The notes under the pieces: generated by a model
What the model saw: only the letters and a program-made list of their open reading frames with translations
Told to the model about the DNA's origin: nothing
Database searches by the model: none
In this document: positions 1 to 64,000 of the stretch, one piece after another
Numbering within the stretch: the stretch's first letter is position 1
Layout of the letters: every line of letters begins with the position of its first letter
Program-made: the position numbers and the translations under genes
Origin: Parvularcula marina
Lineage (GTDB): Bacteria > Pseudomonadota > Alphaproteobacteria > Caulobacterales > Parvularculaceae
Assembly (NCBI RefSeq): GCF_003399445.1
Contig: NZ_QUQO01000002.1
Coordinates: forward strand, 124,001 to 188,000
Direction: 5' to 3'
Length of the DNA stretch: 64,000 bases

Positions 1-283
1 CGGGCTCCTCAAGATTGATGGTGTGATGTGCATCGTCGGTGCAGTCGAACAGCTGCCTGAGATCAATAGTGCGCCGATGGTCTTTGGTCGGCGAAGCATT
101 GCGGGCTCGCTGATCGGCGGTCTCAAGGAGACCCAGGAGATGCTCGATTTCTGTGCCGAGCACGGGATCACCTCAGACATCGAGATCATCCAGATGGATG
201 AAATCAATCAGGCCTATGAGCGGATGCAGAAGAGCGATGTGAAATATCGCTTCGTCATCGACATGAGCACATTGCCCGGCTGA
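1..283 (+). CDS. Zinc-type alcohol dehydrogenase, C-terminal part (5' truncated)
   Basis: The reading frame is open from the window edge and ends at a TGA at 281-283, so only about 93 C-terminal residues are present. The segment GAVEQLPEINSAPMVFGRRS followed by GSLIGGLKETQEMLDFCAEH matches the end of the NAD(P)-dependent YahK/cinnamyl-alcohol dehydrogenase branch of the medium-chain dehydrogenases: the last Rossmann strand, then the return to the catalytic domain with a terminal VKYRFVIDM. The catalytic zinc ligands lie upstream and cannot be checked. It converges on trmL with only 4 nt between the two stops. Substrate is unknown; members reduce or oxidise a broad range of aldehydes and alcohols in the cytoplasm. 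Confidence 0.85.
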   Translation, partial: GLLKIDGVMCIVGAVEQLPEINSAPMVFGRRSIAGSLIGGLKETQEMLDFCAEHGITSDIEIIQMDEINQAYERMQKSDVKYRFVIDMSTLPG

Positions 284-287
284 GGAC

Positions 288-734
288 TTATCCCCAGCCG
301 ATCTGGCGGCGCGCTTCGGCCATGCCGATCGCGCCCGCCATTGCCATATTGAGGGAGCGTGCGCCGGGGGCGAGGGGGATTCGCAGGCGGATATCCGCTT
401 CATTGTGGATATCTTCCGGCACACCGGCGCTCTCTTGCCCGAGGAGCAATATGTCGCCCCTTTGCCAGTCATGCTCGTGATAGGCGGTCTCGGCCTTCGT
501 GGTCATCAGGATGATCCGGCCGGGAACGCCTTCCCGGAATGCCCGCCAATCCGCATGCCGGTGGGGCGGGGCGAGGGCGCCGTAATCAAGTGACACTCTC
601 TCTATGTCCCTTGTTTTCCAAGGGAAACCGCACGGCTCGATGACATGAAGCTCGGCCCCGAAACAGGCCGCAGCCCGGATGGCGGCGCCGACATTGGCGG
701 CGATCTCTGGCTGGAAGAGAGCAAGATGGAGCAT
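288..734 (-). CDS. trmL: tRNA (cytidine(34)-2'-O)-methyltransferase TrmL
   Basis: A SPOUT-fold methyltransferase of about 148 residues, the normal TrmL length. It begins LHLALFQPEIAANVGAAIR, the N-terminal signature of the family. It carries the knot motifs LLGQESAGVP and IPLAPGARSLNMAMAGA that bind S-adenosylmethionine. TrmL methylates the 2'-OH of the wobble base in tRNA-Leu isoacceptors. I chose the ATG at 734 because the protein then starts directly at the conserved strand; an in-frame ATG at 746 would add only four residues. The gene is divergent from petA; the intervening region should hold both promoters, but I see no clear boxes. Confidence 0.93.
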   Translation of the reverse strand: MLHLALFQPEIAANVGAAIRAAACFGAELHVIEPCGFPWKTRDIERVSLDYGALAPPHRHADWRAFREGVPGRIILMTTKAETAYHEHDWQRGDILLLGQESAGVPEDIHNEADIRLRIPLAPGARSLNMAMAGAIGMAEARRQIGWG

Positions 735-893
735 GACACCGGCCATTGATCAGGCCGGATTTGTCGTCAAGTCGTCAAAAAGATACAGGCCTGTGCCAAC
801 CTGCCCGCTGGACGTGGGCCAAGACGCGTGGCAGACGCATCCGGAAATTCTCAAACGACTTCCATGCAAGGGGCCCGTCTCGCGGGTTTTTCA

Positions 894-1490
894 ATGAGTT
901 CCAACGATCAAAACGACGGTAGCGGTCTGGAAGATCAAGGCCGCCGCGACTTCATCCATCTTCTCGCTGTCGGCACTGCCGGGGCAGCCGCCGTGGGGAT
1001 CGCCATCCCGATGGTGCACCAGATGAACCCCGCCGCAGACGTCCGGGCCTTGGCCACAAAGGAAGTCTCCATTGCCGGGATCGAGCCGGGGCAGGCTGTG
1101 AAGGTTGTCTGGCAGGGCAAGCCGGTCTTCATCCGCCGCCTGACGGAACGCGAGATCACCGCGACCGAAGAAGAACCCACAAGCATTCTGAAAGACACGG
1201 ATAGCCGGAACCCGGACAAGCCGGGCGCTGCTGATTTCGACACGCGGGTGACCGGTCCCGAGAGCGGGGCAAAGGACTTCGTCGTCGTTCTTGGTGTCTG
1301 TACGCACCTTGGCTGTATCCCGCTCGGCACCGAGCAGGGTGAAACCAAAGGCGATTATGGCGGATGGTTCTGCCCCTGCCACGGCAGCCACTACGATCCG
1401 TTCGGCCGCATCATCAAAGGTCCGGCGCCAGAGAACCTTCCGGTGCCGCCGCTCCAATTCGTCTCAGACACGACCATCCGGCTGGGGTAA
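894..1490 (+). CDS. petA: Ubiquinol-cytochrome c reductase Rieske iron-sulfur subunit
   Basis: The [2Fe-2S] subunit of the bc1 complex, which moves electrons from ubiquinol to cytochrome c1. The two cluster-binding boxes are intact: CTHLGC at residues 136-141 and CPCHGSHYD starting at residue 160. The N-terminus has GRRDFIHLLAVG followed by an Ala/Gly-rich segment, a twin-arginine signal anchor as expected for Rieske proteins. The frame extends upstream to a GTG at 828 and an ATG at 864. I prefer the ATG at 894, which leaves a normal short n-region, but no start has a convincing Shine-Dalgarno, so this start is uncertain. First gene of petABC; the petB ATG follows the stop by 6 nt. Confidence 0.95.
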   Translation: MSSNDQNDGSGLEDQGRRDFIHLLAVGTAGAAAVGIAIPMVHQMNPAADVRALATKEVSIAGIEPGQAVKVVWQGKPVFIRRLTEREITATEEEPTSILKDTDSRNPDKPGAADFDTRVTGPESGAKDFVVVLGVCTHLGCIPLGTEQGETKGDYGGWFCPCHGSHYDPFGRIIKGPAPENLPVPPLQFVSDTTIRLG

Positions 1491-1496
1491 TCTGAC

Positions 1497-2813
1497 ATGT
1501 CACACGAAAGCAATTACGTCCCCGGATCCGGTCTTGAGCGCTGGCTCGACAAGCGCCTGCCGATCATCCGCCTTGGCTATGACACAGGGGTCGATTTCCC
1601 CTGTCCGAAGAACCTGAACTACTGGTGGACGTTTGGCGGGATCCTCGCCGTCTGCCTGATGGTCCAGATCATCACCGGCATCGTTCTCGCGATGCACTAT
1701 GTGGCTGACTCCCAGCTTGCGTTTAAAAGCGTCGAGCACATCATGCGCGATGTAAACTATGGCTGGTTGATCCGCTACGTGCACATGAACGGCGCGTCGA
1801 TGTTCTTCCTCGCCGTCTATCTGCACATTGCCCGCGGCCTTTATTATGGCTCCTACAAAGAACCGCGTGAGGTTCTGTGGATGATCGGTGTCCTTATCTT
1901 CCTGCTGATGATGGGCACAGCGTTCATGGGTTACGTGCTGCCATGGGGTCAGATGTCATTCTGGGGCGCGACCGTGATTTCAGGCCTCGTCACCGCGCTG
2001 CCGATCATCGGTGATCCGATCCACACGCTTCTTCTGGGTGGTTTCACTGTCGACAGCCCGACGCTGAACCGCTTTTTTGCGCTGCATTACCTGCTGCCAT
2101 TCGTGATTGCGGGCCTTGTGATCCTTCACATCTGGGCGCTGCACATTCCGGGCAACTCCAACCCGACGGGCGTCGAAGCTCAGTCGAAGAAGGACACCGT
2201 GCCGTTCCACCCGTATTATACGGTCAAGGACGGGTTCGCGATCATCCTCTTCCTGATCCTCTTTGCGGCCTTTGTGTATTTCAACCCGAATGCGCTGGGT
2301 CACCCGGACAATTATATCCCGGCGGATCCCCTCGTGACGCCGGCGCATATCGTGCCCGAATGGTACTTCCTGCCGTTCTATGCGATGCTGCGCGCCATCA
2401 ACTTCAATATCGGCATTCCGTTCACGGATATCGTCCTGATCAACTCCAAGCTCGGCGGCTTCCTCGTGATGATGGGCTCGATCCTCATCTGGTTCATCCT
2501 GCCATGGCTTGATCGCTCCAAAGTGAAGTCCATGCGCTATCGCCCGATTGCGAAGCTCTGGTTCTTCCTTCTGGTCATCGACTTTTTCATCCTTGGCTGG
2601 CTCGGCGGCAAACCGGCGGAACAGCCCTTCGTCTTCTTCTCGCTGGTGGGGACGATCTACTATTTCGCCTATTTCCTCATGATCTTGCCGATCCTCTCGG
2701 TCATGGAGACCCCGACGGAAATGCCCAAATCGATTTCGGAAGCGGTGCTAGCCGACAAGAAGAAATCTGGAACGGGTGAAACCCCGATCGCCAGCCCGAG
2801 CCCTGCGGAGTAA
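1497..2813 (+). CDS. petB: Cytochrome b subunit of the bc1 complex
   Basis: A polytopic heme protein of 438 residues, the usual length for the alphaproteobacterial fused cytochrome b (not split into b6 and subunit IV). Visible family marks are the histidines in the helix [14 protein letters not shown] and in [13 protein letters not shown]...LHIWALH, which ligate the two b hemes, and the Qo-site motif PEWY within [13 protein letters not shown]. It oxidises ubiquinol at the Qo site and reduces ubiquinone at the Qi site in the inner membrane. The C-terminal tail ([17 protein letters not shown]) is a polar extension. It lies between the Rieske and c1 genes with gaps of only a few nucleotides, so the three are one transcription unit. 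Confidence 0.98.
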
Positions 2814-2818
2814 TCGAG

Positions 2819-3730
2819 ATGCGGAAAGTACTTATCCAGCTTAGCGCTGCTCTCGTCGTTCTCGGTGGAGCGACCGCTGTCGCCGCGGAAGGGGAGACCA
2901 AGCCCCTCCTGCACCACCACTGGCATTCCGATGGGCTCTTTGGCGAATATGACAAGGCCCAGCTGCAACGCGGCTATCAGGTCTATCGCGAAGTCTGTGC
3001 CGCTTGCCACTCCATGGAACTCGTTGCCTTCCGGCATCTGGGGGACAAGGGTGGCCCGTATTATCTCGCCAAATGCCCGGAAGGTCTGGGGCTGCCGGAA
3101 TCAACCGATTGTTCGAACCCGGTCCAGAACCCGATCATCAAGTCGCTGGCCGCGAGCTTTCAGGTGACGGACGGTCCGGATGATGCTGGCGACATGTTCC
3201 AGCGGCCCGGCTTGCCGGCGGATTATTTCCCGTCACCATACGAGAACAAGAACCAGGCAAAGGCTGCCAATGGCGGCGCCTATCCGCCGGATATGAGCCT
3301 TCTGGCGAAAGCCCGTCACCATGGGCCGAGCTACATCTACAGCCTGATGCTGGGTTATGAAGAGCCGCCTGCCACGATCGAAGTGCCGGCTAGCCAGTAC
3401 TACAACGTGTTCTATCCGGGGGACACGAGCTCGCTCGTCAAAGAAGAGTATCTCGACGACCACGGACATATTCTCGAAGATCACGAACTGCCGCCGGGCG
3501 GCGTCTTCAAGATGGCTCCGCCGCTGTCTGAAGGGGTCATTACTTATGAGGACGGCTCGCCGGAAACGGTTGAGCAGTATGCGGCTGATGTTGCGGCCTT
3601 CCTGACATGGGCGGCCGAGCCGAAAATGGACCAGCGCAAGGCGCAGGGCCGTTTCGTGCTCCTCTTCCTGATCATCTTTGCCGGGATCGTTTATGCGAGC
3701 TACCGGCAGATCTGGCGGGACGTCCACTGA
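2819..3730 (+). CDS. petC: Cytochrome c1 of the bc1 complex
   Basis: 303 residues: a cleavable Sec signal (ends near AVAAEGE), a CAACH heme-attachment motif at residues 60-64, a methionine in the GGVFKMAPPLSEG context that fits the axial ligand, and one C-terminal membrane helix (FVLLFLIIFAGIVYASY) ending in a short basic cytoplasmic tail. It accepts electrons from the Rieske protein and passes them to soluble or membrane-bound cytochrome c. It follows petB by 5 nt. Its TGA overlaps the ATG of mtnP (ATGA), so translation into the methionine-salvage gene is probably coupled. Confidence 0.97.
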   Translation: MRKVLIQLSAALVVLGGATAVAAEGETKPLLHHHWHSDGLFGEYDKAQLQRGYQVYREVCAACHSMELVAFRHLGDKGGPYYLAKCPEGLGLPESTDCSNPVQNPIIKSLAASFQVTDGPDDAGDMFQRPGLPADYFPSPYENKNQAKAANGGAYPPDMSLLAKARHHGPSYIYSLMLGYEEPPATIEVPASQYYNVFYPGDTSSLVKEEYLDDHGHILEDHELPPGGVFKMAPPLSEGVITYEDGSPETVEQYAADVAAFLTWAAEPKMDQRKAQGRFVLLFLIIFAGIVYASYRQIWRDVH

Positions 3731-4608
3731 TGAGCGGGGCCGCTGAGACATCCCTTGCCGTTATCGGCGGCAGTGGGCTTTATGATCTCGACGGCCTCGA
3801 AATCGTCGGTGAGCACGATATCGAAACGCCCTGGGGCAAGCCCTCGGACCCGATTCTCGCGGGCCGCCTTTCAGGCGTTCGGATGCTGTTCCTGCCGCGC
3901 CACGGCAAGGGCCACCGCATCCCGCCATCTGACCTCAATTACCGGGCGAATATCGCCGCGCTGAAAATGCTCGGCGCGACGGATGTTCTGTCCATCTCCG
4001 CCTGCGGATCATTCAAGGAAGAGCTAAAGCCCGGCTCCTTCGTCATCGTTGACCAGTTCATCGACCGGACGCGGGGGAGGGCATCGAGCTTTTTCGGCCC
4101 CGGTCTCGTGGCCCATGTCTCGATGGCGCATCCGGTTTGCCCCCGCCTGTCGGAGCTTGCCTTCGAAACGGTCAAGGAAATCGGTGTTGAGGTTGCATAT
4201 GGCGGCACTTACCTCGCGATGGAGGGGCCGCAATTCTCGTCCCTCGCCGAATCAAAACTCTACCGCTCATGGGGCTGTGACGTCATCGGCATGACGGCGA
4301 TGCCGGAAGCCAAGCTCGCCCGTGAGGCAGAGCTGCCTTATGCGCTCGTCGCTATGGTGACCGATTATGATTGCTGGCACGAGGAAGTGGGTCCGGTCGA
4401 GGTGCATAACGTCCTCGAAGTCCTCATGACCAATGCGGATCATGCCCGGAATATGCTCAAATCGCTCGCGCCGAAGATCGGTCCGGAACGCAAAGCGTGT
4501 CCGCAAGGTATTGAAAATGTTCTTGATTTTGCGCTGATCACAGCGCCGGATGCCCGTGACCCCGCGATGGTCGAGAAGCTGCGCTCGATTGCCTCGCGCG
4601 TCCTCTAA
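3730..4608 (+). CDS. mtnP: S-methyl-5'-thioadenosine phosphorylase
   Basis: A purine-nucleoside-phosphorylase-family enzyme of 292 residues that splits methylthioadenosine into adenine and methylthioribose-1-phosphate, a step of polyamine by-product and methionine salvage. Supporting motifs are the phosphate-binding IGGSGLYDL, RHGKGHRIPPSDLNYRANI, and the base-binding core MEGPQFSSLAES with GMTAMPEAKLAREAELPYA. The start is the ATG overlapping the petC stop; upstream in-frame starts lie inside petC. Placement behind bc1 genes recurs in alphaproteobacteria as far as I recall. No terminator is visible between its stop and the next gene. Confidence 0.93.
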   Translation: MSGAAETSLAVIGGSGLYDLDGLEIVGEHDIETPWGKPSDPILAGRLSGVRMLFLPRHGKGHRIPPSDLNYRANIAALKMLGATDVLSISACGSFKEELKPGSFVIVDQFIDRTRGRASSFFGPGLVAHVSMAHPVCPRLSELAFETVKEIGVEVAYGGTYLAMEGPQFSSLAESKLYRSWGCDVIGMTAMPEAKLAREAELPYALVAMVTDYDCWHEEVGPVEVHNVLEVLMTNADHARNMLKSLAPKIGPERKACPQGIENVLDFALITAPDARDPAMVEKLRSIASRVL

Positions 4609-4658
4609 ATGACCTCTTCACATTAGCCTTGCCAAAAGGTAACGTAACTCGTTGCAAT

Positions 4659-4674
4659 GCCGCAATAATGCGGA
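4659..4674 (+). other. Short hairpin in the leader of the acidic protein gene
   Basis: CCGCA-ATAA-TGCGG forms a perfect 5-bp stem with a 4-nt loop, about 40 nt upstream of the start codon at 4714. It has no U-run, so it is not an intrinsic terminator. It lies in the 105-bp gap behind mtnP and probably belongs to the leader of the next gene. Function unknown. Confidence 0.3.
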
Positions 4675-4713
4675 GACAATGCACGTTGAGGGGCACCTTT
4701 AGGAGGTAAGAAC

Positions 4714-5043
4714 ATGGGTAAACTGATTGCTGCGATCGTCGTGATCGCTGCTGCTGTGGCAGCTTGGTGGTTTTTGTTCAAAGGCGACGAAGCCGAAGTG
4801 GCTGATGAGCCGGAAGCTACGGTCGAAGAGGTCGTTGAAGGCGCTGAAGAAGCCATGGAAGAGGCTGATGAAGCCATGGATGACGCCGGCGAAGCAATGG
4901 AAGACGCTGCCGGTGACATGATGGACGAAGCCGAAGAAGTCATGGACGACATGGAAGAAGCCGCAGAAGAAATGGCTGATGACATGGAAGAAGCCATGGA
5001 CGAAGGCGAAGAAGAAATGATGGAAGAAGAGCCCCAGCGCTAA
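4714..5043 (+). CDS. Membrane-anchored, extremely acidic small protein (unknown function)
   Basis: 109 residues with a strong Shine-Dalgarno (TAGGAGGT, about 7 nt before the ATG). Residues 4-21 are one hydrophobic helix (LIAAIVVIAAAVAAWWFLF), a likely N-terminal anchor. Almost everything after it is Glu, Asp, Ala and Met in an irregular repeat of the type EEAMEEADEAMDDAGEAMED, with virtually no basic residues until the final Arg. This should form one long polyanionic helix projecting from the membrane. I recognise no family. The gene is monocistronic, with its own leader and a strong terminator, and the codons are native-like, so it is probably well expressed. A role as metal/cation buffer, spacer or charge shield is speculation. 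Confidence 0.75.
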   Translation: MGKLIAAIVVIAAAVAAWWFLFKGDEAEVADEPEATVEEVVEGAEEAMEEADEAMDDAGEAMEDAAGDMMDEAEEVMDDMEEAAEEMADDMEEAMDEGEEEMMEEEPQR

Positions 5044-5071
5044 GCGGTTCTTGATCCATTGATTGAATGAG

Positions 5072-5100
5072 AAACCCGCCTTGAAAGAGGCGGGTTTTTT
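5072..5100 (+). terminator. Rho-independent terminator of the acidic protein gene
   Basis: A perfect 9-bp stem AAACCCGCC / GGCGGGTTT (5072-5080 with 5089-5097), an 8-nt loop and a run of six T (5095-5100), 29 nt after the stop codon. One of the few textbook intrinsic terminators in the window. Confidence 0.9.
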
Positions 5101-5201
5101 CATGCGCAGGCCTGATCGCATATTTTCCAAAATTGCCGCTTGAAAGGTTTGCGCGGGGTGGGTATTCCCCGCCTCTCGCAAGGGCGTCAGCCCGGCAGGA
5201 T

Positions 5202-5276
5202 GGGCGTATAGCTCAGTGGTAGAGCACTACGTTGACATCGTAGGGGTCCCAAGTTCGAACCTTGGTACGCCCACCA
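5202..5276 (+). tRNA. tRNA-Val (anticodon GAC)
   Basis: Acceptor stem GGGCGTA (5202-5208) pairs with TACGCCC (5266-5272), followed by discriminator A and an encoded CCA (5274-5276). The anticodon stem CTACG/CGTAG encloses loop TTGACAT, giving anticodon GAC at 5234-5236. The T arm shows the standard GTTCGAA. A valine tRNA reading GUC and GUU. Confidence 0.97.
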
Positions 5277-5288
5277 TCCTCCAAGTCT

Positions 5289-6017
5289 TCAGGGCAGTAT
5301 TTCCCGACCGGCATAGTCAAAGCATTTGCCGCTGTCGGCTGGGCTGAGACCGGCGAGCACTTCGACGAGACAGTCCGCGGCTTTGTCAGGCTCAAAGAGT
5401 TTTCCTTCCGGGACATTGGCCTGAAATGGGGCGGACAGCGCCGTATCGACCGTTCCCGGATGAAGCGCGACGGCGATGGCCTCCTTGTTCACTCGCCCGG
5501 CTTCAATCGCGATATTTCGGATGAGCATATTCAGGGCAGCTTTTGAGGCGCGATAGCTATGCCATCCGCCCAGCCGATTATCGGAGATGCTGCCGACACG
5601 CGCAGAAAGCGCGGCAAATTTCAGCGGGCGTTTTTTCATGAGGGGCATCAGTGCCTTGCCGATCAGCGTCGGCAAAACGGCGTTGACCCGCATCACATCC
5701 AGAAAACGCTCGCTATCGAATTGCTGGATGCTTTTCTCTGGTCCGTGGCTCTCGTCATGCAATGTGCCGATGGCGACGATGACGAGGCCAACCTTCTCAA
5801 GCGGGAGGCCATCAAGAACGGCTGCAATGCCGCTCTCATTGGGCTCATAGTGATGGGGGAGGATACCCTCCTGGGGCTCCAGGGGACGGCGGGAGATCGC
5901 ATGTACCCGGCGGTAGGTGGAAGAGCGGGCAATCGAGCGGACAAGTGCTGCACCGATCCCGCCAGAAGCGCCGAAGACGACGGCTTCGTCATATGGAGCC
6001 TGTGAGACATCACTCAT
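5289..6017 (-). CDS. Short-chain dehydrogenase/reductase (CsgA-like branch)
   Basis: 242 residues with the SDR cofactor motif GASGGIGAAL near the N-terminus, a serine (ALSARVGSISDN) and the catalytic YRASK, then HPGTVDTALSAPF, the post-active-site motif. The match is closest to the small SDRs annotated as C-factor/CsgA-like in proteobacteria, whose substrates are mostly unknown. Its ATG overlaps the end of the upstream DUF2256 gene by 8 nt, so the two are translationally coupled. The 3' end lies 12 nt from the 3' end of tRNA-Val on the other strand. Confidence 0.85.
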   Translation of the reverse strand: MSDVSQAPYDEAVVFGASGGIGAALVRSIARSSTYRRVHAISRRPLEPQEGILPHHYEPNESGIAAVLDGLPLEKVGLVIVAIGTLHDESHGPEKSIQQFDSERFLDVMRVNAVLPTLIGKALMPLMKKRPLKFAALSARVGSISDNRLGGWHSYRASKAALNMLIRNIAIEAGRVNKEAIAVALHPGTVDTALSAPFQANVPEGKLFEPDKAADCLVEVLAGLSPADSGKCFDYAGREILP

Positions 6018-6183
6018 GGCCGGACCTTTGTTGCCGAGATTGCTGCCGGCATCTCTGAGAGCAATATTTCACCTCGTCCCAGTCTTCGGCCCATTTTCTG
6101 CGCCAGCTGAATGGTCGTCCGCACGTCACGCAGTCCTTCTGCGGGAGATCAGCTTTCTGGACGGTTTTCCCATGACGCTTCAT
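6010..6183 (-). CDS. DUF2256 zinc-ribbon-like small protein
   Basis: 57 residues from the ATG at 6183. KADLPQKDCVTCGRPFSWRRKW followed by WDEVKYCSQRC is the DUF2256 pattern: two CxxC-like pairs (C-x2-C and C-x3-C) around a conserved Trp/Arg core, probably a structural zinc site. Function is unknown in the literature I know; members are commonly found beside SDR and photolyase/cryptochrome-like genes, and here an SDR follows with overlap. The frame is open further upstream to 6255, but the added residues do not look like family sequence. Confidence 0.8.
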   Translation of the reverse strand: MKRHGKTVQKADLPQKDCVTCGRPFSWRRKWAEDWDEVKYCSQRCRQQSRQQRSGHE

Positions 6184-6239
6184 GCGGGAAAAATAGTCGC
6201 ATGAGGCGGGTGAAACGATGCGGCATGATAGTCCATTCT

Positions 6240-6254
6240 TGCAAATCATTCGCA
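6240..6254 (+). promoter_or_regulatory. Fur-box-like palindrome upstream of feoAB
   Basis: TGCAAATCATTCGCA is a 7-1-7 inverted repeat with 6 of 7 arm positions matching. It has the shape of the Fur family operator of alphaproteobacteria (TGCAAAT-n-ATTTGCA type). It sits 16 nt before the feoA start codon, where repressor binding would block transcription or initiation of the ferrous-iron uptake operon. A closely related pair of sites precedes the PepSY gene at 29374 and 29417. Confidence 0.65.
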
Positions 6255-6270
6255 TTCATGGTGAGGGCGC

Positions 6271-6516
6271 ATGATGAATAATACGCATCGCCTTGATAGC
6301 TGGCCCAGAAGCCGTCCGGCCCGAGTGACCGGTCTCCAAACCGAAGATCAGGACCTTCTCGAAGGCCTGCAGGAGCAGGGCTTCCTTGTGGGAGCCGTGG
6401 TTGAAGTTCTCGAGAAGGGCATGTTTGGCGGAACGCCGATCTCGGTGCGGGTTGGGCGCGCCATCGTCGCTGTACGGGCTCGCGAAGCGCAGGCAGTGGA
6501 GGTCGGTGAGCTATGA
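6271..6516 (+). CDS. feoA: FeoA family protein
   Basis: 81 residues forming the small SH3-like FeoA domain: LDSWPRSRPARVTGL, then LQEQGFLVGAVVEVLEKGMFGGTPISVRVG and VRAREAQAVEV, the typical ending. FeoA is a cytoplasmic accessory factor of FeoB-mediated Fe2+ uptake. Two ATGs (6271 and 6274) are adjacent; GAGGG lies just upstream. The stop overlaps the feoB ATG (ATGA). The upstream palindrome at 6240 suggests iron-dependent repression. Confidence 0.92.
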   Translation: MMNNTHRLDSWPRSRPARVTGLQTEDQDLLEGLQEQGFLVGAVVEVLEKGMFGGTPISVRVGRAIVAVRAREAQAVEVGEL

Positions 6517-8354
6517 CAGTTCTCAATCCGGTGACGGACGATCCGATCTCTCCTGAAGCTATTGATGGCGCAGGGCCCGTCATCGCGCTGGTTGGTCCGC
6601 CCAATGCGGGCAAGTCGACCCTCTTTAACGGTCTGACCGGCGGGCGCGCCAAGGTCGGCAACTATCCGGGCGTAACGGTCGAGCTGCGCGAAGGGCGCCT
6701 CAAGGGTGGACCTGCAGCGACCATTGTCGATCTACCGGGGATCACCGGGCTTCATCCGCGTTCCGCCGATGCCCGCGTCACGGTGGAGGTGCTGGAAGGC
6801 CGTTCAAAGGTTGTACCGCAGCCGGATCTTCTGATCGCTGTCATCGATGCGGGCCAGCTCCGCCGCCAGTTGCCTTTCATTGGCATGCTGACGGGGCTCG
6901 GCATCCCGATGATCGTTTCGCTTAACATGTATGACTTGGCTGAGCGCGACGGGGTGAAGCTCAATCCTGAGGTGCTGAGCGCTGCGCTGGGTGTGCCGGT
7001 CGTGCCGACGACGGCACCGCGAGGCGCCGGGCGCCGAGCGCTCATGGCCGCGATTGAAGGCGGGCAGGCCGCCGTGCCGCAACCGCTGTCGCGTGAAGCC
7101 GCCGTCAGCCTTGCTGATGAGATCATCCTTGAAGAGCCGGGGCTCAACAAATTCACCAAGGCCGTCGACAGCGTCGTCCTGCATCCTGTCTTTGGCATCC
7201 TGCTGCTGCTCGGGCTGCTCTTTGTGATCTTCCAGGCGGTCTTTGCCTGGGCAGAAACACCGATGAACTGGATCGATGCCGGGGTCGCCCAGACCGCTGA
7301 GTGGGTGCAGGCGATTTTGCCCGATAACTGGTTTGAGGGGCTGATCGTTGACGGCATCATCGCCGGGGTCGGCTCGGTCATCATCTTCCTGCCCCAGATC
7401 ATCATCCTCTTCTTCTTCATCCTGATCCTTGAGATGTCAGGCTATATGGCGCGGGCGGCGTTCCTTGCTGATGAGCTGATGCTCCGCACGGGGCTCAATG
7501 GCCGAGCCTTCATTCCGCTGCTCTCGAGCTTTGCCTGCGCGATCCCCGGCATGATGGCAGCAAGGACGCTCGACAATGAGCGCGACCGGCTGACGACGAT
7601 CCTTGTTGCCCCGCTGATGACCTGCTCGGCACGACTGCCGGTCTATACGGTGCTGATCGGGGCTTTCGTTCCCGCGACCAAGGTCGGGCCGTTCGGCACG
7701 CAAGGGCTCGTCATGTTCGGGCTTTATATCGCTGCCATCATCTTCGGCGTGCTGGTTGCCTTCGTTCTGCGCAAGACCGTGACCAAGGGCGGCACACAGC
7801 ATCTCCTGATGGAGCTGCCGACCTATAAGCGGCCGCATGTCACCGAGCTTTTCCTTGGCCTGTGGCAGCGCTCAAAGATCTTCCTGCGGCGCGCCGGTAC
7901 GGTGATCTTCACCGTCTCGGTTATCCTGTGGTTCCTGCTCAGTTATCCCTCGAACGAGATCCGTGAGAGTTATGCGGGCAAGCTCGGCTCGATCCTTGAG
8001 CCGATCTTCAAGCCCATCGGCTTCACTCTCGAAATGGTGATTGCGCTCGTCCCCGGCATTGCCGCGCGGGAAGTTGCGGTCGGCGCGCTCGGCACGGTCT
8101 ATGCCGTTCAGAATGCGGATGAAGAACTGGGGCAGATGTCAGATGTCCTGGCGTCCGAATGGACACTAGCCCCGGCGCTCGCTTTCCTCGCCTGGTATGT
8201 TTTCGCCCCGCAATGCATCTCGACCATCGCGGTCGCGCGGCGCGAGACCAACTCGGCGAAATGGACCTGGTTCATGGTGATCTATCTTTTCGCGCTGGCC
8301 TATATCGCTGCGGGGATCACTTACTGGACGACGATCGCGCTGGGCGGCAGCTGA
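6513..8354 (+). CDS. feoB: Ferrous iron transporter FeoB
   Basis: 613 residues. The N-terminal G domain shows G1 GPPNAGKST, G2 NYPGVTVE, G3 DLPG and G4 NMYD. It is followed by the helical spacer and the two Gate/core membrane regions, including the inverted elements LPQIIILFFFILILEMSGYMARAAFL with SSFACAIPGMMAARTL and GIAAREVAVGALGTVY with FAPQCISTIAVARRETNSAKW. It imports Fe2+ across the inner membrane. The length is short of E. coli FeoB (773), mainly through a compact spacer and no C-terminal extension; no FeoC follows. Its stop directly abuts the stop of the convergent lipoprotein gene. Confidence 0.97.
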   Translation: MTVLNPVTDDPISPEAIDGAGPVIALVGPPNAGKSTLFNGLTGGRAKVGNYPGVTVELREGRLKGGPAATIVDLPGITGLHPRSADARVTVEVLEGRSKVVPQPDLLIAVIDAGQLRRQLPFIGMLTGLGIPMIVSLNMYDLAERDGVKLNPEVLSAALGVPVVPTTAPRGAGRRALMAAIEGGQAAVPQPLSREAAVSLADEIILEEPGLNKFTKAVDSVVLHPVFGILLLLGLLFVIFQAVFAWAETPMNWIDAGVAQTAEWVQAILPDNWFEGLIVDGIIAGVGSVIIFLPQIIILFFFILILEMSGYMARAAFLADELMLRTGLNGRAFIPLLSSFACAIPGMMAARTLDNERDRLTTILVAPLMTCSARLPVYTVLIGAFVPATKVGPFGTQGLVMFGLYIAAIIFGVLVAFVLRKTVTKGGTQHLLMELPTYKRPHVTELFLGLWQRSKIFLRRAGTVIFTVSVILWFLLSYPSNEIRESYAGKLGSILEPIFKPIGFTLEMVIALVPGIAAREVAVGALGTVYAVQNADEELGQMSDVLASEWTLAPALAFLAWYVFAPQCISTIAVARRETNSAKWTWFMVIYLFALAYIAAGITYWTTIALGGS

Positions 8355-8984
8355 TCAGCGATCACGCAAAGCCGCCTTGGCTTTCAGATCATAGCGGATC
8401 TGGTGCGGAGTGCGGCCCTGCCATGCGCCGATATGGACATGCGGGCTGCGTGAGAAGCCGTTATTGGCGACGACAGCAAAGGGCTCGCCGGCCTTGATGT
8501 CGTCATTCACATTGACCGTGATCGAGCCGACATGAGCAATCAGTACACGTAAGCCGTCACTGTTCTCGAAGACGACGAAGCCGGCCGGCGGCTCACCGGG
8601 AAATCCCGGCTCATTCTCTCCATCCTCACGAGGCGAGACACGGGTCACTTTGCCGTTAAAGGGGGCCAGTACCGGCACCTTCCACGTGAACCAGTCGCCA
8701 TTGGTCCGGCCGTCCGTGGCAAAGGAACGGGAAAAGGCGCGGCCTTCTTCGTTGGAGACAACTTGCGTGACGAAACAGTCGCTGCCCAGCGCATCGCCGA
8801 GCGACAGGAGCTGTCCGGCCCAGTGCTCTGTGCAGGCATATTCTGCGGCAAAGGGGGGATGGATCACGACCTCAGGAATCGGACCTTCGAATTCCTCGAG
8901 GCTCAACGAGCCGGCGCTCGTGCAGGCACACACCAGCGCCGAGATCCCAAACATCAGGCCTCGGCTGGCGAGCTTGCCCGTCAT
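8355..8984 (-). CDS. M23-like (LytM fold) lipoprotein, probably degenerate
   Basis: 209 residues. The hydrophobic signal MFGISALVCAC has a plausible lipobox ending at the second Cys. The C-terminal half follows the M23 layout: VPVLAPFNGKVTRVSP, a central sheet, LIAHVGSITVNVNDDIKAGEPFAVVANNG and the HxH motif SPHVHIGAW. The first zinc ligand of true M23 peptidases (His of HxxxD) is not visible: the matching stretch reads DGRTNGDW with no His. The protein may therefore be an inactive binding or regulatory relative rather than a peptidoglycan hydrolase. The assignment is by pattern only. It ends convergent with feoB with no gap. Confidence 0.65.
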   Translation of the reverse strand: MTGKLASRGLMFGISALVCACTSAGSLSLEEFEGPIPEVVIHPPFAAEYACTEHWAGQLLSLGDALGSDCFVTQVVSNEEGRAFSRSFATDGRTNGDWFTWKVPVLAPFNGKVTRVSPREDGENEPGFPGEPPAGFVVFENSDGLRVLIAHVGSITVNVNDDIKAGEPFAVVANNGFSRSPHVHIGAWQGRTPHQIRYDLKAKAALRDR

Positions 8985-8986
8985 GC

Positions 8987-9631
8987 TCAGATGAAGTTCG
9001 CTTTTTTGAGAAGCTGGTGCGCCTTGATGACGTCCTGCAACTGGTTTTCCGCCGAGCGGTCCCCTTCATTCGAGTCAGGGTGGAAGCGCTTGACCAGCTC
9101 CGCATAGCGTTTTCGGATCTCCGCCGAGGAAGCCGTCGGCTTGAGGTTCATTGTACGGAAGGCCTGCACCTGCAGCCGGGTCAGGCGGCGGCCTTCGCGA
9201 TAGACGCCATCATCGATATTGCTGCGGCGTTCTTCGCCGAGACCCATTTGCTCGTCGATTGCATCCTTGGCGCCGCCCATCGCTGCACGGGCGGCAGCGG
9301 AGGCGCGGCCGTTCTTGGACATCTTCCAGGTCGGCCGGTCACCATAGCGGGCCTGATCGCGCAAGGCCGCTGCCTGAGCGTCGGTTTTTCCTTCGAAGAA
9401 GTTCCAGTTCTTGTTGTGCTCGCGCGCATGAGCGGTGCACAGCCAGAGAAATTCGTTCGGTGCGTCGGGCGATTTAGGCACCTTGACGGCAGCCTTGTCC
9501 TCGCACTCATCATGCTCGCAAACCCGCTGCTCGGCGTCCTGATCGACACGCCGGGTCTTGCGGGCGCCCTTGGTGGGCTTCACACGAATGTCGAACCCCA
9601 TCCGGGGCTTGTACCTGTAATCGGTGGCCAT
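8987..9631 (-). CDS. J-domain protein with N-terminal Cys/His motif
   Basis: 214 residues from ATG 9631. The J domain is at the C-terminus (LKPTASSAEIRKRYAELVKRFHPDSNEGDRSAENQLQDV), with the HPD tripeptide that stimulates DnaK. The N-terminal part has C-x4-C (CEHDEC) and later C-x2-H (LCTAHAREHNKNW), which could form a zinc site. This architecture is common in alphaproteobacteria next to bolA, as here (divergent, 98 bp apart). The client is unknown. I chose the internal ATG because MATDYRYKPRMGFDIRVKP is the usual N-terminus of this group; the frame is open to 9685. Confidence 0.85.
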   Translation of the reverse strand: MATDYRYKPRMGFDIRVKPTKGARKTRRVDQDAEQRVCEHDECEDKAAVKVPKSPDAPNEFLWLCTAHAREHNKNWNFFEGKTDAQAAALRDQARYGDRPTWKMSKNGRASAAARAAMGGAKDAIDEQMGLGEERRSNIDDGVYREGRRLTRLQVQAFRTMNLKPTASSAEIRKRYAELVKRFHPDSNEGDRSAENQLQDVIKAHQLLKKANFI

Positions 9632-9728
9632 TTCGCAATTATGGCGATTGCGAAGAGGGATCGCCAGACTTGACAGAAAAGCCAATCGGGTGCCCTCTAA
9701 GCGATTTTCTTTTTATGGAGCCGAATTC

Positions 9729-9998
9729 ATGTCCGTGGCCGAAACCATCCGCGAGAAACTGACCGCCGCATTCGCGCCTCTCAAGCTCGAGGTGGTCGAT
9801 CAGAGCCATCTTCATGCGGGACATGCAGGCGCGCGGCCCGAGGGTGAGACGCATTTCCGCGTGCGAATCATTTCCGAGGCTTTTGCGGGGCTGTCCCGTG
9901 TTGAGACACAGCGGGCCGTGAACAAGGCGCTGGCGGATGAAATCGCAGGGCCCGTCCATGCGCTGGCGATTGACGCGAGGCCCCCCGAAGAGGGTTAG
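9729..9998 (+). CDS. bolA: BolA family protein
   Basis: 89 residues with the BolA class II KH-like fold: IREKLTAAFAPLKLEVVDQSHLHAGH, with the His residues used to bind [2Fe-2S] together with a monothiol glutaredoxin, then ETHFRVRIISEAFAGLSRVETQRAVNKAL and the ending HALAIDARPP. Probably acts in iron-sulfur trafficking or iron sensing. The ATG at 9729 gives the canonical length; an upstream open frame lacks family sequence. The 3' end overlaps the convergent MFS gene by 4 nt. Confidence 0.92.
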   Translation: MSVAETIREKLTAAFAPLKLEVVDQSHLHAGHAGARPEGETHFRVRIISEAFAGLSRVETQRAVNKALADEIAGPVHALAIDARPPEEG

Positions 9999-11254
9999 AT
10001 CATCGCGCGTTCTTCTTCGGTCTTCTCGATGATCTTCCTTGTCGTGAGGAAGAAGATGATTCCCGAAATGAAGATCAGGACCGCCGAAAGCGCGAAAGGC
10101 GCGCCGGGGAAATCGCGGCCGGTGCCGGGCTCGGTGAAATAGGCGAAGAGCTTGCTCATCATCAGTGGGCTGAAGGCCATGGAAATGCTCATCAGGCAGG
10201 CAATCGCCCCCTGTAGCTCGCCCTGCGCATCGGGCGGGGTGGCCTCCGACATTTTCGACTGCATGCCCGGCATCATGAAGCCGCCGAGTGCGCCGATCGT
10301 GACCCACACGAACACCCATTCGCCGCTGGGGGTGAAGAAGGCATAGCCGATGAAGGACGCGGTCATCGACGCCATGCCGATGAGGACCGCTTTTACATCC
10401 CCGATCAGGGGCACGACTTTGCGGATCAGCCCGCCCTGTACGATGGCGGCAGTCACCCCGACATAAGCGAGCGAGAGGCCAATCTGGCTCTGGCTCCAGC
10501 CGAACTTCACGCCGGCAAAGAACGCCCAGATGCCGGGCAGGGAGTAATGCGCGACCTGCATGATGAAATAGGCGGTGAGCACGCCAGCGAGGAGCGGGCG
10601 GCTGCCGACCGTAAAGAGCCCCCCAAAGGGGTTGGCGCGGCGCCAGTCGAATTTGCGGCGGCGCTCTTCGGTCAGAGTCTCGGGAAAGACGAAATAGCCG
10701 AAAATGAAATTCGACATGATGACCGCGCTGGCAAGAAAGAACGGCGCACGGACCCCGAAGTGATCGCCGACAAATCCGCCGAGTGCCGGTCCGATGATGA
10801 AGCCAAGCCCGAACGCGGCGCCCAGAATGCCGAAATTCGCGGCGCGCTTATCCGGCGGGGTGATGTCCGCGATGAAGGCGTTGGCGGTCGAATATGTGGC
10901 GGCTGTTGCGCCGGAGAGGAGCCGGCCAGCAAAGAGCCACGCATAGGTCGGGGCAATCGCCATCAGAAGGAAGTCGAGCGAATAGGCAAAGAGCGAGACG
11001 AGGATCACGGGCCTGCGCCCGAACCGGTCCGAGAGGGCCCCCAGTATCGGTGACATGACGAACTGCATCCCCGCATAGGCGAACAGCAGAACGCCATTGA
11101 GTTCCGCTGCATGGCTTTTCGTCTCGCCTGTCAGCTCGACCAGCAGGTCAGGCATCACGGGCATAATTATGCCAAGCCCGACAAGGCTCAGAAACACCGT
11201 GATGAAGACAAATAGCATGGCGCGGCCGTCAGGCTTGGGCGCGGGGCGAAACAT
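9995..11254 (-). CDS. MFS transporter, TetA/TCR-like
   Basis: 419 residues with about 12 membrane helices. The MFS signature between helices 2 and 3 is [18 protein letters not shown] second TetA-type feature is the helix-5 motif [19 protein letters not shown]. The overall pattern matches the tetracycline-resistance (TCR/Tet) branch, but most chromosomal members have no proven drug substrate, so an export role is inference only. It is the last gene of aroK-aroB-CNNM/CBS-MFS on the minus strand; its start lies 6 nt after the stop of the preceding gene. Confidence 0.88.
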
Positions 11255-11260
11255 CAGGGA

Positions 11261-12517
11261 TCAGGCCTCCACAGGTACGATCTTGAGGGAGGTGACCTGG
11301 TTCCGGCGTTTCTTGAGGACCTCGAAACGGTAGCCGAAGAAAGAGAAGACCTGCCCGACATCAGGGATACAGCGTCCCTCATGGATCACAAGCCCCGCAA
11401 TGGTGACGGCTTCCTCATCGGGCAAACGCCAGTCCATCATGCGGTTGAGATCGCGAATGGTGACGGTGCCGTCGACCGTGACCGAGCCATCGGGCTGTTT
11501 GCGGACACCGACGACGGGCGCGTCATATTCGTCTTCGATCTCGCCGACGATTTCCTCGAGAATGTCCTCGAGCGTCACAAGACCCTGCAACGCACCATAT
11601 TCATCGACGATGAGGGCAAAGTGCTGCTGGTTCGCCTTGAAGGCATCGAGCTGTTCCTGAAGCGTCGTCGTCTCCGGCACGAAATAGGGCTCCATGGCGA
11701 GGGCCTGCATGTCGATCCGGTCGGGCGCATTCTCATTCGCCCAGAGCGCGCGCAGGAGGTCTTTGGCGTGCAAAACCCCGATAATGTTGTCCGGCTCATC
11801 CTTATAAAGAGGGATCCGCGTGTGCTTTGACTGGAGTACCGCCTCGATAATCTCGCGATTATCCGTGTCGATATCGAGCATCTCGATATTCTTGCGGTGG
11901 ATCATGATCTCCTCGACCTCGATATCGTCGAGTTCGAGCGCACCGCGGATGATGTCGCGGGCTTCCTTCTCCATCGAGCCTTCTTCGTGGTGAAGGTCGA
12001 TCGCGCCTTTGAGTTCCTCATGCGCGGAGAGGACCGGCTGGTTCGAGACATCAAGCCCGAAGGCTTTGAGCGTATTGCGCACGATGAACTGCACGACGGC
12101 GGTGACCGGCGCGAAGATCCGCACAAGGACGCTCATTGGCCGTGAGACGACCATGGCAAAGCTTTCAGGCCCCGCAATGGCGGCCGTCTTAGGCAGGACT
12201 TCGGCAAAGACGAGGACGAGGATTGTCATCACGGCGGTGGCAATCGCCACGCCAGCCCCGCCGGGGAAGAGGCTCGCAAAAAGGCTGGTCGCCAGTGCTG
12301 AGGCGAGGATGTTCACAAGGTTGTTGCCGAGAAGGATCGCGCCGATCAGCCGCTCTTTATCTTCGGTCAGCTTGATGACGGAGGTTGCAGCTGCGCTGCC
12401 CTTTTGTTCAAGCGAGCGCATCCGTGCGCGGGAGGTGGCGGTCAGCGCTGTCTCCGAGCCGGAGAAGAAGGCGGAGAAACAGAGCAGCGAAGCGATAAGA
12501 ATAATGGTCAGGGTCAT
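11261..12517 (-). CDS. CNNM/CBS/CorC-domain membrane protein (hemolysin C family)
   Basis: 418 residues. Domain order: four-helix CNNM (DUF21) domain with SAFFSGSETALTATSRARM at the N-terminus, a CBS pair (around HRKNIEMLDIDTDN...IPLYKDEPDNIIGVLHAKDLL and DEYGALQGLVTLEDILEEIVGEI), and a CorC_HlyC domain at the C-terminus (VTVDGTVTIRDLNRMMDWRLPDEEAVTIAGLVIHEGR). The family includes Mg2+ transport proteins (CorC, CNNM/MpfA); haemolysin is a historical label. It overlaps the aroB stop by 4 nt and is part of an alphaproteobacterial gene order with aroK-aroB. Confidence 0.92.
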   Translation of the reverse strand: MTLTIILIASLLCFSAFFSGSETALTATSRARMRSLEQKGSAAATSVIKLTEDKERLIGAILLGNNLVNILASALATSLFASLFPGGAGVAIATAVMTILVLVFAEVLPKTAAIAGPESFAMVVSRPMSVLVRIFAPVTAVVQFIVRNTLKAFGLDVSNQPVLSAHEELKGAIDLHHEEGSMEKEARDIIRGALELDDIEVEEIMIHRKNIEMLDIDTDNREIIEAVLQSKHTRIPLYKDEPDNIIGVLHAKDLLRALWANENAPDRIDMQALAMEPYFVPETTTLQEQLDAFKANQQHFALIVDEYGALQGLVTLEDILEEIVGEIEDEYDAPVVGVRKQPDGSVTVDGTVTIRDLNRMMDWRLPDEEAVTIAGLVIHEGRCIPDVGQVFSFFGYRFEVLKKRRNQVTSLKIVPVEA

Positions 12518-13623
12518 GAGGGCTGGATGCCGGGCTCTTGCTTGAGGAAGGAAAGGAGATGGTCGGGGTCAACGTCGTCGGTGATGTAGGTATCGCCTAT
12601 GCCGCGGGCGAGGATAAGTTTGAGGCGTCCACCGACATTCTTTTTATCTTGCCCCATCCAGGAGAGGAGCGCCTCTGCGGTGCCCTTCGCGCCCGGATGA
12701 TCAGCAAGACTTGCGGGCATGCCGGCGGATTTCAGATGTGCCTCGACACGGCCGGTATCCTGTCCAGGACAGCGCCCGAGCGCCGTCGAATAACGGAACG
12801 CCATGGCCATGCCGATGGCGACCCCTTCGCCATGAAGGACATCACCGCCATAGCCAGCCTCAGCCTCGATAGCGTGGCCGAACGTATGGCCGAGATTAAG
12901 GAGCGCACGGACGCTCGCTTCCTGCTCATCGGCGGCAACAAGGCGCGCTTTCTCTCGGCAGGAGGTTTCGATCGCGCGGGTCACGGCCAGCGGATCAAGC
13001 TCAAGAATGTCCTTATACGCTGTTTCCAGCCAGCCGAAGAATACCTCATCGCCGAGCAGGCCGTATTTGAGGACTTCCGCATATCCGGCCTTCAGCTCCC
13101 GTTCGGGCAGGGTCTTGAGAAGATCCGTGTCGATGATGACGAGTTTGGGTTGGTAGAAAGCGCCGACAAGGTTCTTGCCGGCTGCCGAATTGATCGCGGT
13201 CTTGCCGCCGACCGAGCTGTCGACTTGGGCCAGAAGGGTGGTCGGCACCTGCACGAACTGGCAGCCGCGCTTGAGGGTTGCCGCGCAGAACCCCGCAAGG
13301 TCGCCGACGACGCCGCCGCCAAAAGCGATGATCGTGCCGTCACGCCCCAGATCCGCTGCCAGCAGCGCCTCCATGACGCGCTCATAGGAAGCAAAGCTTT
13401 TGGAGGCTTCGCCGGAGGGCACCGTGATGACGGGCACGTCGCCTGTGACGGCGAGCAGCGCGTCCTTGTGCAGCCCCCAGACTTTCTCATCGGCGATGAT
13501 GGCGGGCTGGCCCTTGCCGATGATGCCGGTCAGTCGCTCCGCCGTTGCGGAGAGGGCGCCAGTGCCGATGACGATGTCATAGCTGCGAGGCCCCAGCGCG
13601 ACATTTACGGTGGTCAGTGTCAT
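12514..13623 (-). CDS. aroB: 3-dehydroquinate synthase
   Basis: 369 residues. It converts DAHP to 3-dehydroquinate, the second step of the shikimate pathway, using NAD+ and a divalent metal. Family motifs are GGGVVGDLAGFCAATLKRG, VPTTLLAQVDSSVGGKTAIN and the metal-binding GHTFGHAIEAEAGYG. The start overlaps the aroK stop by 4 nt and its own stop overlaps the next gene by 4 nt, so aroK, aroB and the CNNM gene are translationally coupled. Confidence 0.97.
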   Translation of the reverse strand: MTLTTVNVALGPRSYDIVIGTGALSATAERLTGIIGKGQPAIIADEKVWGLHKDALLAVTGDVPVITVPSGEASKSFASYERVMEALLAADLGRDGTIIAFGGGVVGDLAGFCAATLKRGCQFVQVPTTLLAQVDSSVGGKTAINSAAGKNLVGAFYQPKLVIIDTDLLKTLPERELKAGYAEVLKYGLLGDEVFFGWLETAYKDILELDPLAVTRAIETSCREKARLVAADEQEASVRALLNLGHTFGHAIEAEAGYGGDVLHGEGVAIGMAMAFRYSTALGRCPGQDTGRVEAHLKSAGMPASLADHPGAKGTAEALLSWMGQDKKNVGGRLKLILARGIGDTYITDDVDPDHLLSFLKQEPGIQPS

Positions 13624-14186
13624 TTGTTCGATCCCCGCCGCTGGAAGACGGCCAGTTTCTTCAGGATACGGTCGACCGTCCGGTTATGCGGCCCTTCCAT
13701 ACTGTCGACGGCCAGATCGGCCTTTGCATAGGTCGGCGCGCGCTCTTTGAGGAGATTTTCGAGGATCTCACGCGGATCCCCGTTCTGCAGAAGCGGCCGG
13801 GTGTTCCTCAACGCCGTACGTTTGACGAGAAGGTCGAGATCGGCGCGCAGCCAGACGGAGATCGCCTTCTCCTTCACCAGCGCGCGGGTCTCGTCATTCA
13901 TGAAGGCGCCGCCGCCGGTGGCGAGCACATGAGGCGGGCCGGAGAGGAGCCGCTCAATGACTTTCCGCTCGCCATCGCGGAAGGCGGGCTCGCCATAGGT
14001 CTCGAAGAATTCCGAGATCCGCATATTGGCGGCCTTCTCGATTTCCTCATCTGCATCATAGAAGGGCACGCGCAGTTTCGAGGCCAGCCGCCGGCCGACG
14101 GTCGTCTTGCCGACCCCCATCAGTCCAACGAGGACGATAGGCCGGTTAATCCGCAAGGAGGAGGGACGGGTAAGTGAAGGAATCAT
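13620..14186 (-). CDS. aroK: Shikimate kinase
   Basis: 188 residues from the ATG at 14186. P-loop GLMGVGKTTVGRRLA, shikimate-binding DADEEIEKAANMRISEFFETYG with FRDGERKVIERL, the GGGAF motif in VLATGGGAFMND, and the lid arginine region RNTRPLLQNGDP. It phosphorylates shikimate with ATP. The frame is open to 14300, but the extra residues (Ala/Pro-rich) look like leader sequence, so MIPSLTRPSSLRINRPIVLVG is preferred. First gene of the aroK-aroB operon; divergent from crcB, with about 106 bp shared upstream region. Confidence 0.95.
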   Translation of the reverse strand: MIPSLTRPSSLRINRPIVLVGLMGVGKTTVGRRLASKLRVPFYDADEEIEKAANMRISEFFETYGEPAFRDGERKVIERLLSGPPHVLATGGGAFMNDETRALVKEKAISVWLRADLDLLVKRTALRNTRPLLQNGDPREILENLLKERAPTYAKADLAVDSMEGPHNRTVDRILKKLAVFQRRGSNK

Positions 14187-14292
14187 CGAAAAAGGCAGGT
14201 CTCCGGGCACGTTGATAGCTGACCCGTTTGGGGAGCGCAAAGGGCGAGGGCCAATCTGGCCAGCCGCAGCCGAAGCGGCTATGGCCGCCGCC

Positions 14293-14670
14293 ATGAACAT
14301 GGCTTCTTTACTTGCAGTTGGCGCAGGCGGCGCAATTGGTGCGATGGCGCGCTACGCGGTCCATCGCGGTCTTTCGGCCTGGCATGGCGCGGAGGCGGCG
14401 TGGTCGACGCTCGGCGTCAATGTCGCGGGCTCGCTCGCGCTCGGGCTGGCAGCGGGGCTTTTGTCGAACAAGGATAGCGCCGTCGCGCTCTTCATCATGA
14501 TGGGGATCTGCGGCGCGTTCACGACCTTCTCGACCTTCGCGCTCGATATTGTGGTCTTGTTCCGGGACCGAGGGATCGGGATCGCCGCGCTTTATATGGC
14601 GCTGTCGGTATCCTTATCGGTGATGGCGTTCCTTCTCGGGCTCCTGATGTCGCGGGGGTCTCTGTCTTGA
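14293..14670 (+). CDS. crcB: Fluoride exporter CrcB/Fluc
   Basis: 125 residues and four membrane helices. Signatures are GAGGAIGAMARYAVHRGL, the pore-lining asparagine in GVNVAGSLALGLAAG and the phenylalanine-box GICGAFTTFSTFALD. The dimeric channel expels F- from the cytoplasm. Starts at 14281, 14293 or 14299 are all in frame; the middle one is an estimate. No fluoride riboswitch is recognisable upstream. The stop overlaps the TTG start of the next gene. Confidence 0.93.
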   Translation: MNMASLLAVGAGGAIGAMARYAVHRGLSAWHGAEAAWSTLGVNVAGSLALGLAAGLLSNKDSAVALFIMMGICGAFTTFSTFALDIVVLFRDRGIGIAALYMALSVSLSVMAFLLGLLMSRGSLS

Positions 14671-15629
14671 GCGGCGTACAGAACATCACGGTGAAGGAAG
14701 CCGATTCGGGCCAGCGCCTTGATCGCTGGTTCAAGCAGCATTTCCCCGCGCTCGGCCATGGCCAGCTGCAAAAGCTCCTGCGCAAGGGGCAGGTGCGTGT
14801 CGATGGGGGCCGAGCGAAGGCTGACCGACGGGTTGAGGCGGGCGAGGTGATCCGCATTCCGCCGCTCGAGGAAAAAGCCGCGCGGCCACCCAAAGCCAAA
14901 TCCGCACCAGATGCCGAGGACAAGGCCTTTGTCCGCTCGCTGGTCCTGTTTGAAGACCGGGACATCCTTGTCCTGAACAAACCCTTCGGGCTGGCCGTGC
15001 AGGGCGGGGCGAAGACGACCCGGCATATCGACGGCATGCTCGGCGCCTTTGGTGAGGGCGAGGACCGGCCGCGGCTCGTCCACCGGCTCGACCGTGATAC
15101 GGGCGGGGTGCTGGTGCTCGCCAAATCGCGCAAATCGGCGGCCTTCCTGATGGAGGCATTTCAGAAACACCGTGTCCTCAAGACCTATTGGGCGCTGACA
15201 AGCGGTGTGCCGCAGCCTGACAAAGGCCGGATCGATATGGCGCTTGAGAAAAGCGGCGCCGAGGGCCGCGAGAAAATGCGCGGCACGAAAGACGGCAAAA
15301 AGGCGCTGACGGATTATCAGGTGGTCGAGACGGCGGGACAGAAGGCAGCCTTTGTCGCCCTTCGCCCCCATACCGGGCGGACCCACCAGATCCGGGTGCA
15401 TCTCTCCGCGCTCAACACGCCGATTGTCGGTGACCGGAAATATGGCGGCGAGCATGCCGTGATGGAGGGGCTTGCCCACAAGATGCATCTTTTCTGCCGG
15501 GAGATGATCGTGCCGCGTCCGGGCGGACGCCCCGTCACGCTGACCGCGCCGCTGACCGGGCATATGGATGAGACGTGGAAGCTTTTCTCCTTTGAGCAGC
15601 CCGAAGCTTTGGAATGGCCCGATGAGTGA
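14667..15629 (+). CDS. RluA-family rRNA pseudouridine synthase (RluC-like)
   Basis: 320 residues. An N-terminal S4 RNA-binding domain (GQRLDRWFKQHFPALGHGQLQKLLRKGQVRVDG) is followed by the catalytic domain with VHRLDRDTGGVLVLAKS, whose Asp is the nucleophile, and PHTGRTHQIRVHLS. The S4 domain and overall layout fit RluC/RluD, which modify 23S rRNA; which one cannot be settled from motifs. The start is a TTG whose last two bases overlap the crcB stop (TTGA). The stop overlaps the ATP12 gene by 8 nt. Confidence 0.9.
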   Translation: MSGVQNITVKEADSGQRLDRWFKQHFPALGHGQLQKLLRKGQVRVDGGRAKADRRVEAGEVIRIPPLEEKAARPPKAKSAPDAEDKAFVRSLVLFEDRDILVLNKPFGLAVQGGAKTTRHIDGMLGAFGEGEDRPRLVHRLDRDTGGVLVLAKSRKSAAFLMEAFQKHRVLKTYWALTSGVPQPDKGRIDMALEKSGAEGREKMRGTKDGKKALTDYQVVETAGQKAAFVALRPHTGRTHQIRVHLSALNTPIVGDRKYGGEHAVMEGLAHKMHLFCREMIVPRPGGRPVTLTAPLTGHMDETWKLFSFEQPEALEWPDE

Positions 15630-16329
15630 GAGTAAACCCAAACGGTTCTATACGGATGTTACCTTAAGCGAGGGCGAGGGGGGATATCTGATCGCCCTTG
15701 ATGGCCGGATAGCGAAAACCGCCGGACGTGCTCCACTTGGCGCCCCACAAAAACCGCTGGCCGAGGCGATTGCGGCTGAATGGACAGCGCAGGATGAAGT
15801 GATCGATCTTGCGACCATGCCGCTGACCCGGCTTCAGGGCTTTGCGCTTGATGGCGGGGCGGCGGGCCGGACGCAATGGACGGACACGGTGCTTTCTTAT
15901 CTGGGCTCGGATCTTCTTTGCTACCGCGCGCCGGATGCGGAGCTTGCCAAGCGTCAGGCCGATCTCTGGCAACCCGTGCTCGATCGGCTGGGCGCGCGTT
16001 GGGGCGAGCGCTTTACCGTGACCGAAGGGATCATGGCGGTCGAGCAGCCCGACGGGCTCAAACGCTGTGCCGGGGAGCGGTTGTCCCAGCTTGCCGCCGG
16101 GGAGCTTTACGCAGTCAAACTGCTGACCGAGATCACGGGCTCCGCCGCGCTGGCGTTCGCGCTTGAGGGCGGGGAGGCGAATGCCGAAGAGGTCTTTGCG
16201 GCGGCGCGTCTCGATGAGACGTATCAGGAAGAAAAATGGGGCGTCGATGAAGAAGCCGCCGCACGTGCCGCCAATATCCGCCGGGATTTTGATGACGTGG
16301 TGCGGTTTCTGGAATTGAGCCGCGCCTAA
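15622..16329 (+). CDS. ATP12 family F1-ATPase assembly chaperone
   Basis: 235 residues from the ATG at 15622. The sequence KRFYTDVTLSEGEGGYLIALDGRIAKTAGR is the N-terminal hallmark of ATP12, and PLTRLQGFALDG and the C-terminal EEKWGVDEEAAARAANIRRDFDDVVRFLELS complete the match. ATP12 binds the free alpha subunit of F1 before assembly; it occurs in mitochondria and alphaproteobacteria, which makes this a useful lineage marker. It overlaps the pseudouridine synthase by 8 nt and ends the crcB-rluA-ATP12 operon. Confidence 0.95.
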   Translation: MSESKPKRFYTDVTLSEGEGGYLIALDGRIAKTAGRAPLGAPQKPLAEAIAAEWTAQDEVIDLATMPLTRLQGFALDGGAAGRTQWTDTVLSYLGSDLLCYRAPDAELAKRQADLWQPVLDRLGARWGERFTVTEGIMAVEQPDGLKRCAGERLSQLAAGELYAVKLLTEITGSAALAFALEGGEANAEEVFAAARLDETYQEEKWGVDEEAAARAANIRRDFDDVVRFLELSRA

Positions 16330-16330
16330 C

Positions 16331-16420
16331 GCCTCGCCCTTCGAGGCTCGCTTCGCTCGCACCTCAGGGTGAGGCTGTCCTCATTCTGAGATGGCCGAAG
16401 GGCCCTCGAAGAACGAGGAC
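16331..16420. repeat. REP-like intergenic palindromic element
   Basis: The gap between the ATP12 stop and the alr stop is filled by nested palindromes: CTTCGAGG / CCTCGAAG-type arms at the ends, and CCTCA-GGG-TGAGG inside. The wording (CTTCGAGGCTCGCTTCGCTC, then CCGAAGGGCCCTCGAAGAAC) is the style of the dispersed Cys-poor intergenic palindromes found in many alphaproteobacteria. It lies between convergent genes, a typical REP location. A genome-wide count would be needed to prove repetition. Confidence 0.6.
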
Positions 16421-16423
16421 CAA

Positions 16424-17548
16424 TTACATCGTATAGACGCGCTCGACGCGGTTACCGACGGCGGTGAGAAGCTCATAGCCGATGGTGTCAGCAAGCCCTG
16501 CCAGCCGGTCGAGTTTTATGTGCTCGCCGAAAAGCTCCGCCCTGTCGCCGGGGGAGATGGGCGCTGGCGCATCGGTGATATCGATGGTGACAAGGTCCAT
16601 CGAGACAATGCCCGCCACGGGGCATTCTGCACCGCCGAGCCAGACGACGCCCTTATTGCTCAGGGCACGCATATATCCATCGGCATAGCCTGCGCCGATT
16701 GTTGCCAGCCGCGAGGGGCGTTTCGCCGTCCATGTGCCGCCATAGCCTGCGGTCTCGCCGGGGGTAACCTCGCGGGTCATGATGACGGGGGCGGTAAAGC
16801 TCGCCACGGATTCAAGCGCATGGTCAGGGTTGCCGTCCGGCGCGCCACCATAAAGCGCGTAGCCGGGGCGCACGACCTGCTGGGCGGCAGGCAGGTCCAT
16901 CATCAGCCCGCCAGAATTCGAAAGACTGAACCGCGCCTGCGGATAGGCGGCCTCAAGCGCGCCCGACCATTTGGCAAAAAGCTCCGCCTGCGCCGCATTC
17001 TCCTTCGCCGCCGGCTCGCCCGCATGGGAGAGGTGCATGACGACCAGCGTGATGCTGTGCGGATCAAGCCCGGCAGAGGCGGGCAGGGCCAGCGCCTCGT
17101 CAATCGACATGCCGAGCCGGTTCATCCCGATATCAAGCGCGATGCCGCAAGGGCCCCCGCCGCTTTCCTGCCATGCGCGAGCCTGAGCGGGCGAAGAGAG
17201 GACCGGCGTTGCCTCCCATTCGGCGCGGCGCGGCTCCCCGGCATAGCCGTTCAGCGCATAGACCGTGATCTCCTGGCCTGACCGGCCACTGGTCAGCATC
17301 AGGCTCGTTGCCTCGGCAAAGGTCGCGACAAAGATCGTGCGGACATTTTTGTGCGTGTAAAGATAATCGGTAACTGGCGTTCTGACCTGACTGCCAATCC
17401 CGTAAGCATCGGCCTTCAGAACCGGCGCGACTTCGGCGTCCCCGGCATGGGACTGGAGGGCATCGAAATTGCGGCCCATGGCGGCCAGATCGACCGTCAG
17501 CCGGGCAAGGGGGGAGGCGGTCACGAAGGCTCTCCTGCGCGAAACCAT
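16424..17548 (-). CDS. alr: Alanine racemase
   Basis: 374 residues. The PLP lysine is in VLKADAYGIG near residue 45; IALDIGMNRLGM, RPGYALYGGAP, the AGYGGTW segment, and GAGYADGY with GIVSMDLVTIDIT are the remaining fold-type III motifs, including the metal/substrate region at the C-terminal barrel. It interconverts L- and D-Ala for peptidoglycan. The start overlaps the end of the upstream oxygenase gene by 28 nt, unusually long. Downstream of dnaB in the same direction, a conserved alphaproteobacterial neighbourhood. Confidence 0.95.
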   Translation of the reverse strand: MVSRRRAFVTASPLARLTVDLAAMGRNFDALQSHAGDAEVAPVLKADAYGIGSQVRTPVTDYLYTHKNVRTIFVATFAEATSLMLTSGRSGQEITVYALNGYAGEPRRAEWEATPVLSSPAQARAWQESGGGPCGIALDIGMNRLGMSIDEALALPASAGLDPHSITLVVMHLSHAGEPAAKENAAQAELFAKWSGALEAAYPQARFSLSNSGGLMMDLPAAQQVVRPGYALYGGAPDGNPDHALESVASFTAPVIMTREVTPGETAGYGGTWTAKRPSRLATIGAGYADGYMRALSNKGVVWLGGAECPVAGIVSMDLVTIDITDAPAPISPGDRAELFGEHIKLDRLAGLADTIGYELLTAVGNRVERVYTM

Positions 17549-18213
17549 CCGGTCACGGACAGCCTGTCGGCTCCTGCAAAGGGCGTCACATAGGTCACTG
17601 AATGGATATGCCGGACATTGAACATCGACAAAATATTCCAGCCCGGCGCCCAGGCATCTCGCGGGCGGCCATCATTCTCAAAGAACTGCAGAAGCCCGCC
17701 CCAGTCAGGATGCCAGTTTTTCGTGAGACTGAGGACATAGGCAATCCGGCGCTGCTGGCCGCCGGGGTCATCCTTGTGCCGGGTCAGAAAATGCCCGCCG
17801 CGATAGCGCGTCGCCTGCCCATCGGCATGTGTGATGTCGGTGATGCCTGTCAGCTCGCGCACCCGCTCCAGCGTTTCGGGCGCATTGATCCGTGCAAGGA
17901 TGCCCTGCATCGCGGGGTCCGATGAACCGGCGAGCTGGTGGCCATCATATAAAAAGCCCGAGCCATGCCCGGCATCTTTGTAGACATCCCTGATCAATTG
18001 CGTTCGCTGCTCCGGCGTCATGCTGGAGATATCGCCCTCGCCGAGGGCAACACCCTGACCATTCCGGGCCAGCATTGTGGCAAAGCTCGCATGGCTGAGC
18101 AGACCGTGGATGTCTTCGGCCAGCGCTTCGGGCAGGGCGCCCGGCAGGCGCAGGCGGTCATCGACCGCAAAGCGGGCTTTCTGCTCTTCCCAGTCTTCTC
18201 GTGGTGCAAACAT
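17521..18213 (-). CDS. 2-oxoglutarate/Fe(II)-dependent oxygenase family protein
   Basis: 230 residues. TRYRGGHFLTRHKDDPGGQQRRIAYVLSLT contains the iron-binding HxD, the stretch WHPDWGGLLQFFENDG is the following strand, and FNVRHIHSVTYVTPFAGADRLSVTGWFR supplies the distal His and the 2OG-binding Arg. This is the prolyl-hydroxylase-like (P4Hc) pattern, as in bacterial proline/asparagine hydroxylases. The substrate is unknown. It sits between dnaB and alr and overlaps alr by 28 nt, so all three are likely cotranscribed. Confidence 0.83.
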   Translation of the reverse strand: MFAPREDWEEQKARFAVDDRLRLPGALPEALAEDIHGLLSHASFATMLARNGQGVALGEGDISSMTPEQRTQLIRDVYKDAGHGSGFLYDGHQLAGSSDPAMQGILARINAPETLERVRELTGITDITHADGQATRYRGGHFLTRHKDDPGGQQRRIAYVLSLTKNWHPDWGGLLQFFENDGRPRDAWAPGWNILSMFNVRHIHSVTYVTPFAGADRLSVTGWFRAGEPS

Positions 18214-18252
18214 GTCCCGTTCAAAGCGCCGACCGGGGATCGGCGCAAGGGC

Positions 18253-19761
18253 CTACATGCCCGGATCGGGATAGTGGTCTTCCTGCGCAAGGTCGCCAAA
18301 GCGGGTGCGCTTGGCGTCGAAGGCCAGCTTAACCGAGCCGATGGGACCGTGACGCTGCTTGCCGAGGATGACCTCGCCCTGACCCATGACCTGGCTGATC
18401 TGCTCCTGCCATTCGATATGCTCGGGCGTGTTCTCCTTGGGCTCCTGACGGCCAAGGTAGTATTCCTCGCGATAGACGAACATCACGACGTCGGCGTCCT
18501 GCTCGATCGAGCCCGATTCCCTCAGGTCGGAGAGCTGGGGGCGCTTGTCCTCTCGGGCCTCAACCTGCCGCGACAGCTGGGAGAGGGCGAGGATCGGCAC
18601 GTTCAGTTCCTTGGCCAGCGCCTTCATGCCGGTCGTGATCTCGGTCAGCTCCTGCACCCGGTTCTCGCCGGCCTTTTTGGAGCCCGAGAGAAGCTGGAGG
18701 TAGTCGATGACAAGAAGGCCAAGGCCGTGCTGGCGCTTGAGGCGCCGGGCACGGGCGGCGACCTGCCCGATGGAAAGGCCGCCCGTATCGTCAATATGCA
18801 GCGGCAGATCATTGAGCTCCCGCGCGGCGTCATAAATGCGCTCGAAATCGGCCTGATCGATATCGCCCCGGCGGATACGCTCGGAGGGCACGCCAGAGAA
18901 TTCCGACAGGATCCGGCCGGCGAGCTGCTCGGCTGACATCTCGAGCGAGAACATGCCGACAATCGCGCCTTCCTTTGCCTTGATCGTGCCGTCAGGCAGC
19001 GTCTCCGGCACATAGGCGCGGGCAGCGTTCACCGCGATATTGGTGGCAAGCGCTGTCTTCCCCATGGAGGGACGCCCGGCGAGGATGATGAGGTCGGAGG
19101 GGTGAAGGCCACCCATTTTCTGGTCGAGATCGCGAAAGCCCGATGACACCCCGGCAAGGCCGCCGCCCCGCTGATAGGCGGCATTGGTCAGCTCGATCGC
19201 GACTTTCAGCGCATTCTCGAATTTCTCAAAGCCCGAGCCATAACGGCCGGTCTCGGCAAGGGCGTAAAGCTCGGCCTCGGCGCTGGCGAGCTGGGCTTGC
19301 GGATCCTCGTCAATATCGGCGGCGCGGGCCTTCTCGATCATGTCCGTGCCCAGACGGATGAGCCCGCGCGAGGTCGCAAGATCGAAGACGACACGGGCAT
19401 AATCGGCCGCGCCCACGGTCGAGGGGACCGAGCGGGCCAGCGTCGTCAGATATTGCTCGCCGCCGACATCCTTGAAGGCCGGCTCATCGCCCAGATAGGT
19501 GTTGAGCATGACCGGTGAGGCGAGCTTCCCCTTGAGGATCAGCTTGTCGATCGCCTCATAGAGCATGGCGTGGACGGGGTCGTAGAAATGCTCGGGCTTG
19601 AGGAAGCTGGAGACCCGGTAGAAGACTTCATTGTCAAAGAGGATCGCCCCGAGCACGGCCTGTTCGGCCTCGATCGAGTAGGGGATCTTCTCTTCCTGCG
19701 GCGGGGTGAGGGCGCTTCCATCGGGCATAACCGAGTCATAGTGAGGTGATTCGGATTTCAC
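18253..19761 (-). CDS. dnaB: Replicative DNA helicase DnaB
   Basis: 502 residues. The N-terminal primase-interaction domain begins IPYSIEAEQAVLGAILFDN. The RecA-like motor has Walker A AGRPSMGKTALATN, Walker B LLVIDYLQLLSG and downstream LSQLSRQVEARED. There is no intein. The C-terminal tail (RTRFGDLAQEDHYPDPGM) is usual. It unwinds DNA ahead of the fork as a hexamer. An internal ATG at residue 12 is an alternative start. Upstream, only 25 nt separate it from an atypical AT-rich gene, so the promoter may have been displaced or lies inside that gene. Confidence 0.97.
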   Translation of the reverse strand: MKSESPHYDSVMPDGSALTPPQEEKIPYSIEAEQAVLGAILFDNEVFYRVSSFLKPEHFYDPVHAMLYEAIDKLILKGKLASPVMLNTYLGDEPAFKDVGGEQYLTTLARSVPSTVGAADYARVVFDLATSRGLIRLGTDMIEKARAADIDEDPQAQLASAEAELYALAETGRYGSGFEKFENALKVAIELTNAAYQRGGGLAGVSSGFRDLDQKMGGLHPSDLIILAGRPSMGKTALATNIAVNAARAYVPETLPDGTIKAKEGAIVGMFSLEMSAEQLAGRILSEFSGVPSERIRRGDIDQADFERIYDAARELNDLPLHIDDTGGLSIGQVAARARRLKRQHGLGLLVIDYLQLLSGSKKAGENRVQELTEITTGMKALAKELNVPILALSQLSRQVEAREDKRPQLSDLRESGSIEQDADVVMFVYREEYYLGRQEPKENTPEHIEWQEQISQVMGQGEVILGKQRHGPIGSVKLAFDAKRTRFGDLAQEDHYPDPGM

Positions 19762-19786
19762 GAGAGCGAGTTATCGACAGGGATTG

Positions 19787-20296
19787 TCAATCTAGCACGG
19801 CCAGCACTTGGTCCGAGGTTAGTGTCTCCTCGTAGCTTTTTGATAATTCCGTGCCGCTGAATGTGATCGTCTTCAAAAGGAAGCCATAGCCGAGGGCGGT
19901 GTCGGTTCGTTTTGTTCTTTTTAGGAGAATGGATATCGTTAGGAAGTCAGTGCCTTCGGCGCATTCAGGAATGACCTCTATGATTTTGTCAGTTGAGGGG
20001 AGGGTTAGAAAATCAGATGGTACACTGATTTTTTGTTCCTTGTGCCATATAGAAAGTGAATCGATTTCCGATTTGCTTCTCCATCCCTCAGGATGCGTTC
20101 TGACATGTGAACCTGCTATGTGAAAGCGGTAGTTCTGGCAATTGCCGGAAGAGGAGAATTGATGAACGAGCGGTGGCCTTGGGTCAGAGGTTGAGAGAGG
20201 CTGGGACATTGAAATACTTGTTTCCGACGAGCTTGCTGCACAAGCATTAGCCGAAAGGACCAAGCATATTGCTCCTATGATGATCTTAGTGTGCAT
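19787..20296 (-). CDS. Putative exported protein of unknown function (AT-rich island)
   Basis: 169 residues. An N-terminal hydrophobic signal (MHTKIIIGAICLVLSANACA) ends in ACA, compatible with signal peptidase I or a weak lipobox. The mature part is mixed alpha/beta with one further Cys pair candidate (SSSGNCQNYRF and IPECAEG). No family recognised. Codon use is clearly more A/T-rich than dnaB next to it. It starts 9 nt after the stop of the JAMM-like gene and in the same direction, so the two form an operon that was probably acquired together. Confidence 0.6.
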   Translation of the reverse strand: MHTKIIIGAICLVLSANACAASSSETSISMSQPLSTSDPRPPLVHQFSSSGNCQNYRFHIAGSHVRTHPEGWRSKSEIDSLSIWHKEQKISVPSDFLTLPSTDKIIEVIPECAEGTDFLTISILLKRTKRTDTALGYGFLLKTITFSGTELSKSYEETLTSDQVLAVLD

Positions 20297-20305
20297 GGAT
20301 TTCTC

Positions 20306-20965
20306 TCAATCACTTGAAGTTGGACAGCTGACTAATTGCTTCATATTTTGGCCGGTTGAATTCGTAGCGATCAATCGAATTCTCGTGTTGCCCGATAATG
20401 ACGCGATATCATCTAGCATTTCAATATCAAGCGCCATACTGCCGTCAGTGATATTTCCACTCGGATGGCAATGGACGACGGCCTCTACGTCAGACCACGT
20501 AATATTGTGATCTGATGGTCTATGTGTTATACTACTTTGCAATCCGTCAGTATATATACTTGTTGTCTGTAATACCCCATTTGAGTCACGATAGACAAGG
20601 AAGCCGTGCTCATTACCGTTTAAGCATTTGCTCCAGAGCTCTGGTAGTTTCGAGTTGACTATTAGTTCTACTGCTTGATTGGTCTGCTGACACGGGGTGA
20701 GTGGTCCTGTATCAGAATCGACTGGTGGATCTAGTGGAGTTGGGCCTCCTCCTCCCGGTAAACCTGATCCACCTGGATCGCCTATTGGCTCATCAGGCGA
20801 GGAAGAAGGGCATGTTTCTTCTCCATAAAGGCCTCCATCTGGATTGCTCGTACACGTATCTTCCCAGCTTTGCGATGCCATCAGCATACTAGCCATCATG
20901 ATTTCTATGAACCTGTGCCCCTCCACCCCCCCCCCATCCAAATGGTTGTGCGTATCAGATTGCAC
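20306..20965 (-). CDS. JAMM/JAB-like putative metallopeptidase with Pro/Gly-rich N-terminus
   Basis: 219 residues if read from a GTG at 20965; an ATG at 20899 is an alternative. Residues 35-95 are a low-complexity linker rich in Pro, Gly, Ser and Asp. From about residue 100 the sequence resembles a JAB/MPN domain: Glu119 in NEHGFLVYRDSNG, then VEAVVHCHPSG with His165 and His167, then Asp180 after an SMALD stretch. These would be the E/HxH/D zinc set, though the spacing to the Asp is one residue longer than the consensus HxHPx7Sx2D. A run of ten G on the coding strand lies in the 5' part. Function unknown; an extracellular or toxin-associated processing peptidase is possible. Confidence 0.5.
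   Translation of the reverse strand: MQSDTHNHLDGGGVEGHRFIEIMMASMLMASQSWEDTCTSNPDGGLYGEETCPSSSPDEPIGDPGGSGLPGGGGPTPLDPPVDSDTGPLTPCQQTNQAVELIVNSKLPELWSKCLNGNEHGFLVYRDSNGVLQTTSIYTDGLQSSITHRPSDHNITWSDVEAVVHCHPSGNITDGSMALDIEMLDDIASLSGNTRIRLIATNSTGQNMKQLVSCPTSSD
20926..20935. repeat. C10 homopolymer tract (G10 on the coding strand of the JAMM-like gene)
   Basis: Ten consecutive C on the + strand. If translation starts at the GTG at 20965, the tract lies at codons 11-14 and slippage would shift the frame, as in phase-variable genes. If translation starts at the ATG at 20899, the tract lies in the leader, 27 nt before the start. No other homopolymer run of this length was noticed in the window. Confidence 0.85.
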
Positions 20966-21111
20966 AACTATTTATTCAAGGCAAGACTGTCCTGGAAGAC
21001 TGGCAAGAGAGGGAGATATGCGAGGTGAATGGTCTGCCTCCATATTTGAAATGAGAATGCGATCCCAGACTAGCAGCCCCCTTCTCGCCCGGGGATGAGC
21101 GGGTACAGAGA

Positions 21112-21735
21112 TCAGTCTCGCGTCACCCGCCGCAGGGTGAGATTGAGGCGGCCGTCAAAACCAAGGTCAGGGGCGAAGAGATCATCGGCGGGCAGGAGGC
21201 GGTCAATGCCGTGATAGAAACGCCGCGAAGGACCCGACAGAATGATGACATCGCCAGTGCCGAGAACGACGCTGCGGGTCGGCCCGCCGCGTTTGGCCCC
21301 GCCAATGCGGAAACGGGCTGGGGCACCGAGTGAAACCGACAGGATCGGGGTGTCCTGATCCTTCTCATCTGCATCGCGGTGAAGGCCCATTTTGGCCGTG
21401 TCCTGATAATGATTAAGGAGACAGCATTGTGGGGGCGGGGCGCCGGGGAGGAGGTCCGCCCAGAGTTTGCGCATTGTCGCGGGCATATCCGGCCAAGGGA
21501 CGCCGACGTCGGGGTGGTGGGGCTGGTAGCGATAGCCCTGCCGGTCAGAGACCCAGCCCAATGGTCCGAAATTCATCTGGCGGACAGAGAAAGGTTGGCC
21601 GCCCGGCGTGACGGGCGAGAGCCACAGGTGTTCTGCACGGGTGAAGACATCCTGCGCCAGTTCTCTTTGGATATCGGCCTCAAGGTAGTGCGGGTAATGA
21701 CGGATACCGTCGCCGAGGTCGGCAAATTGTTTCAT
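21112..21735 (-). CDS. alkB: AlkB-like 2OG/Fe(II) DNA/RNA dealkylase
   Basis: 207 residues. LLNHYQDTAKMGLHRDADEKD has the N-Y-Y-like 2OG region and the iron ligands His119 and Asp121; FYHGIDRLLP carries distal His175; RLNLTLRRV carries the AlkB double-Arg signature (RxNxTxR). It removes alkyl lesions such as 1-methyladenine and 3-methylcytosine oxidatively. The Trp/Pro-rich segment PFSVRQMNFGPLGWVSDRQGYRY matches the nucleotide-recognition lid. Upstream is a repeat-type intergenic region rather than an obvious promoter. Confidence 0.92.
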   Translation of the reverse strand: MKQFADLGDGIRHYPHYLEADIQRELAQDVFTRAEHLWLSPVTPGGQPFSVRQMNFGPLGWVSDRQGYRYQPHHPDVGVPWPDMPATMRKLWADLLPGAPPPQCCLLNHYQDTAKMGLHRDADEKDQDTPILSVSLGAPARFRIGGAKRGGPTRSVVLGTGDVIILSGPSRRFYHGIDRLLPADDLFAPDLGFDGRLNLTLRRVTRD

Positions 21736-21750
21736 TCAGAACCAATCTTT

Positions 21751-21874
21751 CTTCCCCCTGTGGGGGAAGTCCCGAGCAAAGCGAGGGGATGGGGGCGTGT
21801 CATCCCCAGATCATCGCTGGATGTTGTGCCCCCTCCGTCGGCTGCGCCGATACCTCCGCCACGGGGGAGGAAGC
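21751..21874. repeat. Intergenic palindromic repeat element (GGGGAAG type)
   Basis: CTTCCCCC-TGT-GGGGGAAG (21751-21769) is a perfect 8-bp hairpin, and CCTCC...GGGGGAGG closes the element near 21852-21870. The wording AAGTCCCGAGC-AAAGCGAGGGG and CCCTCCGTCGGCTGCGCCGA is typical of dispersed alphaproteobacterial intergenic elements. It fills the space between alkB and the aldehyde dehydrogenase gene, both on the minus strand, and could be transcribed as a hairpin-rich spacer. Different in sequence from the element at 16331. Confidence 0.6.
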
Positions 21875-21888
21875 GCACTCTCCTTATA

Positions 21889-23334
21889 TCACGGCGTCCT
21901 GATCGCCATCAGGCGGATTTCGGTCATGTCTTCGATGGCAAAGCGGATGCCCTCGCGGCCGAGGCCGGATTCTTTCACCCCGCCATAGGGCATGTGATCG
22001 ACCCGCCAGGACGGCACATCGCCGATGATCACGCCGCCGACATCCAGCGTATCCCAAGCCTTGTGCGCCTTGTAGAGATCCCGGGTGAAGATCCCGGCTT
22101 GCAAGCCGAACTGGCTGTCATTAGTGCGGGCCAGCGCTTCGTCATAGTCCTTATACTTATCGATCACGAGGACGGGGCCGAAGGCCTCTTCGCTGACAAT
22201 GTCGCAATCGGCGGGGACATTCTCAAGGATCGTCGCTTCGATGACATTGCCTTCGCGCTTGCCGCCGGTCAGGACGGTTGCGCCTTTTTCCTTTGCCTGT
22301 TCGATCCAGCTTTCGATCCGGTCGGCTTCTTTTTTCGAGATGATCGGGCCGACAAAAGTATCTTCCTTGCGCGGGTCGCCGGATTTCAGCTGACTGACTT
22401 TTTTGACAAGCGCGGCTTTTGTCTCGTCATAAAGCTCATCGCGGATGAGGCAGCGCTGGGCCGAGATGCAGCTTTGCCCTGACTGATAGAAGGCACCGAA
22501 GATGATCCGGTCAACGGCGTCGGTAATATCCCAGTCCTCGACAATGACGGCCGCATTGCCGCCCAATTCCAGAATGATCGGCTTCTTGCCGGCTTTGGCT
22601 TTGAGATCCCAGCCGACACCGGGCGAACCTGTAAAGGAGATAAGCTTGAAGCGGGGGTCTTCCGTGAACAGAGCGGCGCCTTCGCGATGCGCGGGCAGGA
22701 TCGAGAACGCGCCTTTCGGCAGGTCCGTTTCGGCCAGCACTTCACCGATGATGAGCGCGCCAATCGGGGTCAGGCTCGCTGGTTTGAGGACAAAGGGGCA
22801 GCCGACAGCCAGCGCCGGGGCGACCTTATGCGCGGCAAGATTGAGGGGGAAGTTGAAGGGCGAAATGAAGGAGCACGGACCAATCGGCACGCGCTTCCAC
22901 ATGCCCTGATAATTGGCCGCGCGCGCAGCATTGTCGAGCGGCATGACCTCGCCATAGATGCGCTCCGCCTCGCCTGCGGCAATGCGGAAGGTTTCGATCA
23001 GGCGGGTGACTTCGCCGCGGCTGTCATTGATTGGCTTTCCTGCTTCGACGGTCAGGGCCGCGGCCAATTCGTCAAAGCGCTCGGTGAAGCGGGCGACACA
23101 ATGGTCGAGCACTTCGCGGCGCTGATAGGATTTAAGGGCAGCCATCGGTTCGGCGGCGGTGACGGCATGGGCAATCGCCTCATCGATCGCCGCTTCGTCC
23201 GCCATGGCGACGCGGGTTGCGACCTCGCCTGTATATTTGTCCGTGACGTCAAGATCGGTATTGGGCTGCCGCGCCTCATTGGCGAGATAATACGGATACG
23301 TCTCTTTAAGCGAAAAGGCGGTGTCGGCAGGCAT
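21889..23334 (-). CDS. Aldehyde dehydrogenase family protein (non-phosphorylating GAPDH/lactaldehyde-type)
   Basis: 481 residues with the full ALDH fold: SPFNFPLNLAAHKVAPALAVG, LKPAS, FTGSPGVG, the general-base ELGGNAA and the catalytic Cys in FYQSGQSCISAQR. The EEAFGPVL and GGVKESGLGREG motifs complete it. The best fit is the branch containing NADP-dependent glyceraldehyde-3-phosphate, lactaldehyde and phosphonoacetaldehyde dehydrogenases; the substrate is not decided by motifs. The next gene upstream on the same strand is a ThDP enzyme, about 80 bp away, suggesting a 2-oxoacid to aldehyde to acid route. Confidence 0.85.
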   Translation of the reverse strand: MPADTAFSLKETYPYYLANEARQPNTDLDVTDKYTGEVATRVAMADEAAIDEAIAHAVTAAEPMAALKSYQRREVLDHCVARFTERFDELAAALTVEAGKPINDSRGEVTRLIETFRIAAGEAERIYGEVMPLDNAARAANYQGMWKRVPIGPCSFISPFNFPLNLAAHKVAPALAVGCPFVLKPASLTPIGALIIGEVLAETDLPKGAFSILPAHREGAALFTEDPRFKLISFTGSPGVGWDLKAKAGKKPIILELGGNAAVIVEDWDITDAVDRIIFGAFYQSGQSCISAQRCLIRDELYDETKAALVKKVSQLKSGDPRKEDTFVGPIISKKEADRIESWIEQAKEKGATVLTGGKREGNVIEATILENVPADCDIVSEEAFGPVLVIDKYKDYDEALARTNDSQFGLQAGIFTRDLYKAHKAWDTLDVGGVIIGDVPSWRVDHMPYGGVKESGLGREGIRFAIEDMTEIRLMAIRTP

Positions 23335-23413
23335 CGGGGAACTCCTCTTTGACGTCCCCCAGAATGTACGGACTCGGCGGTGAAAGCCGAGCCCTTTTCG
23401 CAGTCAAATTGTC

Positions 23414-25066
23414 TCAGACGTGAACTTCAATGCCGCCAAGGCGCTTGGTCAGTTTGAGGTTCTCTGTATAATCAATCGGGATCATCACCATGGACGGCCC
23501 CTTATAGGCGAGGGCTTCTTTCAAGCCGCCCTGCAGGTCTTCTGAATTCTCAACCCAGATACCGTGCCAGCCAAAGGCTTCGGCGAGTTTGAGCCAATCA
23601 GGATTGCCGAAGGCAAGGTCCGTATGCTTCCCAAACTGGTTGTGCTGTTTCCACGCAATCAGGCCATAGCCACCATCGACCCAGACCATGATGTTCACAT
23701 TGGCATTATAGCGCCGAATGGTCTCCATCTCCTGCACATTCATCATGAAGTCGCCATCGCCCGCGACGCCGAAAATATTGACGTCATCGGGCAGGCAATA
23801 ACGGGCGCCCAGGATCCCGGGGAGGGGCAGGCCCATTGAGCAGAACCCGTTCGGCACGAGGCAGGTGTTGGGTTCGTGGCACTGGTAATAGCGGGACATC
23901 CACATTTTGTGCGCGCCGACGCCAGAAATGGCGACGTCATGCGGCCCCATCACCTGCCGCAAATCCCAGATGGCTTTCTGGGGGCGAATGATGCCCTTGG
24001 TGCGGTCGTCTTTATGCGCCTCGAAATCATCAACCATCCGCTTGCGGACTTTATGCTGATAGGAGAGGTCATATTTTGGCAGGCCGTTGGCCTTGATCCG
24101 TTCATTCAAGGACCAGAGCGTGTGGGCGATGTCGCCGACACATTCGAGACATGGCGCGTAATAGCGGTCGATCTCGGCCGGGATGAAGTCGACATGCACG
24201 ACCTTGTGGTCCTGGTTCGGGTTCCACAGGATCGGGTGGTACTCGACCATGTCATAGCCGAGCGTGATGATGACATCGGCGCCGTCAATCGCATCTGCCA
24301 CGAAATCGCGACTGCCGAGGCCCACCGTGAAGAGGCAATAGGGGGCGTCCATGTCGACCGCGCCCTTGCCCATGAAGGTCGAGATGACCCCGATGCCGGT
24401 CGCTTCGCACAGCTCACGGAGCTGTTTGGACGCACGTTTCCGGATCGCGCCATTGCCCGCGATGATCACCGGGCGTTTCGAGCTTTTGAGGAGCTCATAG
24501 AGCTGGTCGGCATTCTTGTCGTCGATGGAGGGGCGGCGGAAGCGTGTTACCTTCATCGGGCCGAAAGACGTGTCCTGCTTTGCCACGTCTTCGGGCAGTT
24601 CGATCAGCACGGCACCGGGCTTTTCGGTACGGGCAATACGGAAGGCTTTGCGGATGACTTCCGGGATGCTTTCGGCATTGACGATCTGGTGCGCCCATTT
24701 GGTGACCGGCTCGAACATGCCGACCACATCCATGATCTGGTGGCTTTCCTTGTGGAGCCGGGAGCTGGAGCCCTGACCCGTCAGCACTATCATCGGCGCA
24801 CGGTCCATATTTGAGTCGCCGACCCCGGTGATCAGGTTCGTCGCGCCCGGCCCGAGTGTTGCCAGACAGCCCGCCGGCTCGCCCGTCAGGCGGCCATAAA
24901 CCTCGGCCATGAAGGCGGCGCCCTGTTCGTGGCGGGTCAGAATGAACTGGATGGATGACCCCTCAAGGGACATCATGAAATCGGCATTTTCCTCGCCGGG
25001 CACGCCGAAAATATATTTAAGTCCCTCATTTTCGAGGCACTTCACCATCAGGTCGGAAGCTTTCAT
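23414..25066 (-). CDS. Thiamine-diphosphate enzyme, acetolactate-synthase-like
   Basis: About 550 residues, read from the second ATG (MKASDLMVKCLENEG); an ATG at 25075 is three codons upstream. N-terminal PYR domain with the conserved catalytic Glu (VPGEENADF, HEQGAAFMAEVYGRLTG), a central domain, and C-terminal PP domain with the ThDP motif GDGDFMMNVQEMETI...N. It resembles AlsS/IlvB-type large subunits, but no small regulatory subunit is adjacent, which fits a catabolic acetolactate synthase or a different ThDP carboligase/decarboxylase. Located immediately upstream of the aldehyde dehydrogenase on the same strand. Confidence 0.82.
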   Translation of the reverse strand: MKASDLMVKCLENEGLKYIFGVPGEENADFMMSLEGSSIQFILTRHEQGAAFMAEVYGRLTGEPAGCLATLGPGATNLITGVGDSNMDRAPMIVLTGQGSSSRLHKESHQIMDVVGMFEPVTKWAHQIVNAESIPEVIRKAFRIARTEKPGAVLIELPEDVAKQDTSFGPMKVTRFRRPSIDDKNADQLYELLKSSKRPVIIAGNGAIRKRASKQLRELCEATGIGVISTFMGKGAVDMDAPYCLFTVGLGSRDFVADAIDGADVIITLGYDMVEYHPILWNPNQDHKVVHVDFIPAEIDRYYAPCLECVGDIAHTLWSLNERIKANGLPKYDLSYQHKVRKRMVDDFEAHKDDRTKGIIRPQKAIWDLRQVMGPHDVAISGVGAHKMWMSRYYQCHEPNTCLVPNGFCSMGLPLPGILGARYCLPDDVNIFGVAGDGDFMMNVQEMETIRRYNANVNIMVWVDGGYGLIAWKQHNQFGKHTDLAFGNPDWLKLAEAFGWHGIWVENSEDLQGGLKEALAYKGPSMVMIPIDYTENLKLTKRLGGIEVHV

Positions 25067-25149
25067 CGGTCTCATCCCCTCCGAGACATCTCATGGGGCA
25101 GAGAGTGACCTGACTGCGACCGTTTAGCAAGGCGAGGAGTCCTGAAAGC

Positions 25150-25941
25150 TCAGCCCCGGATGAGGTCGCGGACCGCGCTGTGCAGGTGGTGGTTCGAGGC
25201 GAGGATCGAGGGCGTGAGGTGCGGGCGCTCCTTGCTCTCCTCGATGGTCGAGACCTCGCCGCCCGCTTCGCGGACCATGACGATGCCGGCGGCGACATCC
25301 CACGGGTGAAGCCCGCGCTCCCAATAGGCATCGAGCCGGCCCATCGCGGTCATGCAGAGATCATAGGCGGCCGAGCCGAAGCGGCGGATGCCTGCTGTCT
25401 TTGACAGGACGCGGTCGCATTCCTGCAGCGCCAGCTCGCGGCCCGCACGGCCCTGATAGGGCAGGCCTGTGCCGATCAGCGATTCCGAGAGGTCATTGCG
25501 GCCCGACACGCGCAGGCGGCGATCATTCAGATACGCGCCAAAGCCGTGTTCGGCATAGAAAAGCTCATCCGTGATCGGACAGAAGATCACCCCGGCATAG
25601 GGCTCACGATCCCGCTCCAGCGCAATCGAGATGCAGAATTGGGGAATGCCGTGCAGGAAGTTCGTCGTGCCATCGAGCGGGTCGATGATGAAGCGGTTCG
25701 AATTGTCCGCGCCTTCAATGTCATCGCCTTCCTCAAGGATGAAGCCGAATTTCGGGCGTGCCTTCGAGAGCGTGCGGACAATGGCTTCTTCGGCGGCAGT
25801 GTCGGCCTTGGAGACGAAATCCGAGGCGCCTTTCTTGCGCACCTGCAGGGCCTCGACCTCGTAGAAATCGCGGCGGAGGACCTTCGCGCCATCACGGGCG
25901 GCGTCGATCATGACTTTGAGCAGGGGAGAGACATGCGGCAT
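25150..25941 (-). CDS. suhB: Inositol monophosphatase family protein (SuhB-like)
   Basis: 263 residues with the Mg2+/Li+ phosphatase signatures: ILEEGDDIEG (metal-binding Glu), FIIDPLDGTTNFLHGIPQF (the DPLDGTTN core), and the C-terminal HPWDVAAGIVMVREAGGEVS. The closest bacterial group is SuhB, which acts on myo-inositol-1-phosphate and also affects rRNA maturation; the family also contains nucleotide and fructose-bisphosphate phosphatases, so the symbol is provisional. The Glu motif reads EEGDD rather than the commoner GEE, a small deviation. It is upstream of the ThDP gene on the same strand with an 80-bp gap. Confidence 0.85.
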   Translation of the reverse strand: MPHVSPLLKVMIDAARDGAKVLRRDFYEVEALQVRKKGASDFVSKADTAAEEAIVRTLSKARPKFGFILEEGDDIEGADNSNRFIIDPLDGTTNFLHGIPQFCISIALERDREPYAGVIFCPITDELFYAEHGFGAYLNDRRLRVSGRNDLSESLIGTGLPYQGRAGRELALQECDRVLSKTAGIRRFGSAAYDLCMTAMGRLDAYWERGLHPWDVAAGIVMVREAGGEVSTIEESKERPHLTPSILASNHHLHSAVRDLIRG

Positions 25942-26070
25942 GGGCGCGTCCTAACGGATGGGGCGGATGAGGTGAAGCGCGCGCCTTTAGGGCAAAGCAG
26001 CGGGCGAGGGAAGGGGGCTGTGGCAACAGAGCGGCTGGCCGGTTTTGGCGAATTGGGGCAGTCGTAAATC

Positions 26071-27363
26071 ATGCGTGTTCTTGTTCTTGGCGGGTATGGG
26101 CTGATCGGCTCATCGGTGACCCGGCGGCTGCTTGCCGCGGGGCATGAGGTGACAGGGTTGGGACGCGATCCCGGTTTTGGGCGGCGGCTGATCCCGGAGG
26201 CCGCGTGGTTTGGCGCAGACCTGCGCCGGATGACGGCATCTGAAAACTGGCGGGATATCCTGTCCGGTGTGGAGGCGGTGGTGAATGCGGCTGGCGCGTT
26301 GCAGACCGGCGGGCAGGATGATGTGTCTCTTGTGCAGGAGGCCGCCATCACTGCGATTATTGAGGCATGCGCGGAGGCGGGCGTAAGCCGCTTTGTGCAG
26401 ATTTCCGCGCCGGGCGTTTCGGAAAAGGCGGAGACGGCATTCTACCGGAGCAAGGCGGGAGCCGATGCGGCGCTCAAATCCTCCGCCCTCGAATGGACGA
26501 TCCTGAAGCCCGGGCTGGTCCTGTCGCCGCAAGCTTATGGCGGCACTAGCCTGTTGCGGATGCTAGCGGCCTTCCCATGGGTTCAGCCGATCGCGCTGGA
26601 CAAGTCACCCGTGCAGACGGTGCATGTCAATCACGTCGCTGATGCCGTGCTGCTGGCGGTCGAAGGCGGCGCGGTCAGGATTGAGGCGGACCTCGTCGAA
26701 GAGGAGAGCCACAGCTTAGAAGATGTCGTGCTGGCCTTTCGTTCATGGCTGGGTTTTTCACCGCCCAGAGCCGTGATCCGTGTACCGAGATGGCTTGGTG
26801 GGGGCGTTGCAAAAATGGCAGATGTGGCCGGTCATCTGGGCTGGCGTTCGCCGCTCCGGACGACGGCAATGAAAGTCCTTGATGAAGGCGTGCGCGGAGA
26901 CCCGGCCATCTGGAGAGCCCATACAGGCCGCGAGATGAGTTCTCTCGATGCCTCGCTGCGCCAGTTGCCATCGACGATACAGGAACGGTTTTATGCGCGG
27001 ATGATCTTGCTTTTTCCTGTCCTTCTACTGACGTTTTCTGTCTTCTGGATGGTCTCGGGGGTGATCGGGCTTGTGCGTCTGGAGGCGGCGTCAGCAGTGC
27101 TTGCCGGGGCCTTCCCGCCGGCGCTGGCAAAAGCGTCGGTCATCGGTGGCGGGTTTGCGGATATCGCCATCGGCGTGAGCGCCCTGTTCCGCAGGACGGT
27201 GCGCGGGGCAGCTGTGGCGGCCATCATGCTGTCTCTGGGGTATCTTGCGGCGGCAACTTTATTCGTGCCTGAGCTATGGGGTGATCCGATGGGGCCGCTG
27301 GTCAAGATTTTCCCGTCCCTCGCGCTTGCCCTGACAGTCTTTGTGCTGACGGAGAAAAGATAA
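26071..27363 (+). CDS. NAD(P)-binding SDR-like domain fused to a DoxX-like membrane domain
   Basis: 430 residues. The N-terminal half is an atypical SDR (NmrA/NDUFA9-like): LVLGGYGLIGSSVTRRLLAAGHEVTGLGRD, an AAGALQTGG strand and FVQISAPGVSEKAETAFYRSKAGADAALKSS. From about residue 310 there are four hydrophobic helices (MILLFPVLLLTFSVFWMVSGVIG, ALAKASVIGGGFADIAIGVSALF, AAVAAIMLSLGYLAAATLF, LALALTVFVL) of the DoxX-like type. Such fusions are annotated as complex I intermediate-associated-like or unknown. Its stop overlaps the next ATG (TAATG), so it is coupled with the DUF2269 membrane protein. Confidence 0.75.
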   Translation: MRVLVLGGYGLIGSSVTRRLLAAGHEVTGLGRDPGFGRRLIPEAAWFGADLRRMTASENWRDILSGVEAVVNAAGALQTGGQDDVSLVQEAAITAIIEACAEAGVSRFVQISAPGVSEKAETAFYRSKAGADAALKSSALEWTILKPGLVLSPQAYGGTSLLRMLAAFPWVQPIALDKSPVQTVHVNHVADAVLLAVEGGAVRIEADLVEEESHSLEDVVLAFRSWLGFSPPRAVIRVPRWLGGGVAKMADVAGHLGWRSPLRTTAMKVLDEGVRGDPAIWRAHTGREMSSLDASLRQLPSTIQERFYARMILLFPVLLLTFSVFWMVSGVIGLVRLEAASAVLAGAFPPALAKASVIGGGFADIAIGVSALFRRTVRGAAVAAIMLSLGYLAAATLFVPELWGDPMGPLVKIFPSLALALTVFVLTEKR

Positions 27364-27833
27364 TGCTCTGGATTGAGCTTCTGCGCTGGGCGCATGTAAT
27401 TGGGGCGACCGTCTTGTTAGGCACAGGGGCTGGCATCGCCTTCTTCATGGTCATGGCGCATCGGACAAAAGACGCGGCACTCATCGCGCATGTTGCAGGC
27501 ACAGTCGTGGTCGCAGACTGGATTTTTACAGCGTCAGCAGTCGTCCTGCAGCCGATCACCGGGCTTCTGCTCGCGAAGGCGATTGGCTGGCCGCTGACGC
27601 AAGGCTGGCTGATGCTTTCCATCGGGCTTTATGTCCTGACAGGAATGTTCTGGCTGCCGGTCGTGTGGATACAGGCACAACTGCGTGATTTGGCGCGGGC
27701 GGCGGCCAAGTCAGGTGAGCCGCTGCCGCCTCGGTACCACAAGCTCTACCGGATCTGGTTTGCCTGCGGCTTCCCAGCTTTCTTTGCCGTGCTGTGGATC
27801 GTCTGGCTGATGACCGCGCGCCCCAGCTTCTGA
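27363..27833 (+). CDS. DUF2269 family integral membrane protein
   Basis: 156 residues and four membrane helices. The start WIELLRWAHVIGATVLLGTGAGIAFFMVMAHR, with a conserved His in the first helix, and the mid-section DWIFTASAVVLQPITGLLLAKAIGWPL match DUF2269. Function is not known to me; histidines in the helices make heme binding conceivable. The ATG shares one base with the stop of the SDR-DoxX gene, so the two membrane proteins are probably made together and may form one complex. Confidence 0.8.
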   Translation: MLWIELLRWAHVIGATVLLGTGAGIAFFMVMAHRTKDAALIAHVAGTVVVADWIFTASAVVLQPITGLLLAKAIGWPLTQGWLMLSIGLYVLTGMFWLPVVWIQAQLRDLARAAAKSGEPLPPRYHKLYRIWFACGFPAFFAVLWIVWLMTARPSF

Positions 27834-27882
27834 CCGCGCCCGAATCCGGGCAGGAGGCTCCGGCACAATAAGGAGCTTCCCC

Positions 27883-28206
27883 ATGCCCACTGCCTGGCAT
27901 CCCGATGGCCGGATCGCGTTCAAGGACGGGACCGTCTGGCATGAGAATGGTGGTTTAGCCGTGAAAGGCAATCAGGCATGGCATGCCGATGGCCGATTGG
28001 CATTCTCCGGCGATGTCGCGTGGTACGGCAATGGTCGGATCGCCAAAAAAGGCGAGAATAGCTGGCACGCAAATGGACGAATGGCCGGGCAGGGCGCGGA
28101 AGCTTTTGAGCTTTCGATTGGTCCTTCGGTGACGCTATTGATCGATACGGATGGCATCTTCGCCGTCCGTATCCATGGCAGCACTTATTCGGACGCGGAA
28201 AGCTAG
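27883..28206 (+). CDS. Trp-His-Gly repeat protein (MORN_2-like repeats), unknown function
   Basis: 107 residues. The first 75 consist of five tandem units of about 14 residues with consensus W-[HY]-x-[ND]-G-[RG]-[ILM]-A-x-x-G: AWHPDGRIAFKDG, VWHENGGLAVKG, AWHADGRLAFSG, AWYGNGRIAKKG, SWHANGRMAGQG. The layout recalls compact MORN-2/YwqK repeats (YxNGxxxxxG), which build a beta-hairpin ribbon. The last 30 residues (FELSIGPSVTLLIDTDGIFAVRIHGS) form a separate cap. No signal peptide. It starts 50 bp after the DUF2269 gene, behind a GAGG/AAGGAG-like ribosome site, and ends overlapping the convergent PepSY gene by 4 nt. Confidence 0.75.
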   Translation: MPTAWHPDGRIAFKDGTVWHENGGLAVKGNQAWHADGRLAFSGDVAWYGNGRIAKKGENSWHANGRMAGQGAEAFELSIGPSVTLLIDTDGIFAVRIHGSTYSDAES

Positions 28207-29345
28207 GCTTTCTTCCGTTTGCGGAACAGCGGCAGGATGAGCCGCCGGAAGGCGAGCGCGATACCCGTATAGGCAAGGAAACAGGCGGCGAGCGAGGCGA
28301 GTGTCGCAATCGTCACGCCGATGATCCCATATTGCTCACCAGTATGGATGTAACGCAGCCAGATGCGCGCCTTTCGGGCCGACGACATTTCTTCATAGCC
28401 TTCGGTACGCGTGATCTCGCCCAAAGTGCGGTCGTAGTGAAGGGTGACCCGCTGTTCGGGCAGATAGCCGTTGCCATTATGCAGCGTCATCTGGACCATC
28501 TGTGACGAAGGGGCCGGGACATCGACAACAATCAACGTCCAGCCAGCGTCAGTCTCACGAACGGTTTCAAAGGCAGTCTGCAGTGAAACCAGATCACCTT
28601 CGGGCTCGGCTGCCGGCTCTTCACTTGGTCCGCCACCACGGCGTCCGCGCTGGGGCGGTTCTTCGCCGAAGGCCTTGTAGACGAGATTATTCGCCCAGGA
28701 ATAATTGAACACGGTCGCCGAGGTCGCGATCAGGAAGAGCGGGATCAGCGCCCAGATCCCCATGACATGGTGCCAGTTATAGTCACGCGCTTTGGCGGTC
28801 GGGTATTTCTTCAGGAAAAAGAGATGCTGGCGGAAGAACACCCATTTGAAGACTTTAGGGATCCACAGATATAGCCCGCTGACGATCAGGAAGATGAAGA
28901 TGAGGTTCGAGACGCCCGTCAGCATACGGCCGGTATCTCGCGCATCTCCTTCGAGGGCGAGCCAGCGGTGGAATTCCTCAATCTTGTGAAACCACTCACC
29001 TGCTTTTGCGGAGAGATCGGGCAGTTCTTCGCCCGTATAGGGATCAAGAATAACGCGCCCTTGGCGGCCCATCTGGGCAATGACTGTCCTGTCTTCTTTT
29101 GGCAGGAAGCGGAGAGATGGATTGGTTCCCTCAGGAGCTTTCTCTCGAGCGATGACCGCTAGCTCATCGACCGTGAGCTGAGCTTCGCCGTCTTGGGGGC
29201 TGACCGTCTGGCTCGCATCGATCGCGCCGAGGATCGAGCGCTCATATGCGATCAGGACCCCGGTCGCGGACATCAGGAAAATGAAGATCGCCGCGGGTAT
29301 AGCGAGGGTCAGATGGGTCCAGAACAGGGCCTTGCGGAATGTCAT
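28203..29345 (-). CDS. PepSY-associated membrane protein (PiuB-like)
   Basis: About 380 residues from the ATG at 29345 (MTFRKALFWTHLTLAIPAAIFIFLMSATGVLIAYERSI). This is the PepSY-TM/PiuB layout: an N-terminal helix, a periplasmic PepSY-like domain, a central helix pair (LTGVSNLIFIFLIVSGLYLWIPKVFKW; WHHVMGIWALIPLFLIATSATVF), another periplasmic part, and a C-terminal helix ending in basic residues. Family members are iron-regulated and linked to siderophore or heme-iron use, possibly as ferric reductases. Two Fur-box-like palindromes in the upstream region support iron control. An upstream in-frame start at 29369 would lie next to the first palindrome. Confidence 0.82.
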   Translation of the reverse strand: MTFRKALFWTHLTLAIPAAIFIFLMSATGVLIAYERSILGAIDASQTVSPQDGEAQLTVDELAVIAREKAPEGTNPSLRFLPKEDRTVIAQMGRQGRVILDPYTGEELPDLSAKAGEWFHKIEEFHRWLALEGDARDTGRMLTGVSNLIFIFLIVSGLYLWIPKVFKWVFFRQHLFFLKKYPTAKARDYNWHHVMGIWALIPLFLIATSATVFNYSWANNLVYKAFGEEPPQRGRRGGGPSEEPAAEPEGDLVSLQTAFETVRETDAGWTLIVVDVPAPSSQMVQMTLHNGNGYLPEQRVTLHYDRTLGEITRTEGYEEMSSARKARIWLRYIHTGEQYGIIGVTIATLASLAACFLAYTGIALAFRRLILPLFRKRKKA

Positions 29346-29373
29346 GATGTCGGGATCTCTTGGCGCCACTATT

Positions 29374-29388
29374 TGCGAGTTATTCGCA
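29374..29388 (-). promoter_or_regulatory. Fur-box-like palindrome 1 upstream of the PepSY gene
   Basis: TGCGAGTTATTCGCA, a 7-1-7 inverted repeat with 6 of 7 arm pairs matching, extended by TT/AA on the flanks. It resembles the element before feoA (TGCAAATCATTCGCA): both end in ATTCGCA. It sits 29 nt upstream of the chosen start codon, overlapping the expected promoter. Confidence 0.65.
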
Positions 29389-29416
29389 ATTTGTAATCAT
29401 GTGCCCGAGCGCCAAT

Positions 29417-29431
29417 TGCGAGTCAATCGCG
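29417..29431 (-). promoter_or_regulatory. Fur-box-like palindrome 2 upstream of the PepSY gene
   Basis: TGCGAGTCAATCGCG, a weaker 7-1-7 inverted repeat (5 of 7 arm pairs) that repeats the TGCGAGT half of site 1. The two centres are 43 bp apart, about four helical turns, so two dimers could bind on the same face. Confidence 0.45.
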
Positions 29432-29572
29432 GGAGTTAACCGGATCAGATATCCGACATGGGGAATGAGACCCCCGAAATGCGAGCTTCTGCCACATCCA
29501 CTGTGGTGGAAGCGCAAAGCATGCTTCTCTAAATAGAATGACCGTTCCGGAAAATGGCCAAGGAGGGCCCCT

Positions 29573-31291
29573 ATGACTGCTCCCGCCCCGATCACCAGTG
29601 AAGAATTCGCCGAAGGGGTGGAGGCGCTGCTCGCAGAAAAAGGGCTCTTCGCGGTTGAGCCGAAAACGGTGCGCGGTGTGGATTATGACCGCAGCTTTCT
29701 ACTCTCGAACATGTCCGTCCGCGATATGTTCGCGGCCAAGGCGGCGGAATTCGCGGATCGGGATTTCCTTGTCTATGGCGAAGAGCGGTTGACGACGGCG
29801 GAGGCCTGGTCGCAGGCCATGCGCTTCGCCAACTGGCTGGTCACTGAAAAAGGGGTGAAGCCGGGGGACCGGGTCGCCATCGCGATGCGGAACTATCCGG
29901 AATGGTGCATCGCTTATTTAGGTATTGCGGCTGCCGGTGCGGTCATCGTGCCGATCAATTCTTTCTGGCAGGCCGAGGAGCTGCGTCAGGGGCTGACGCG
30001 GGCAGGCGCAAAGATCGTCGTCTGTGACGCCAAACGCGGGGCCGCCTTTGCGCCGTGCAAGGAAGAGCTGGGGCTGACTTTTGTCGGCGCGCGAGAAGAA
30101 GTCGAAGCGGCAGACGTGACCTTCGCGGAGATTGTCAACGATAGCGCGATATCGGCGACACCGCCCCAGGTCCAGATTGATCCTGATAGTGATTATTGCC
30201 TTATCTATACATCTGGCACGACGGGTAAGCCAAAGGGCGTGTTGTTGACCCACCGAAGCTGCATCAACTCGGTGATGTCCTTTTCCTTTCTGCTGAATGT
30301 GGCCCAGCGCCTGCGGCCGGAATTTCCGTTCGTGCCTGAGAACCCTTCTGTCCTTGTGACCTTGCCGCTGTTCCATGTCACCGCATCGCACACGGTGCTT
30401 CTGCTCTCCTTCCTCACCGGCAAGAAGCTGGTCTTCCTTTATCGCTGGGATCCCGTCGAGGCAGGCAAACTTATTGCTAAGGAACAGATCACTAATTTCA
30501 TCGGTGTACCGACCATGGCCCATGACCTGACCCGGCATGCCGATCCAGAGGATCTTGTCAGTCTGGTTGATATTGCGACCGGCGGGGCAAAGCGACCCGA
30601 GACCCAGCTCGCAGAACAGGCCGAGACCTTCCCGGGCAAGTCGATGTCTTCAGGCTATGGTCTTACCGAAACCAATGCGCTCGGCACGCATATCACCCTG
30701 CAGGATTTTCTCGACAATCCGTCTGCGGCTGGCCGCGTCGTGCCGCCGGTCACGCAGATTGAGGCCTTTAGCGAGGATGGCACGCAGCTTTCCCGAGGCG
30801 AGAAAGGGGAAATCTGCATCAAGAGCCCGGCAAATTTCCGTGCGTATCTCGAAGATGAGGCAGCGACGGAAGCGGCCTTTTTCGATGGCGGATGGTTCCG
30901 CACAGGCGATCTCGGTTATGTCGATGAGGAGGGGATTTTATACATCCTCGACCGGGCGAAGGATCTCATCATTCGGGGTGGCGAGAACATCTCCTGTCTT
31001 GAGGTTGAGAACATGCTGCTGTCCTTTCCGGATGTCGATGAAGCATGCGTCTTCGCCGTACCCGACGAGAAATATGGTGAGATTGTCGGGGCGACGGTCT
31101 GGTCGGCCGCAGGTCAAGTTGATCTGGAAAAGCTCCGTGCACACGCCGCTGAAAAGCTCGCCGCTTTCAAGGTGCCGCAGCGGCTCTGGGCGTCACCCCA
31201 GTCTCTGCCGCGCGGCACAACGGGCAAGATCGACAAGCGAATGATCCGTCAGGTGACGGCCATGTATCCAGCTCATTATTCGGTGGATTGA
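29573..31291 (+). CDS. Class I adenylate-forming acyl-CoA synthetase
   Basis: 572 residues. AMP-binding motif YTSGTTGKPKGVLLTH, then SSGYGLTETNALG, GWFRTGDLGYVDEEGILYILDRAKDLIIRGGENIS (hinge and A8 loop) and the catalytic Lys near the end (LPRGTTGKIDKRMIRQ). It activates a carboxylic acid as acyl-AMP and transfers it to CoA; the likely substrates are medium- or long-chain fatty acids, but specificity cannot be read. AGGAGGGCC precedes the ATG by about 6 nt. The 3' end overlaps the convergent murJ by 16 nt. Confidence 0.9.
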   Translation: MTAPAPITSEEFAEGVEALLAEKGLFAVEPKTVRGVDYDRSFLLSNMSVRDMFAAKAAEFADRDFLVYGEERLTTAEAWSQAMRFANWLVTEKGVKPGDRVAIAMRNYPEWCIAYLGIAAAGAVIVPINSFWQAEELRQGLTRAGAKIVVCDAKRGAAFAPCKEELGLTFVGAREEVEAADVTFAEIVNDSAISATPPQVQIDPDSDYCLIYTSGTTGKPKGVLLTHRSCINSVMSFSFLLNVAQRLRPEFPFVPENPSVLVTLPLFHVTASHTVLLLSFLTGKKLVFLYRWDPVEAGKLIAKEQITNFIGVPTMAHDLTRHADPEDLVSLVDIATGGAKRPETQLAEQAETFPGKSMSSGYGLTETNALGTHITLQDFLDNPSAAGRVVPPVTQIEAFSEDGTQLSRGEKGEICIKSPANFRAYLEDEAATEAAFFDGGWFRTGDLGYVDEEGILYILDRAKDLIIRGGENISCLEVENMLLSFPDVDEACVFAVPDEKYGEIVGATVWSAAGQVDLEKLRAHAAEKLAAFKVPQRLWASPQSLPRGTTGKIDKRMIRQVTAMYPAHYSVD

Positions 31292-32886
31292 GCCGGGGCC
31301 GGGCCACCGCCTCGCCATTCGCGCGGGTCTACCCCGCCGATCAGGACAGTGATCCCGGCATAAAGGACGACACTGATCCCGACAAGGACGATCAGGAGGA
31401 GCCAGTCCTGCCCCAGCGCAAAGCCGCGCAGCATCTCCCATTCGAGCTTGCAGCCATAAAGAAGGGCGCCAAGCAGGGCGGCGGCGAGGATGACGCGAAT
31501 CGTGCGGGTCAGGAATTTTGCGCCGGGCGCGAGGTGCCCGCGCCTTGCCAGTGTGAAGGAGAGGAGCGTGACCTCCGTCCAGCTCGCGCAAATCGTCCCC
31601 AGCGGTACGGAGAGAAAGCCGATAACGGGGAAGAGCGAGATCGAGATGATCGCATTAAGGGCGATGCCGATGAGGGCGAACTTCATCGGTGTCTTGGTGT
31701 CCTCACGAGCAAAATAGGCCGCATTCAACACTTTTTGCAGGACAAAGGCGGGTAGGCCGATGCCGAAGAGCATGATGGCAAGGCCCGTCATCTCGACATC
31801 GTGATCATTGAAGGCTGACCCGCCCGCGCCGATCAGGCGGGTGACGTCGCCTGCGAGATCCTGAAACAGCGCCGCACACACCCTGTCCGGAATGACGATC
31901 AGGGCGGCGGCGGCGGGCAGGGCGAAGAAGAGCGCAACCTCGATCCCCCGGCTCAGTGTACGGATCGCGCCTTTCTCATTGCCGGATTTCACCGACCGGC
32001 TGATTGCAGGCATGAGGACGATGCCGAGCGCAATGCCGATCATCGAGAGGGGGAGCTGGTAGAGCTGGTCGGCATAGGCAAGCCAGCTATTCGCGCCAGC
32101 TTGCCGCGAGGCGACATTGGTGCCGACGATGAGATTGATCTGCAGTGCCCCTGCCGCAATGAAACCGGGTGTGCCGAGCAGGATCAGGCGTTTGACCCCT
32201 TGGGTCAGGCGCGGCAGGCGCAGGCGCAGGAGAAGCTTTGAGCGGTGCCCGGCAATCAGCAGCATGATGAGCTGGAGTACCCCGCCCGCCATGACGGCAC
32301 CCGCGGCAGCGCGGCCGATTTCTTCTTCCGGGCGATGGGCGAAGGCCAGAAGCCCGGCGATCCATACGACATTGAGAAGGAGTGGCGCGGCGGCAGCGGC
32401 GGCAAACCGGTGCAGCGCGTTCAGCATCCCGCCATAGATGCCGACCATCGACATGCAGGCGAGATAGGGGAACATGATGCGGGTATATTCGACCGTCAGG
32501 GTGAAGCGCTCGGCATCATCCCGGAAGCCGGTCGCAAGCACGCTGACGAAAAGCGGTGTAAAGATCATCGCCGCCGCCGAGAGAGCGGTCAGGATGACGA
32601 TCAGCCAGGCGAGGACATCCTCGGCAAATCGTTTGGCCTCGCCCATGTCGTCATTGACGGTCTTGCCCTGAAAGAGCGGCACGAAGGCGGCCTGAAAAGC
32701 GCCTTCGGCGAGCAGGCGGCGGAACATGTTGGGCAGGCGGAAGGCGACGTTGAAGGCATCCGCGACCGGCGTACCCGACGCGCCGACGAGCCCGGCGAGC
32801 AGGAGCTGGCGCGCAAAGCCGAGCAGGCGGCTGAGCAGGGTCAGCCCCGACACTGTCGCCATGGATTTAAGAATGTTCCGCGCCAT
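31276..32886 (-). CDS. murJ: Lipid II flippase MurJ
   Basis: 536 residues from the ATG at 32886, with about 14 membrane helices. NILKSMATVSGLTLLSRLLGFARQLLLAGLVGASGTPVADAFNVAFRLPNMFRRLLAEGAFQAAFVPLF is the conserved N-terminal region (quoted in parts: TLLSRLLGFARQ, ADAFNVAFRLPNMFRRL, EGAFQAAFVPLF), with the arginines needed for lipid II binding. It flips the peptidoglycan precursor to the periplasm. An in-frame start at 32907 lies 7 codons upstream. It follows the S33 hydrolase by about 62 nt on the same strand, with a hairpin between them. Confidence 0.95.
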   Translation of the reverse strand: MARNILKSMATVSGLTLLSRLLGFARQLLLAGLVGASGTPVADAFNVAFRLPNMFRRLLAEGAFQAAFVPLFQGKTVNDDMGEAKRFAEDVLAWLIVILTALSAAAMIFTPLFVSVLATGFRDDAERFTLTVEYTRIMFPYLACMSMVGIYGGMLNALHRFAAAAAAPLLLNVVWIAGLLAFAHRPEEEIGRAAAGAVMAGGVLQLIMLLIAGHRSKLLLRLRLPRLTQGVKRLILLGTPGFIAAGALQINLIVGTNVASRQAGANSWLAYADQLYQLPLSMIGIALGIVLMPAISRSVKSGNEKGAIRTLSRGIEVALFFALPAAAALIVIPDRVCAALFQDLAGDVTRLIGAGGSAFNDHDVEMTGLAIMLFGIGLPAFVLQKVLNAAYFAREDTKTPMKFALIGIALNAIISISLFPVIGFLSVPLGTICASWTEVTLLSFTLARRGHLAPGAKFLTRTIRVILAAALLGALLYGCKLEWEMLRGFALGQDWLLLIVLVGISVVLYAGITVLIGGVDPREWRGGGPAPAQSTE

Positions 32887-32890
32887 CACT

Positions 32891-32926
32891 CGCCGCCTAA
32901 GAGCCAATCATGGCCCTTAAGCGGCG
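32891..32926 (-). other. Long imperfect hairpin between the S33 hydrolase and murJ
   Basis: CGCCGC (32891-32896) pairs with GCGGCG (32921-32926), continued inward by CTAAG/CTTAA and GCC/GGC around the loop AATCAT. It lies 4 nt upstream of the chosen murJ start. There is no T-run on the minus strand, so it could be an attenuator, a processing site or a weak terminator; its closeness to the start codon would affect translation initiation. Confidence 0.45.
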
Positions 32927-32948
32927 CCGTGGGGGGACGTCCAGCCGA

Positions 32949-34385
32949 TCAATAAGGCAGGAAGTCCGGCAAGGGCACGGTGATCTCGTCGGTTGTGATG
33001 TCCTCGCCGTCGAGGAAGCGCGCCATCACCTCACCGACTTCCGGTGAGACCATGAAGAGATTGTGCCCGGCATTCACGACCGTCACGATATGGGCGTTCG
33101 AGAGGCCGGCCACGGCTTCGCGCTGACTTTCCGGGAAGGTCCGGCCATCAAGCGTGCCCGAGAAAACAAGGGTCGGGATGGCGTTTTCCGGCATCTGACG
33201 GAAAGCGTCCCCGAGATCGAGATCACGCGCGGCGCTCGCAAGCTGGGGCATCGGGAAATTATGCCACTGGCCGTTGAGCGCGGTTTTCGCCTGGCCCTCG
33301 AACGCAGCAAGTCGCTCTGCGCCGATGCCGGAGGCGATATCCATTCCGGACGACATACCGTTAAACCTCATCATCTCCTCTGGCCGGCGGTATCGCGCAA
33401 GAGCTCCTTCGAGGGGGGAGAAGTCCCCCTGATCGGCGGCAAGATAGATGCCGAGGAGATAGGCGGCCGAGCCCGGATCGGCGACCAGCCCTGCATTGAC
33501 CCGCTGCATGTCGCGCCGTGTCCAGATGATCTCCTGGCTTCCGTTTTCGAGCGGGATGCTGAGCGTGACGGGCTCATCTTCGAGGCGTGCCAGCACGCGC
33601 CGCATCATCCCGGCGATATCCGGCATCGCGGCGGCGGCCTTGTCCTGTGTCAGCACAGCCGCCTGAAGCCGGGTGTAGTAGGCATCGGTCCGGGCGGGCA
33701 TTTTGACCGTCTGGTCGAGCCCCTCGACGCTGGCGAGGATCGCGCGGTCGATCCGCTCCGGCATTTCCTTCATCGCGGCGAGTGCCAGATGGGTGCCGTA
33801 GGAGATGCCCCACAGGCTGACTTTCTCTGTGCCCAGATGAGCGCGCAGCGCGTCGATATCGCGCGCGCTATCGATGGTGTTGTAGCCCGCAATGTCGATG
33901 CCTTCGTCTTCCCAGAAGGCAAGGCACTCGGCGAAGGCGGTGCGGGTGAGGGCGATATAGGCCTCATCACTGATCGCTGTGACGGGCTCGGGCGTATCCG
34001 AGATACAGCCCGGGAACTGGTCGGAAAGCCCGGTGCCTCGCTGATCAAAGGCAATGACATCGGCCTGTTCGCGGAGCGCCATGAAGAGGGGGAAACGCCG
34101 CCCCTTTGCCGTGCCGGTTCCAGAGCCACCGGGGCCGCCGGCAAGATAGACGATCGGCGCGCCGGGTGTCTTGGTTGTCGCGGGGAAGCGGACATAGCCA
34201 AGGGTGAGCGTCCGGCTATTCGGATCCGCCCTGTTCTCCGGCACTTCGAATGTGCCCTCATAGGCTTCAACCGAAGTGCCGTCCTGTGCGGTGAACGTGA
34301 TCTCTTTCTCATTGGGCGGCGCGGCGATGGCCTCCCCGATGAAGAGAAGAGGCAGGAAGAGGAGCGGGCTGAAGCGAGAAAACAT
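32949..34385 (-). CDS. Secreted alpha/beta-hydrolase, peptidase S33 (tripeptidyl aminopeptidase-like)
   Basis: 478 residues from the ATG at 34385, which has GGAAAG upstream and begins a clear Sec signal (FSRFSPLLFLPLLFIGEAIAAPP). The hydrolase core shows the oxyanion stretch YLAGGPGGSGTGTA, DQRGTGLSD, the nucleophile elbow GISYGTH, a cap domain, and LVFSGTLDGRTF (Asp) and NAGHNLFM (His) in the C-terminal TAP-like domain. This is the S33 tripeptidyl-aminopeptidase/prolyl-aminopeptidase architecture; it probably trims peptides in the periplasm. The frame is open much further upstream, but that part has no signal and reads antisense-like. Confidence 0.87.
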   Translation of the reverse strand: MFSRFSPLLFLPLLFIGEAIAAPPNEKEITFTAQDGTSVEAYEGTFEVPENRADPNSRTLTLGYVRFPATTKTPGAPIVYLAGGPGGSGTGTAKGRRFPLFMALREQADVIAFDQRGTGLSDQFPGCISDTPEPVTAISDEAYIALTRTAFAECLAFWEDEGIDIAGYNTIDSARDIDALRAHLGTEKVSLWGISYGTHLALAAMKEMPERIDRAILASVEGLDQTVKMPARTDAYYTRLQAAVLTQDKAAAAMPDIAGMMRRVLARLEDEPVTLSIPLENGSQEIIWTRRDMQRVNAGLVADPGSAAYLLGIYLAADQGDFSPLEGALARYRRPEEMMRFNGMSSGMDIASGIGAERLAAFEGQAKTALNGQWHNFPMPQLASAARDLDLGDAFRQMPENAIPTLVFSGTLDGRTFPESQREAVAGLSNAHIVTVVNAGHNLFMVSPEVGEVMARFLDGEDITTDEITVPLPDFLPY

Positions 34386-34519
34386 GAGCGGTCTTTCCGG
34401 GATTGCGATGAGCCCATGCTGGGCGCTCCCGGTGGGCACCGCGTGCAATGATCGGTGAGCGGGGCAAGGAAATCGGCCAGCGGGCCTCTCATCTTCGGCG
34501 AGCGGGCGTAGGGTGGGAT

Positions 34520-36034
34520 ATGATTCGGCTTCTCTTGTTCCTCGTAGTCCTTCTCCTTCTGCCAATGGCGCGGGCTGCCGCCGCGCCGGAGGACGGCTAT
34601 CTGGTGCTGACGAGAGAAGAGATGACCGTCTGCCCGGCGAGCAGCCTTGAGATCGGGGACGCCGATTTCGAGGCGGCGGCTTGCGAGCAGATGAACGCAT
34701 GGGACATGGATCCGCAGGGCCATGTGATATGGGTCCGGACGGAGTTCGAGGTGCCGGCCGGCTATACCGAGGCGGCCGCGCCGCTTGGTCTTTTCCTCTC
34801 GATCAAGGCATCTAGCGAGGTCTGGCTGAACGGGGCGCCTCTGGGGCAGAACGGGATGCCGGGGCTCAGTGCTTCGACCGAAGTTGCGGGCCGTCAGGAT
34901 GCGGTCTTCTTCATCCCGCCGGGGGCGCTGCGGACTGGGCAGAATGAGCTCGTGTTCCTGATGTCCGGGCATCACAGCCTGATCCGGCTCGCCCATCCTC
35001 TCCATGTTGCGGGAATTGCGCCCTACGGCCCGCCGCGGTTTCGGATGATCTCCAAATACTGGCTCTCGCTTCTGACCTTCGGGCTGTTCCTTGCGGGGTT
35101 TCTCTATTTCGGCAGTTTTGCAGCCTTGGGGCAGGACCGGCTTGGCTCTCTAATTCTGGCGGCGGCGTCGGTCGCTGCGGGCGGGCAGCTTCTTTCTGAA
35201 GTTTCGCGCGGGCTATGGAGCTATCCTTACTGGTTCCAGGATGTGCGACTGGTCCTCTTATTGTTCTTTGCCGGGAGTTTCGGCCTCGCCATGCTGGCGC
35301 ATACCGCGCACCGATTTGCCGTCCCAAGACGCGGATGGATCATCGCAGGCACGGTCGTTCTGACCCTTCTCATGATCATTTACGCCGGGGGCTTTGACCG
35401 CAAGACCATGCTGGCGATCATGACGCCTTGCCTTGGGGCGGCTGTCATGGCGGGCATGGCTGCATTCCGGGGTGACAGAGAGGCGCGCTATCATCTGGCA
35501 GCGTTTCTCAGCTTTCTCGTCCTCGTTGTCGTTGCGCCCTTCATCTTCCTTGATATCGGTTTTTACTTCCTCGTGGCGGGGCTTCTCGGCTTTCTCTTCC
35601 TTGTGCAGGCGCGGGCCTACCGGGCCATCAGCCTTGAGCAGCAGGAGACCGAGCGCCGCCGCCACAAGCTCGAACAGGCGCTCAAAGAGCGAGAGCAGAC
35701 CGAGGCCGCCTCGATCACCATCCGCAGCAATGGCCGGATGCAGAAGGTCAAAGCGGCGGAAATCGCCAGCGCCAGCGGGGCGGGCGATTATGTCGAGCTG
35801 CACCTGACCAGCGGCGATGAGATGCTGCATTCGGCGACGCTGAACGCGCTCGAAGCCGAGCTGCCGGGGCAGTTCCTGCGGGTCCACCGCTCGCATATCG
35901 TCAACACGCATCTGATTTCAGAATTACGGCGGCTGCCTTCTGGCACGGGCGAGCTGGTGCTCAGCTCCGGCCATCAGGTGCCGGTCAGCAAGCGGATCAT
36001 GCCGCGCGTGCGCGAGGCGCTTGACGCCGTTTAA
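34520..36034 (+). CDS. Membrane-bound LytTR-family transcription regulator with 7TM sensor
   Basis: 504 residues from the ATG at 34520 (AGGGTGGG just upstream). Signal-like MIRLLLFLVVLLLLPMARAAAA, then a periplasmic beta-rich domain (IWVRTEFEVP, LGLFLSIKASSEVWLNGAPLGQNG, as in 7TMR-DISM sensors), about seven membrane helices (residues 195-375), a short coiled coil (LEQQETERRRHKLEQALKERE), and a C-terminal LytTR DNA-binding domain (VKAAEIASASGAGDYVELHL, FLRVHRSHIVNTHLI, VPVSKRI). It would regulate transcription directly from the membrane without a separate kinase. The target is unknown; the O-antigen ligase family gene starts 34 bp downstream. Confidence 0.85.
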   Translation: MIRLLLFLVVLLLLPMARAAAAPEDGYLVLTREEMTVCPASSLEIGDADFEAAACEQMNAWDMDPQGHVIWVRTEFEVPAGYTEAAAPLGLFLSIKASSEVWLNGAPLGQNGMPGLSASTEVAGRQDAVFFIPPGALRTGQNELVFLMSGHHSLIRLAHPLHVAGIAPYGPPRFRMISKYWLSLLTFGLFLAGFLYFGSFAALGQDRLGSLILAAASVAAGGQLLSEVSRGLWSYPYWFQDVRLVLLLFFAGSFGLAMLAHTAHRFAVPRRGWIIAGTVVLTLLMIIYAGGFDRKTMLAIMTPCLGAAVMAGMAAFRGDREARYHLAAFLSFLVLVVVAPFIFLDIGFYFLVAGLLGFLFLVQARAYRAISLEQQETERRRHKLEQALKEREQTEAASITIRSNGRMQKVKAAEIASASGAGDYVELHLTSGDEMLHSATLNALEAELPGQFLRVHRSHIVNTHLISELRRLPSGTGELVLSSGHQVPVSKRIMPRVREALDAV

Positions 36035-36068
36035 CCTTTCCAAAGTGTTGCGCGGTAGAAGGGGCGTC

Positions 36069-37328
36069 ATGGCAAAGACGCTTCTTCTGGCTGGACCCGT
36101 TCTCTTCCTGCTCGTCCTCGCAACGGCCTTGTTCGGCGCCGACAGGCCGGCCTTTGCGCTGTTCCTGTCCGGGGCATTCCTCAGCGTGGGAGCCGTTGCG
36201 GCATGGGTCACCCCGCGCATTCGGCTGACCCCGGCGATCTGGCTGGGTCTCTGGGGCGGCGCAATCGTGGTTCTTGGACAGAGCCTCGGGCCGCATCCCG
36301 CCATCAGCCTGCCGGACCTTGCGGTCCTGCTCGCGGCTGGTGCGGTCTATCTGACCATGGCGGGGGCAGTCTCGACGGGGCGTCAGGCGGAGCATGTCTT
36401 CCGGGCCATGAGTATCGCGGTCCTGCTGGTCGGCATTGCCGCCTTTTTCAATTTCATCGCGTCGCCTGACACGGTGTATGGCCAATCCAAAGCCTTTCAT
36501 GAGGGGCGGCTGACAGCAGCTTTCCTGTCCGCAAATACGGCGGCGACCCTCTTCGGGATGTTTTCTCTCTTCGGGCTAGCAGGTGTGCTGCGCGTCTTGG
36601 GCGGCGGGGGGCTTGCCGGGATATTCGACCGGCTGGGGAAGGGCGCGACTCTGCCGCTCCTTGTTCTGATCTTCTCACTCACCTGCCTGATGCTGACCGG
36701 CTCACGCGGGGGGATTGCCGCAACGATTGTTGCAGGCGCGGGTCTCATTTTCTGGGACCGTCAGGAGGCGAAGAGCAAACTCCCTTTCTGGGTGCCGGTG
36801 CTGGCGATCCTGATCGTCGGGGCGGGGCTGACGGCGGCGAGCGGCAGCGTGCTTGGCGATCGGCTGACAGAGGGGGCGATAGATGGAAACGGCCGTATGC
36901 TGATCTGGCAGGTCTCGCTGGCGGCGTTTCAGGGCGCGCCTCTCTTCGGGCATGGATTTGGCCGCTTTGAGGAGGCGATAGCGCCGCATATCACGCTGGA
37001 GACAGCTCCGATCCTGATCCAGCAGGGGGCGGCGCATAACCTCCTCCTGCAATGGCTCGTACAGGGAGGAATTGTCGGTGTGGCAGGCGGGCTTGCGATC
37101 CTGACAGCTGCCATTCTGCCGCTTCGGGCGGGTCTTGCGCGCCGCCGTCGGCAGCGGGGCATGATGAAGCTCGCGGGCGCAATGATGCTCCTCGTCCTGC
37201 TTCATGGCATGCTCGATTATGGGCTGGAGATTCCGGCTGTTGTCTGGTGGCTCTCGGCCTTTCTCGGCCTTGGCGCCGGGGTCGCAGCCGCGGAGAAAAC
37301 AGCAAAAAAGAAAAGCCCCGGCCAGTGA
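36069..37328 (+). CDS. O-antigen ligase/polymerase family protein (Wzy_C domain)
   Basis: About 419 residues from the ATG at 36069, with 10-12 membrane helices. The Wzy_C region is recognised by LMLTGSRGGIAATIVAGAG and by the periplasmic loop GNGRMLIWQVSLAAFQGAPLFGHGFGRFEEAI, followed by AAHNLLLQWLVQGGIVGV, which contains the conserved His. Family members polymerise or ligate undecaprenyl-linked glycans in the outer leaflet. No other sugar genes are nearby (the glycan locus is 11 kb away), so its substrate could be that polymer or another one. The last codons lie in the loop of the terminator hairpin of the opposite gene. Confidence 0.82.
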   Translation: MAKTLLLAGPVLFLLVLATALFGADRPAFALFLSGAFLSVGAVAAWVTPRIRLTPAIWLGLWGGAIVVLGQSLGPHPAISLPDLAVLLAAGAVYLTMAGAVSTGRQAEHVFRAMSIAVLLVGIAAFFNFIASPDTVYGQSKAFHEGRLTAAFLSANTAATLFGMFSLFGLAGVLRVLGGGGLAGIFDRLGKGATLPLLVLIFSLTCLMLTGSRGGIAATIVAGAGLIFWDRQEAKSKLPFWVPVLAILIVGAGLTAASGSVLGDRLTEGAIDGNGRMLIWQVSLAAFQGAPLFGHGFGRFEEAIAPHITLETAPILIQQGAAHNLLLQWLVQGGIVGVAGGLAILTAAILPLRAGLARRRRQRGMMKLAGAMMLLVLLHGMLDYGLEIPAVVWWLSAFLGLGAGVAAAEKTAKKKSPGQ

Positions 37329-37336
37329 CCGGGGCT
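37305..37336 (-). terminator. Rho-independent terminator of ahpD, embedded in the O-antigen ligase gene
   Basis: AGCCCCGG (37314-37321) pairs with CCGGGGCT (37329-37336), an 8-bp GC-rich stem with a 7-nt loop. On the minus strand the stem is followed by TTTTCTTTTTT (37303-37313), the expected U-tract, so it terminates the ahpC/ahpD side. The stop codon of the plus-strand gene lies within the loop. On the plus strand the hairpin is followed by CCTCAG and would terminate poorly. Confidence 0.85.
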
Positions 37337-37365
37337 CCTCAGAAGACGGAATTTCAGTTTAACGC

Positions 37366-37899
37366 TTAGCTCGCAAGCGCAGCTTCCCCATCGAGGGTCG
37401 CAGCAGCAGCGTGGACTGTCGAGGCGATGCGGACAGCGGCCTGGACCTGCTCGGTCGAGAGCCCGCCCTTGCGCACGACCGCATCATGGCTGTCGAGGCA
37501 CATGCCGCAGCCGTTGATGGCGGAGACCGCCAGCGACCACAGCTCGAAATCGACCTTGTCGACACCCGGATTGGCAATCACCTGCATACGGAGTTTTGCC
37601 GGCAGAGTCTGGTAGGTCTTCTCCGACACGAGGTGGGAGAAGCGATAATAGATATTGTTCATGCCCATGATGGAGGCGGCGGCCTTGGCGGCAGTCACTG
37701 CTTCCGGGCTCAGCTTCTCCTGGGCCTCGGCTGCAATGGCGCGGATCACATCGGCGTTCCGGCTGGCCAGCGCGGTCGCAAGGAAAGTGCCGTATTTCTG
37801 CTGATCATTCAGGAGTGTCTCATTGACGAGACTGCTGAGGTTCAGGCGGATGTCTTTGGCGTAGTCGGGCAGTTGCTCGCGCAGGGATTCAATCGACAT
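37366..37899 (-). CDS. ahpD: Alkyl hydroperoxide reductase AhpD (carboxymuconolactone decarboxylase family)
   Basis: 177 residues from ATG 37899 (GGAGAG upstream). The thiol active site is [18 protein letters not shown] with Cys131, Cys134 and His138, matching the Cys130-x-x-Cys133/His137 arrangement of mycobacterial AhpD, and Glu119 in VDFELW as the proton-relay Glu. AhpD reduces AhpC via its dithiol in place of AhpF. The gene lies 182 bp downstream of ahpC on the same strand and ends at a strong terminator. Confidence 0.93.
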
Positions 37900-38081
37900 G
37901 GTTTCTCTCCATCCGGCAGCGTGGGATCGCGCCGGTCTCTGTCTAGGCTGATTTCTCGAAGAATGTGGAGAAGCACCGGACAACGGCATTTGGGCAGGGG
38001 GGGGAGGCAGTTGCCCGGTACTTCTCTAACAAGCGCGCGCTTTAAGCAGGGGGGAATGCGCGCAGCTTTTCAGGGGACGAT

Positions 38082-38627
38082 TTAGAGCGTGTCGCCGCCG
38101 AGGGGGCGGTTACACGGACAAAGCTCGTCCGTTTGCAGTCCATCAAGAACGCGCAGGGTGTCTTGCGGGTTCCGACCGACATTCAGATTGTTCACATAAA
38201 CGTGCTGAATGACGTTGTGCGGGTCGACGATGAAGGTCGCGCGCAGGGCAACGCCTTCTGGCGAGCGAATGCCGAGGCCGTCGATCAGGGCACCGGTCGT
38301 GTCGGCAAACTGCCAGGCCGGGTGCTTGTCGAGGTCAGCATGGTCGCGGCGCCATGCCAGTTTCACGAATTCGTTGTCCGAGGAGCCGCCAAGGACGACA
38401 GCGTCACGGTCTTCGAATTCTTTTGCGAGGCGGCCGAACTCGGCAATCTCGGTCGGGCAGACGAAGGTGAAATCCTTCGGATAGAAATAGATGACTTTCC
38501 ATTTGCCCGAGAAGCTGTCCTGAGTGACGTCCTCAAAAGCGCTCTCGCCGTTTTCTTCGATCTGGTTGAAGCCGGGCTTCACGCCCGTCACTTTGAATTC
38601 CGGCAGTTTGTCGCCAACGCCAAGCAT
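38082..38627 (-). CDS. ahpC: Peroxiredoxin AhpC
   Basis: 181 residues from ATG 38627, which has GGAG 7 nt upstream; a TTG at 38639 is in frame but lacks a site. The peroxidatic Cys57 is in FYPKDFTFVCPTEIAEF; the resolving region is DELCPCNRPLGG. This is the AhpC type that partners with AhpD, as encoded next door. It destroys H2O2, organic peroxides and peroxynitrite. Its promoter region overlaps the putative OxyR site shared with divergent oxyR. Confidence 0.95.
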   Translation of the reverse strand: MLGVGDKLPEFKVTGVKPGFNQIEENGESAFEDVTQDSFSGKWKVIYFYPKDFTFVCPTEIAEFGRLAKEFEDRDAVVLGGSSDNEFVKLAWRRDHADLDKHPAWQFADTTGALIDGLGIRSPEGVALRATFIVDPHNVIQHVYVNNLNVGRNPQDTLRVLDGLQTDELCPCNRPLGGDTL

Positions 38628-38728
38628 CGCAATCTCCAATATCTCTCAAGTGTTCGTGTGTCGCGCAGCCGAAGTTACGCCCTCGCTGCAAGGGGGATAT
38701 GGGCTGTTGCATGCCTGCGGGCAAATAG

Positions 38729-38734
38729 ATTATG
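38729..38734 (-). promoter_or_regulatory. Candidate -10 box of ahpC
   Basis: CATAAT on the minus strand, 102 nt before the ahpC start. A 17-nt spacer would put the -35 at 38752-38757, inside the OxyR-like palindrome; the sequence there (ACTATT) is a poor -35, which fits activator-dependent transcription. Confidence 0.35.
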
Positions 38735-38745
38735 CGGTATGTTAG

Positions 38746-38762
38746 TATCGAAATAGTCGATA
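38746..38762. promoter_or_regulatory. Candidate OxyR operator between ahpC and oxyR
   Basis: TATCGA-AATAG-TCGATA is a perfect 6-5-6 inverted repeat, with further ATAG-type half sites next to it (38725-38728, 38753-38756, 38760-38763). LysR regulators bind such interrupted dyads, and OxyR sites are built from ATAG/CTAT elements. It lies directly before the oxyR ribosome-binding site and at the -35 of ahpC, fitting autorepression plus activation. Confidence 0.6.
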
Positions 38763-38774
38763 GGAGAGCCGCCC

Positions 38775-39671
38775 TTGCTGCCGACCCTCAGACAGTTGCA
38801 GTTTTTCACAAGCCTTGTCCGGAATGAAAGCTTTTCGCGTGCCGCGGAGGAGTGCTGTGTCTCACAATCGACTCTCTCCGCCGGGATCAAGGAGCTTGAG
38901 GGCGTTCTTGATGCACCGCTGGTCGACCGCAGCTCGCGCAGCTTCATCCTGACCCCGCTGGGGGAGGATATGGCCAAACGCGCCGAAGAGATCATCGGGT
39001 TGTCGCAAGACATGGTGCGCGCTGCCGCCGGTCGCCCGCCGCTGACCGGCGATCTGCGGCTCGGGCTGATCCCGACCATCGGGCCTTATCTGTTGCCCGA
39101 GCTGATGCCGAAACTCGCCAAGGCCTATCCCGAATTACGGCTCTACTTACGCGAAGAGCTGACCGATCATCTGATTGACGGTTTGCGTGCGGGCCGGATC
39201 GATATTGCGGTCCTTGCCATGCCGGTCGAGACCGAAGGGCTCGATACGCTGATCTTCGGGGAGGACCCTTTCGTCTTCGCCTGTTCAAAGAACCATCCGT
39301 TTGCGGACAAGCCTTCGATCACCAGCAAAGAGCTGAGCGGTGAGAAGCTTCTCCTGCTTGAGGATGGGCACTGCCTGCGCGATCATGCGCTAGATGCCTG
39401 CGCCCTGCGCCAGCGCGATACGGCGGACGCGTTCGGTGCAACGAGCCTCTTCACCCTTGCGCAGATGGTCGCGAGCGATGTTGGGACGACCCTGATGCCG
39501 CAGCTCGCTGTTGATCATGGGTTAGCGAAAATGTCCGGGGTCGTCACAATTCCCGTCATCGACAAGGGCGGACACCGGCCGAGCCGCGATCTGGGGCTCG
39601 CGTGGCGGCATGGCTCCGGACGTGAGGCAGAGGCGCGGGCCCTAGCCGAACTGCTCGCGATTGAGGGGTAG
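38775..39671 (+). CDS. oxyR: Hydrogen-peroxide sensor OxyR (LysR family)
   Basis: 298 residues. N-terminal winged HTH: LPTLRQLQFFTSLVRNESFSRAAEECCVSQSTLSAGIKELE. The sensing cysteines are Cys200 and Cys209 in LEDGHCLRDHALDACAL, equivalent to E. coli C199/C208. The start is a TTG at 38775 preceded by AGGAG (38763) at good spacing; no in-frame ATG lies near. It is divergent from ahpC, the classical arrangement for this regulator and its target. Confidence 0.95.
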   Translation: MLPTLRQLQFFTSLVRNESFSRAAEECCVSQSTLSAGIKELEGVLDAPLVDRSSRSFILTPLGEDMAKRAEEIIGLSQDMVRAAAGRPPLTGDLRLGLIPTIGPYLLPELMPKLAKAYPELRLYLREELTDHLIDGLRAGRIDIAVLAMPVETEGLDTLIFGEDPFVFACSKNHPFADKPSITSKELSGEKLLLLEDGHCLRDHALDACALRQRDTADAFGATSLFTLAQMVASDVGTTLMPQLAVDHGLAKMSGVVTIPVIDKGGHRPSRDLGLAWRHGSGREAEARALAELLAIEG

Positions 39672-39716
39672 GGGGCAAAGCTGTGTCATAGTGGCGAGCA
39701 AAAAGGGGACGAGACG

Positions 39717-40304
39717 ATGAAAAAGAGCCTTCTGACTGCCGCTTGTACAATGGGCCTCGGGCTAGTGCCTGCCTTGGCGCAAAGTGACCTTGCGCCGCCG
39801 CGCTGTGACTATGGCGCGCCGAATGAGAACGCGCCCGAAGAGTTGTCGCAGTTCGCTTTCCTGATCGGGGATTACACGATCTCGGCCCATGCCTGGCAGA
39901 ATGGTGCTTGGTCGCCTCCGCGCCCCGGCACGCCTGCACGCTGGAACGGCTATTATGGTCTTGAGGGCATGGCGATCGTCGATGAATGGTATGGCCGCGA
40001 TCCCGGCATCGAGCCCGAGACAGGCAGAGGCATCAATGTACGCTTGTGGGATGCCGAAGAGGGCGAATGGGACATGATGTGGATCGCCACCGCCGGTCGA
40101 CAGGTTCAGGATCTGCGTGCAAAGGTGATGGATGGTGTGCTGACCATGTGGCAGGTCTATCCCGAACGGCCTGAGTTCAAGGCGACCTTCCATATTGAAG
40201 ATGAAGACCACTGGGCGCGCATCAGCTACGTCCCTGATGAGAATGGCGAATGGCAACCACAATTCAAACTGGCCGCCACGCGCATTCCGTGCGGGGAGGA
40301 GTAG
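39717..40304 (+). CDS. Exported protein of unknown function (DUF1579-like)
   Basis: 195 residues with a cleavable signal (KKSLLTAACTMGLGLVPALAQ) and AAAAGGGGA before the ATG. The mature part has the lipocalin-like strand pattern of DUF1579: FLIGDYTISAHAWQNG, WNGYYGLEGMAIVDEWYG, NVRLWDAEEGEWDMMWIATAGRQ, then VYPERPEFKATFHI and ARISYVPDENGEWQPQF. Similar proteins follow the rule that the barrel measures or carries a small ligand, but no function is known. It starts 45 bp after oxyR on the same strand and might be read through from it. Confidence 0.65.
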   Translation: MKKSLLTAACTMGLGLVPALAQSDLAPPRCDYGAPNENAPEELSQFAFLIGDYTISAHAWQNGAWSPPRPGTPARWNGYYGLEGMAIVDEWYGRDPGIEPETGRGINVRLWDAEEGEWDMMWIATAGRQVQDLRAKVMDGVLTMWQVYPERPEFKATFHIEDEDHWARISYVPDENGEWQPQFKLAATRIPCGEE

Positions 40305-41501
40305 TCAGGCAGCACTTTCTTCGTCATGGCTGGCGAGGGGCGCAATTTCTCCGTTATCGGACAGCATGATCGCGATGGGCCGCGTTGCTTCGAATTGTGA
40401 CAGTGTAATCAATGCAACGACTGTGAGCGGTACGGAAAGCAGCATCCCGGCAAAACCCCAGATTGATCCCCATGTCGCCAGCGAAATGAGGATGACGAGG
40501 GGCGAGAGGTTAAGGCTCTTGCCCATCACCCGCGGCTCGACAAACGAGCTGATCGACTGTTCCGCCCCGGCAAGAAGGAGGAGGGTGAGGGCAGCTTTCC
40601 CCAAGCCCCCATCTGGCGCCAGCAAAGTGAGAAGGACTGGCAGGGAAATCGCGATCACTGCCCCGACAATCGGCACATAGCCAAAGACGAAAATCAGCAA
40701 TGCCCAGAATCCGGCAAAGTCCGTGCCCAGCGCCAGCATGAGGACAAAGGAGATGCTCGCGACCGTCAGATTGATCAGCGTTTTCATCGTCACATAGGTG
40801 CGGATGAGGCGGGTGACATCGTCGATCGCGTTGTCGATCCGGTGACGCACGGCGACCGAGCCGGCCATGCGGGTCAGCTTGCGCGAGAACCGTCCCCGCT
40901 CGATCAGGATAAAGGCCGTATAAAGAAAGACGGTAACGATATTGCCCAGCAATGTGCTGGCCGCCGTGGTGGCCGACGCAATCGCGCCACGCGCCGCAGC
41001 GAAAGCCTGAGAGCGCAAGCCCGAGCCGGCGTCAGCAGGAATGTCCTCCCCGTCGATTGCCGCCATGCCGCCCCGTAGGCCGTCAAGGAAGTCGGCCATG
41101 GCCTCGACGGCGTCCTGCGGCATCCATGACCGCCCCTCTGCCCAGCCGACAAAACCAGTCGCCAGCTCGCCCAGCCGGGCCTGATATTCAGGTGCCTTCT
41201 CAAGAACAGCTTGAGCATTCTCTCGTACGATCAGGCTGATCACGAGGAGGATGCCAACAATGATGACAAAGGAGAGGCCGAAATTGACCGCCCCCGGCAT
41301 GAACCGGCCGATAACGGGCAACCGGTCGAGACCATTCTTTACCGAGACGATCAGGAAGGAAAGCAATGCCGCCACGATCAGCGGCACGAGAATGCCCTGC
41401 GCCACCCAGAGGATGAAAAAGACGATGATCGTCAGACCCAGCCCGTAAAAAGCGGCTGCGACACTGCGGGGCGGTCCGGGCTGTTTTTTCTTTTCCGTCA
41501 T
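40305..41501 (-). CDS. AI-2E family membrane protein
   Basis: 398 residues from the ATG at 41501 (MTEKKKQPGPPRSVAAAFYGLGLTIIVFF). The family pattern is visible: paired N-terminal helices, a long amphipathic stretch (residues 85-165), and the C-terminal helices with FGYVPIVGAVIAISLPVLLTLL and VEPRVMGKSLNLSPLVILISLATWGSIWGFAGMLLSVPLT, the family hallmark. Some members export autoinducer-2 and others are Na+/H+ antiporters; the substrate here is not predicted. Its stop directly follows the stop of the preceding plus-strand gene. Confidence 0.88.
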   Translation of the reverse strand: MTEKKKQPGPPRSVAAAFYGLGLTIIVFFILWVAQGILVPLIVAALLSFLIVSVKNGLDRLPVIGRFMPGAVNFGLSFVIIVGILLVISLIVRENAQAVLEKAPEYQARLGELATGFVGWAEGRSWMPQDAVEAMADFLDGLRGGMAAIDGEDIPADAGSGLRSQAFAAARGAIASATTAASTLLGNIVTVFLYTAFILIERGRFSRKLTRMAGSVAVRHRIDNAIDDVTRLIRTYVTMKTLINLTVASISFVLMLALGTDFAGFWALLIFVFGYVPIVGAVIAISLPVLLTLLAPDGGLGKAALTLLLLAGAEQSISSFVEPRVMGKSLNLSPLVILISLATWGSIWGFAGMLLSVPLTVVALITLSQFEATRPIAIMLSDNGEIAPLASHDEESAA

Positions 41502-41547
41502 GGTGTTGAGGGTGGACGCGCTTTGGCTCCCATGTCCAGCCTCCCCC

Positions 41548-42666
41548 TCAGGGGGTGAGGTCGAAATCCTGCGCGATGCGGGCGGCCAGCTTCTGGAAGG
41601 CGGGCTCGGCGTTCTCGAGATCCCCGTCATTGGTGACCAGTGCGATCACCGCGCGCTCATCGGGTACGAGGATCAGGAGCGCATACCAATATGTGTTCGA
41701 ACCATTGTGCCAGATGATCGGCCCGGCGCCATAGCCGCCGCCCGAGGGGTCCGAGACCCAGCCATAGGCATAGCCGAAGCCTGTCTCTTCATTCCGGCTG
41801 GGCGGGGTATGCAGAAGATCATAGCTTGCGCGGGAGAGAAGGGCGGGGTCTTGGGAGAGATGCGCCTGTCCGTATCGCAACAGATCGGCGAGGGGCAGGG
41901 CGGCCGTCCCCGCCGGGCCGATAAAGGCGGGGTTGTCGGCGCGGGCGGCCGGGTTCCTGGGCGATTTGCCGAAGATCCCCTTGGCGTGACCCCAAGGGGC
42001 TGCCTCGCCGGTCGGCGGGCCGAAACTGATCTCAATCCCCAGCGGGGTGAAGACGCGCTCTGAGAGGAGCTCTTCCCAGGGTGTTCCGTCTGCGGCCTTT
42101 TCCGCCATTGCCCCGGCAATGGTGAAGCCGACATTCGAGTAAAGAAACTCACCGCTCTTACCCGGCAGGGGGGCGCTGATCATCTTCTCAACCTTGGCCT
42201 GACGCTGGCGCGAGATACCTGTCCGGGTTTCCGGATTATCAGACAGCATATCGATCAGGGAGAAATTGCCCGGCGCGCCCGACGTGTGGGTGAGAAGCTG
42301 GCTCAGCGTGACACCGCGCCAGCTTTCGTCTGCGGCATCGCCATAGATATCACCGATCGTCGTCTCAAAGCTCAGCGTGCCGTCTTCGACCATGGTCGCG
42401 ATCAGCGTACCTGTCATGGATTTCGTGATCGAGCCGAGATGCCAGGCATCGTCACGAGAGAGCATGCCGCCCTTGCCCTTGATGCGCTCGCCATCGACGG
42501 CCAGCGCGACAATCTCGCCCTCGACCATCACCGCGGCGCCCATGCCGATGAGGCCGGCTTCCTCGCGGGCGTCCGACAGGAGGTCGGCGAGGGTGCTGTC
42601 CTGCGCGCGGGCAGGCAGGGGCAGAAGGAAGAAGAGCGCGGCCAGCGCGGCGGTAATGCGGGGCAT
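41548..42666 (-). CDS. Serine hydrolase, beta-lactamase/class C family
   Basis: 372 residues from ATG 42666 with GGGAG upstream. Signal peptide PRITAALAALFFLLPLPARAQ. The SxxK active site is in HLGSITKSMTGTLIA, the YxN motif in LYSNVGFTIAGAMAEK, and an HNG (KTG-box equivalent) in IIWHNGSNTYWY. This is the AmpC/penicillin-binding-protein-like esterase family; most members are peptidases or esterases and not resistance enzymes. It precedes the AI-2E gene on the same strand with a 46-bp gap. Confidence 0.87.
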   Translation of the reverse strand: MPRITAALAALFFLLPLPARAQDSTLADLLSDAREEAGLIGMGAAVMVEGEIVALAVDGERIKGKGGMLSRDDAWHLGSITKSMTGTLIATMVEDGTLSFETTIGDIYGDAADESWRGVTLSQLLTHTSGAPGNFSLIDMLSDNPETRTGISRQRQAKVEKMISAPLPGKSGEFLYSNVGFTIAGAMAEKAADGTPWEELLSERVFTPLGIEISFGPPTGEAAPWGHAKGIFGKSPRNPAARADNPAFIGPAGTAALPLADLLRYGQAHLSQDPALLSRASYDLLHTPPSRNEETGFGYAYGWVSDPSGGGYGAGPIIWHNGSNTYWYALLILVPDERAVIALVTNDGDLENAEPAFQKLAARIAQDFDLTP

Positions 42667-42774
42667 AGGGCGGGTCTCCCTCAGGGGTTTCGAGCCGGAC
42701 GCTAATATAGCGTCGGGCTGAAAACTAGGGTTTGACAGCGCGCCTGCGAGAGCATATTCCCCGCGGCTCGGCAT

Positions 42775-42861
42775 GCCCAGATGGCGGAATTGGTAGACGC
42801 GCCAGCTTCAGGTGCTGGTGTCCGTATGGACGTGGAGGTTCGAGTCCTCTTCTGGGCACCA
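42775..42861 (+). tRNA. tRNA-Leu (anticodon CAG)
   Basis: Acceptor GCCCAGA (42775-42781) pairs with TCTGGGC (42851-42857), then A and encoded CCA (42859-42861). The anticodon stem CCAGC/GCTGG encloses TTCAGGT with anticodon CAG at 42809-42811. The long variable arm and 87-nt length are class II, as for tRNA-Leu. An integrase remnant follows about 170 bp downstream, so the 3' end is a plausible former attachment site. Confidence 0.97.
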
Positions 42862-43517
42862 TTTCAGGGTTTGAGACCCTCCGGAAAATCCAAAAATTCA
42901 ATAAAAACAAAGAAATTAGCATGGGTGTCGTCCGGCGCGGTCCGGGGGCATGCTAGGTAAGCCGACATAATTGGGTGCACATTTGAGGGCATCGCAATTC
43001 AGAAGCCAATGTGGTGCCCCCAGAAAATCCCCCTGACAGATATTCGAGTCCGTTCCGCAAAGCCCGGAGCGAAGCCTTACAAAATGGCTGACGGAGAGGG
43101 GCTGCACCTCCCCGTGAAACCGTTGAGGTAAGGACTTGTGAGACATAAAACTGGGGCCGGGGGGATGATGGCAGAGAACCAGTTCTACAAGATCGAAAAC
43201 ATCAAGGATGTAGATATTCGCGCCCATCTCACTTCTTCATTGGACACGCCATTCTTTCACTCAACATGGCTGCGTTCAAAGGGGACGGGTCACGTCTGTC
43301 ATCCGAGATGAAGACACGACAGGGTTTGTTGAAGGGATGCCTTGATGATGGTTCAGGGGCCAAACCCAACCGGAATAACCGAAAATCGCCTGAAACAGAT
43401 ATCGAGCGTGAACGCCGCTTTCCATCGCCCCCGTCTCTATCTAGGTTTGATCGAAACTGACCACACGCCTTGCCGCCACAACAGCGCCAATCTTCAGCCA
43501 GCCGGAGGTCGAATGCG
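42862..43517 (+). other. Gene-poor stretch behind tRNA-Leu
   Basis: 656 bp without a convincing intact gene. It holds the integrase remnant (43030-43131) and a possible 48-codon ORF (43165-43311, MMAENQFYKIENIKDVDIR..., behind a G-rich ribosome-site-like run) that resembles nothing I know. The remaining part, up to the sigma factor, probably carries its promoter, but I see no clear boxes. The patchy composition fits decayed mobile DNA. Confidence 0.5.
43030..43131 (+). pseudogene. Tyrosine integrase remnant (DUF4102-type N-terminus)
   Basis: The frame ending at TAA 43129-43131 reads PLTDIRVRSAKPGAKPYKM then ADGEGLHLPVKPLR. This is the N-terminal arm-binding domain of P4-like tyrosine integrases (consensus LTDxxIRxAKPxxKPYKLxDGxGLxLxVxPxG). 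It stops after about 33 residues where the family continues KxWRxRYR, and nothing else of the catalytic domain follows. No ATG precedes it in frame. These enzymes integrate at tRNA 3' ends and lie next to the att site, as here behind tRNA-Leu. Confidence 0.7.
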
Positions 43518-44072
43518 ATGAATACGGACATGCAGCAGACCAGAATGCTGCTCGGAGACTGGCGCCGCGGCGATATTGGTGCTCGCGACCAGCTGTTCGA
43601 CCGGCTCTACGGTGAACTACGACAAGTATCCGCCGCCCTCCTGCGCCGGGAGAGTAATAATTCTCTGGCGACGGAAGACCTCGTTAACGAGGCGGCCATG
43701 CGACTGATGGAAATGGACAGCATCGACTGGGCTGACCGAAGCCATTTCCTCGCGCTCTCGGCCCGTGCCATGCGCCGGATCCTGATCGATCATGCCCGCA
43801 AGAAGAAGTCCGAAAAGCGTTCCCATGAAAAGGTGACGCTGATGACCCGTTTCGAGGGCGGACAGCAGCGACTCGATCTCGAAGAACTTGAAACGGCGCT
43901 CATCCGACTTCAGGCCATCGACGAGGAAAAGGCCAAGATCGTAGAACTGCGGTTTTTTGGCGGTCTGACGCCGGCCGAGATCGGCGAAGTTCTGGGTACG
44001 TCTGAATCCACTGTCAAACGCCAATGGCAAATCGCGCGGACCTGGCTTCTCGACGCCATGGGAGGACCATAA
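43518..44072 (+). CDS. ECF-type RNA polymerase sigma factor
   Basis: 184 residues from ATG 43518 with GGAGG upstream. Region 2 is DQLFDRLYGELRQVSAALLRRESNNSLATEDLVNEAAMRLMEMDSIDWADRSHFLALSARAMRRILIDHAR in pieces (for example LATEDLVNEAAMRL and HFLALSARAMRRILIDHAR). Region 4 is ELRFFGGLTPAEIGEVLGTS with ESTVKRQWQIARTWL. The HARKKKSEKR segment and overall pattern match the ECF family that is genetically coupled to Ser/Thr kinases. The GTG of the kinase gene begins 1 nt after its stop, so both are cotranslated. Confidence 0.92.
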   Translation: MNTDMQQTRMLLGDWRRGDIGARDQLFDRLYGELRQVSAALLRRESNNSLATEDLVNEAAMRLMEMDSIDWADRSHFLALSARAMRRILIDHARKKKSEKRSHEKVTLMTRFEGGQQRLDLEELETALIRLQAIDEEKAKIVELRFFGGLTPAEIGEVLGTSESTVKRQWQIARTWLLDAMGGP

Positions 44073-44073
44073 G

Positions 44074-46446
44074 GTGGCAGACAATCGGGAACTAGAGATC
44101 GAGGCGATGAAGGCCCTCGAAGAAGCCTTCGACAAGCCTGAGGCAGACCGAGAGAGCTGGGCGAAAACGCGGTACTCATCTGATCCCGCGCTTCTGACGA
44201 GGGTACTCAAACTCCTGAAGACCGACGCGTCGATGAGCATGGCCTTGCGTACCGGTGGCGCTCGGGATGCGCTCGAAGACGAAGTTTCGCCCGAACGCGC
44301 CGGCCAATATCGGATCACCGACCTTATCGGCCGCGGCGGCATGGGGGCTGTCTACATCGCCGAACGCGACGCCGGCGACTTCGATCATAAAGTCGCCGTC
44401 AAGATCATTCGCCCCGGCGTACTGAGCGATGTCCTGATCGGCCGCTTCGAAACCGAGCGTCAGATCCTGGCGAGCCTCAACCACCCAAATATCGCACGAC
44501 TTTTCGATGGCGGTACACTGACGGATGGATCGCCTTACATTGTCATGGAGTATGTCGATGGAATTCCGATCAGCGAGTGGGTCAGGAAAAAGGACCTCTC
44601 CCTCGAAGCGCGGCTGGAGGTGTTCTGCGAGGTTTGCTCGGCGGTCGAACACGCTCACCAGAACCTCATTATCCACCGCGATATCACCCCGACGAATGTG
44701 CTCGTCACCAAGGACGGTGCCGTCAAACTGATCGATTTCGGGATTGCCAAACCGCAGGTGCTTGAAGACGACGTGGCATCGGCGGCCCAGAAGGCGATTG
44801 ACTCGCGCACCTACACTCCAGGCTTTGCTGCGCCCGAACGCATGGAGGGAGCGCCGACCAACACTCTTTCGGATGTCTATTCTCTGGGCAAGCTCCTCGC
44901 TGCGATGCTCGGCGGGCTGACCATCCCTCAGGATGTGTCCGCGATCATTGCCAAAGCGACCCGGACCGACCCGGCCGACCGATATCGATCCGTCCTCGCC
45001 CTTTTCGAGGATGTCGAGAATTTTCTTTCCGGCCACTCCGTCGAGGCACGAGGCGGCGGCCGGTTCTACCGATTCGGCAAATATTTCCACAGGCACTGGC
45101 TGGCCGTGAGTGTCAGCTCCCTCGCCGCCATCGGCCTCATTATCGCCTTCGCGGTCACATTGTTCCAGTATCAGCGCGCCGAAACGGCGCTCGACAGTGC
45201 GAATGCTCGCTTCGAACAGGCGCGCAGCTTAAGCCGTAGCCTGATTTTCGACACCTATGACGAATTCGAACAGGTCGCCGGCACGCTGGAGCCTCGGCGG
45301 AAACTTGCCAATCTGGTCAGTGACTATGTCGATGACCTTGCCGGCGGCGAGAATGTTCCCAACGATATCCTCTTTGATATCGGCACCATGAGCATGCGGC
45401 TCGCTAATCTCTATGGCGCCGTGGGTCTCGCCAATCTGGGCGACACGGAGAAATCCGAGGAACTGCTGCTCAAAGCGGAAGTCGCGCTCGAAAAACTTCT
45501 GGCCGACGAGCCGACGAATACAAAAGCGCTTGCCGAACTCGCCATGGTGAAGCGGAACCTCTCCATGCAGCACCTTCTTTACAATGAAGATATCGATATG
45601 GCGGCCCGCTACAATGCTGAAGTGCTGGATATGGCGGCCAAAGGCACCGCGCTCGGCGACGAGAACGAACGTACGCTGCTGCGGCATTTCTGGAGTGGCC
45701 GCACCGACAGGCTGCAAATTCTTTATCAGCAGGAAGACTATGAGACCGCACTGAACGAGGTCCAGTCCTGGCGCGCGGAGCTCGACGACGAGATGTTCGA
45801 ACGGCTTGGCGGTGGTGAAGAGATGGCCGCCTACATGGCCATGCAGGAGGGCGAACTCCTGATAGATCTGGGTCGGCCCGCAGAAGCCGTCGCCCCTCTC
45901 GGCTATGCCAGAGCCTACCGCCTCGGCCAGCTTCAAGGCGAGCCCGACAATTACTATCAGAAGACCCAGCTGCTGACGGCCAGCATGATCATCGCGCGTG
46001 CCCATACCGCGGCCGGCGATCTTGAGGCGGCTCTTGAGGCCAATGGCGACGCACTCACCGCAGCACGTGAACTATTTGCGCTGGATACGGAAGATGCAGG
46101 CGGACCTGAGGGTCTGAACAAGGTCCTTCAGGATCGTGTTCTTTACCTCAACGAACTCGGGCGGCACGATGAGGCGCGTGAGGCTGCGAGCGAGGCAGTC
46201 GATCTTGCCGCGCTCCTCGACGAAAAATTTCCACAGACCCCATATTACCAGAGACTTCTGGTGGATTCTTACCTCACGCAGGCGGGCATTCCCGGATCGC
46301 CCGCTCTGTCGTGCCGGGCCATTGCCGAGGCCCGCGCGTTGAACGCGCAGCTCGGCACAGGCGTGATCAACGGTGGAGAAGAAAAATCTCCGGAGACTGA
46401 CGAAAAAATAGCCGGCCTCGAAGGCCGGCTCAATTGCAATATCTAG
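44074..46446 (+). CDS. Transmembrane Ser/Thr protein kinase with TPR-like C-terminal half
   Basis: 790 residues, GTG start with GGAGGACC upstream. Kinase domain residues 80-330: glycine loop GRGGMG (86-91), Lys110 in VAVKII, Glu in RFETERQIL, HRD at 201-203, DFG at 221-223, FAAPERMEG as activation-segment end. The HRDxKPxN motif reads HRDITPTN: the catalytic-loop Lys is Thr205. One membrane helix (about 341-366) follows, then some 400 residues of helical, TPR-like repeats in the periplasm (Ala/Leu/Glu-rich, for example DLEAALEANGDALTAARELFAL). It is the partner of the ECF factor directly upstream; phosphorylation of the sigma factor is the known mode in such pairs. Confidence 0.9.
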   Translation: MADNRELEIEAMKALEEAFDKPEADRESWAKTRYSSDPALLTRVLKLLKTDASMSMALRTGGARDALEDEVSPERAGQYRITDLIGRGGMGAVYIAERDAGDFDHKVAVKIIRPGVLSDVLIGRFETERQILASLNHPNIARLFDGGTLTDGSPYIVMEYVDGIPISEWVRKKDLSLEARLEVFCEVCSAVEHAHQNLIIHRDITPTNVLVTKDGAVKLIDFGIAKPQVLEDDVASAAQKAIDSRTYTPGFAAPERMEGAPTNTLSDVYSLGKLLAAMLGGLTIPQDVSAIIAKATRTDPADRYRSVLALFEDVENFLSGHSVEARGGGRFYRFGKYFHRHWLAVSVSSLAAIGLIIAFAVTLFQYQRAETALDSANARFEQARSLSRSLIFDTYDEFEQVAGTLEPRRKLANLVSDYVDDLAGGENVPNDILFDIGTMSMRLANLYGAVGLANLGDTEKSEELLLKAEVALEKLLADEPTNTKALAELAMVKRNLSMQHLLYNEDIDMAARYNAEVLDMAAKGTALGDENERTLLRHFWSGRTDRLQILYQQEDYETALNEVQSWRAELDDEMFERLGGGEEMAAYMAMQEGELLIDLGRPAEAVAPLGYARAYRLGQLQGEPDNYYQKTQLLTASMIIARAHTAAGDLEAALEANGDALTAARELFALDTEDAGGPEGLNKVLQDRVLYLNELGRHDEAREAASEAVDLAALLDEKFPQTPYYQRLLVDSYLTQAGIPGSPALSCRAIAEARALNAQLGTGVINGGEEKSPETDEKIAGLEGRLNCNI

Positions 46447-46480
46447 GCTGCCGTTCGACCAATGATCCTGACAGCATGTC

Positions 46481-46993
46481 TCAGTTCGGGCAGGGTTCGC
46501 CCGCCTTGTGGTTGACGTGGAACGTGGCCTGACCCATCGGCTGGCCGCGCTGGTCGATAAACATCGCATGAACATGGCACTGGCCGTCGAACTGGAGCCT
46601 CAAATTCGACCTGTTCACCTTCCCCCGCTGACGCAAGTTCGGGGTGGTTACCATAGTATTGGCCATCATCCCGTTGAATTGACCCTGGATCTGGGAAACG
46701 CCGTTGGGGGATCGTTGGCTTGCCTGGATCTGTCCGTTGGCGGACACTTGCGCCTGCCAGGGGGCCGCGTCATTTCCGGTTTGCGGACTGGAGTAGTACC
46801 ACTGACCACTCAGTGACTGGAAACTTCCTCCACCAGCGCCAAAGCCGGGCTGACCATAGGGCTGCTGACCGTAAGGCTGCTGTGGCTGGACCATACCGCC
46901 GCCGGGATAGCCAGGTTGCTGACCATAGCCTTGGGCGCTTGCAGTGGCGGCCATCATCGCGGCCGCGGCGAGAAGGGAAAGGCGGATTTTCAT
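46481..46993 (-). CDS. Secreted Gly/Gln/Pro-rich protein
   Basis: 170 residues from ATG 46993 (AAGGAG 8 nt upstream). Signal peptide KIRLSLLAAAAMMAATASA, then low-complexity repeats of YGQQP/PGYPGGG type to about residue 60, then a small globular part (SLSGQWYYSSPQTGNDAAPW, QVSANGQIQASQ, LRLQFDGQCHVHAMFIDQRGQPMGQATFHVNH) with two Cys near the end. No family recognised. It is convergent with the kinase gene (34 bp apart) and downstream of the next secreted gene. Confidence 0.7.
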   Translation of the reverse strand: MKIRLSLLAAAAMMAATASAQGYGQQPGYPGGGMVQPQQPYGQQPYGQPGFGAGGGSFQSLSGQWYYSSPQTGNDAAPWQAQVSANGQIQASQRSPNGVSQIQGQFNGMMANTMVTTPNLRQRGKVNRSNLRLQFDGQCHVHAMFIDQRGQPMGQATFHVNHKAGEPCPN

Positions 46994-47088
46994 TTTCAAG
47001 CTCCTTGATCTGCGACGGCGGGCGGGCGAGACGCTCACGGACAACCGCTCAGTAAACGTATGAGGTAGTGTGGGGTCTGGGTGGGTGA

Positions 47089-47115
47089 CGGCCCAGCGGC
47101 GAATCCGCCGGGCCG
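47089..47115 (-). other. GC-rich hairpin between two secreted-protein genes
   Basis: CGGCCC-a-GCGG / CCGC-c-GGGCCG around loop CGAAT, about 16 nt after the stop of the upstream secreted gene on the minus strand. It has no U-run, so it may be a processing/attenuation element that lets the first gene of the pair be expressed more strongly than the second. Confidence 0.5.
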
Positions 47116-47131
47116 CTCTCCCCACTATCGA

Positions 47132-47500
47132 TCAATCGAACATCCAGGTCGTGTCATAGAGACCGCCCGGAGCCCAATTGCTCGATTCCGTTGAGGTGTA
47201 TGCGGAGCTGTTGTATTCGCTCCAGCTGTTCGTGGACGCTTGGTTACTCGGCGTCAGGTCGTACATGCCGACCGACGGGTCCATGCTGTAATTGTAGTTC
47301 GAGTACACATTGCCGTAATTATCGACCTGCGAGTCGTAGGCATACGGATCGACATAGTGGACGTTACCGAACTGATCGACCATTTCGAGGCCGTAAGGGC
47401 TGATCGTCGACCAATCGCTGTAATCTTGGGCGCTTGCGGCACCGGCGCTGACGGTGGTGGCGGCAATGGCAGAAAGGGCAAGTTTCGAGATGGTTTTCAT
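47132..47500 (-). CDS. Small secreted Tyr/Asn/Ser-rich protein
   Basis: 122 residues with AAAGGAA before the ATG. Signal peptide KTISKLALSAIAATTVSAGAASA, then a mature chain of about 97 residues almost free of Lys/Arg and unusually rich in Tyr, Asn, Ser and Asp (VHYVDPYAYDSQVDNYGNVY, SSAYTSTESSNWAPGG). No family recognised; composition suggests a surface or aggregating protein. It is the first gene of a two-gene unit with the Gly/Gln-rich secreted protein, downstream of the ECF/kinase pair. Confidence 0.7.
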   Translation of the reverse strand: MKTISKLALSAIAATTVSAGAASAQDYSDWSTISPYGLEMVDQFGNVHYVDPYAYDSQVDNYGNVYSNYNYSMDPSVGMYDLTPSNQASTNSWSEYNSSAYTSTESSNWAPGGLYDTTWMFD

Positions 47501-47940
47501 GACATTGGTTCCTTTCAGGTTCTGGTCTCTCTCGTGTTGGTGGGCCCCCTCATCAGGGGCCTCATTAGAAAAGGCGTGAGCCAGCCGGAAAACGGGTCAG
47601 AAATTTTCAAAAAAAATGGAGAATTGCAGCGCGAAGACACAAAATATTGAAAAATCAATGGGTTAACCGCGAGATTCGACGCACTTTTTTCGTCTCTCAA
47701 CGTCGATCACGGGTCTCAAGGCCGATTTTCGTGAGGCGAACGGTCCAGCCCCATGAGACAGGGCGATCGTTCGATCCAAGATCTAGCCCCCGTAGCCATC
47801 AATACGGTTGTGAGCCAGACCGCAGCCCTGCTGAAATGGAGTGCGCATTCGTCGGGTGACTAACTTAGCTGGATATTGAAACGATATTGTCTTCCTGATG
47901 TGAGCTGCAAGCTGCTTGTGCTGGCCCGCCCTGGAATAAA

Positions 47941-48084
47941 GTGGTCCGGGTTTTGAGTTCGCTCTGGCTCCAATTGAGAAGCTCAAGAATGGCCCTAAGG
48001 CGGTACAGGGGCGTTCCGATGAGAAAGCGCTGACCAAAGCCATCATTGCACCGGCCGATGACTATGGCCGGTACGGAAAGCATT
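47941..48084 (+). pseudogene. IS3-family transposase (OrfB) remnant
   Basis: The frame ending at TGA 48082-48084 contains GRSDEKALTKAIIAPADDYGRYG. IS3-type OrfB proteins have, near their start, (S/D)DEAALTAxIIALAxxYGRYGYRRITALL. The match covers about 23 residues and breaks exactly where YRRI would follow; the next codon run ends in a stop. No orfA, terminal repeats or DDE residues are seen, so this is a scar only. Support is motif-level. Confidence 0.45.
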
Positions 48085-48219
48085 GAATTACAGCGTCCCC
48101 ATCTGGCCCCCTTCGTTGATCTTCACGCTTCGGTCTGACGCGAGTTTTCTCGCGCTCCGCCCTAGGCTGAAATTCTAGGAATCCGAATTTTTCAGCCAGC
48201 CTCAATCTCGGGTTGCTAA

Positions 48220-48249
48220 AGGGTTGTGCAGCCGCTAACACACAACCCT
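48220..48249. promoter_or_regulatory. Perfect 9-bp inverted repeat upstream of the glycan locus
   Basis: AGGGTTGTG (48220-48228) and CACAACCCT (48241-48249) with a 12-nt spacer, 110 nt before the first glycan gene. There is no T-run, so it looks more like an operator or an RNA stem than a terminator. Confidence 0.45.
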
Positions 48250-48358
48250 AGATTACAGGCGGACGACGACACACTTTAGCCGTGACGTCGCAGCGTAACC
48301 GGTATGGCGATCCCATAAGACGCCATCTGCGCCTGTCGGGATAAATTGGGGGCAGGCG

Positions 48359-50296
48359 GTGATCAGCGTCACCACGCAAATAGTCGGTCAGGGCGACCTC
48401 GTAGCGGAGGCACTGGCGCGGTCGCCCGTCACCGGGCGAATGCTGGATATCGGCCTTGGCCGGGGGCGAGCGGCGAATGCCTTTGCAGCGGCGGGCTGGT
48501 CCGTCTCCGCGACGGGGTTTGATGTCTCTGACTATATCTCTGACACCGAAGACCTCGCGGAAGTGATCGAGCTTCATGAAGGCATCGATATCTGTGACAT
48601 GTCGATCTTCGAAGATGAAAGCTTCGATGTCATCTGGTGCGCCCATGTGGTGGAGCATGTGCTCGACACGGGCAGGGCGCTGGCGGAGATCCGGCGGATC
48701 CTCAAACCGGGCGGCAAGTTTTTCATCAGCGTGCCGCCATTCAAGCCGGATATTGTCGGCGGGCATGTAAAGCCCGGATGGAATGTTGGCCTACTGATGT
48801 ATGTGCTGGCCGTTGCTGGATTTGATGTGCGTAGCGGCGCCTTCATCCGGCATGGATATAATATTTTTGGCGCTGTCGGCCGAGGGACAGGACCCCTGCC
48901 GCGCCACGTGCTGCGCTTTGCCAATGGCGATCTGGAGCTGCTGCAGCGCTATGGCCGCTTTCCCGAAGACTTCGATGCGCAGCAGGGGTTTGATGGCGAT
49001 ATACCGTCATGGAATTGGGAATGGCAGCAGGCGCCGGAAGAGCTGCCGCCAGCCAAACAGGCCCAAATGCCGGAGGAGGCCGCCGCCGAAGACGCGCCTC
49101 CGACCCATATCGTCCGGAAGCGGATGAAAATTGCGTTCTTTGTGCCGTGGATCACGAAAAGCCGCGGTGGAACGGAGAATGTCGGGCAGGCGATGGCGAA
49201 TGCCATGGCAGAGCGCGGTCATGAAGTGCAGATCTTCACATTCGACAATGACCGGGCGCCGTCTCGCTGGCCACTCGATCCCACGATCCGGCTCTGGCAC
49301 CTGCCAGAAGGGGAACCTACTGACGATCTCCTGTTAATGGCGGCCGTTGCGCAGGCCAATGTCGAGCTGATTGTCGGTCTGCACATGAACCGGACCTTTG
49401 GCCGCTATGTCAGATGCGCGCACCGTCTCGGCCTTCCGGTCGTTTTGTCAGAACATATCGATCCGCGCTTTCCGCAGCGGATCGGCGCCTTCACCGAGGA
49501 CGAGCGGCTGACATTCTTCAGTGGGGCCACCAAAATCCACCTCCTGGTCGAGGCGTTCCGCAAGACATTGCCGGAGAGCTTTCAGGACAGGATTGAGGTC
49601 ATTCCCAATACGGTGCCGCCCGCTCGTCGATTGGCAGAGCCTGCCGGTGTGGACGGAGAGCCTAAGACGATACTGGCCGTCTGCCGTTTGGTGCCGCGAA
49701 AGAATGTCGACCAGTTGATCAGGGCCTTCGCGAAGATCCTGCCCCTTGTCCCGGAATGGCGGCTGCGGATTGTTGGCGACGGGCCGGAGCTTGGCCGCTT
49801 GCAGTCACTGGCTAAAGAGCTGGGAGTTGCCGACTCTGTCGATTTTCATGGGTACACAGACGATACTTATGTCTGCTATGAAAAGGCGCAGATTTTCTGC
49901 TCTGCCGCCCTGTTCGAAGGTTTTCCCATGACCACGCTGGAGGCCATGGCGCATGGCTTGCCCTGCGTCGGCTTTGCCGCTTGCAACGAAATTTATGAGC
50001 TTATTTCATGCGGTGAAACAGGTTTTGTTTTTTCGGATAGAGTAGCCCACCAGAGTCTGGAGGCGCGATTGATTGAGCTAACTCAAGGACGTGAGCTGAG
50101 AAATCGCATGGGGAAATCTGGGTTAAATAAATATACGGAAGAATTCGGCGAAAACTATGTTCTTGATAAATGGGAATCTCTCTTCTTTAAGGCAGTATGT
50201 GGGGGATTAAAATATCTTAGTACGGAGTTGATTGAAGTGCATGAGGATCGATTGAACTCTTTTGCCTTCGCTTCCGATGATGAGATGCTGAACTAG
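48359..50296 (+). CDS. Fused class I methyltransferase and GT4 glycosyltransferase
   Basis: 645 residues, GTG start with a G-rich ribosome site. Residues 1-200 form a SAM methyltransferase (GRMLDIGLGRGRAANAFAAAG, FDVIWCAHVVEHVLDTGRALAEIRRILKPGG). After a linker rich in Pro/Glu/Ala (about 220-250), residues 255-620 form a GT-B GT4 enzyme: MKIAFFVPWITKSRGGTENV, LAVCRLVPRKNVDQLI, VGDGPELGRL, and the EGFPMTTLEAMAHG (E-x7-E) nucleotide-sugar site. It probably both methylates a sugar or chain end and transfers a residue. The final 100 codons become AT-rich. First gene of the cluster, 10 nt before the next. Confidence 0.88.
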   Translation: MISVTTQIVGQGDLVAEALARSPVTGRMLDIGLGRGRAANAFAAAGWSVSATGFDVSDYISDTEDLAEVIELHEGIDICDMSIFEDESFDVIWCAHVVEHVLDTGRALAEIRRILKPGGKFFISVPPFKPDIVGGHVKPGWNVGLLMYVLAVAGFDVRSGAFIRHGYNIFGAVGRGTGPLPRHVLRFANGDLELLQRYGRFPEDFDAQQGFDGDIPSWNWEWQQAPEELPPAKQAQMPEEAAAEDAPPTHIVRKRMKIAFFVPWITKSRGGTENVGQAMANAMAERGHEVQIFTFDNDRAPSRWPLDPTIRLWHLPEGEPTDDLLLMAAVAQANVELIVGLHMNRTFGRYVRCAHRLGLPVVLSEHIDPRFPQRIGAFTEDERLTFFSGATKIHLLVEAFRKTLPESFQDRIEVIPNTVPPARRLAEPAGVDGEPKTILAVCRLVPRKNVDQLIRAFAKILPLVPEWRLRIVGDGPELGRLQSLAKELGVADSVDFHGYTDDTYVCYEKAQIFCSAALFEGFPMTTLEAMAHGLPCVGFAACNEIYELISCGETGFVFSDRVAHQSLEARLIELTQGRELRNRMGKSGLNKYTEEFGENYVLDKWESLFFKAVCGGLKYLSTELIEVHEDRLNSFAFASDDEMLN

Positions 50297-50306
50297 GGGT
50301 AAGGAA

Positions 50307-53300
50307 ATGTCGCAGGAGGAAGGTGATGCATATCTCAACTTCAGGGATTTCCTTGATCTCGGAAGCGAGCGTCTCAAGCAAGCTGTCGACATCAGAGAAA
50401 AGGTTCTTTCTCTCCGTCAAAAGGAAGTGATTTCTAGTTACTCAGTAGATGTCTTGGAATCAGGTTACGGAGCTAATCTGGGTGGCTTGTTTCGTGGTCT
50501 TAAAAGCATTGATGAGGGTTTATATGCCTCAGATGCTAATATGCTATCACATGGAACGCTACTGCGATCTCAAAAATCATCTAATTTTAGAGCCGGTAAG
50601 GTGTTTGGGGGGTATAAGTCTGAAAATAACATTGTTCTGTATGAGACGGGATTTCTAGCATCAGTATACGGATGGATACATTCTTTTAAAAATCGCCGCC
50701 CTGAAATGTCTTGCTTGGGGTATGTCTATGATGACATCGCGCATTATTTCATGACGGATTATCCCAATCGTCTGATCCAGAAACTGAACAGTGATGCCGA
50801 ACTGAGCGATGCCGAGAGTGCGCGAGCCGAAGGTTTGATCAGACGCATCGTCGATCGAAGAATCAGCAAATATAACGCCCAGCCTTTTACAGCGCCTGCC
50901 ATGACGGAGGGATATTCTCGCCGTGTGCTCGTTTGTGACCAGAGCTACGCTGATGCCTCGACAATCTATGGCAAAATCAATACGCACGGCTTTGAATCTA
51001 TGCTGCTCGCCGCCATTCAGGAAAATCCTGATGCGGAGATATTGGTAAAATCCCATCCGGACACTTACTGGGAAAAATCAGAGCTCAAGAGAGAGAATCG
51101 TGCAGGCTATTTCGAGCACTTGCGTGACACCGGCCGGGTGCGCATTCTGCGTGAGCCGGTCAATCCTTATACGCTCTTTGACCTGGTCGACACAGTCTAT
51201 GTGGGCACCAGCCAGATGGGGCTTGAGGCGCTGTTTGCAGGCAAAAAGGTCGTCTGCTTCGGTGCACCTTTTTATGCCGGCTGGGGGCTGACCGATGACC
51301 GGCAGCCAGTGCCGCACAGGCATCGGAACCGCTCCCTGATTGAGCTTTTTCACTATTTTTATGATTGGTACACAATTTATCATGTGCCGGGATGTGCGGT
51401 CCCCAGCAGGATAGAAGATGCGCTCGATTTCATTGAGCAGCACCGTCCCTATGCACCGCCAATTGCCTTGCCGGCGACGGAGCGTCCGCCAAAAATTTCT
51501 GTCATTCTGCCGGTCTATGGGGTTGAGCAGTATATTGAGGAGTGCTTGCGCTCGATCCAGCGACAGACATTGGAAGATATCGAGATCATTCCGGTGAATG
51601 ACCAGAGCCCGGATGGCAGTCAGGCCATCATCGACCGGCTCGCGGCGGAGGATTCGCGCATTCGGCCGATCATCATGAAAGAGAATGTCGGGCAGGGTTT
51701 CGCCCGCAATGCTGGGATAAAGGCGGCACGCGGCGAATATATCTGGTTCATCGACTCGGATGACTACCTGGCTTCTCCAACTCACCTGGAGACGGTTTAC
51801 AATGTTGCGTGTGAAGATGGTGCAGATTTAGTCCGTGGACGAAAAAACATAGAGAGAATAGAGGATTCGAGCGGACAGCATTTGCGCGATCGTCGAGATG
51901 AAACCGAAAAATATTTCGATGAGAATTTTCAAAAGAAGACATTCGCAGAAGCTACGGTCTTGCTACACAGTAGGCATCACTGCCAATGGCTCTACCGGCG
52001 AGAATTTCTTCAGGAAAGTGATATAAAATTCACAACGCCCAAATGGGAGGAGCGCCCATTCCTTTTAAAAGCGCTGCTGAGCGCAAAGTGTATCAGCACG
52101 ACATCAAGTGAAGCTTTTATATATCGTATACGTCAGGATTCAACGGCAAGAAGGGAGAAAACCGCTCAGGACTACGAAGATCAAATCAAGAATTTTGAAG
52201 ATGTTGTTGAGCTACTGTCTATTGCGGGTGCTTTCGGGAGATCAAGCGAACTTTGGTATCATGCTAACTTCACAATAGCTCAGTATATACATTATATATT
52301 CTGTGGCTTTCCATATGAGTTAGTCAGCGCTGGAAAATTAAACATCCAGTCGGAAGAATTTTTCGATCGTATTCGAGAGGTGTTCCTATCCACGAACGTG
52401 AATTCCAACGATCTGGTATTTGATGCCTATGTTTTCAGCAAGTCTAAGCTGAAACCAAATGTATACAGATTAATCTTTGCGGCAATCAGAGCTGAAGAGT
52501 ACGACCTCGCCCGTACTGCAATAGAAGAAGCTCCGATCCCTCAAGAGAAGCTATATACGATTTATAAGGATGAGCCGTGCGATGAATTTGAAGCAGATCT
52601 CCAATATGCGCTGAACCTTTACGCCCGAAACGGGCTGGCAAAAGAGCTATCCGCGCGGCCGGATGTGTCGCTGGGAGCTTTACCCCGGATCGTCATCCAT
52701 ATCGGCGCGACCAAGACCGGCAGCACATTCCTTCAGCATTACATGGACCAGAACCGTCCGGCCTTGCTGCGAGAAGGGATCTGGTATCCTGAACGTGGGT
52801 TGTTCCAACAAAAGGGACGTCCACAAAAAGTAGCTGGCCAAGCAAATTTTGCTCCGGCTGCGGTGAAACGGGATCCATTCCTGCTCAACTATCTGCTGGA
52901 TGGCCTGCGCCTGATGAAAGGCCGTATCCATACGATTGTCCTGTCGAGCGAGGCATTCTTCCTCAATGCGAAGGCCGATATGCTGGCGGAGTATTTCCGC
53001 GGCTTTGATGTGCAGATGATCGCCTATCTTCGCCGTCAGGATGAATGGGCAAATGCGCAATATGCTGAGTTCGTTGCCGGTGGGGCCGTTGGTCGGATCG
53101 ATAAGGAATTCACAGAATGGCTGGAAAGCCCTGAGACCGCCGAACGGCTCAACTATCTCAACGTCCTTAACCGTTGGAACGAACGGATCGGCCGGGAGAA
53201 CATCATTGTACGCCCCTATGAGCGTTCGCAGTTTGTAGATGGTGACCTGATTGCCGACTTTGCGGCTGCCGCAAATCTGCCTGCGTTGGCAGTTCTGCCC

Positions 53301-54278
53301 TGGCCCGAAAAGAGCAAGTCGAATTCCTTCCCGTTGGGGAGTGAGCACCTGCCGATGTTCCGGCATTTCAACAAGCTCTCCTATCCGAGCCGGGAAGCGT
53401 ATCTCGACTTTGTCGAGGAGGCGACGCGCAAGATCACGGCCTATCGGGAGGAGATTGGCCGACCGATATCTAAGCCCTGGGCGCTTGCGGACGGCCAAAG
53501 CGAGCAGATCCTTGCCGATCATGCATCCGTCAACGAATCGATTGCCCGGCATTATATGGGACGTGAAGATGGCAGACTTTTCGAGGATATGACGCCGCGC
53601 GCTGGGGAGCCAGCGCCGACTGCTTTCGATGCGCGGGAATTCGAAATTCTGTCCAATGCTTATGAGTATCAGCTTAATAAGGCTGCGACGAAAAAACCCA
53701 AGCCAAAGGCAAAGCCCGCAGCGCCGCAGAAGGTCGTGACTGAAACTGTCACCTTGCAGGCCGTACCGAAACTTGCGCCGGGTGCTGTTAATTATGGGTT
53801 GTTCGGGTGGAGAAAGAAATTCCTTGCCCCAATCGTCGGGCGGTATCTCAAACCGCGTATTCCGACGCCGCTCTATCGTATTTATGACAAGGAGCCATCG
53901 CTCTATTTCAATTCCCTGCCGCATGTAAACCGTAACCTTGCCCACCGTGTCGTCTTTCCTCGGGGAAGTGTCTATGGGCCATTCGGTATCACGAAGATCT
54001 GGGTACCAATTGCATCGGCGGTCATCGGTGCATGGCGTGGGGACCGGATGAGGTCGACATTCGAGCAGGATCCGGTGATGTTCTTCCGGAATGCGAGGGG
54101 CGGGATGACGCGCCTTATCGGCCGGCTCCTTTTCCCGTTTGGGGAGCGTCCAGAAGATGTCCGCGAAGAGTTGCGGGCCGCCGGCTTTGTTTATGACTGG
54201 CACGGACAGCATGAACATCGGGCCGATCAGGCTGATCGTATCCGCTTCGGGCAGCTCAGCCATGGGGCGGCGGAATGA
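50307..54278 (+). CDS. Three-module glycan enzyme: KpsC-like transferase, GT2, sulfotransferase
   Basis: 1323 residues. Module 1 (about 130-380) resembles capsule-synthesis KpsC-type domains: RRVLVCDQSYADASTIYG, EILVKSHPDTYW, VYVGTSQMGLEALFAGKKVVCFGAPFYAGWGLTDDR. Module 2 (about 394-620) is a GT2: ISVILPVYGVEQYIEECLRSI, VNDQSPDGSQAII, GQGFARNAGIKAARGEYIWFIDSDDYL (DxD). Module 3 (about 792-1095) is a sulfotransferase: IHIGATKTGSTFLQHYM, the PAPS phosphosulfate loop, and IAYLRRQDEWANAQY. A KPKPKAKPAAP linker and a 190-residue unassigned tail follow. Codons 1-110 and about 490-770 are markedly AT-rich. Its stop overlaps the next ATG. Confidence 0.85.
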   Translation: MSQEEGDAYLNFRDFLDLGSERLKQAVDIREKVLSLRQKEVISSYSVDVLESGYGANLGGLFRGLKSIDEGLYASDANMLSHGTLLRSQKSSNFRAGKVFGGYKSENNIVLYETGFLASVYGWIHSFKNRRPEMSCLGYVYDDIAHYFMTDYPNRLIQKLNSDAELSDAESARAEGLIRRIVDRRISKYNAQPFTAPAMTEGYSRRVLVCDQSYADASTIYGKINTHGFESMLLAAIQENPDAEILVKSHPDTYWEKSELKRENRAGYFEHLRDTGRVRILREPVNPYTLFDLVDTVYVGTSQMGLEALFAGKKVVCFGAPFYAGWGLTDDRQPVPHRHRNRSLIELFHYFYDWYTIYHVPGCAVPSRIEDALDFIEQHRPYAPPIALPATERPPKISVILPVYGVEQYIEECLRSIQRQTLEDIEIIPVNDQSPDGSQAIIDRLAAEDSRIRPIIMKENVGQGFARNAGIKAARGEYIWFIDSDDYLASPTHLETVYNVACEDGADLVRGRKNIERIEDSSGQHLRDRRDETEKYFDENFQKKTFAEATVLLHSRHHCQWLYRREFLQESDIKFTTPKWEERPFLLKALLSAKCISTTSSEAFIYRIRQDSTARREKTAQDYEDQIKNFEDVVELLSIAGAFGRSSELWYHANFTIAQYIHYIFCGFPYELVSAGKLNIQSEEFFDRIREVFLSTNVNSNDLVFDAYVFSKSKLKPNVYRLIFAAIRAEEYDLARTAIEEAPIPQEKLYTIYKDEPCDEFEADLQYALNLYARNGLAKELSARPDVSLGALPRIVIHIGATKTGSTFLQHYMDQNRPALLREGIWYPERGLFQQKGRPQKVAGQANFAPAAVKRDPFLLNYLLDGLRLMKGRIHTIVLSSEAFFLNAKADMLAEYFRGFDVQMIAYLRRQDEWANAQYAEFVAGGAVGRIDKEFTEWLESPETAERLNYLNVLNRWNERIGRENIIVRPYERSQFVDGDLIADFAAAANLPALAVLPWPEKSKSNSFPLGSEHLPMFRHFNKLSYPSREAYLDFVEEATRKITAYREEIGRPISKPWALADGQSEQILADHASVNESIARHYMGREDGRLFEDMTPRAGEPAPTAFDAREFEILSNAYEYQLNKAATKKPKPKAKPAAPQKVVTETVTLQAVPKLAPGAVNYGLFGWRKKFLAPIVGRYLKPRIPTPLYRIYDKEPSLYFNSLPHVNRNLAHRVVFPRGSVYGPFGITKIWVPIASAVIGAWRGDRMRSTFEQDPVMFFRNARGGMTRLIGRLLFPFGERPEDVREELRAAGFVYDWHGQHEHRADQADRIRFGQLSHGAAE

Positions 54279-56389
54279 CAAACTGGATCATCAGCGGTGT
54301 GGCGCGGTCCGGCACGACGCTGCTGTATCAGATCCTGTTTGACAGCCTGCAGGCGGAGGGGACGCCCTTCACGGGCATTTATGAGCCATATCTGTGGGGG
54401 AGGGGCGTCTGGAATCTGTCGCCTGCTGATTTCCGTTCGGAATTCAATGTGACAGATAACCTTCATCCGTATGGGATTTATACTCATACAGAAACGCCGC
54501 TGCATCTAAATGGAAACCACGAGACACACGATGCGTTCCTGAGCACTATTCTTAGTAGAGGGCCGAATGCACTGGTCAAAGTCATCAGGGGGGCGGGACG
54601 ATTGCAGCCCATCCTGGATCATGGCCCCGATACGCGGATCATCCATCTTGTCAGGAACCCGCTGGATGTCTGTAATTCCCTTCTGAGTAATTTCTCTCCT
54701 TACGGGGATGAATATCATCCCAGTGACAGGGCACGGTTTCTCGCTGAGATCATTGCGGCGCGGACAGATGATTTTGGCAGGGCGCCGCAGACCGAAATGC
54801 AGTGGAATCTGTTGTGGTGGAAGCACATGAATGACTGGGCGTTTGAAGCGGCGGTCAAAAATCCGGATCGAGTGCTGATCCTGCCATATGAGCTTTGGGG
54901 GCATGACCCTTACTTATTCCTGAAACTCATCGGAGACTTCGCGCAGATCAGAACTTCAGGATTGTACAAAGAAGCATATACACGGCAGATCAAAGGCAAA
55001 ACGACCCGCAAGCTTCTGAAATCCGATGATGTGTCAGATGCTGAGCCCTATTTCAGGCGCTTTGTGGAATGGGCTTCTGGTTTGACGCAAGCGAAGTCTG
55101 ATGTGTGGACAAAGCATTTAAAGAGAGCCGGACAAAAATACGCATCAGGCAGTGTGGCTGGCCATTATTGCCCTTCACTCAAGCGGAATATGTCGAGCCT
55201 ACGGCTTCGAAAAAGTCATGCACATAATGCTAAGTACACAGAGTTACTCTTATGCAGTCAGCGGATCACCAAACGTGAAACTGTCGCCCGCCTGTCACGT
55301 CTTGCTGACGGCGCCAGTCAGTTGCAGTCAAGCCGAAAACTTTGGTATCTGAATTTTGCATTCAGAGATGTCATCAAGACAATCGATAATGTCGCGAGTG
55401 AAGCGCGCGTTGTGCATGAGCCGCTAGATGTCACTTGTGTCATTACTTCATTCAACAATGGCGCATATTTACGAGGGGCGGTTGATTCTGTCCTCAATCA
55501 GTCCAGGCCTGTCAAATCCATTCTTATCGCAGATGATTGTAGCCAGGACGGCTCGCAAGAATTTATTCGTCGATATGCTGAAGAAAACCCGCAGATCGAC
55601 TTCCTCTGCCGGGAGCAGAATATCGGTGTCGGGCGCAACCGTGATGATGCGTTCCGGCGCGCGGAAAGTGAGTTTGTTACTCAACTTGACGGTGATGATT
55701 TCATCTACCCCAAAAAGATCGAGCATGAGCTCCGGGCAATTGAAGTAGCTGGAGGTGATCCATCTACATTAGTTGCTTTTTCCGACATGATGAAGATTGA
55801 CGAGATGGGATTACAGCCAAATTCCCTTTCCGGGTTTGCTGAACTGCAATCGCGGGAGAAGAGGTTGGAAGCGCTCTTGCTGCGCCGAAATCCGCTGCCC
55901 CATAACATGACTTTCAGTAAACGTCTTTATCAGGAATGCGGTGGATACGATACTGAGGCCTGCCTTTACGAAGACTGGGGATTGAAATTACGTCTCGCTA
56001 AACATGCCTCAAACTGGGTTTATTCAGGTGTCGTCGGTCTGGTCTATAACCGGCATGGTCAGGGGCTTTCGGCGGCCGATCCGCTCGTGCATTGGTACTG
56101 GCGGCTTTATTGTCTCTCAGTCAACCGCGGATGGCTGATAGGTTCCGTCGGGCCAGAGATGCTTGTGCGGACGATCGCCAATATCAATGAGCAGATCGTC
56201 GGGCGACATGTATCGCAAGCGGATAATTGCAGCTTCCTCAGTCAGGCTAACACCGAGTATGGAGCGAGGCTTTTGATGAAAAAACTCAGTACATTGAGTA
56301 ATCCGAGAGCGTTGAACAAGAAGGGCGAGGGCGCCCTGTCGGAAAGTGTCAGGCGATTCTTTGCGGAAGAAAGTCTCTATGCGTATTAG
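54275..56389 (+). CDS. Sulfotransferase-GT2 fusion protein
   Basis: 704 residues, ATG overlapping the previous stop (ATGA). N-terminal sulfotransferase (about 1-300): the 5'-phosphosulfate loop NWIISGVARSGTTLLYQIL and the 3'-phosphate-binding IIHLVRNPLDVCNSLLSNF near residues 119-138. C-terminal GT2 (about 383-630): DVTCVITSFNNGAYLRGAVDSVL, ADDCSQDGSQEFI, NIGVGRNRDDAFRRAESEFVTQLDGDDF with the DGDD metal site near residue 472, and ECGGYDTEACLYEDWGLKLRL as the acceptor-side motif. Domain order is the reverse of the GT2-sulfotransferase order in the preceding protein. It presumably sulfates and extends the same glycan. Confidence 0.88.
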   Translation: MTNWIISGVARSGTTLLYQILFDSLQAEGTPFTGIYEPYLWGRGVWNLSPADFRSEFNVTDNLHPYGIYTHTETPLHLNGNHETHDAFLSTILSRGPNALVKVIRGAGRLQPILDHGPDTRIIHLVRNPLDVCNSLLSNFSPYGDEYHPSDRARFLAEIIAARTDDFGRAPQTEMQWNLLWWKHMNDWAFEAAVKNPDRVLILPYELWGHDPYLFLKLIGDFAQIRTSGLYKEAYTRQIKGKTTRKLLKSDDVSDAEPYFRRFVEWASGLTQAKSDVWTKHLKRAGQKYASGSVAGHYCPSLKRNMSSLRLRKSHAHNAKYTELLLCSQRITKRETVARLSRLADGASQLQSSRKLWYLNFAFRDVIKTIDNVASEARVVHEPLDVTCVITSFNNGAYLRGAVDSVLNQSRPVKSILIADDCSQDGSQEFIRRYAEENPQIDFLCREQNIGVGRNRDDAFRRAESEFVTQLDGDDFIYPKKIEHELRAIEVAGGDPSTLVAFSDMMKIDEMGLQPNSLSGFAELQSREKRLEALLLRRNPLPHNMTFSKRLYQECGGYDTEACLYEDWGLKLRLAKHASNWVYSGVVGLVYNRHGQGLSAADPLVHWYWRLYCLSVNRGWLIGSVGPEMLVRTIANINEQIVGRHVSQADNCSFLSQANTEYGARLLMKKLSTLSNPRALNKKGEGALSESVRRFFAEESLYAY

Positions 56390-56477
56390 GTGAAACGCTA
56401 AATCGATGCGTTCTTTTGCGATTTGCATATAGATTGAGCTTCATCCTGCTTGCTTTCTACTGGATGAGATATCAAAG

Positions 56478-57896
56478 CTACACGCCCTTGAGCCGGGTCA
56501 CATAGGCGGCGACTCTATTTTCTTGCCGGTATTCTGCGGCAGAAGTGTCGAGCAGGCGCTGGCGCTTCTCACGCTTGGACATCGCATCAAGGAGCGCGCG
56601 CGCCATGTCGATCGGGCTCGTACCAGTTCCGCCATGATAACTTTCCGCGACATGCCCCGGATAGGTCCCGGCTGTGGCGATCAGGAATTTACCCGCCGCG
56701 ATCGCTTCCGTGACGATCCCGGAGCTGCGCACGCGGTAATCTTTTGGGGTATAGGGCAGACAGACAGCATCCGCAGCCCCTAGCAAAGTGCGGTAATCGA
56801 GATCCGAGAGTGGTTCTTTCAGAAGCGTCAGTTTTTTCGGGTCGACTGCATCAAGTTTTTCCAGCGTGGCGGCGATAACCGGGTGCCGGCCGATGATCTG
56901 CGGGCTCGCATGAAGGGCGAAATGGATCTTCTCCGGCGCTGTGCCGGGAAACTCCTCTGAGCCGGCCAATTCAAAAGCGCGCCGGATAATGTCCGGAAAC
57001 AGATTAAAGCCCTTTTCGAGCCGTGCCGCGCCAAGGCTGATGGTCACGAAACTGTCCGGTGTGACGCGTAATTTTTCGGCGCGGAAATTCGCGGCCTCCC
57101 CTGAGATGTCATCCTGTTCAAGGACAGGTAAGGGGAGGGGGGCGACTTCGACTTCCCACAATTCGGTTAGGTGCCGGGCGAGAATCTCATTCTCTGCATA
57201 AAGATGAATTCTGGTGCCGATGAGGCCTGCCTCCTCCCATTCATGAATGGGTGCTGAGACCTCGGCCGCGCTTGCCCGGTTCGGCATGACCCCCACAGGG
57301 TCATAGGGAGTGCAGATATGGATGGTGGGGAGCAACACGGCTTCGTCCTCGGCTATCAGCGCGGCGACCGCCCGGTAGGTCGCGCCATCGGCCGTGTGAA
57401 AGAGGAGGTGGTCATCCGGCCCGGCGCCGCTTTCTTTGAGGCCCTCTTTCAGGCCTTCCGCCATTGAGCGGGCGAGGTCAGGCGCCGGCGGGGCCGTTTT
57501 AGGTCCTGAATTGCGCATGAAGCGCCCCAGTAGCCCCCGGCGGGCGACGGGTGTCTTGGTGCCCTTATAGGCGTCATACATGCTCTTTCCGAAGGTCGGG
57601 ATTGCCTCAGGGTGCTGGGCACCCAGACCCTCGCTCAGATCGGCACTGACGAGCCATGACGTCCTGAAGCCTGCCGCCTCCGCCGACGCAGCAACCGCGC
57701 GGGTGAGGTTGTAGTGATGCCCCCGGAGGTCGGTCAGGGAGGGGTCAGCGATCAGGAACAGGGGGCTCGGCACAGATTGCGCTTCCTTGAGGGCGGGACG
57801 GGCCCGTTCATAAGCCAGCTCGGCAAGCCTCTGTAACCCTTTAATTTCACGTGATTGAGGGCATGGACAGCGCCCGCCCGGCGGCGCTACGCGCAT
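56478..57896 (-). CDS. GT4-like glycosyltransferase
   Basis: About 472 residues from ATG 57896; a TTG at 58004 is in frame, but the intervening codons look like promoter/leader DNA, so the start is uncertain. The N-terminal half has LFLIADPSLTDLRGHHYNLTRAVAASAEAAGF, a typical GT-B acceptor-domain start. The C-terminal half has VTISLGAARLEKGFNLFPDIIRRA, DYRTLLGAADAVCLPYTPKDYRVRSSGIVTEAIAAGKFLIATAGTYPGHVAES (broken here into segments SSGIVTEAIAAGK), the E-x7-E equivalent. Convergent with the sulfotransferase-GT2 gene, divergent from sqdB. Confidence 0.75.
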   Translation of the reverse strand: MRVAPPGGRCPCPQSREIKGLQRLAELAYERARPALKEAQSVPSPLFLIADPSLTDLRGHHYNLTRAVAASAEAAGFRTSWLVSADLSEGLGAQHPEAIPTFGKSMYDAYKGTKTPVARRGLLGRFMRNSGPKTAPPAPDLARSMAEGLKEGLKESGAGPDDHLLFHTADGATYRAVAALIAEDEAVLLPTIHICTPYDPVGVMPNRASAAEVSAPIHEWEEAGLIGTRIHLYAENEILARHLTELWEVEVAPLPLPVLEQDDISGEAANFRAEKLRVTPDSFVTISLGAARLEKGFNLFPDIIRRAFELAGSEEFPGTAPEKIHFALHASPQIIGRHPVIAATLEKLDAVDPKKLTLLKEPLSDLDYRTLLGAADAVCLPYTPKDYRVRSSGIVTEAIAAGKFLIATAGTYPGHVAESYHGGTGTSPIDMARALLDAMSKREKRQRLLDTSAAEYRQENRVAAYVTRLKGV

Positions 57897-58024
57897 TCTC
57901 TGGATATCTGACCTTGCCGCGAGGCCCAGCGGCACTATAGAGGGTCGCAAATTTGGTAAAAGTGTCGCATTGGGCGCACTTTCCTTGACCCTGAAGACAG
58001 ACAAGCGGGCAGGATTACAGCGTT

Positions 58025-59215
58025 ATGAAAATTCTTGTAGTTGGTGGCGACGGTTTCTGCGGTTGGCCGACAGCCCTTCACCTTTCCAATGCAGGCCACG
58101 ATGTCCTGATCGTTGACAATCTTTCACGCCGGAAGATTGATATCGAGCTTGAGGTTGCCTCGCTCACCCCGATCCGGCCGATTTCAGTGCGCCTTGACGC
58201 CTGGGAAGAAATTTCCGGCAAGCAGATCGGTTTTGAGAACATCGATGCCGCGCAGGACTATGACAAGCTTCTGACCCTGCTGCGCAATTTCGAGCCGGAC
58301 ACGATCGTCCATTTTGCCGAACAGCGTGCGGCGCCTTATTCGATGAAGTCGAGCTCTCACAAGCGCTATACCGTCGACAATAACCTCTCCGCGACGCACA
58401 ACATTCTTGCAGCCGTTGTCGAGGCTGGTCTTCAGTCCACGACGCATATCGTCCACCTCGGCACGATGGGCGTTTACGGTTACGGCACGGCGGGCATGCG
58501 GATTCCTGAGGGCTATCTGACGGTCCATCTGCGGACCGATAGCGGTGAGGAAGTCACCAAAGAAATCCTTTATCCTGCCAATCCCGGGTCGATCTATCAC
58601 ATGACCAAGACCCAGGATCAGCTGATGTTCGCCTATTATAACAAGAATGACGGGCTGAAGGTCACCGACCTGCACCAGGGTATTGTCTGGGGTACACAGA
58701 CCGAAGAAACTCGTCAGGACGAGCGCCTGATCAACCGTTTCGATTATGACGGCGATTACGGCACCGTTCTCAACCGCTTCCTTATGCAGGCCGCTGTCGG
58801 CTTCCCGCTGACGGTTCACGGAACAGGCGGTCAGACGCGCGCCTTCATCCATATTCAGGATACGGTCAAATGTATCCAGCTGGCGATTGAGAATCCGCCG
58901 CAATCGCGTGAGCGGGTGCGCATCCTCAACCAGATGACCGAGACACACCGCGTTCGCGATCTTGCGAAACTGATCGCTGAAGTGACCGGTGCCAAGATCG
59001 AGAATGTCGTCAATCCGCGTAATGAGGATGACGAGAACGAGCTGCATGTCGAGAACCGCCAGTTGCTCGGCCTCGGTCTTGATCCGATCACGCTTCAGAA
59101 CGGGCTTCTTGAGGAAGTCACGCAGATTGCGAAGAAATATGCTGACCGCTGCGATCTGTCGAAAATCCCGTGCATTTCCTACTGGAATGACGATCGCCGC
59201 CCGGTTTCAAGTTAA
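58025..59215 (+). CDS. sqdB: UDP-sulfoquinovose synthase SqdB
   Basis: 396 residues. It replaces the 6-OH of UDP-glucose by sulfonate (from sulfite) to make UDP-sulfoquinovose. Diagnostic sequence: MKILVVGGDGFCGWPTALHLS (NAD-binding), VHFAEQRAAPYSMKSS, LGTMGVYGYGTAGMRIPEGYL, YHMTKTQDQLMFAYY (the Tyr-x3-Lys pair), DLHQGIVWGTQTEETR and ETHRVRDLAKLI. This is an SDR sugar-nucleotide enzyme of normal length. There is no sqdX/sqdC/sqdD next to it; instead a GT2 follows 36 bp downstream. Either it serves membrane sulfolipid synthesis or it feeds sulfoquinovose into the glycan made here. Confidence 0.96.
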   Translation: MKILVVGGDGFCGWPTALHLSNAGHDVLIVDNLSRRKIDIELEVASLTPIRPISVRLDAWEEISGKQIGFENIDAAQDYDKLLTLLRNFEPDTIVHFAEQRAAPYSMKSSSHKRYTVDNNLSATHNILAAVVEAGLQSTTHIVHLGTMGVYGYGTAGMRIPEGYLTVHLRTDSGEEVTKEILYPANPGSIYHMTKTQDQLMFAYYNKNDGLKVTDLHQGIVWGTQTEETRQDERLINRFDYDGDYGTVLNRFLMQAAVGFPLTVHGTGGQTRAFIHIQDTVKCIQLAIENPPQSRERVRILNQMTETHRVRDLAKLIAEVTGAKIENVVNPRNEDDENELHVENRQLLGLGLDPITLQNGLLEEVTQIAKKYADRCDLSKIPCISYWNDDRRPVSS

Positions 59216-59251
59216 ACCGCCGGTTACGGCTTATCATTCAAGAGGACCGGC

Positions 59252-60064
59252 ATGACGATCACGATCTTCATGCCGGTCCTTAATGGCGCTTCGTTTATTG
59301 CAGAAGCCATAGCTTCGATTGAGGCGCAGACCTCGCCGGACTGGCGGCTCTGTGTTCTTGATGGGGGCAGTACAGACGGCACGCTCGATATCGCCTCCGC
59401 CCGATGTGAAGCGGATAGCCGGGTCACCGTTCAGAGCGCCCCAGATGACGGGCAATATCCCGCGCTGCTCAACGGGATCCTTTCAACAGATTGCGACCAT
59501 GTCGGCTGGCTGAATGCCGATGATTTGATGCCGCCCTGGGCTGTGGCTGAGGCTTCGCGTGCTTTTGCTGAAACGGGCGCTGACTGGATTTCCGGTCTGC
59601 CGTCCCTGTGGGACAGTGAGGGGCGGTTACGTGCCGTCTATCCGCTGGCGCGGCGCTCCCGGCGGCTGATCCGGGCGGGCTGGTATCATGACGGGCTTCT
59701 TGGTTGCCTACAGCAGGAAAGCATGTTCTTCCGTAAACGACTTATCGAGGGGATGAGCGCAGCTGAGCGGGATGAGGTGACGGGGCATCGTCTGGCCGGT
59801 GATTTTGCGCTGTGGCGTGCCTTTGCGCGGCAGGCGAGGCTGATGGCGGTGCCGGTCGTGCTTGGCGGTTTCCGGCGGCATGGCCAGAACAGGTCGTTGC
59901 TCGATGGGCAGTCTTATGCGGAAGAAGTCAGTGAGATGGGCGGGAAAGACTTTCCCGGATTTGTCGCGCGAAAAATCAGATCCGTGCACGATTATTTAGC
60001 AGCCATCGGATCACTGAAGGCGGCCCGAAAATCTGCTGAAATGCTGGCGCGTGAAGGCGAATAG
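59252..60064 (+). CDS. GT2 family glycosyltransferase
   Basis: 270 residues with the GT-A core: TITIFMPVLNGASFIAEAIASIEAQTSPDWRLCVLDGGSTDGTLDIA, the LNADD metal motif, and GLLGCLQQESMFFRKRLIEGM plus HRLAGDFALWRAFARQA as acceptor-side elements. It resembles the WcaA-type GT2 of exopolysaccharide clusters. Donor and acceptor unknown; position directly after sqdB makes UDP-sulfoquinovose a candidate donor by inference only. Convergent with the next gene. Confidence 0.85.
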   Translation: MTITIFMPVLNGASFIAEAIASIEAQTSPDWRLCVLDGGSTDGTLDIASARCEADSRVTVQSAPDDGQYPALLNGILSTDCDHVGWLNADDLMPPWAVAEASRAFAETGADWISGLPSLWDSEGRLRAVYPLARRSRRLIRAGWYHDGLLGCLQQESMFFRKRLIEGMSAAERDEVTGHRLAGDFALWRAFARQARLMAVPVVLGGFRRHGQNRSLLDGQSYAEEVSEMGGKDFPGFVARKIRSVHDYLAAIGSLKAARKSAEMLAREGE

Positions 60065-60076
60065 CGGGCGCTATCC

Positions 60077-61945
60077 TCAGAAATGATCCCAGATCTCGTC
60101 CGGCGTGATCATGTTAAAGGGCGGGGCCCGGAAGACTGGATTGGCGCCGAAATGGGTCGAGCTGTGACCCATGCCGAAATTATAGATTAGGCGCTCCCGG
60201 CTCGGACGATGGGACATGCCGCGCATGGCCGTCAGCAGGGCGACTGTTTCATCCCAGGCAAAGAAATTAGTGATCGTGTTGAGGGGGTCACGTCCCGGCG
60301 TTGCCCGCAATCTCGCCTCGACATCCGGCGTGAGGGCGCGGTTGACGAAGTCGAGATAGTCATCCTCGCTCATCATGTAGCAATCGCGCAGGTCCGGCCA
60401 GATCGACATCATCTTGTCGCGGGTCGTTGCCCATCCCCACCCCTGAAAACGCGGGAAGCTCTCCTCATTCTGCTCAAGGCCGAAATGGTGACCGTAGACG
60501 GAGAAAATGCCGTCATCCTTCTCAATCGCGGATAGCTCGCAAGAAAATCCCTTCGCGGCATGGCGGGTCGGAAAGCAGTCATCTTCAAGAAAGAGCGCAT
60601 GCTCATACATCTCGAACATGCGCTTGATGCTGAGGATCATCATCTTGCGGAAACCGAAATTTCCGCGCTGGCGGTGAATGCCGGCGATATCGTATGATCG
60701 AGCAATCTCTTCGGTGCGGTCGATAATCTGTCGTTTCGCAGGCCGCCCCTGATCGCCATCAATGAAGACATGTACCGTAGAAAGCGCATCCTGCAATTTC
60801 AGGCTTTCGAGGACAGCCTCGAGATTTTGTGCGCGGTCATAGGCGAAAACGGCGATACCGAGCGGCTTTTCCTGTGTCCATCCTGCATAAAAGGACGCTG
60901 ACTGACCAGTTTTCCTTTGAATATTGTCAGGTGCCGCAGGGAGTTTCGTAGTCTCATCGGTGGCATGCTGTGAATCATGATCCTGATGACCAGCTTCGAC
61001 GGGGATACCATGTTCATCAAATTTGAGGTGGCCGGATTTGACGAGGCCCCGCATGCGCATCACGAAACGCAATGGCTTTAGACTGAATATATTCTTCCAC
61101 CGAGGCGCCAGCACATTGTGTAGCTGTCCAAGCCGACGATGGGCGCGGTCGAGTTCCGATTTCAGGCTCTCAAGCTCGGCGGCGAGTTCTGCTCCTGACA
61201 TCCGGGCGCGGGCAGCCTCAGCCTCAGCCCGTTTCATCCGGGCGAGCATGTCAGTGGATGTCAGATCTGCCTTTGTGGTCTCGCTAGGGAGGGCGCGTTC
61301 CATATGGGCAATCTTCAGGCGGATTGAGAGCTCCTGCATGACTGGGATGAGGTTGCTGCGCTTGTGCGCCGTTCTGGGCAGATAGCCGAATTTTGCCATC
61401 TGCTCAGCATTCAGTACTTCAATCAGTGTAATGATTTCAGGTGTCAGATAGGCATGCGAGGAAAGCTCGGCGCCGAGTTCTTCGAGGGTGGTCTGGTCCA
61501 CACTTTTTGCAGGCTTAGACTCCCGACCAAGAAAGCCCGCCAGTTTCTCGATTGCCGCGGGTAGGTCTTCCAGCAATTCTTCACAGGTCAAGAAGAGGGT
61601 GTTGGCTCGGTAGGTTGGGGACCAGCTTTTTACATGATCAGCCCACGATCCGAATGGTGAATTGCCCAGAATGACGTCACGATAATCGATCGCGCCTGTA
61701 TCCTGTGTATCTGTGTCTCGCCGTGCCGATGCAATGACGTCTCGGGGATCCCGGATGAGATAGATGGCTTTTGCCTTGTCCTGAGGTTCATCATGCGTTT
61801 CGACGACATGAAGGTCTTTGGACTGAGTGATCTCTGAATAGGTGATCTCGCTTGCCGAACTGACGGGCAGGTCAAAGCCTTGCTGCAGCAGGGTGCGCAG
61901 AAATCGACTTCCCGAATGGGGATAGGAGGCGAGCCAGACAATCAT
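60077..61945 (-). CDS. Sulfotransferase-coiled coil-GNT-I-like glycosyltransferase fusion
   Basis: 622 residues. Residues 1-170 are a small sulfotransferase: MIVWLASYPHSGSRFLRTLL (phosphosulfate loop) and AIYLIRDPRDVIASARRDTD (residues 60-79, 3'-phosphate site). Residues about 225-275 are a coiled coil (RMKRAEAEAARARM, LAAELESLKSELDRAHRR). Residues 350-622 form a GNT-I/GT13-like GT-A domain: LGIAVFAYDRAQNLEAVLESL, HVFIDGDQGRP, GNFGFRKMMILSIKRMFE, LFLEDDCFPTRHAAKGF with the EDD metal motif near residue 452, and QGWGWATTRDKM. It is the third protein in the locus that joins sulfation with sugar transfer. Confidence 0.85.
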   Translation of the reverse strand: MIVWLASYPHSGSRFLRTLLQQGFDLPVSSASEITYSEITQSKDLHVVETHDEPQDKAKAIYLIRDPRDVIASARRDTDTQDTGAIDYRDVILGNSPFGSWADHVKSWSPTYRANTLFLTCEELLEDLPAAIEKLAGFLGRESKPAKSVDQTTLEELGAELSSHAYLTPEIITLIEVLNAEQMAKFGYLPRTAHKRSNLIPVMQELSIRLKIAHMERALPSETTKADLTSTDMLARMKRAEAEAARARMSGAELAAELESLKSELDRAHRRLGQLHNVLAPRWKNIFSLKPLRFVMRMRGLVKSGHLKFDEHGIPVEAGHQDHDSQHATDETTKLPAAPDNIQRKTGQSASFYAGWTQEKPLGIAVFAYDRAQNLEAVLESLKLQDALSTVHVFIDGDQGRPAKRQIIDRTEEIARSYDIAGIHRQRGNFGFRKMMILSIKRMFEMYEHALFLEDDCFPTRHAAKGFSCELSAIEKDDGIFSVYGHHFGLEQNEESFPRFQGWGWATTRDKMMSIWPDLRDCYMMSEDDYLDFVNRALTPDVEARLRATPGRDPLNTITNFFAWDETVALLTAMRGMSHRPSRERLIYNFGMGHSSTHFGANPVFRAPPFNMITPDEIWDHF

Positions 61946-62002
61946 GCAAGGAGGCGTTATCAGGCTCCGGGTCCGCGGGGAAAGGCTTTTGGCAACAAGC
62001 GC

Positions 62003-62746
62003 CTAGCCTTTTCCGTGAAGACCACATTCGGACTTGTCGAGACCGCGCCAGCGGCCCGCACGGGCGTCTTCTCCGGCTTTCACCTTGGAGGTGCAGGGAT
62101 AGCAGCCAATGGAGCCATAGCCCTTGGAGAGAAGCGGATGGACAGGGAGTTCGTGTTCGATCTGATAGGCGCGGATCGTGCCGGCGTCCCAATTGGCGAG
62201 CGGATTGATTTTGAGCCGGCCATCGTCTCGCTCAACGATCGACATCACGGAGCGGATGTCAGACTGATAACGCTTACGGCCATTAAACCAACTGTCGAAC
62301 GGCGACAGGGCGCGTTTGAGGACGTCCGTCTTGCGAATGCGGCAGCATTGGTCGGGGTTCGTTGCACTGAGGGTGCCCAGCGGGTCGAACTCTGCGAGAT
62401 CGGATTTGCGCGGGTAGCTCGAGCGAATGTCCTCGAGACCTAGAACATGCTGGAGCTGATTGCGGTATTGCAGCGTTTCCCCGAACAGCTTGCCGGTATC
62501 GAGCATAACGATGGGCAGTGCAGGCTCGACCTGCGCGATCATGTGCAGAAGAACGGCTGACTCAGCGCCAAAGGAAGAAACGGCAGCACAATGGCCAAAC
62601 AGGGCCTGACGGCGCGCCAGCGCATCCTCGATGATCTCCTGCGGCGTCAGGGTCTCGTAAAGGTCATTGAGGTCGGAAATCTCGCGCAAAAGGGCGCGTT
62701 CAGAGGCGCCGGGGAGAATGCTGTCTCGATTGCGGAGATCTACCAT
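62003..62746 (-). CDS. cysH: Iron-sulfur adenylyl-/phosphoadenylyl-sulfate reductase CysH
   Basis: 247 residues. SSFGAESAVLLHMIAQV is the PP-loop for the adenylyl moiety; Cys134-Cys135 and Cys215-x-x-Cys218 form the CC...CxxC set that binds [4Fe-4S], a mark of the APS-reducing class; ECGLH (240-244) carries the catalytic Cys. It makes sulfite from APS or PAPS. Sulfite is also the sulfur source for SqdB, so the enzyme fits the sulfoquinovose branch encoded 3 kb away, besides cysteine synthesis. It stands between a sulfotransferase fusion and the exporter genes, all on the minus strand. Confidence 0.93.
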   Translation of the reverse strand: MVDLRNRDSILPGASERALLREISDLNDLYETLTPQEIIEDALARRQALFGHCAAVSSFGAESAVLLHMIAQVEPALPIVMLDTGKLFGETLQYRNQLQHVLGLEDIRSSYPRKSDLAEFDPLGTLSATNPDQCCRIRKTDVLKRALSPFDSWFNGRKRYQSDIRSVMSIVERDDGRLKINPLANWDAGTIRAYQIEHELPVHPLLSKGYGSIGCYPCTSKVKAGEDARAGRWRGLDKSECGLHGKG

Positions 62747-62817
62747 AGTCTTTGCGTAAGTCGCCGTCGGGCGTTGGTCAATAATGTTGCCATATGTGGC
62801 AGATGCTCATGGCGAAA

Positions 62818-63588
62818 TCAGGGCGCAGCGGCGGCTGCCGCCTTGTCAGCCACCAGCTTGTCCTGAAACTCAAAGGCTTCTTCCAGTTCTCCACAAAAAA
62901 GGATCTGGCCTTTGTCCATGACCGCGCCCTTGTTCGACATCCGCCTATGCAGGTCTCGCGAGTGGGTCGCGAAGACGAAAATCCGGGAATCCTGAATGAT
63001 CTGGCGCAGGCGGCGGGCAGCCTTGTCGCGGAACTCTAGATCGCCTGTGCCAAGCCATTCATCGAGCAGGATGACTTCGGGCTGGAAGGCTGTTGAGACG
63101 GCGAAGCTGAGCCGCATGCGCATACCGCTGGAATAGGTCTTGATCGGCAGGTCGAGATAGTCGCCGAGTTCTGTGAATTCGGCGACGTCAGGCGTGATCT
63201 CGTTGATCGCGTCATCGCGGAAGCCCATCAGCCGCCCCCGGATCCGGATATTCTCCATGCCGGTCGCTTCATTATCGAGGCCAAGCTGGATCGAGGTGAG
63301 AGGAGAGATGCGCCCTTCAACGGTCACACTACCGGCATTGGGCGGCAGGATGCCTGCCATCGTCTTGAGAAGCGTCGTTTTGCCCGCCCCATTATGGCCG
63401 AGCAGGCCCAGACGGTCGCCGTCTTTGAGCTCTAGCGAGATGTGGCGAAGCGCCTGAATGGTGACTTCTTTTTCCGCTGAAATCAGCCCGCCGAGCAGGG
63501 TCGACTTGGTCGTCGCCATCAACCCTTTGCGGTGGAAATGCGGGACCGGATAGCCGACCGAGACATTCTTGAGAGAAACGCGCGCCAT
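62818..63588 (-). CDS. Polysaccharide ABC exporter ATPase (Wzt/KpsT-like)
   Basis: 256 residues. Walker A GLLGHNGAGKTTLLKTMAG, Q-loop region, signature TYSSGMRMRLSFAVSTAF, Walker B PEVILLDEWLGTGD, and switch ATHSRDLHRRM. The ISPLTSIQLGLDNEATGMENI segment is typical of O-antigen/teichoic/capsule exporters. There is no C-terminal carbohydrate-binding module as in Wzt of the O9a type, so end-group recognition is not encoded here. Its GTG/ATG follows the permease stop by 3 nt. Confidence 0.93.
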   Translation of the reverse strand: MARVSLKNVSVGYPVPHFHRKGLMATTKSTLLGGLISAEKEVTIQALRHISLELKDGDRLGLLGHNGAGKTTLLKTMAGILPPNAGSVTVEGRISPLTSIQLGLDNEATGMENIRIRGRLMGFRDDAINEITPDVAEFTELGDYLDLPIKTYSSGMRMRLSFAVSTAFQPEVILLDEWLGTGDLEFRDKAARRLRQIIQDSRIFVFATHSRDLHRRMSNKGAVMDKGQILFCGELEEAFEFQDKLVADKAAAAAAP

Positions 63589-63591
63589 TCG

Positions 63592-64000
63592 TCAGCACCA
63601 ATAGGGAAGGCGGTGGGAAAACCGGCCGTAAACGAGCAGTCCAGCGACCATCGACAGAATGGCAATCGCGCCGGTGACGATAAAATGCAGGGCGATATCA
63701 TCGCCGCCTAATAGCGGTCCACGGACAGTCTGGATCATGTGATAGAGCGGATTGAAATCAACGACCCAGCTGTATGGCCCCAGCCGGTCAGCCGTCCAGA
63801 AAATGGGGGTGACGAAGAAGGCAAAGCCGAACATCGCGCCGACCATCTGACCAAAATCACGGAACCGCGCATTGATAACCCCAAGCGCGAGGCTGGACCA
63901 AAAGCCGATCCACGTCAGAAGTGCAAAGCCGATGATCGCCAGGGCCGATAAAGGTGTGAACGGGACGCCAAAGATCATCATTACACCGAAGAGCACAATG
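63592..64000 (-). CDS. Polysaccharide ABC exporter permease (Wzm/KpsM-like), 5' truncated by the window
   Basis: The frame is open to the window edge and ends at a TAG near 63592-63594, giving about 136 C-terminal residues. Helical segments LSALAIIGFALLTWIGFWSSLALGVINARFRDFGQ (in parts), MVGAMFGFAFFVTPIFWTADRLG, FNPLYHMIQTVRGPLLGG and IVTGAIAILSMVAGLLVYGRFSHRLPYWC show the ABC-2 membrane domain with the conserved NPL/ARFRDF motifs. It forms the channel for the ATPase encoded next to it. Confidence 0.9.
   Translation of the reverse strand, partial: IVLFGVMMIFGVPFTPLSALAIIGFALLTWIGFWSSLALGVINARFRDFGQMVGAMFGFAFFVTPIFWTADRLGPYSWVVDFNPLYHMIQTVRGPLLGGDDIALHFIVTGAIAILSMVAGLLVYGRFSHRLPYWC

Follow-up and report, generated by a model that had tools for sequence, protein, structure and literature searches.

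A putative surface-glycan locus of Parvularcula marina combining sulfotransferase-glycosyltransferase fusions, a SqdB-like enzyme, CysH and an ABC-2 exporter

Sulfolipid and archaeal N-glycans are the main places where sulfoquinovose is known to occur, and the S-layer N-glycan of Sulfolobus contains Agl3-dependent sulfoquinovose. Group 2 capsule systems have separate KpsC, with two glycosyltransferase (GT) modules, and KpsS proteins, and the synechan cluster of Synechocystis is reportedly a cyanobacterial case of a bacterial sulfated exopolysaccharide cluster. The archaeal UDP-sulfoquinovose-forming enzyme is described in PMC4388408. The sulfated capsule cluster of Cobetia marina KMM 1449 comprises a sulfotransferase (ST), glycosyltransferases, a kpsSC operon and dTDP-Rha and GDP-Man supply; it resembles the locus described here in being a capsule cluster with an ABC transporter, PAPS genes and a sulfotransferase, whereas the available part of that report mentions neither SqdB nor an ST-GT fusion (PMC11766843). 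In the locus of Parvularcula marina analyzed here, as in the Agl3 route, UDP-sulfoquinovose would feed a surface glycan and not a lipid, but the locus is bacterial and equipped with Wzm/Wzt export, sulfotransferases and CysH. A literature search on ST-GT fusion phrases found no paper. The novelty lies in the arrangement; the enzyme types themselves are known.

The window, that is, the whole stretch of DNA analyzed (64,000 nucleotides), contains the following genes of the cluster, all intact single open reading frames within the window, with coordinates that agree with the first-pass annotation.

48359..50296, plus strand: gene A, a single fusion of a SAM methyltransferase (residues 13-126) and a GT4-type glycosyltransferase (residues 429-588) (Pfam)
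50307..54278, plus strand: gene B, KpsC-like module (~50703-51440), GT2 (51498-52016) and C-terminal ST (~52689-53696) (Pfam, PDB, profile, fold)
54275..56389, plus strand: gene C, N-terminal ST (residues 5-276) and GT2 (residues 388-497) (Pfam)
56478..58004, minus strand: gene D, glycosyltransferase-like protein of no assigned class, recurrently paired with the GNT-like domain (weak profile match, co-occurrence)
58025..59215, plus strand: gene E, SqdB-like SDR enzyme belonging to a divergent subfamily (TMGVYGYG, not TMGEYG) (NCBIfam, PDB, alignment)
59252..60064, plus strand: gene F, GT2 glycosyltransferase (Pfam)
60077..61945, minus strand: gene G, N-terminal ST, probably decayed (61316-61945), coiled coil (~61037-61258) and a GT-A domain closest to GT13 (60080-60898) (Pfam, PDB, fold, alignments)
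62003..62746, minus strand: gene H, CysH, iron-sulfur APS/PAPS reductase with CC...CxxC and C-terminal ECGLH (NCBIfam, alignment)
62818..63588, minus strand: gene I, Wzt-type ABC ATPase (galactan-export Wzt/RfbE model NF050108)
63592..64000, minus strand: gene J, Wzm-type permease, running off the window to L009:4416, equal to window position 64416 (homology)

The cluster extends to ~66.1 kb, beyond the window end, where it is completed by two more genes, an FkbM-type methyltransferase and a GT2 (assigned by homology and by eye). The first-pass annotation had described a glycan locus in which PAPS-type sulfotransferases, a SqdB-like enzyme, CysH and an ABC-2 exporter occur together, and this description is supported. 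It had also named membership in unrelated loci in relatives as an outcome that would count against it; for the core the genes stay together. Genes D to J and gene L are found together in Parvularcula lutaonensis (L082/L157), an alphaproteobacterial MAG (G084; L110/L158) and a genome of another family (G113; L084/L122), and counterparts of F occur in L157, L158, L160 and G113. The window's flanking genes, including a ChpT-like gene, were not found at these three related loci, which is why the core looks like an accessory surface-glycan locus. A blastp counterpart of A is likewise absent from all three, and a plasmid search returned six records, none of which reached 80% coverage.

The predicted Wzm/Wzt-like exporter is confirmed, with an ATPase and a permease paired beside glycosyltransferases and the permease gene continuing past the window. 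I fits the galactan-export model best (222 bits, under the model cut-off of 400), and J is homologous to the permease adjoining Wzt in related loci. Since identity between the exporters of L157 and the window is only 24-44%, the transporter may have been exchanged.

Taken together, the genes probably direct an exported surface glycan carrying a sulfoquinovose-type sugar and O-sulfates. CysH would reduce APS/PAPS to sulfite, and the SqdB-like enzyme would add this to a UDP-hexose, forming UDP-sulfoquinovose or a closely similar sulfonated sugar. D, F, the GT13-like half of G, and L would assemble a lipid-linked chain including this sugar, and the KpsC-like module of B could attach a primer residue, Kdo-type or otherwise. 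The ST domains of C and B may O-sulfate some residues while their fused transferases act, supplied with PAPS by likely CysD/CysNC genes located elsewhere, and Wzm/Wzt would export the finished glycan. If such a glycan exists, sulfoquinovose or a close relative in bacterial surface polysaccharides would represent an overlooked organic-sulfonate reservoir in marine bacteria, and the SqdB-CysH pair would serve as a genome marker for sulfonated surface polysaccharides.

E is homologous to SQD1 of Arabidopsis and Agl3 of Sulfolobus acidocaldarius over residues 2-387 (1qrr, E 4.6e-96), and shares with them an NAD-binding SDR fold, YxxxK and the EQR/TMG motifs; unlike them, E-type enzymes carry Val at the site of Glu147 in Agl3, sit in bacterial glycan loci and are often near CysH. 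The initially assigned name, UDP-sulfoquinovose synthase, is not secured, because E scores 341 bits against the curated cut-off of 575 for the equivalog model NF041015. This score alone is not decisive, since the Glu-type outgroup L119 also fails (443.5 bits), as do all 10 sequences scanned. Of 41 aligned sequences, 40 have Val in place of the Glu147 equivalent, and only L119 (38% identical) does not. The subfamily could thus make a different product, e.g., a 5,6-ene or other dehydrated or sulfonated hexose, which the model score would also fit; we regard this as possible although rather unlikely. Alanine mutants of Agl3 retain 12% of the dehydratase activity (E147A) and 15% activity (Y148A), and those at His95, Arg101, Met145, Tyr182 and Lys186 are inactive (PMC4388408). 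By eye, E keeps the equivalents of all five of the latter, which speaks against a different product, as does the proximity of a sulfite-making CysH in 9 of 40 loci (see below). Tyr148 also has its equivalent in E by eye.

E is the only SqdB-like gene in the genome at E 1e-30, and SQDG is present in related Hyphomonadaceae, so E might instead serve a membrane sulfolipid, its position in a glycan locus being incidental and the locus product a solely O-sulfated polysaccharide. We consider this unlikely: two SqdB-like genes of relatives that were checked lie in polysaccharide contexts (amid rmlB-, rmlD- and rmlA-like genes in L094, and beside a sugar-phosphate initiating transferase in L102), the association of SqdB with GNT-like and D genes crosses phyla, and a search without a dedicated model recognized no sulfolipid synthase beside E.

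The CysH assignment of H is firm (251.6 against 154 bits for the NCBIfam equivalog), and we take its CC...CxxC cysteines to be Fe-S ligands and the C-terminal cysteine to be catalytic. H is not the sole assimilatory CysH, since a further CysH is encoded elsewhere in the genome, as is a likely CysD/CysNC pair; APS kinase gives one strong genome match, adjoining a PAPS_reduct-family gene read as CysD. Among 40 SqdB loci (34 of 108 listed places, chosen as high-scoring plus a hand-picked spread, and 6 from the GNT scan, omitting L157/L158 as duplicates of L082/L110), CysH lies ≤300 bp from the SqdB-like gene in 9 and ≤200 bp in 6, with ~0.09 expected at random and distances measured with trimmed starts. 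This proximity supports a sulfite supply and a sulfonated sugar, and, going by gene neighborhood, we prefer to see H as the source of sulfite for E over an unrelated sulfur gene. CysH was not seen in 5 of the 8 SqdB-bearing GNT loci; the neighborhoods covered ~20 kb or less, some ending at contig ends, and their open reading frames passed a longest-ORF filter that misses small genes and sets some starts too far upstream.

A scan with two short peptide patterns recovered 27 GNT loci, a lower bound, and a search of 385 genomes of the class with an alignment of the domain added distant matches in 4 others. D accompanies the GNT-like domain in 12 of the 27, and SqdB is present in 8 of 12 loci with D versus 0 of 15 without it (Fisher p 2e-4), with Chromatiaceae and a Nitrospirota MAG among the carriers of all three. 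D itself has no Pfam match, and the profile of its family matches a single PDB entry, and weakly, the GT4 C-terminal half 2f9f (E 0.037). We tentatively propose, at somewhat less than even confidence, that a Val-type SqdB-like subfamily, fed with sulfite in several lineages by a CysH dedicated to it, supplies a sulfonated sugar to exported polysaccharides of bacteria ranging from Parvularculaceae to purple sulfur bacteria, that the GT13-like and D pair handles this sugar, and that PAPS sulfotransferases repeatedly fuse or dock at the GT13-like enzyme, yielding glycans with both C-sulfonate and O-sulfate.

The three ST-GT fusion proteins claimed initially are real by Pfam, profile and fold; of the proposed GT types (GT2 twice, GNT-I-like once), Pfam bears out GT2 in B and in C. 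Sequencing error as the origin of the fusions was considered and rejected: each of B, C and G reads through as one open frame, and other genomes also carry the ST-GNT fusion. The three do not form one coherent set: B and C have lower G+C and neither gene occurs in the three other core loci, whereas G belongs to the core, so that treating them as equivalents was rejected as well. B and C overlap by 4 bases, at the stop of B and the start codon of C, and a repeat search around B and C for traces of insertion gave short matches only. The identification of sulfotransferases stands at family level for C and G, which pass Pfam, and is supported for B by profile and a low-confidence fold. In C, Sulfotransfer_3 and Sulfotransfer_1 score 39.0 against 27 and 37.7 against 22 bits, and VARSGTT and VRNPLDVCNS supply a 5'-loop basic residue and the 3'-loop Arg/Ser, which we take as the marks of a PAPS site. 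The architecture of C is repeated in another genome (G168; L112, 691 aa).

B is larger than first described, with an extra module, overlooked earlier, that Pfam detects as Capsule_synth alongside GT2 and that matches KpsC (PDB 6mgc, E 8.5e-41). Its ST domain (~residues 795-1130) is undetected by Pfam and has no match at E 5 in a single-sequence phmmer search of the PDB, whereas an 8-sequence profile matches the PDB sulfotransferase 3rnl (E 5e-8). A model of low confidence (pLDDT 62.7) has only PAPS sulfotransferases or NDST1 among its first 23 Foldseek matches; P-loop kinases appear from rank 24. This domain keeps the Lys and Arg, and has Ala in place of the 3'-phosphate-loop Ser found in 6 of 8 aligned sequences. 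With its KpsC-like module and the ABC-2 exporter, the locus could be read as a capsule locus of the group 2, KpsC-dependent type with acquired sulfur chemistry, a reading that we find improbable. B differs from the KpsC Kdo transferase in having one such module, fused to GT2 and ST; this is the single PF05159 match in the genome, where a search for separate KpsC/KpsS found none, and a standard KpsC/KpsS capsule was rejected on this count. In addition, the exporter ATPase best fits a galactan O-antigen Wzt model, if below cut-off, and B is missing from the other core loci. A multi-module match to B was found in none of 385 class genomes, with the two best candidates scored per genome.

The C-terminal part of G has no Pfam match at E 0.01 and folds confidently (10-residue means of 82-98 from residue 351 onward). 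In the PDB, POMGNT1 and GnT-I chains (GT13; 5ggi at E 9e-11, 1fo8, 1foa) take the first seven places among its matches, followed by further GT-A enzymes (hyaluronan synthase, SpsA) from E 5e-8, so the GNT-I-like label is fair; it also shares an EDD-type motif with POMGNT1/GnT-I. It differs from these enzymes in its 13-16% identity, bacterial origin and joining to ST and a coiled coil, and other GT-A families match nearly as well. The ST half passes Pfam Sulfotransfer_1 at residues 29-151 (62.7 against 22 bits) and matches SULT2B1 in the PDB (E 1.1e-14). Its motifs are YPHSGSRF and VETH where L157, L122 and L160 carry YPRSGNTF and KTH, i.e., His for Arg in the PAPS loop and Glu for Lys in the KTH motif, and ~25 residues are missing. 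In this strain, the ST half is probably a relict or a binding or scaffold domain, and sulfation in cis by G is doubtful because residues kept by relatives have been lost. In the earlier suggestion of sulfation tied to elongation in cis, the coupling itself is conjectural. Activity of every one of the three ST domains, with sulfation obligatorily coupled to elongation, would fit with the reality of the fusions and with ST and GNT-like domains being fused or adjacent in several loci; we judge it very unlikely given the changes in G, the Ser-to-Ala change in B, and the absence of a detected ST from most of the 27 GNT loci (three ST models). The probable decay in G shows the need for a residue check before a fused domain is credited with activity, and the ST-GT fusions offer a testable case of sulfation coupled to chain building.

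With the same three models, built partly from loci later matched (L157, L158, L160, L163 and L167), ST was found in just 3 (L082, L084, L110) of the 34 SqdB loci that the search among relatives contributed, and not found in most CysH-paired SqdB loci. Because the other core loci lack both B and C, and basic residues have been lost from the ST of G, O-sulfation may not be a core function. A coil-GNT protein without ST occurs in L159, where no SqdB was seen in the stretch examined. ST and GNT are fused in the window, L157 and G113, and also in L158, there with a C-type ST; they are overlapping open reading frames next to a run of N in L161, ST adjoins GNT in L169, and the two are separate neighboring genes in L160.

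The cluster comprises twelve genes, A to L, extending from 48359 to approximately 66112 (window numbering), with M23-peptidase-like, ChpT-like, and ispDF-like genes downstream of L (names assigned by eye) marking its end. In the features listed here, ST denotes a PAPS-type sulfotransferase and GT a glycosyltransferase.

A, starts at 48359: methyltransferase-GT4
B, 50307-54278: KpsC-like module, GT2, and C-terminal ST (1323 aa)
C, 54275-56389: Sulfotransfer_3/1 and GT2 by Pfam (704 aa)
D, minus strand: GT-like protein
E, 58025-59215: SqdB-like
F: GT2
G, 60077-61945, minus strand: Sulfotransfer_1 (62.7 bits), coiled coil, and GT-A-like domain (622 aa)
H, 62003-62746, minus strand: CysH
I, minus strand: Wzt
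J, minus strand: Wzm
K, beyond the window end: FkbM-type methyltransferase (by eye and homology)
L, beyond the window end: GT2 (by eye and homology)

A, B, and C are closely packed (10-bp gap between A and B, 4-bp overlap between B and C), and J, I, H, and G are consecutive on the minus strand. The co-occurrence of ST-GT fusions with SqdB-like, CysH, and exporter genes, as described in the first-pass annotation, is upheld here with additions. The single coherent machine for sulfation in cis that it proposed gives way instead to a conserved core with one probably decayed fusion (G) and two fusions resembling additions (B and C). We infer that this is a sulfonate-glycan core, the whole of its chemistry being putative. 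Every enzyme type is already known; the novelty is the variant, in which the SqdB subfamily and its CysH partner occur along with the fusions.

Genes D, E, F, G, H, I, J, and L are found together, in altered order, in Parvularcula lutaonensis (G005, locus L157), the alphaproteobacterial MAG G084 (L158), and G113, a genome of another family in the same taxonomic order. K accompanies them in the core loci of G084 and G113. In L157, the exporter genes share just 24 to 44% identity with those of the window. By tblastn, none of seven genes flanking the cluster was found near these three core loci in the surrounding stretches examined. In the SqdB tree, E groups with the proteins of G005, G006, and G113 within a clade of the family to which the window belongs (support, 100/97); the nesting of G113, a member of another family, suggests transfer of the locus. 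The four genus-mates inspected (G002, G004, G005, and G006) have an SqdB of another clade that is absent from the window's genome.

The C-terminal domain of G yields a confident model with best matches to POMGNT1 and GnT-I, followed by other GT-A enzymes; the profile of this GNT set also weakly matches chondroitin synthase (E = 7e-4). Scanning 84,980 species genomes for patterns from the GNT alignment recovered 27 loci, of which 8 contain an ST (L157, L158, L160, L161, L163, L165, L167, and L169) according to three ST models built partly from those same loci. Family D is present in 12 of the 27, and SqdB in 8 of these 12 vs none of the 15 lacking D (p = 2e-4); the four loci with D and no SqdB comprise three on short stretches (3 to 12 kb) and L159 on 20.8 kb. 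In L158, the G homologue carries a C-type ST in place of the G-type ST, so the ST preceding the GNT-like domain has been exchanged. L160 has ST and GNT as two neighboring genes, each with its own coil and the shared basic motif, and in L161 the two ORFs overlap and adjoin a stretch of N. Other loci have a free-standing GNT domain or one joined to GT2 or an FkbM methyltransferase. A basic motif following the coiled coil (roughly LAPR, L-x-P-[LV]-R, R-x2-[VI]-K-[SA]-G) is common to the C-terminal ends of the L109 and L111 proteins and the middle of G; it occurs in ST proteins whether or not they include a GT and is perhaps a membrane or complex anchor.

The three fusions differ in the condition of their ST sites, for which we take motif roles to be those assigned in SULT/TPST work. 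C retains VARSGTT and VRNPLDVCNS. B retains ATKTGST and the Arg of LRRQD, with Ala at a position occupied by Ser in 6 of 8 aligned sequences. G is the core fusion with a probably decayed ST: it has YPHSGSRF and VETH vs YPRSGNTF and KTH in L157, L160, and G113, and is approximately 25 residues shorter than L157 between the two motifs. A similar loss is seen in UBA4496 (L161; FPGSGCEL, FSTH). Since most of the ST part of the G model scores under pLDDT 50, structure is no help in judging this site.

The KpsC-like module of B matches PDB 6mgc (E = 8.5e-41) and Pfam Capsule_synth. The C-terminal ST of B had no Pfam match and an empty single-sequence PDB search, and a profile with seven homologues matches the sulfotransferase 3rnl (E = 5e-8). 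The predicted fold (pLDDT 62.7, pTM 0.65) resembles 3rnl, heparan 3-O-sulfotransferases, NDST1, and TPST, at a query TM of just 0.31 to 0.41 in the top 23 matches, after which kinases appear. B and C look like later additions to the locus, given their G+C of 0.51 vs 0.55 to 0.61 in the other ten cluster genes and 0.58 to 0.61 in other genome stretches, and their absence from the core loci of L157, L158, and G113. In B itself, low G+C is limited to the KpsC and GT2 parts (0.47 to 0.49; ST part, 0.56), and B may thus be a composite. None of 385 genomes sampled from the class yielded its three-module architecture (two candidates scored per genome, frames up to 1019 aa uninspected); partial matches there covered the KpsC or GT2 part only. 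Among 199 genomes searched, 17 besides the window's own carry homologues of its ST part, in frames of 237 to 730 aa, three of which were read as stand-alone ORFs. Relatives of the ST of C are found in G053, G084, G001, and G168, the last of which also has the full architecture.

E shows homology to SQD1 from end to end and scores 341 bits vs the NF041015 cut-off of 575; all ten SqdB-like sequences scanned fall below this cut-off, which may simply be strict. Val occupies the position of the SQD1 and Agl3 Glu (Agl3 Glu147) in 40 of 41 aligned SqdB-like sequences. The Agl3 study reports 12% residual dehydratase activity for E147A, and inactivity for H95A, R101A, M145A, Y182A, and K186A (PMC4388408). 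Counterparts of His95, Arg101, Met145, Tyr182, and Lys186 are, by eye, kept in E. SqdB-like genes (E of 1e-30 or better) were detected in 96 of 199 genomes searched, including the window's own. CysH lies within 300 bp of the SqdB-like gene in 9 of 40 loci examined (8/34 from the relatives search, 1/6 from the GNT scan; random expectation ~0.09, for three genes per 3.4-Mb genome), within 200 bp in 6, and on the same stretch in 11; in the window, H sits 2.8 kb from E. The sole Glu exception, the outgroup L119 (38% identical), adjoins a CysH, which extends the pairing beyond the Val subfamily. This stretch (G180, 1-16800) places CysH ~50 bp downstream of SqdB, with a Wzt-like ATPase and GT4/GT2-like genes. 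Other SqdB neighborhoods hold rmlB-, rmlD-, and rmlA-like genes (L094) or a sugar-phosphate initiating transferase (L102). L087 (G023) and L089 (G083) combine SqdB with distant Wzm/Wzt and an L-type GT2, L087 also with CysH; no ST was detected in either with the ST models used.

Six phrasings for an ST-GT fusion returned no match in the searched literature, mostly outside subscription journals. Titles and abstract openings of the listed sulfoquinovose and polysaccharide matches, covering subscription journals thinly and, for two of the queries, just 20 of 2,782 and 20 of 825 papers, the majority not dealing with sulfoquinovose, revealed no apparent bacterial SqdB-CysH-ST glycan locus, a silence that is weak evidence of absence. 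Published accounts describe an Actinoplanes EPS cluster with two sulfotransferase genes (PMC13390465), a Cobetia capsule cluster (PMC11766843), and putative glycosaminoglycan sulfotransferases in Pontiella (PMC7356697).

The window's genome has one strong APS-kinase match, a 686-aa frame directly after a 300-aa PAPS_reduct-family frame, which we read from sequence as putative CysNC and CysD, respectively. It also encodes a further CysH besides H, seven PF00685 matches, and four Poly_export and five Wzy_C matches, indicating that other polysaccharide systems coexist. The same genome holds a possible second sulfated-glycan site (L123, G000:C1:1325001-1345000), where a protein of 1099 aa containing two GT2 domains (9681-12980) is encoded next to one of 572 aa with an ST domain and probable coiled coil (13082-14800). 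Just upstream of the cluster, two small secreted-looking low-complexity proteins, Gln/Gly-rich and Ser/Tyr/Asn-rich (46481-47500), are preceded by a sigma-factor/Ser-Thr kinase pair (43470-46446; both by eye). Some distance away lie one of the Wzy_C proteins (O-antigen ligase/polymerase family, 36021-37328), adjoining a LytTR-domain gene, and a MurJ gene (31276-32907).
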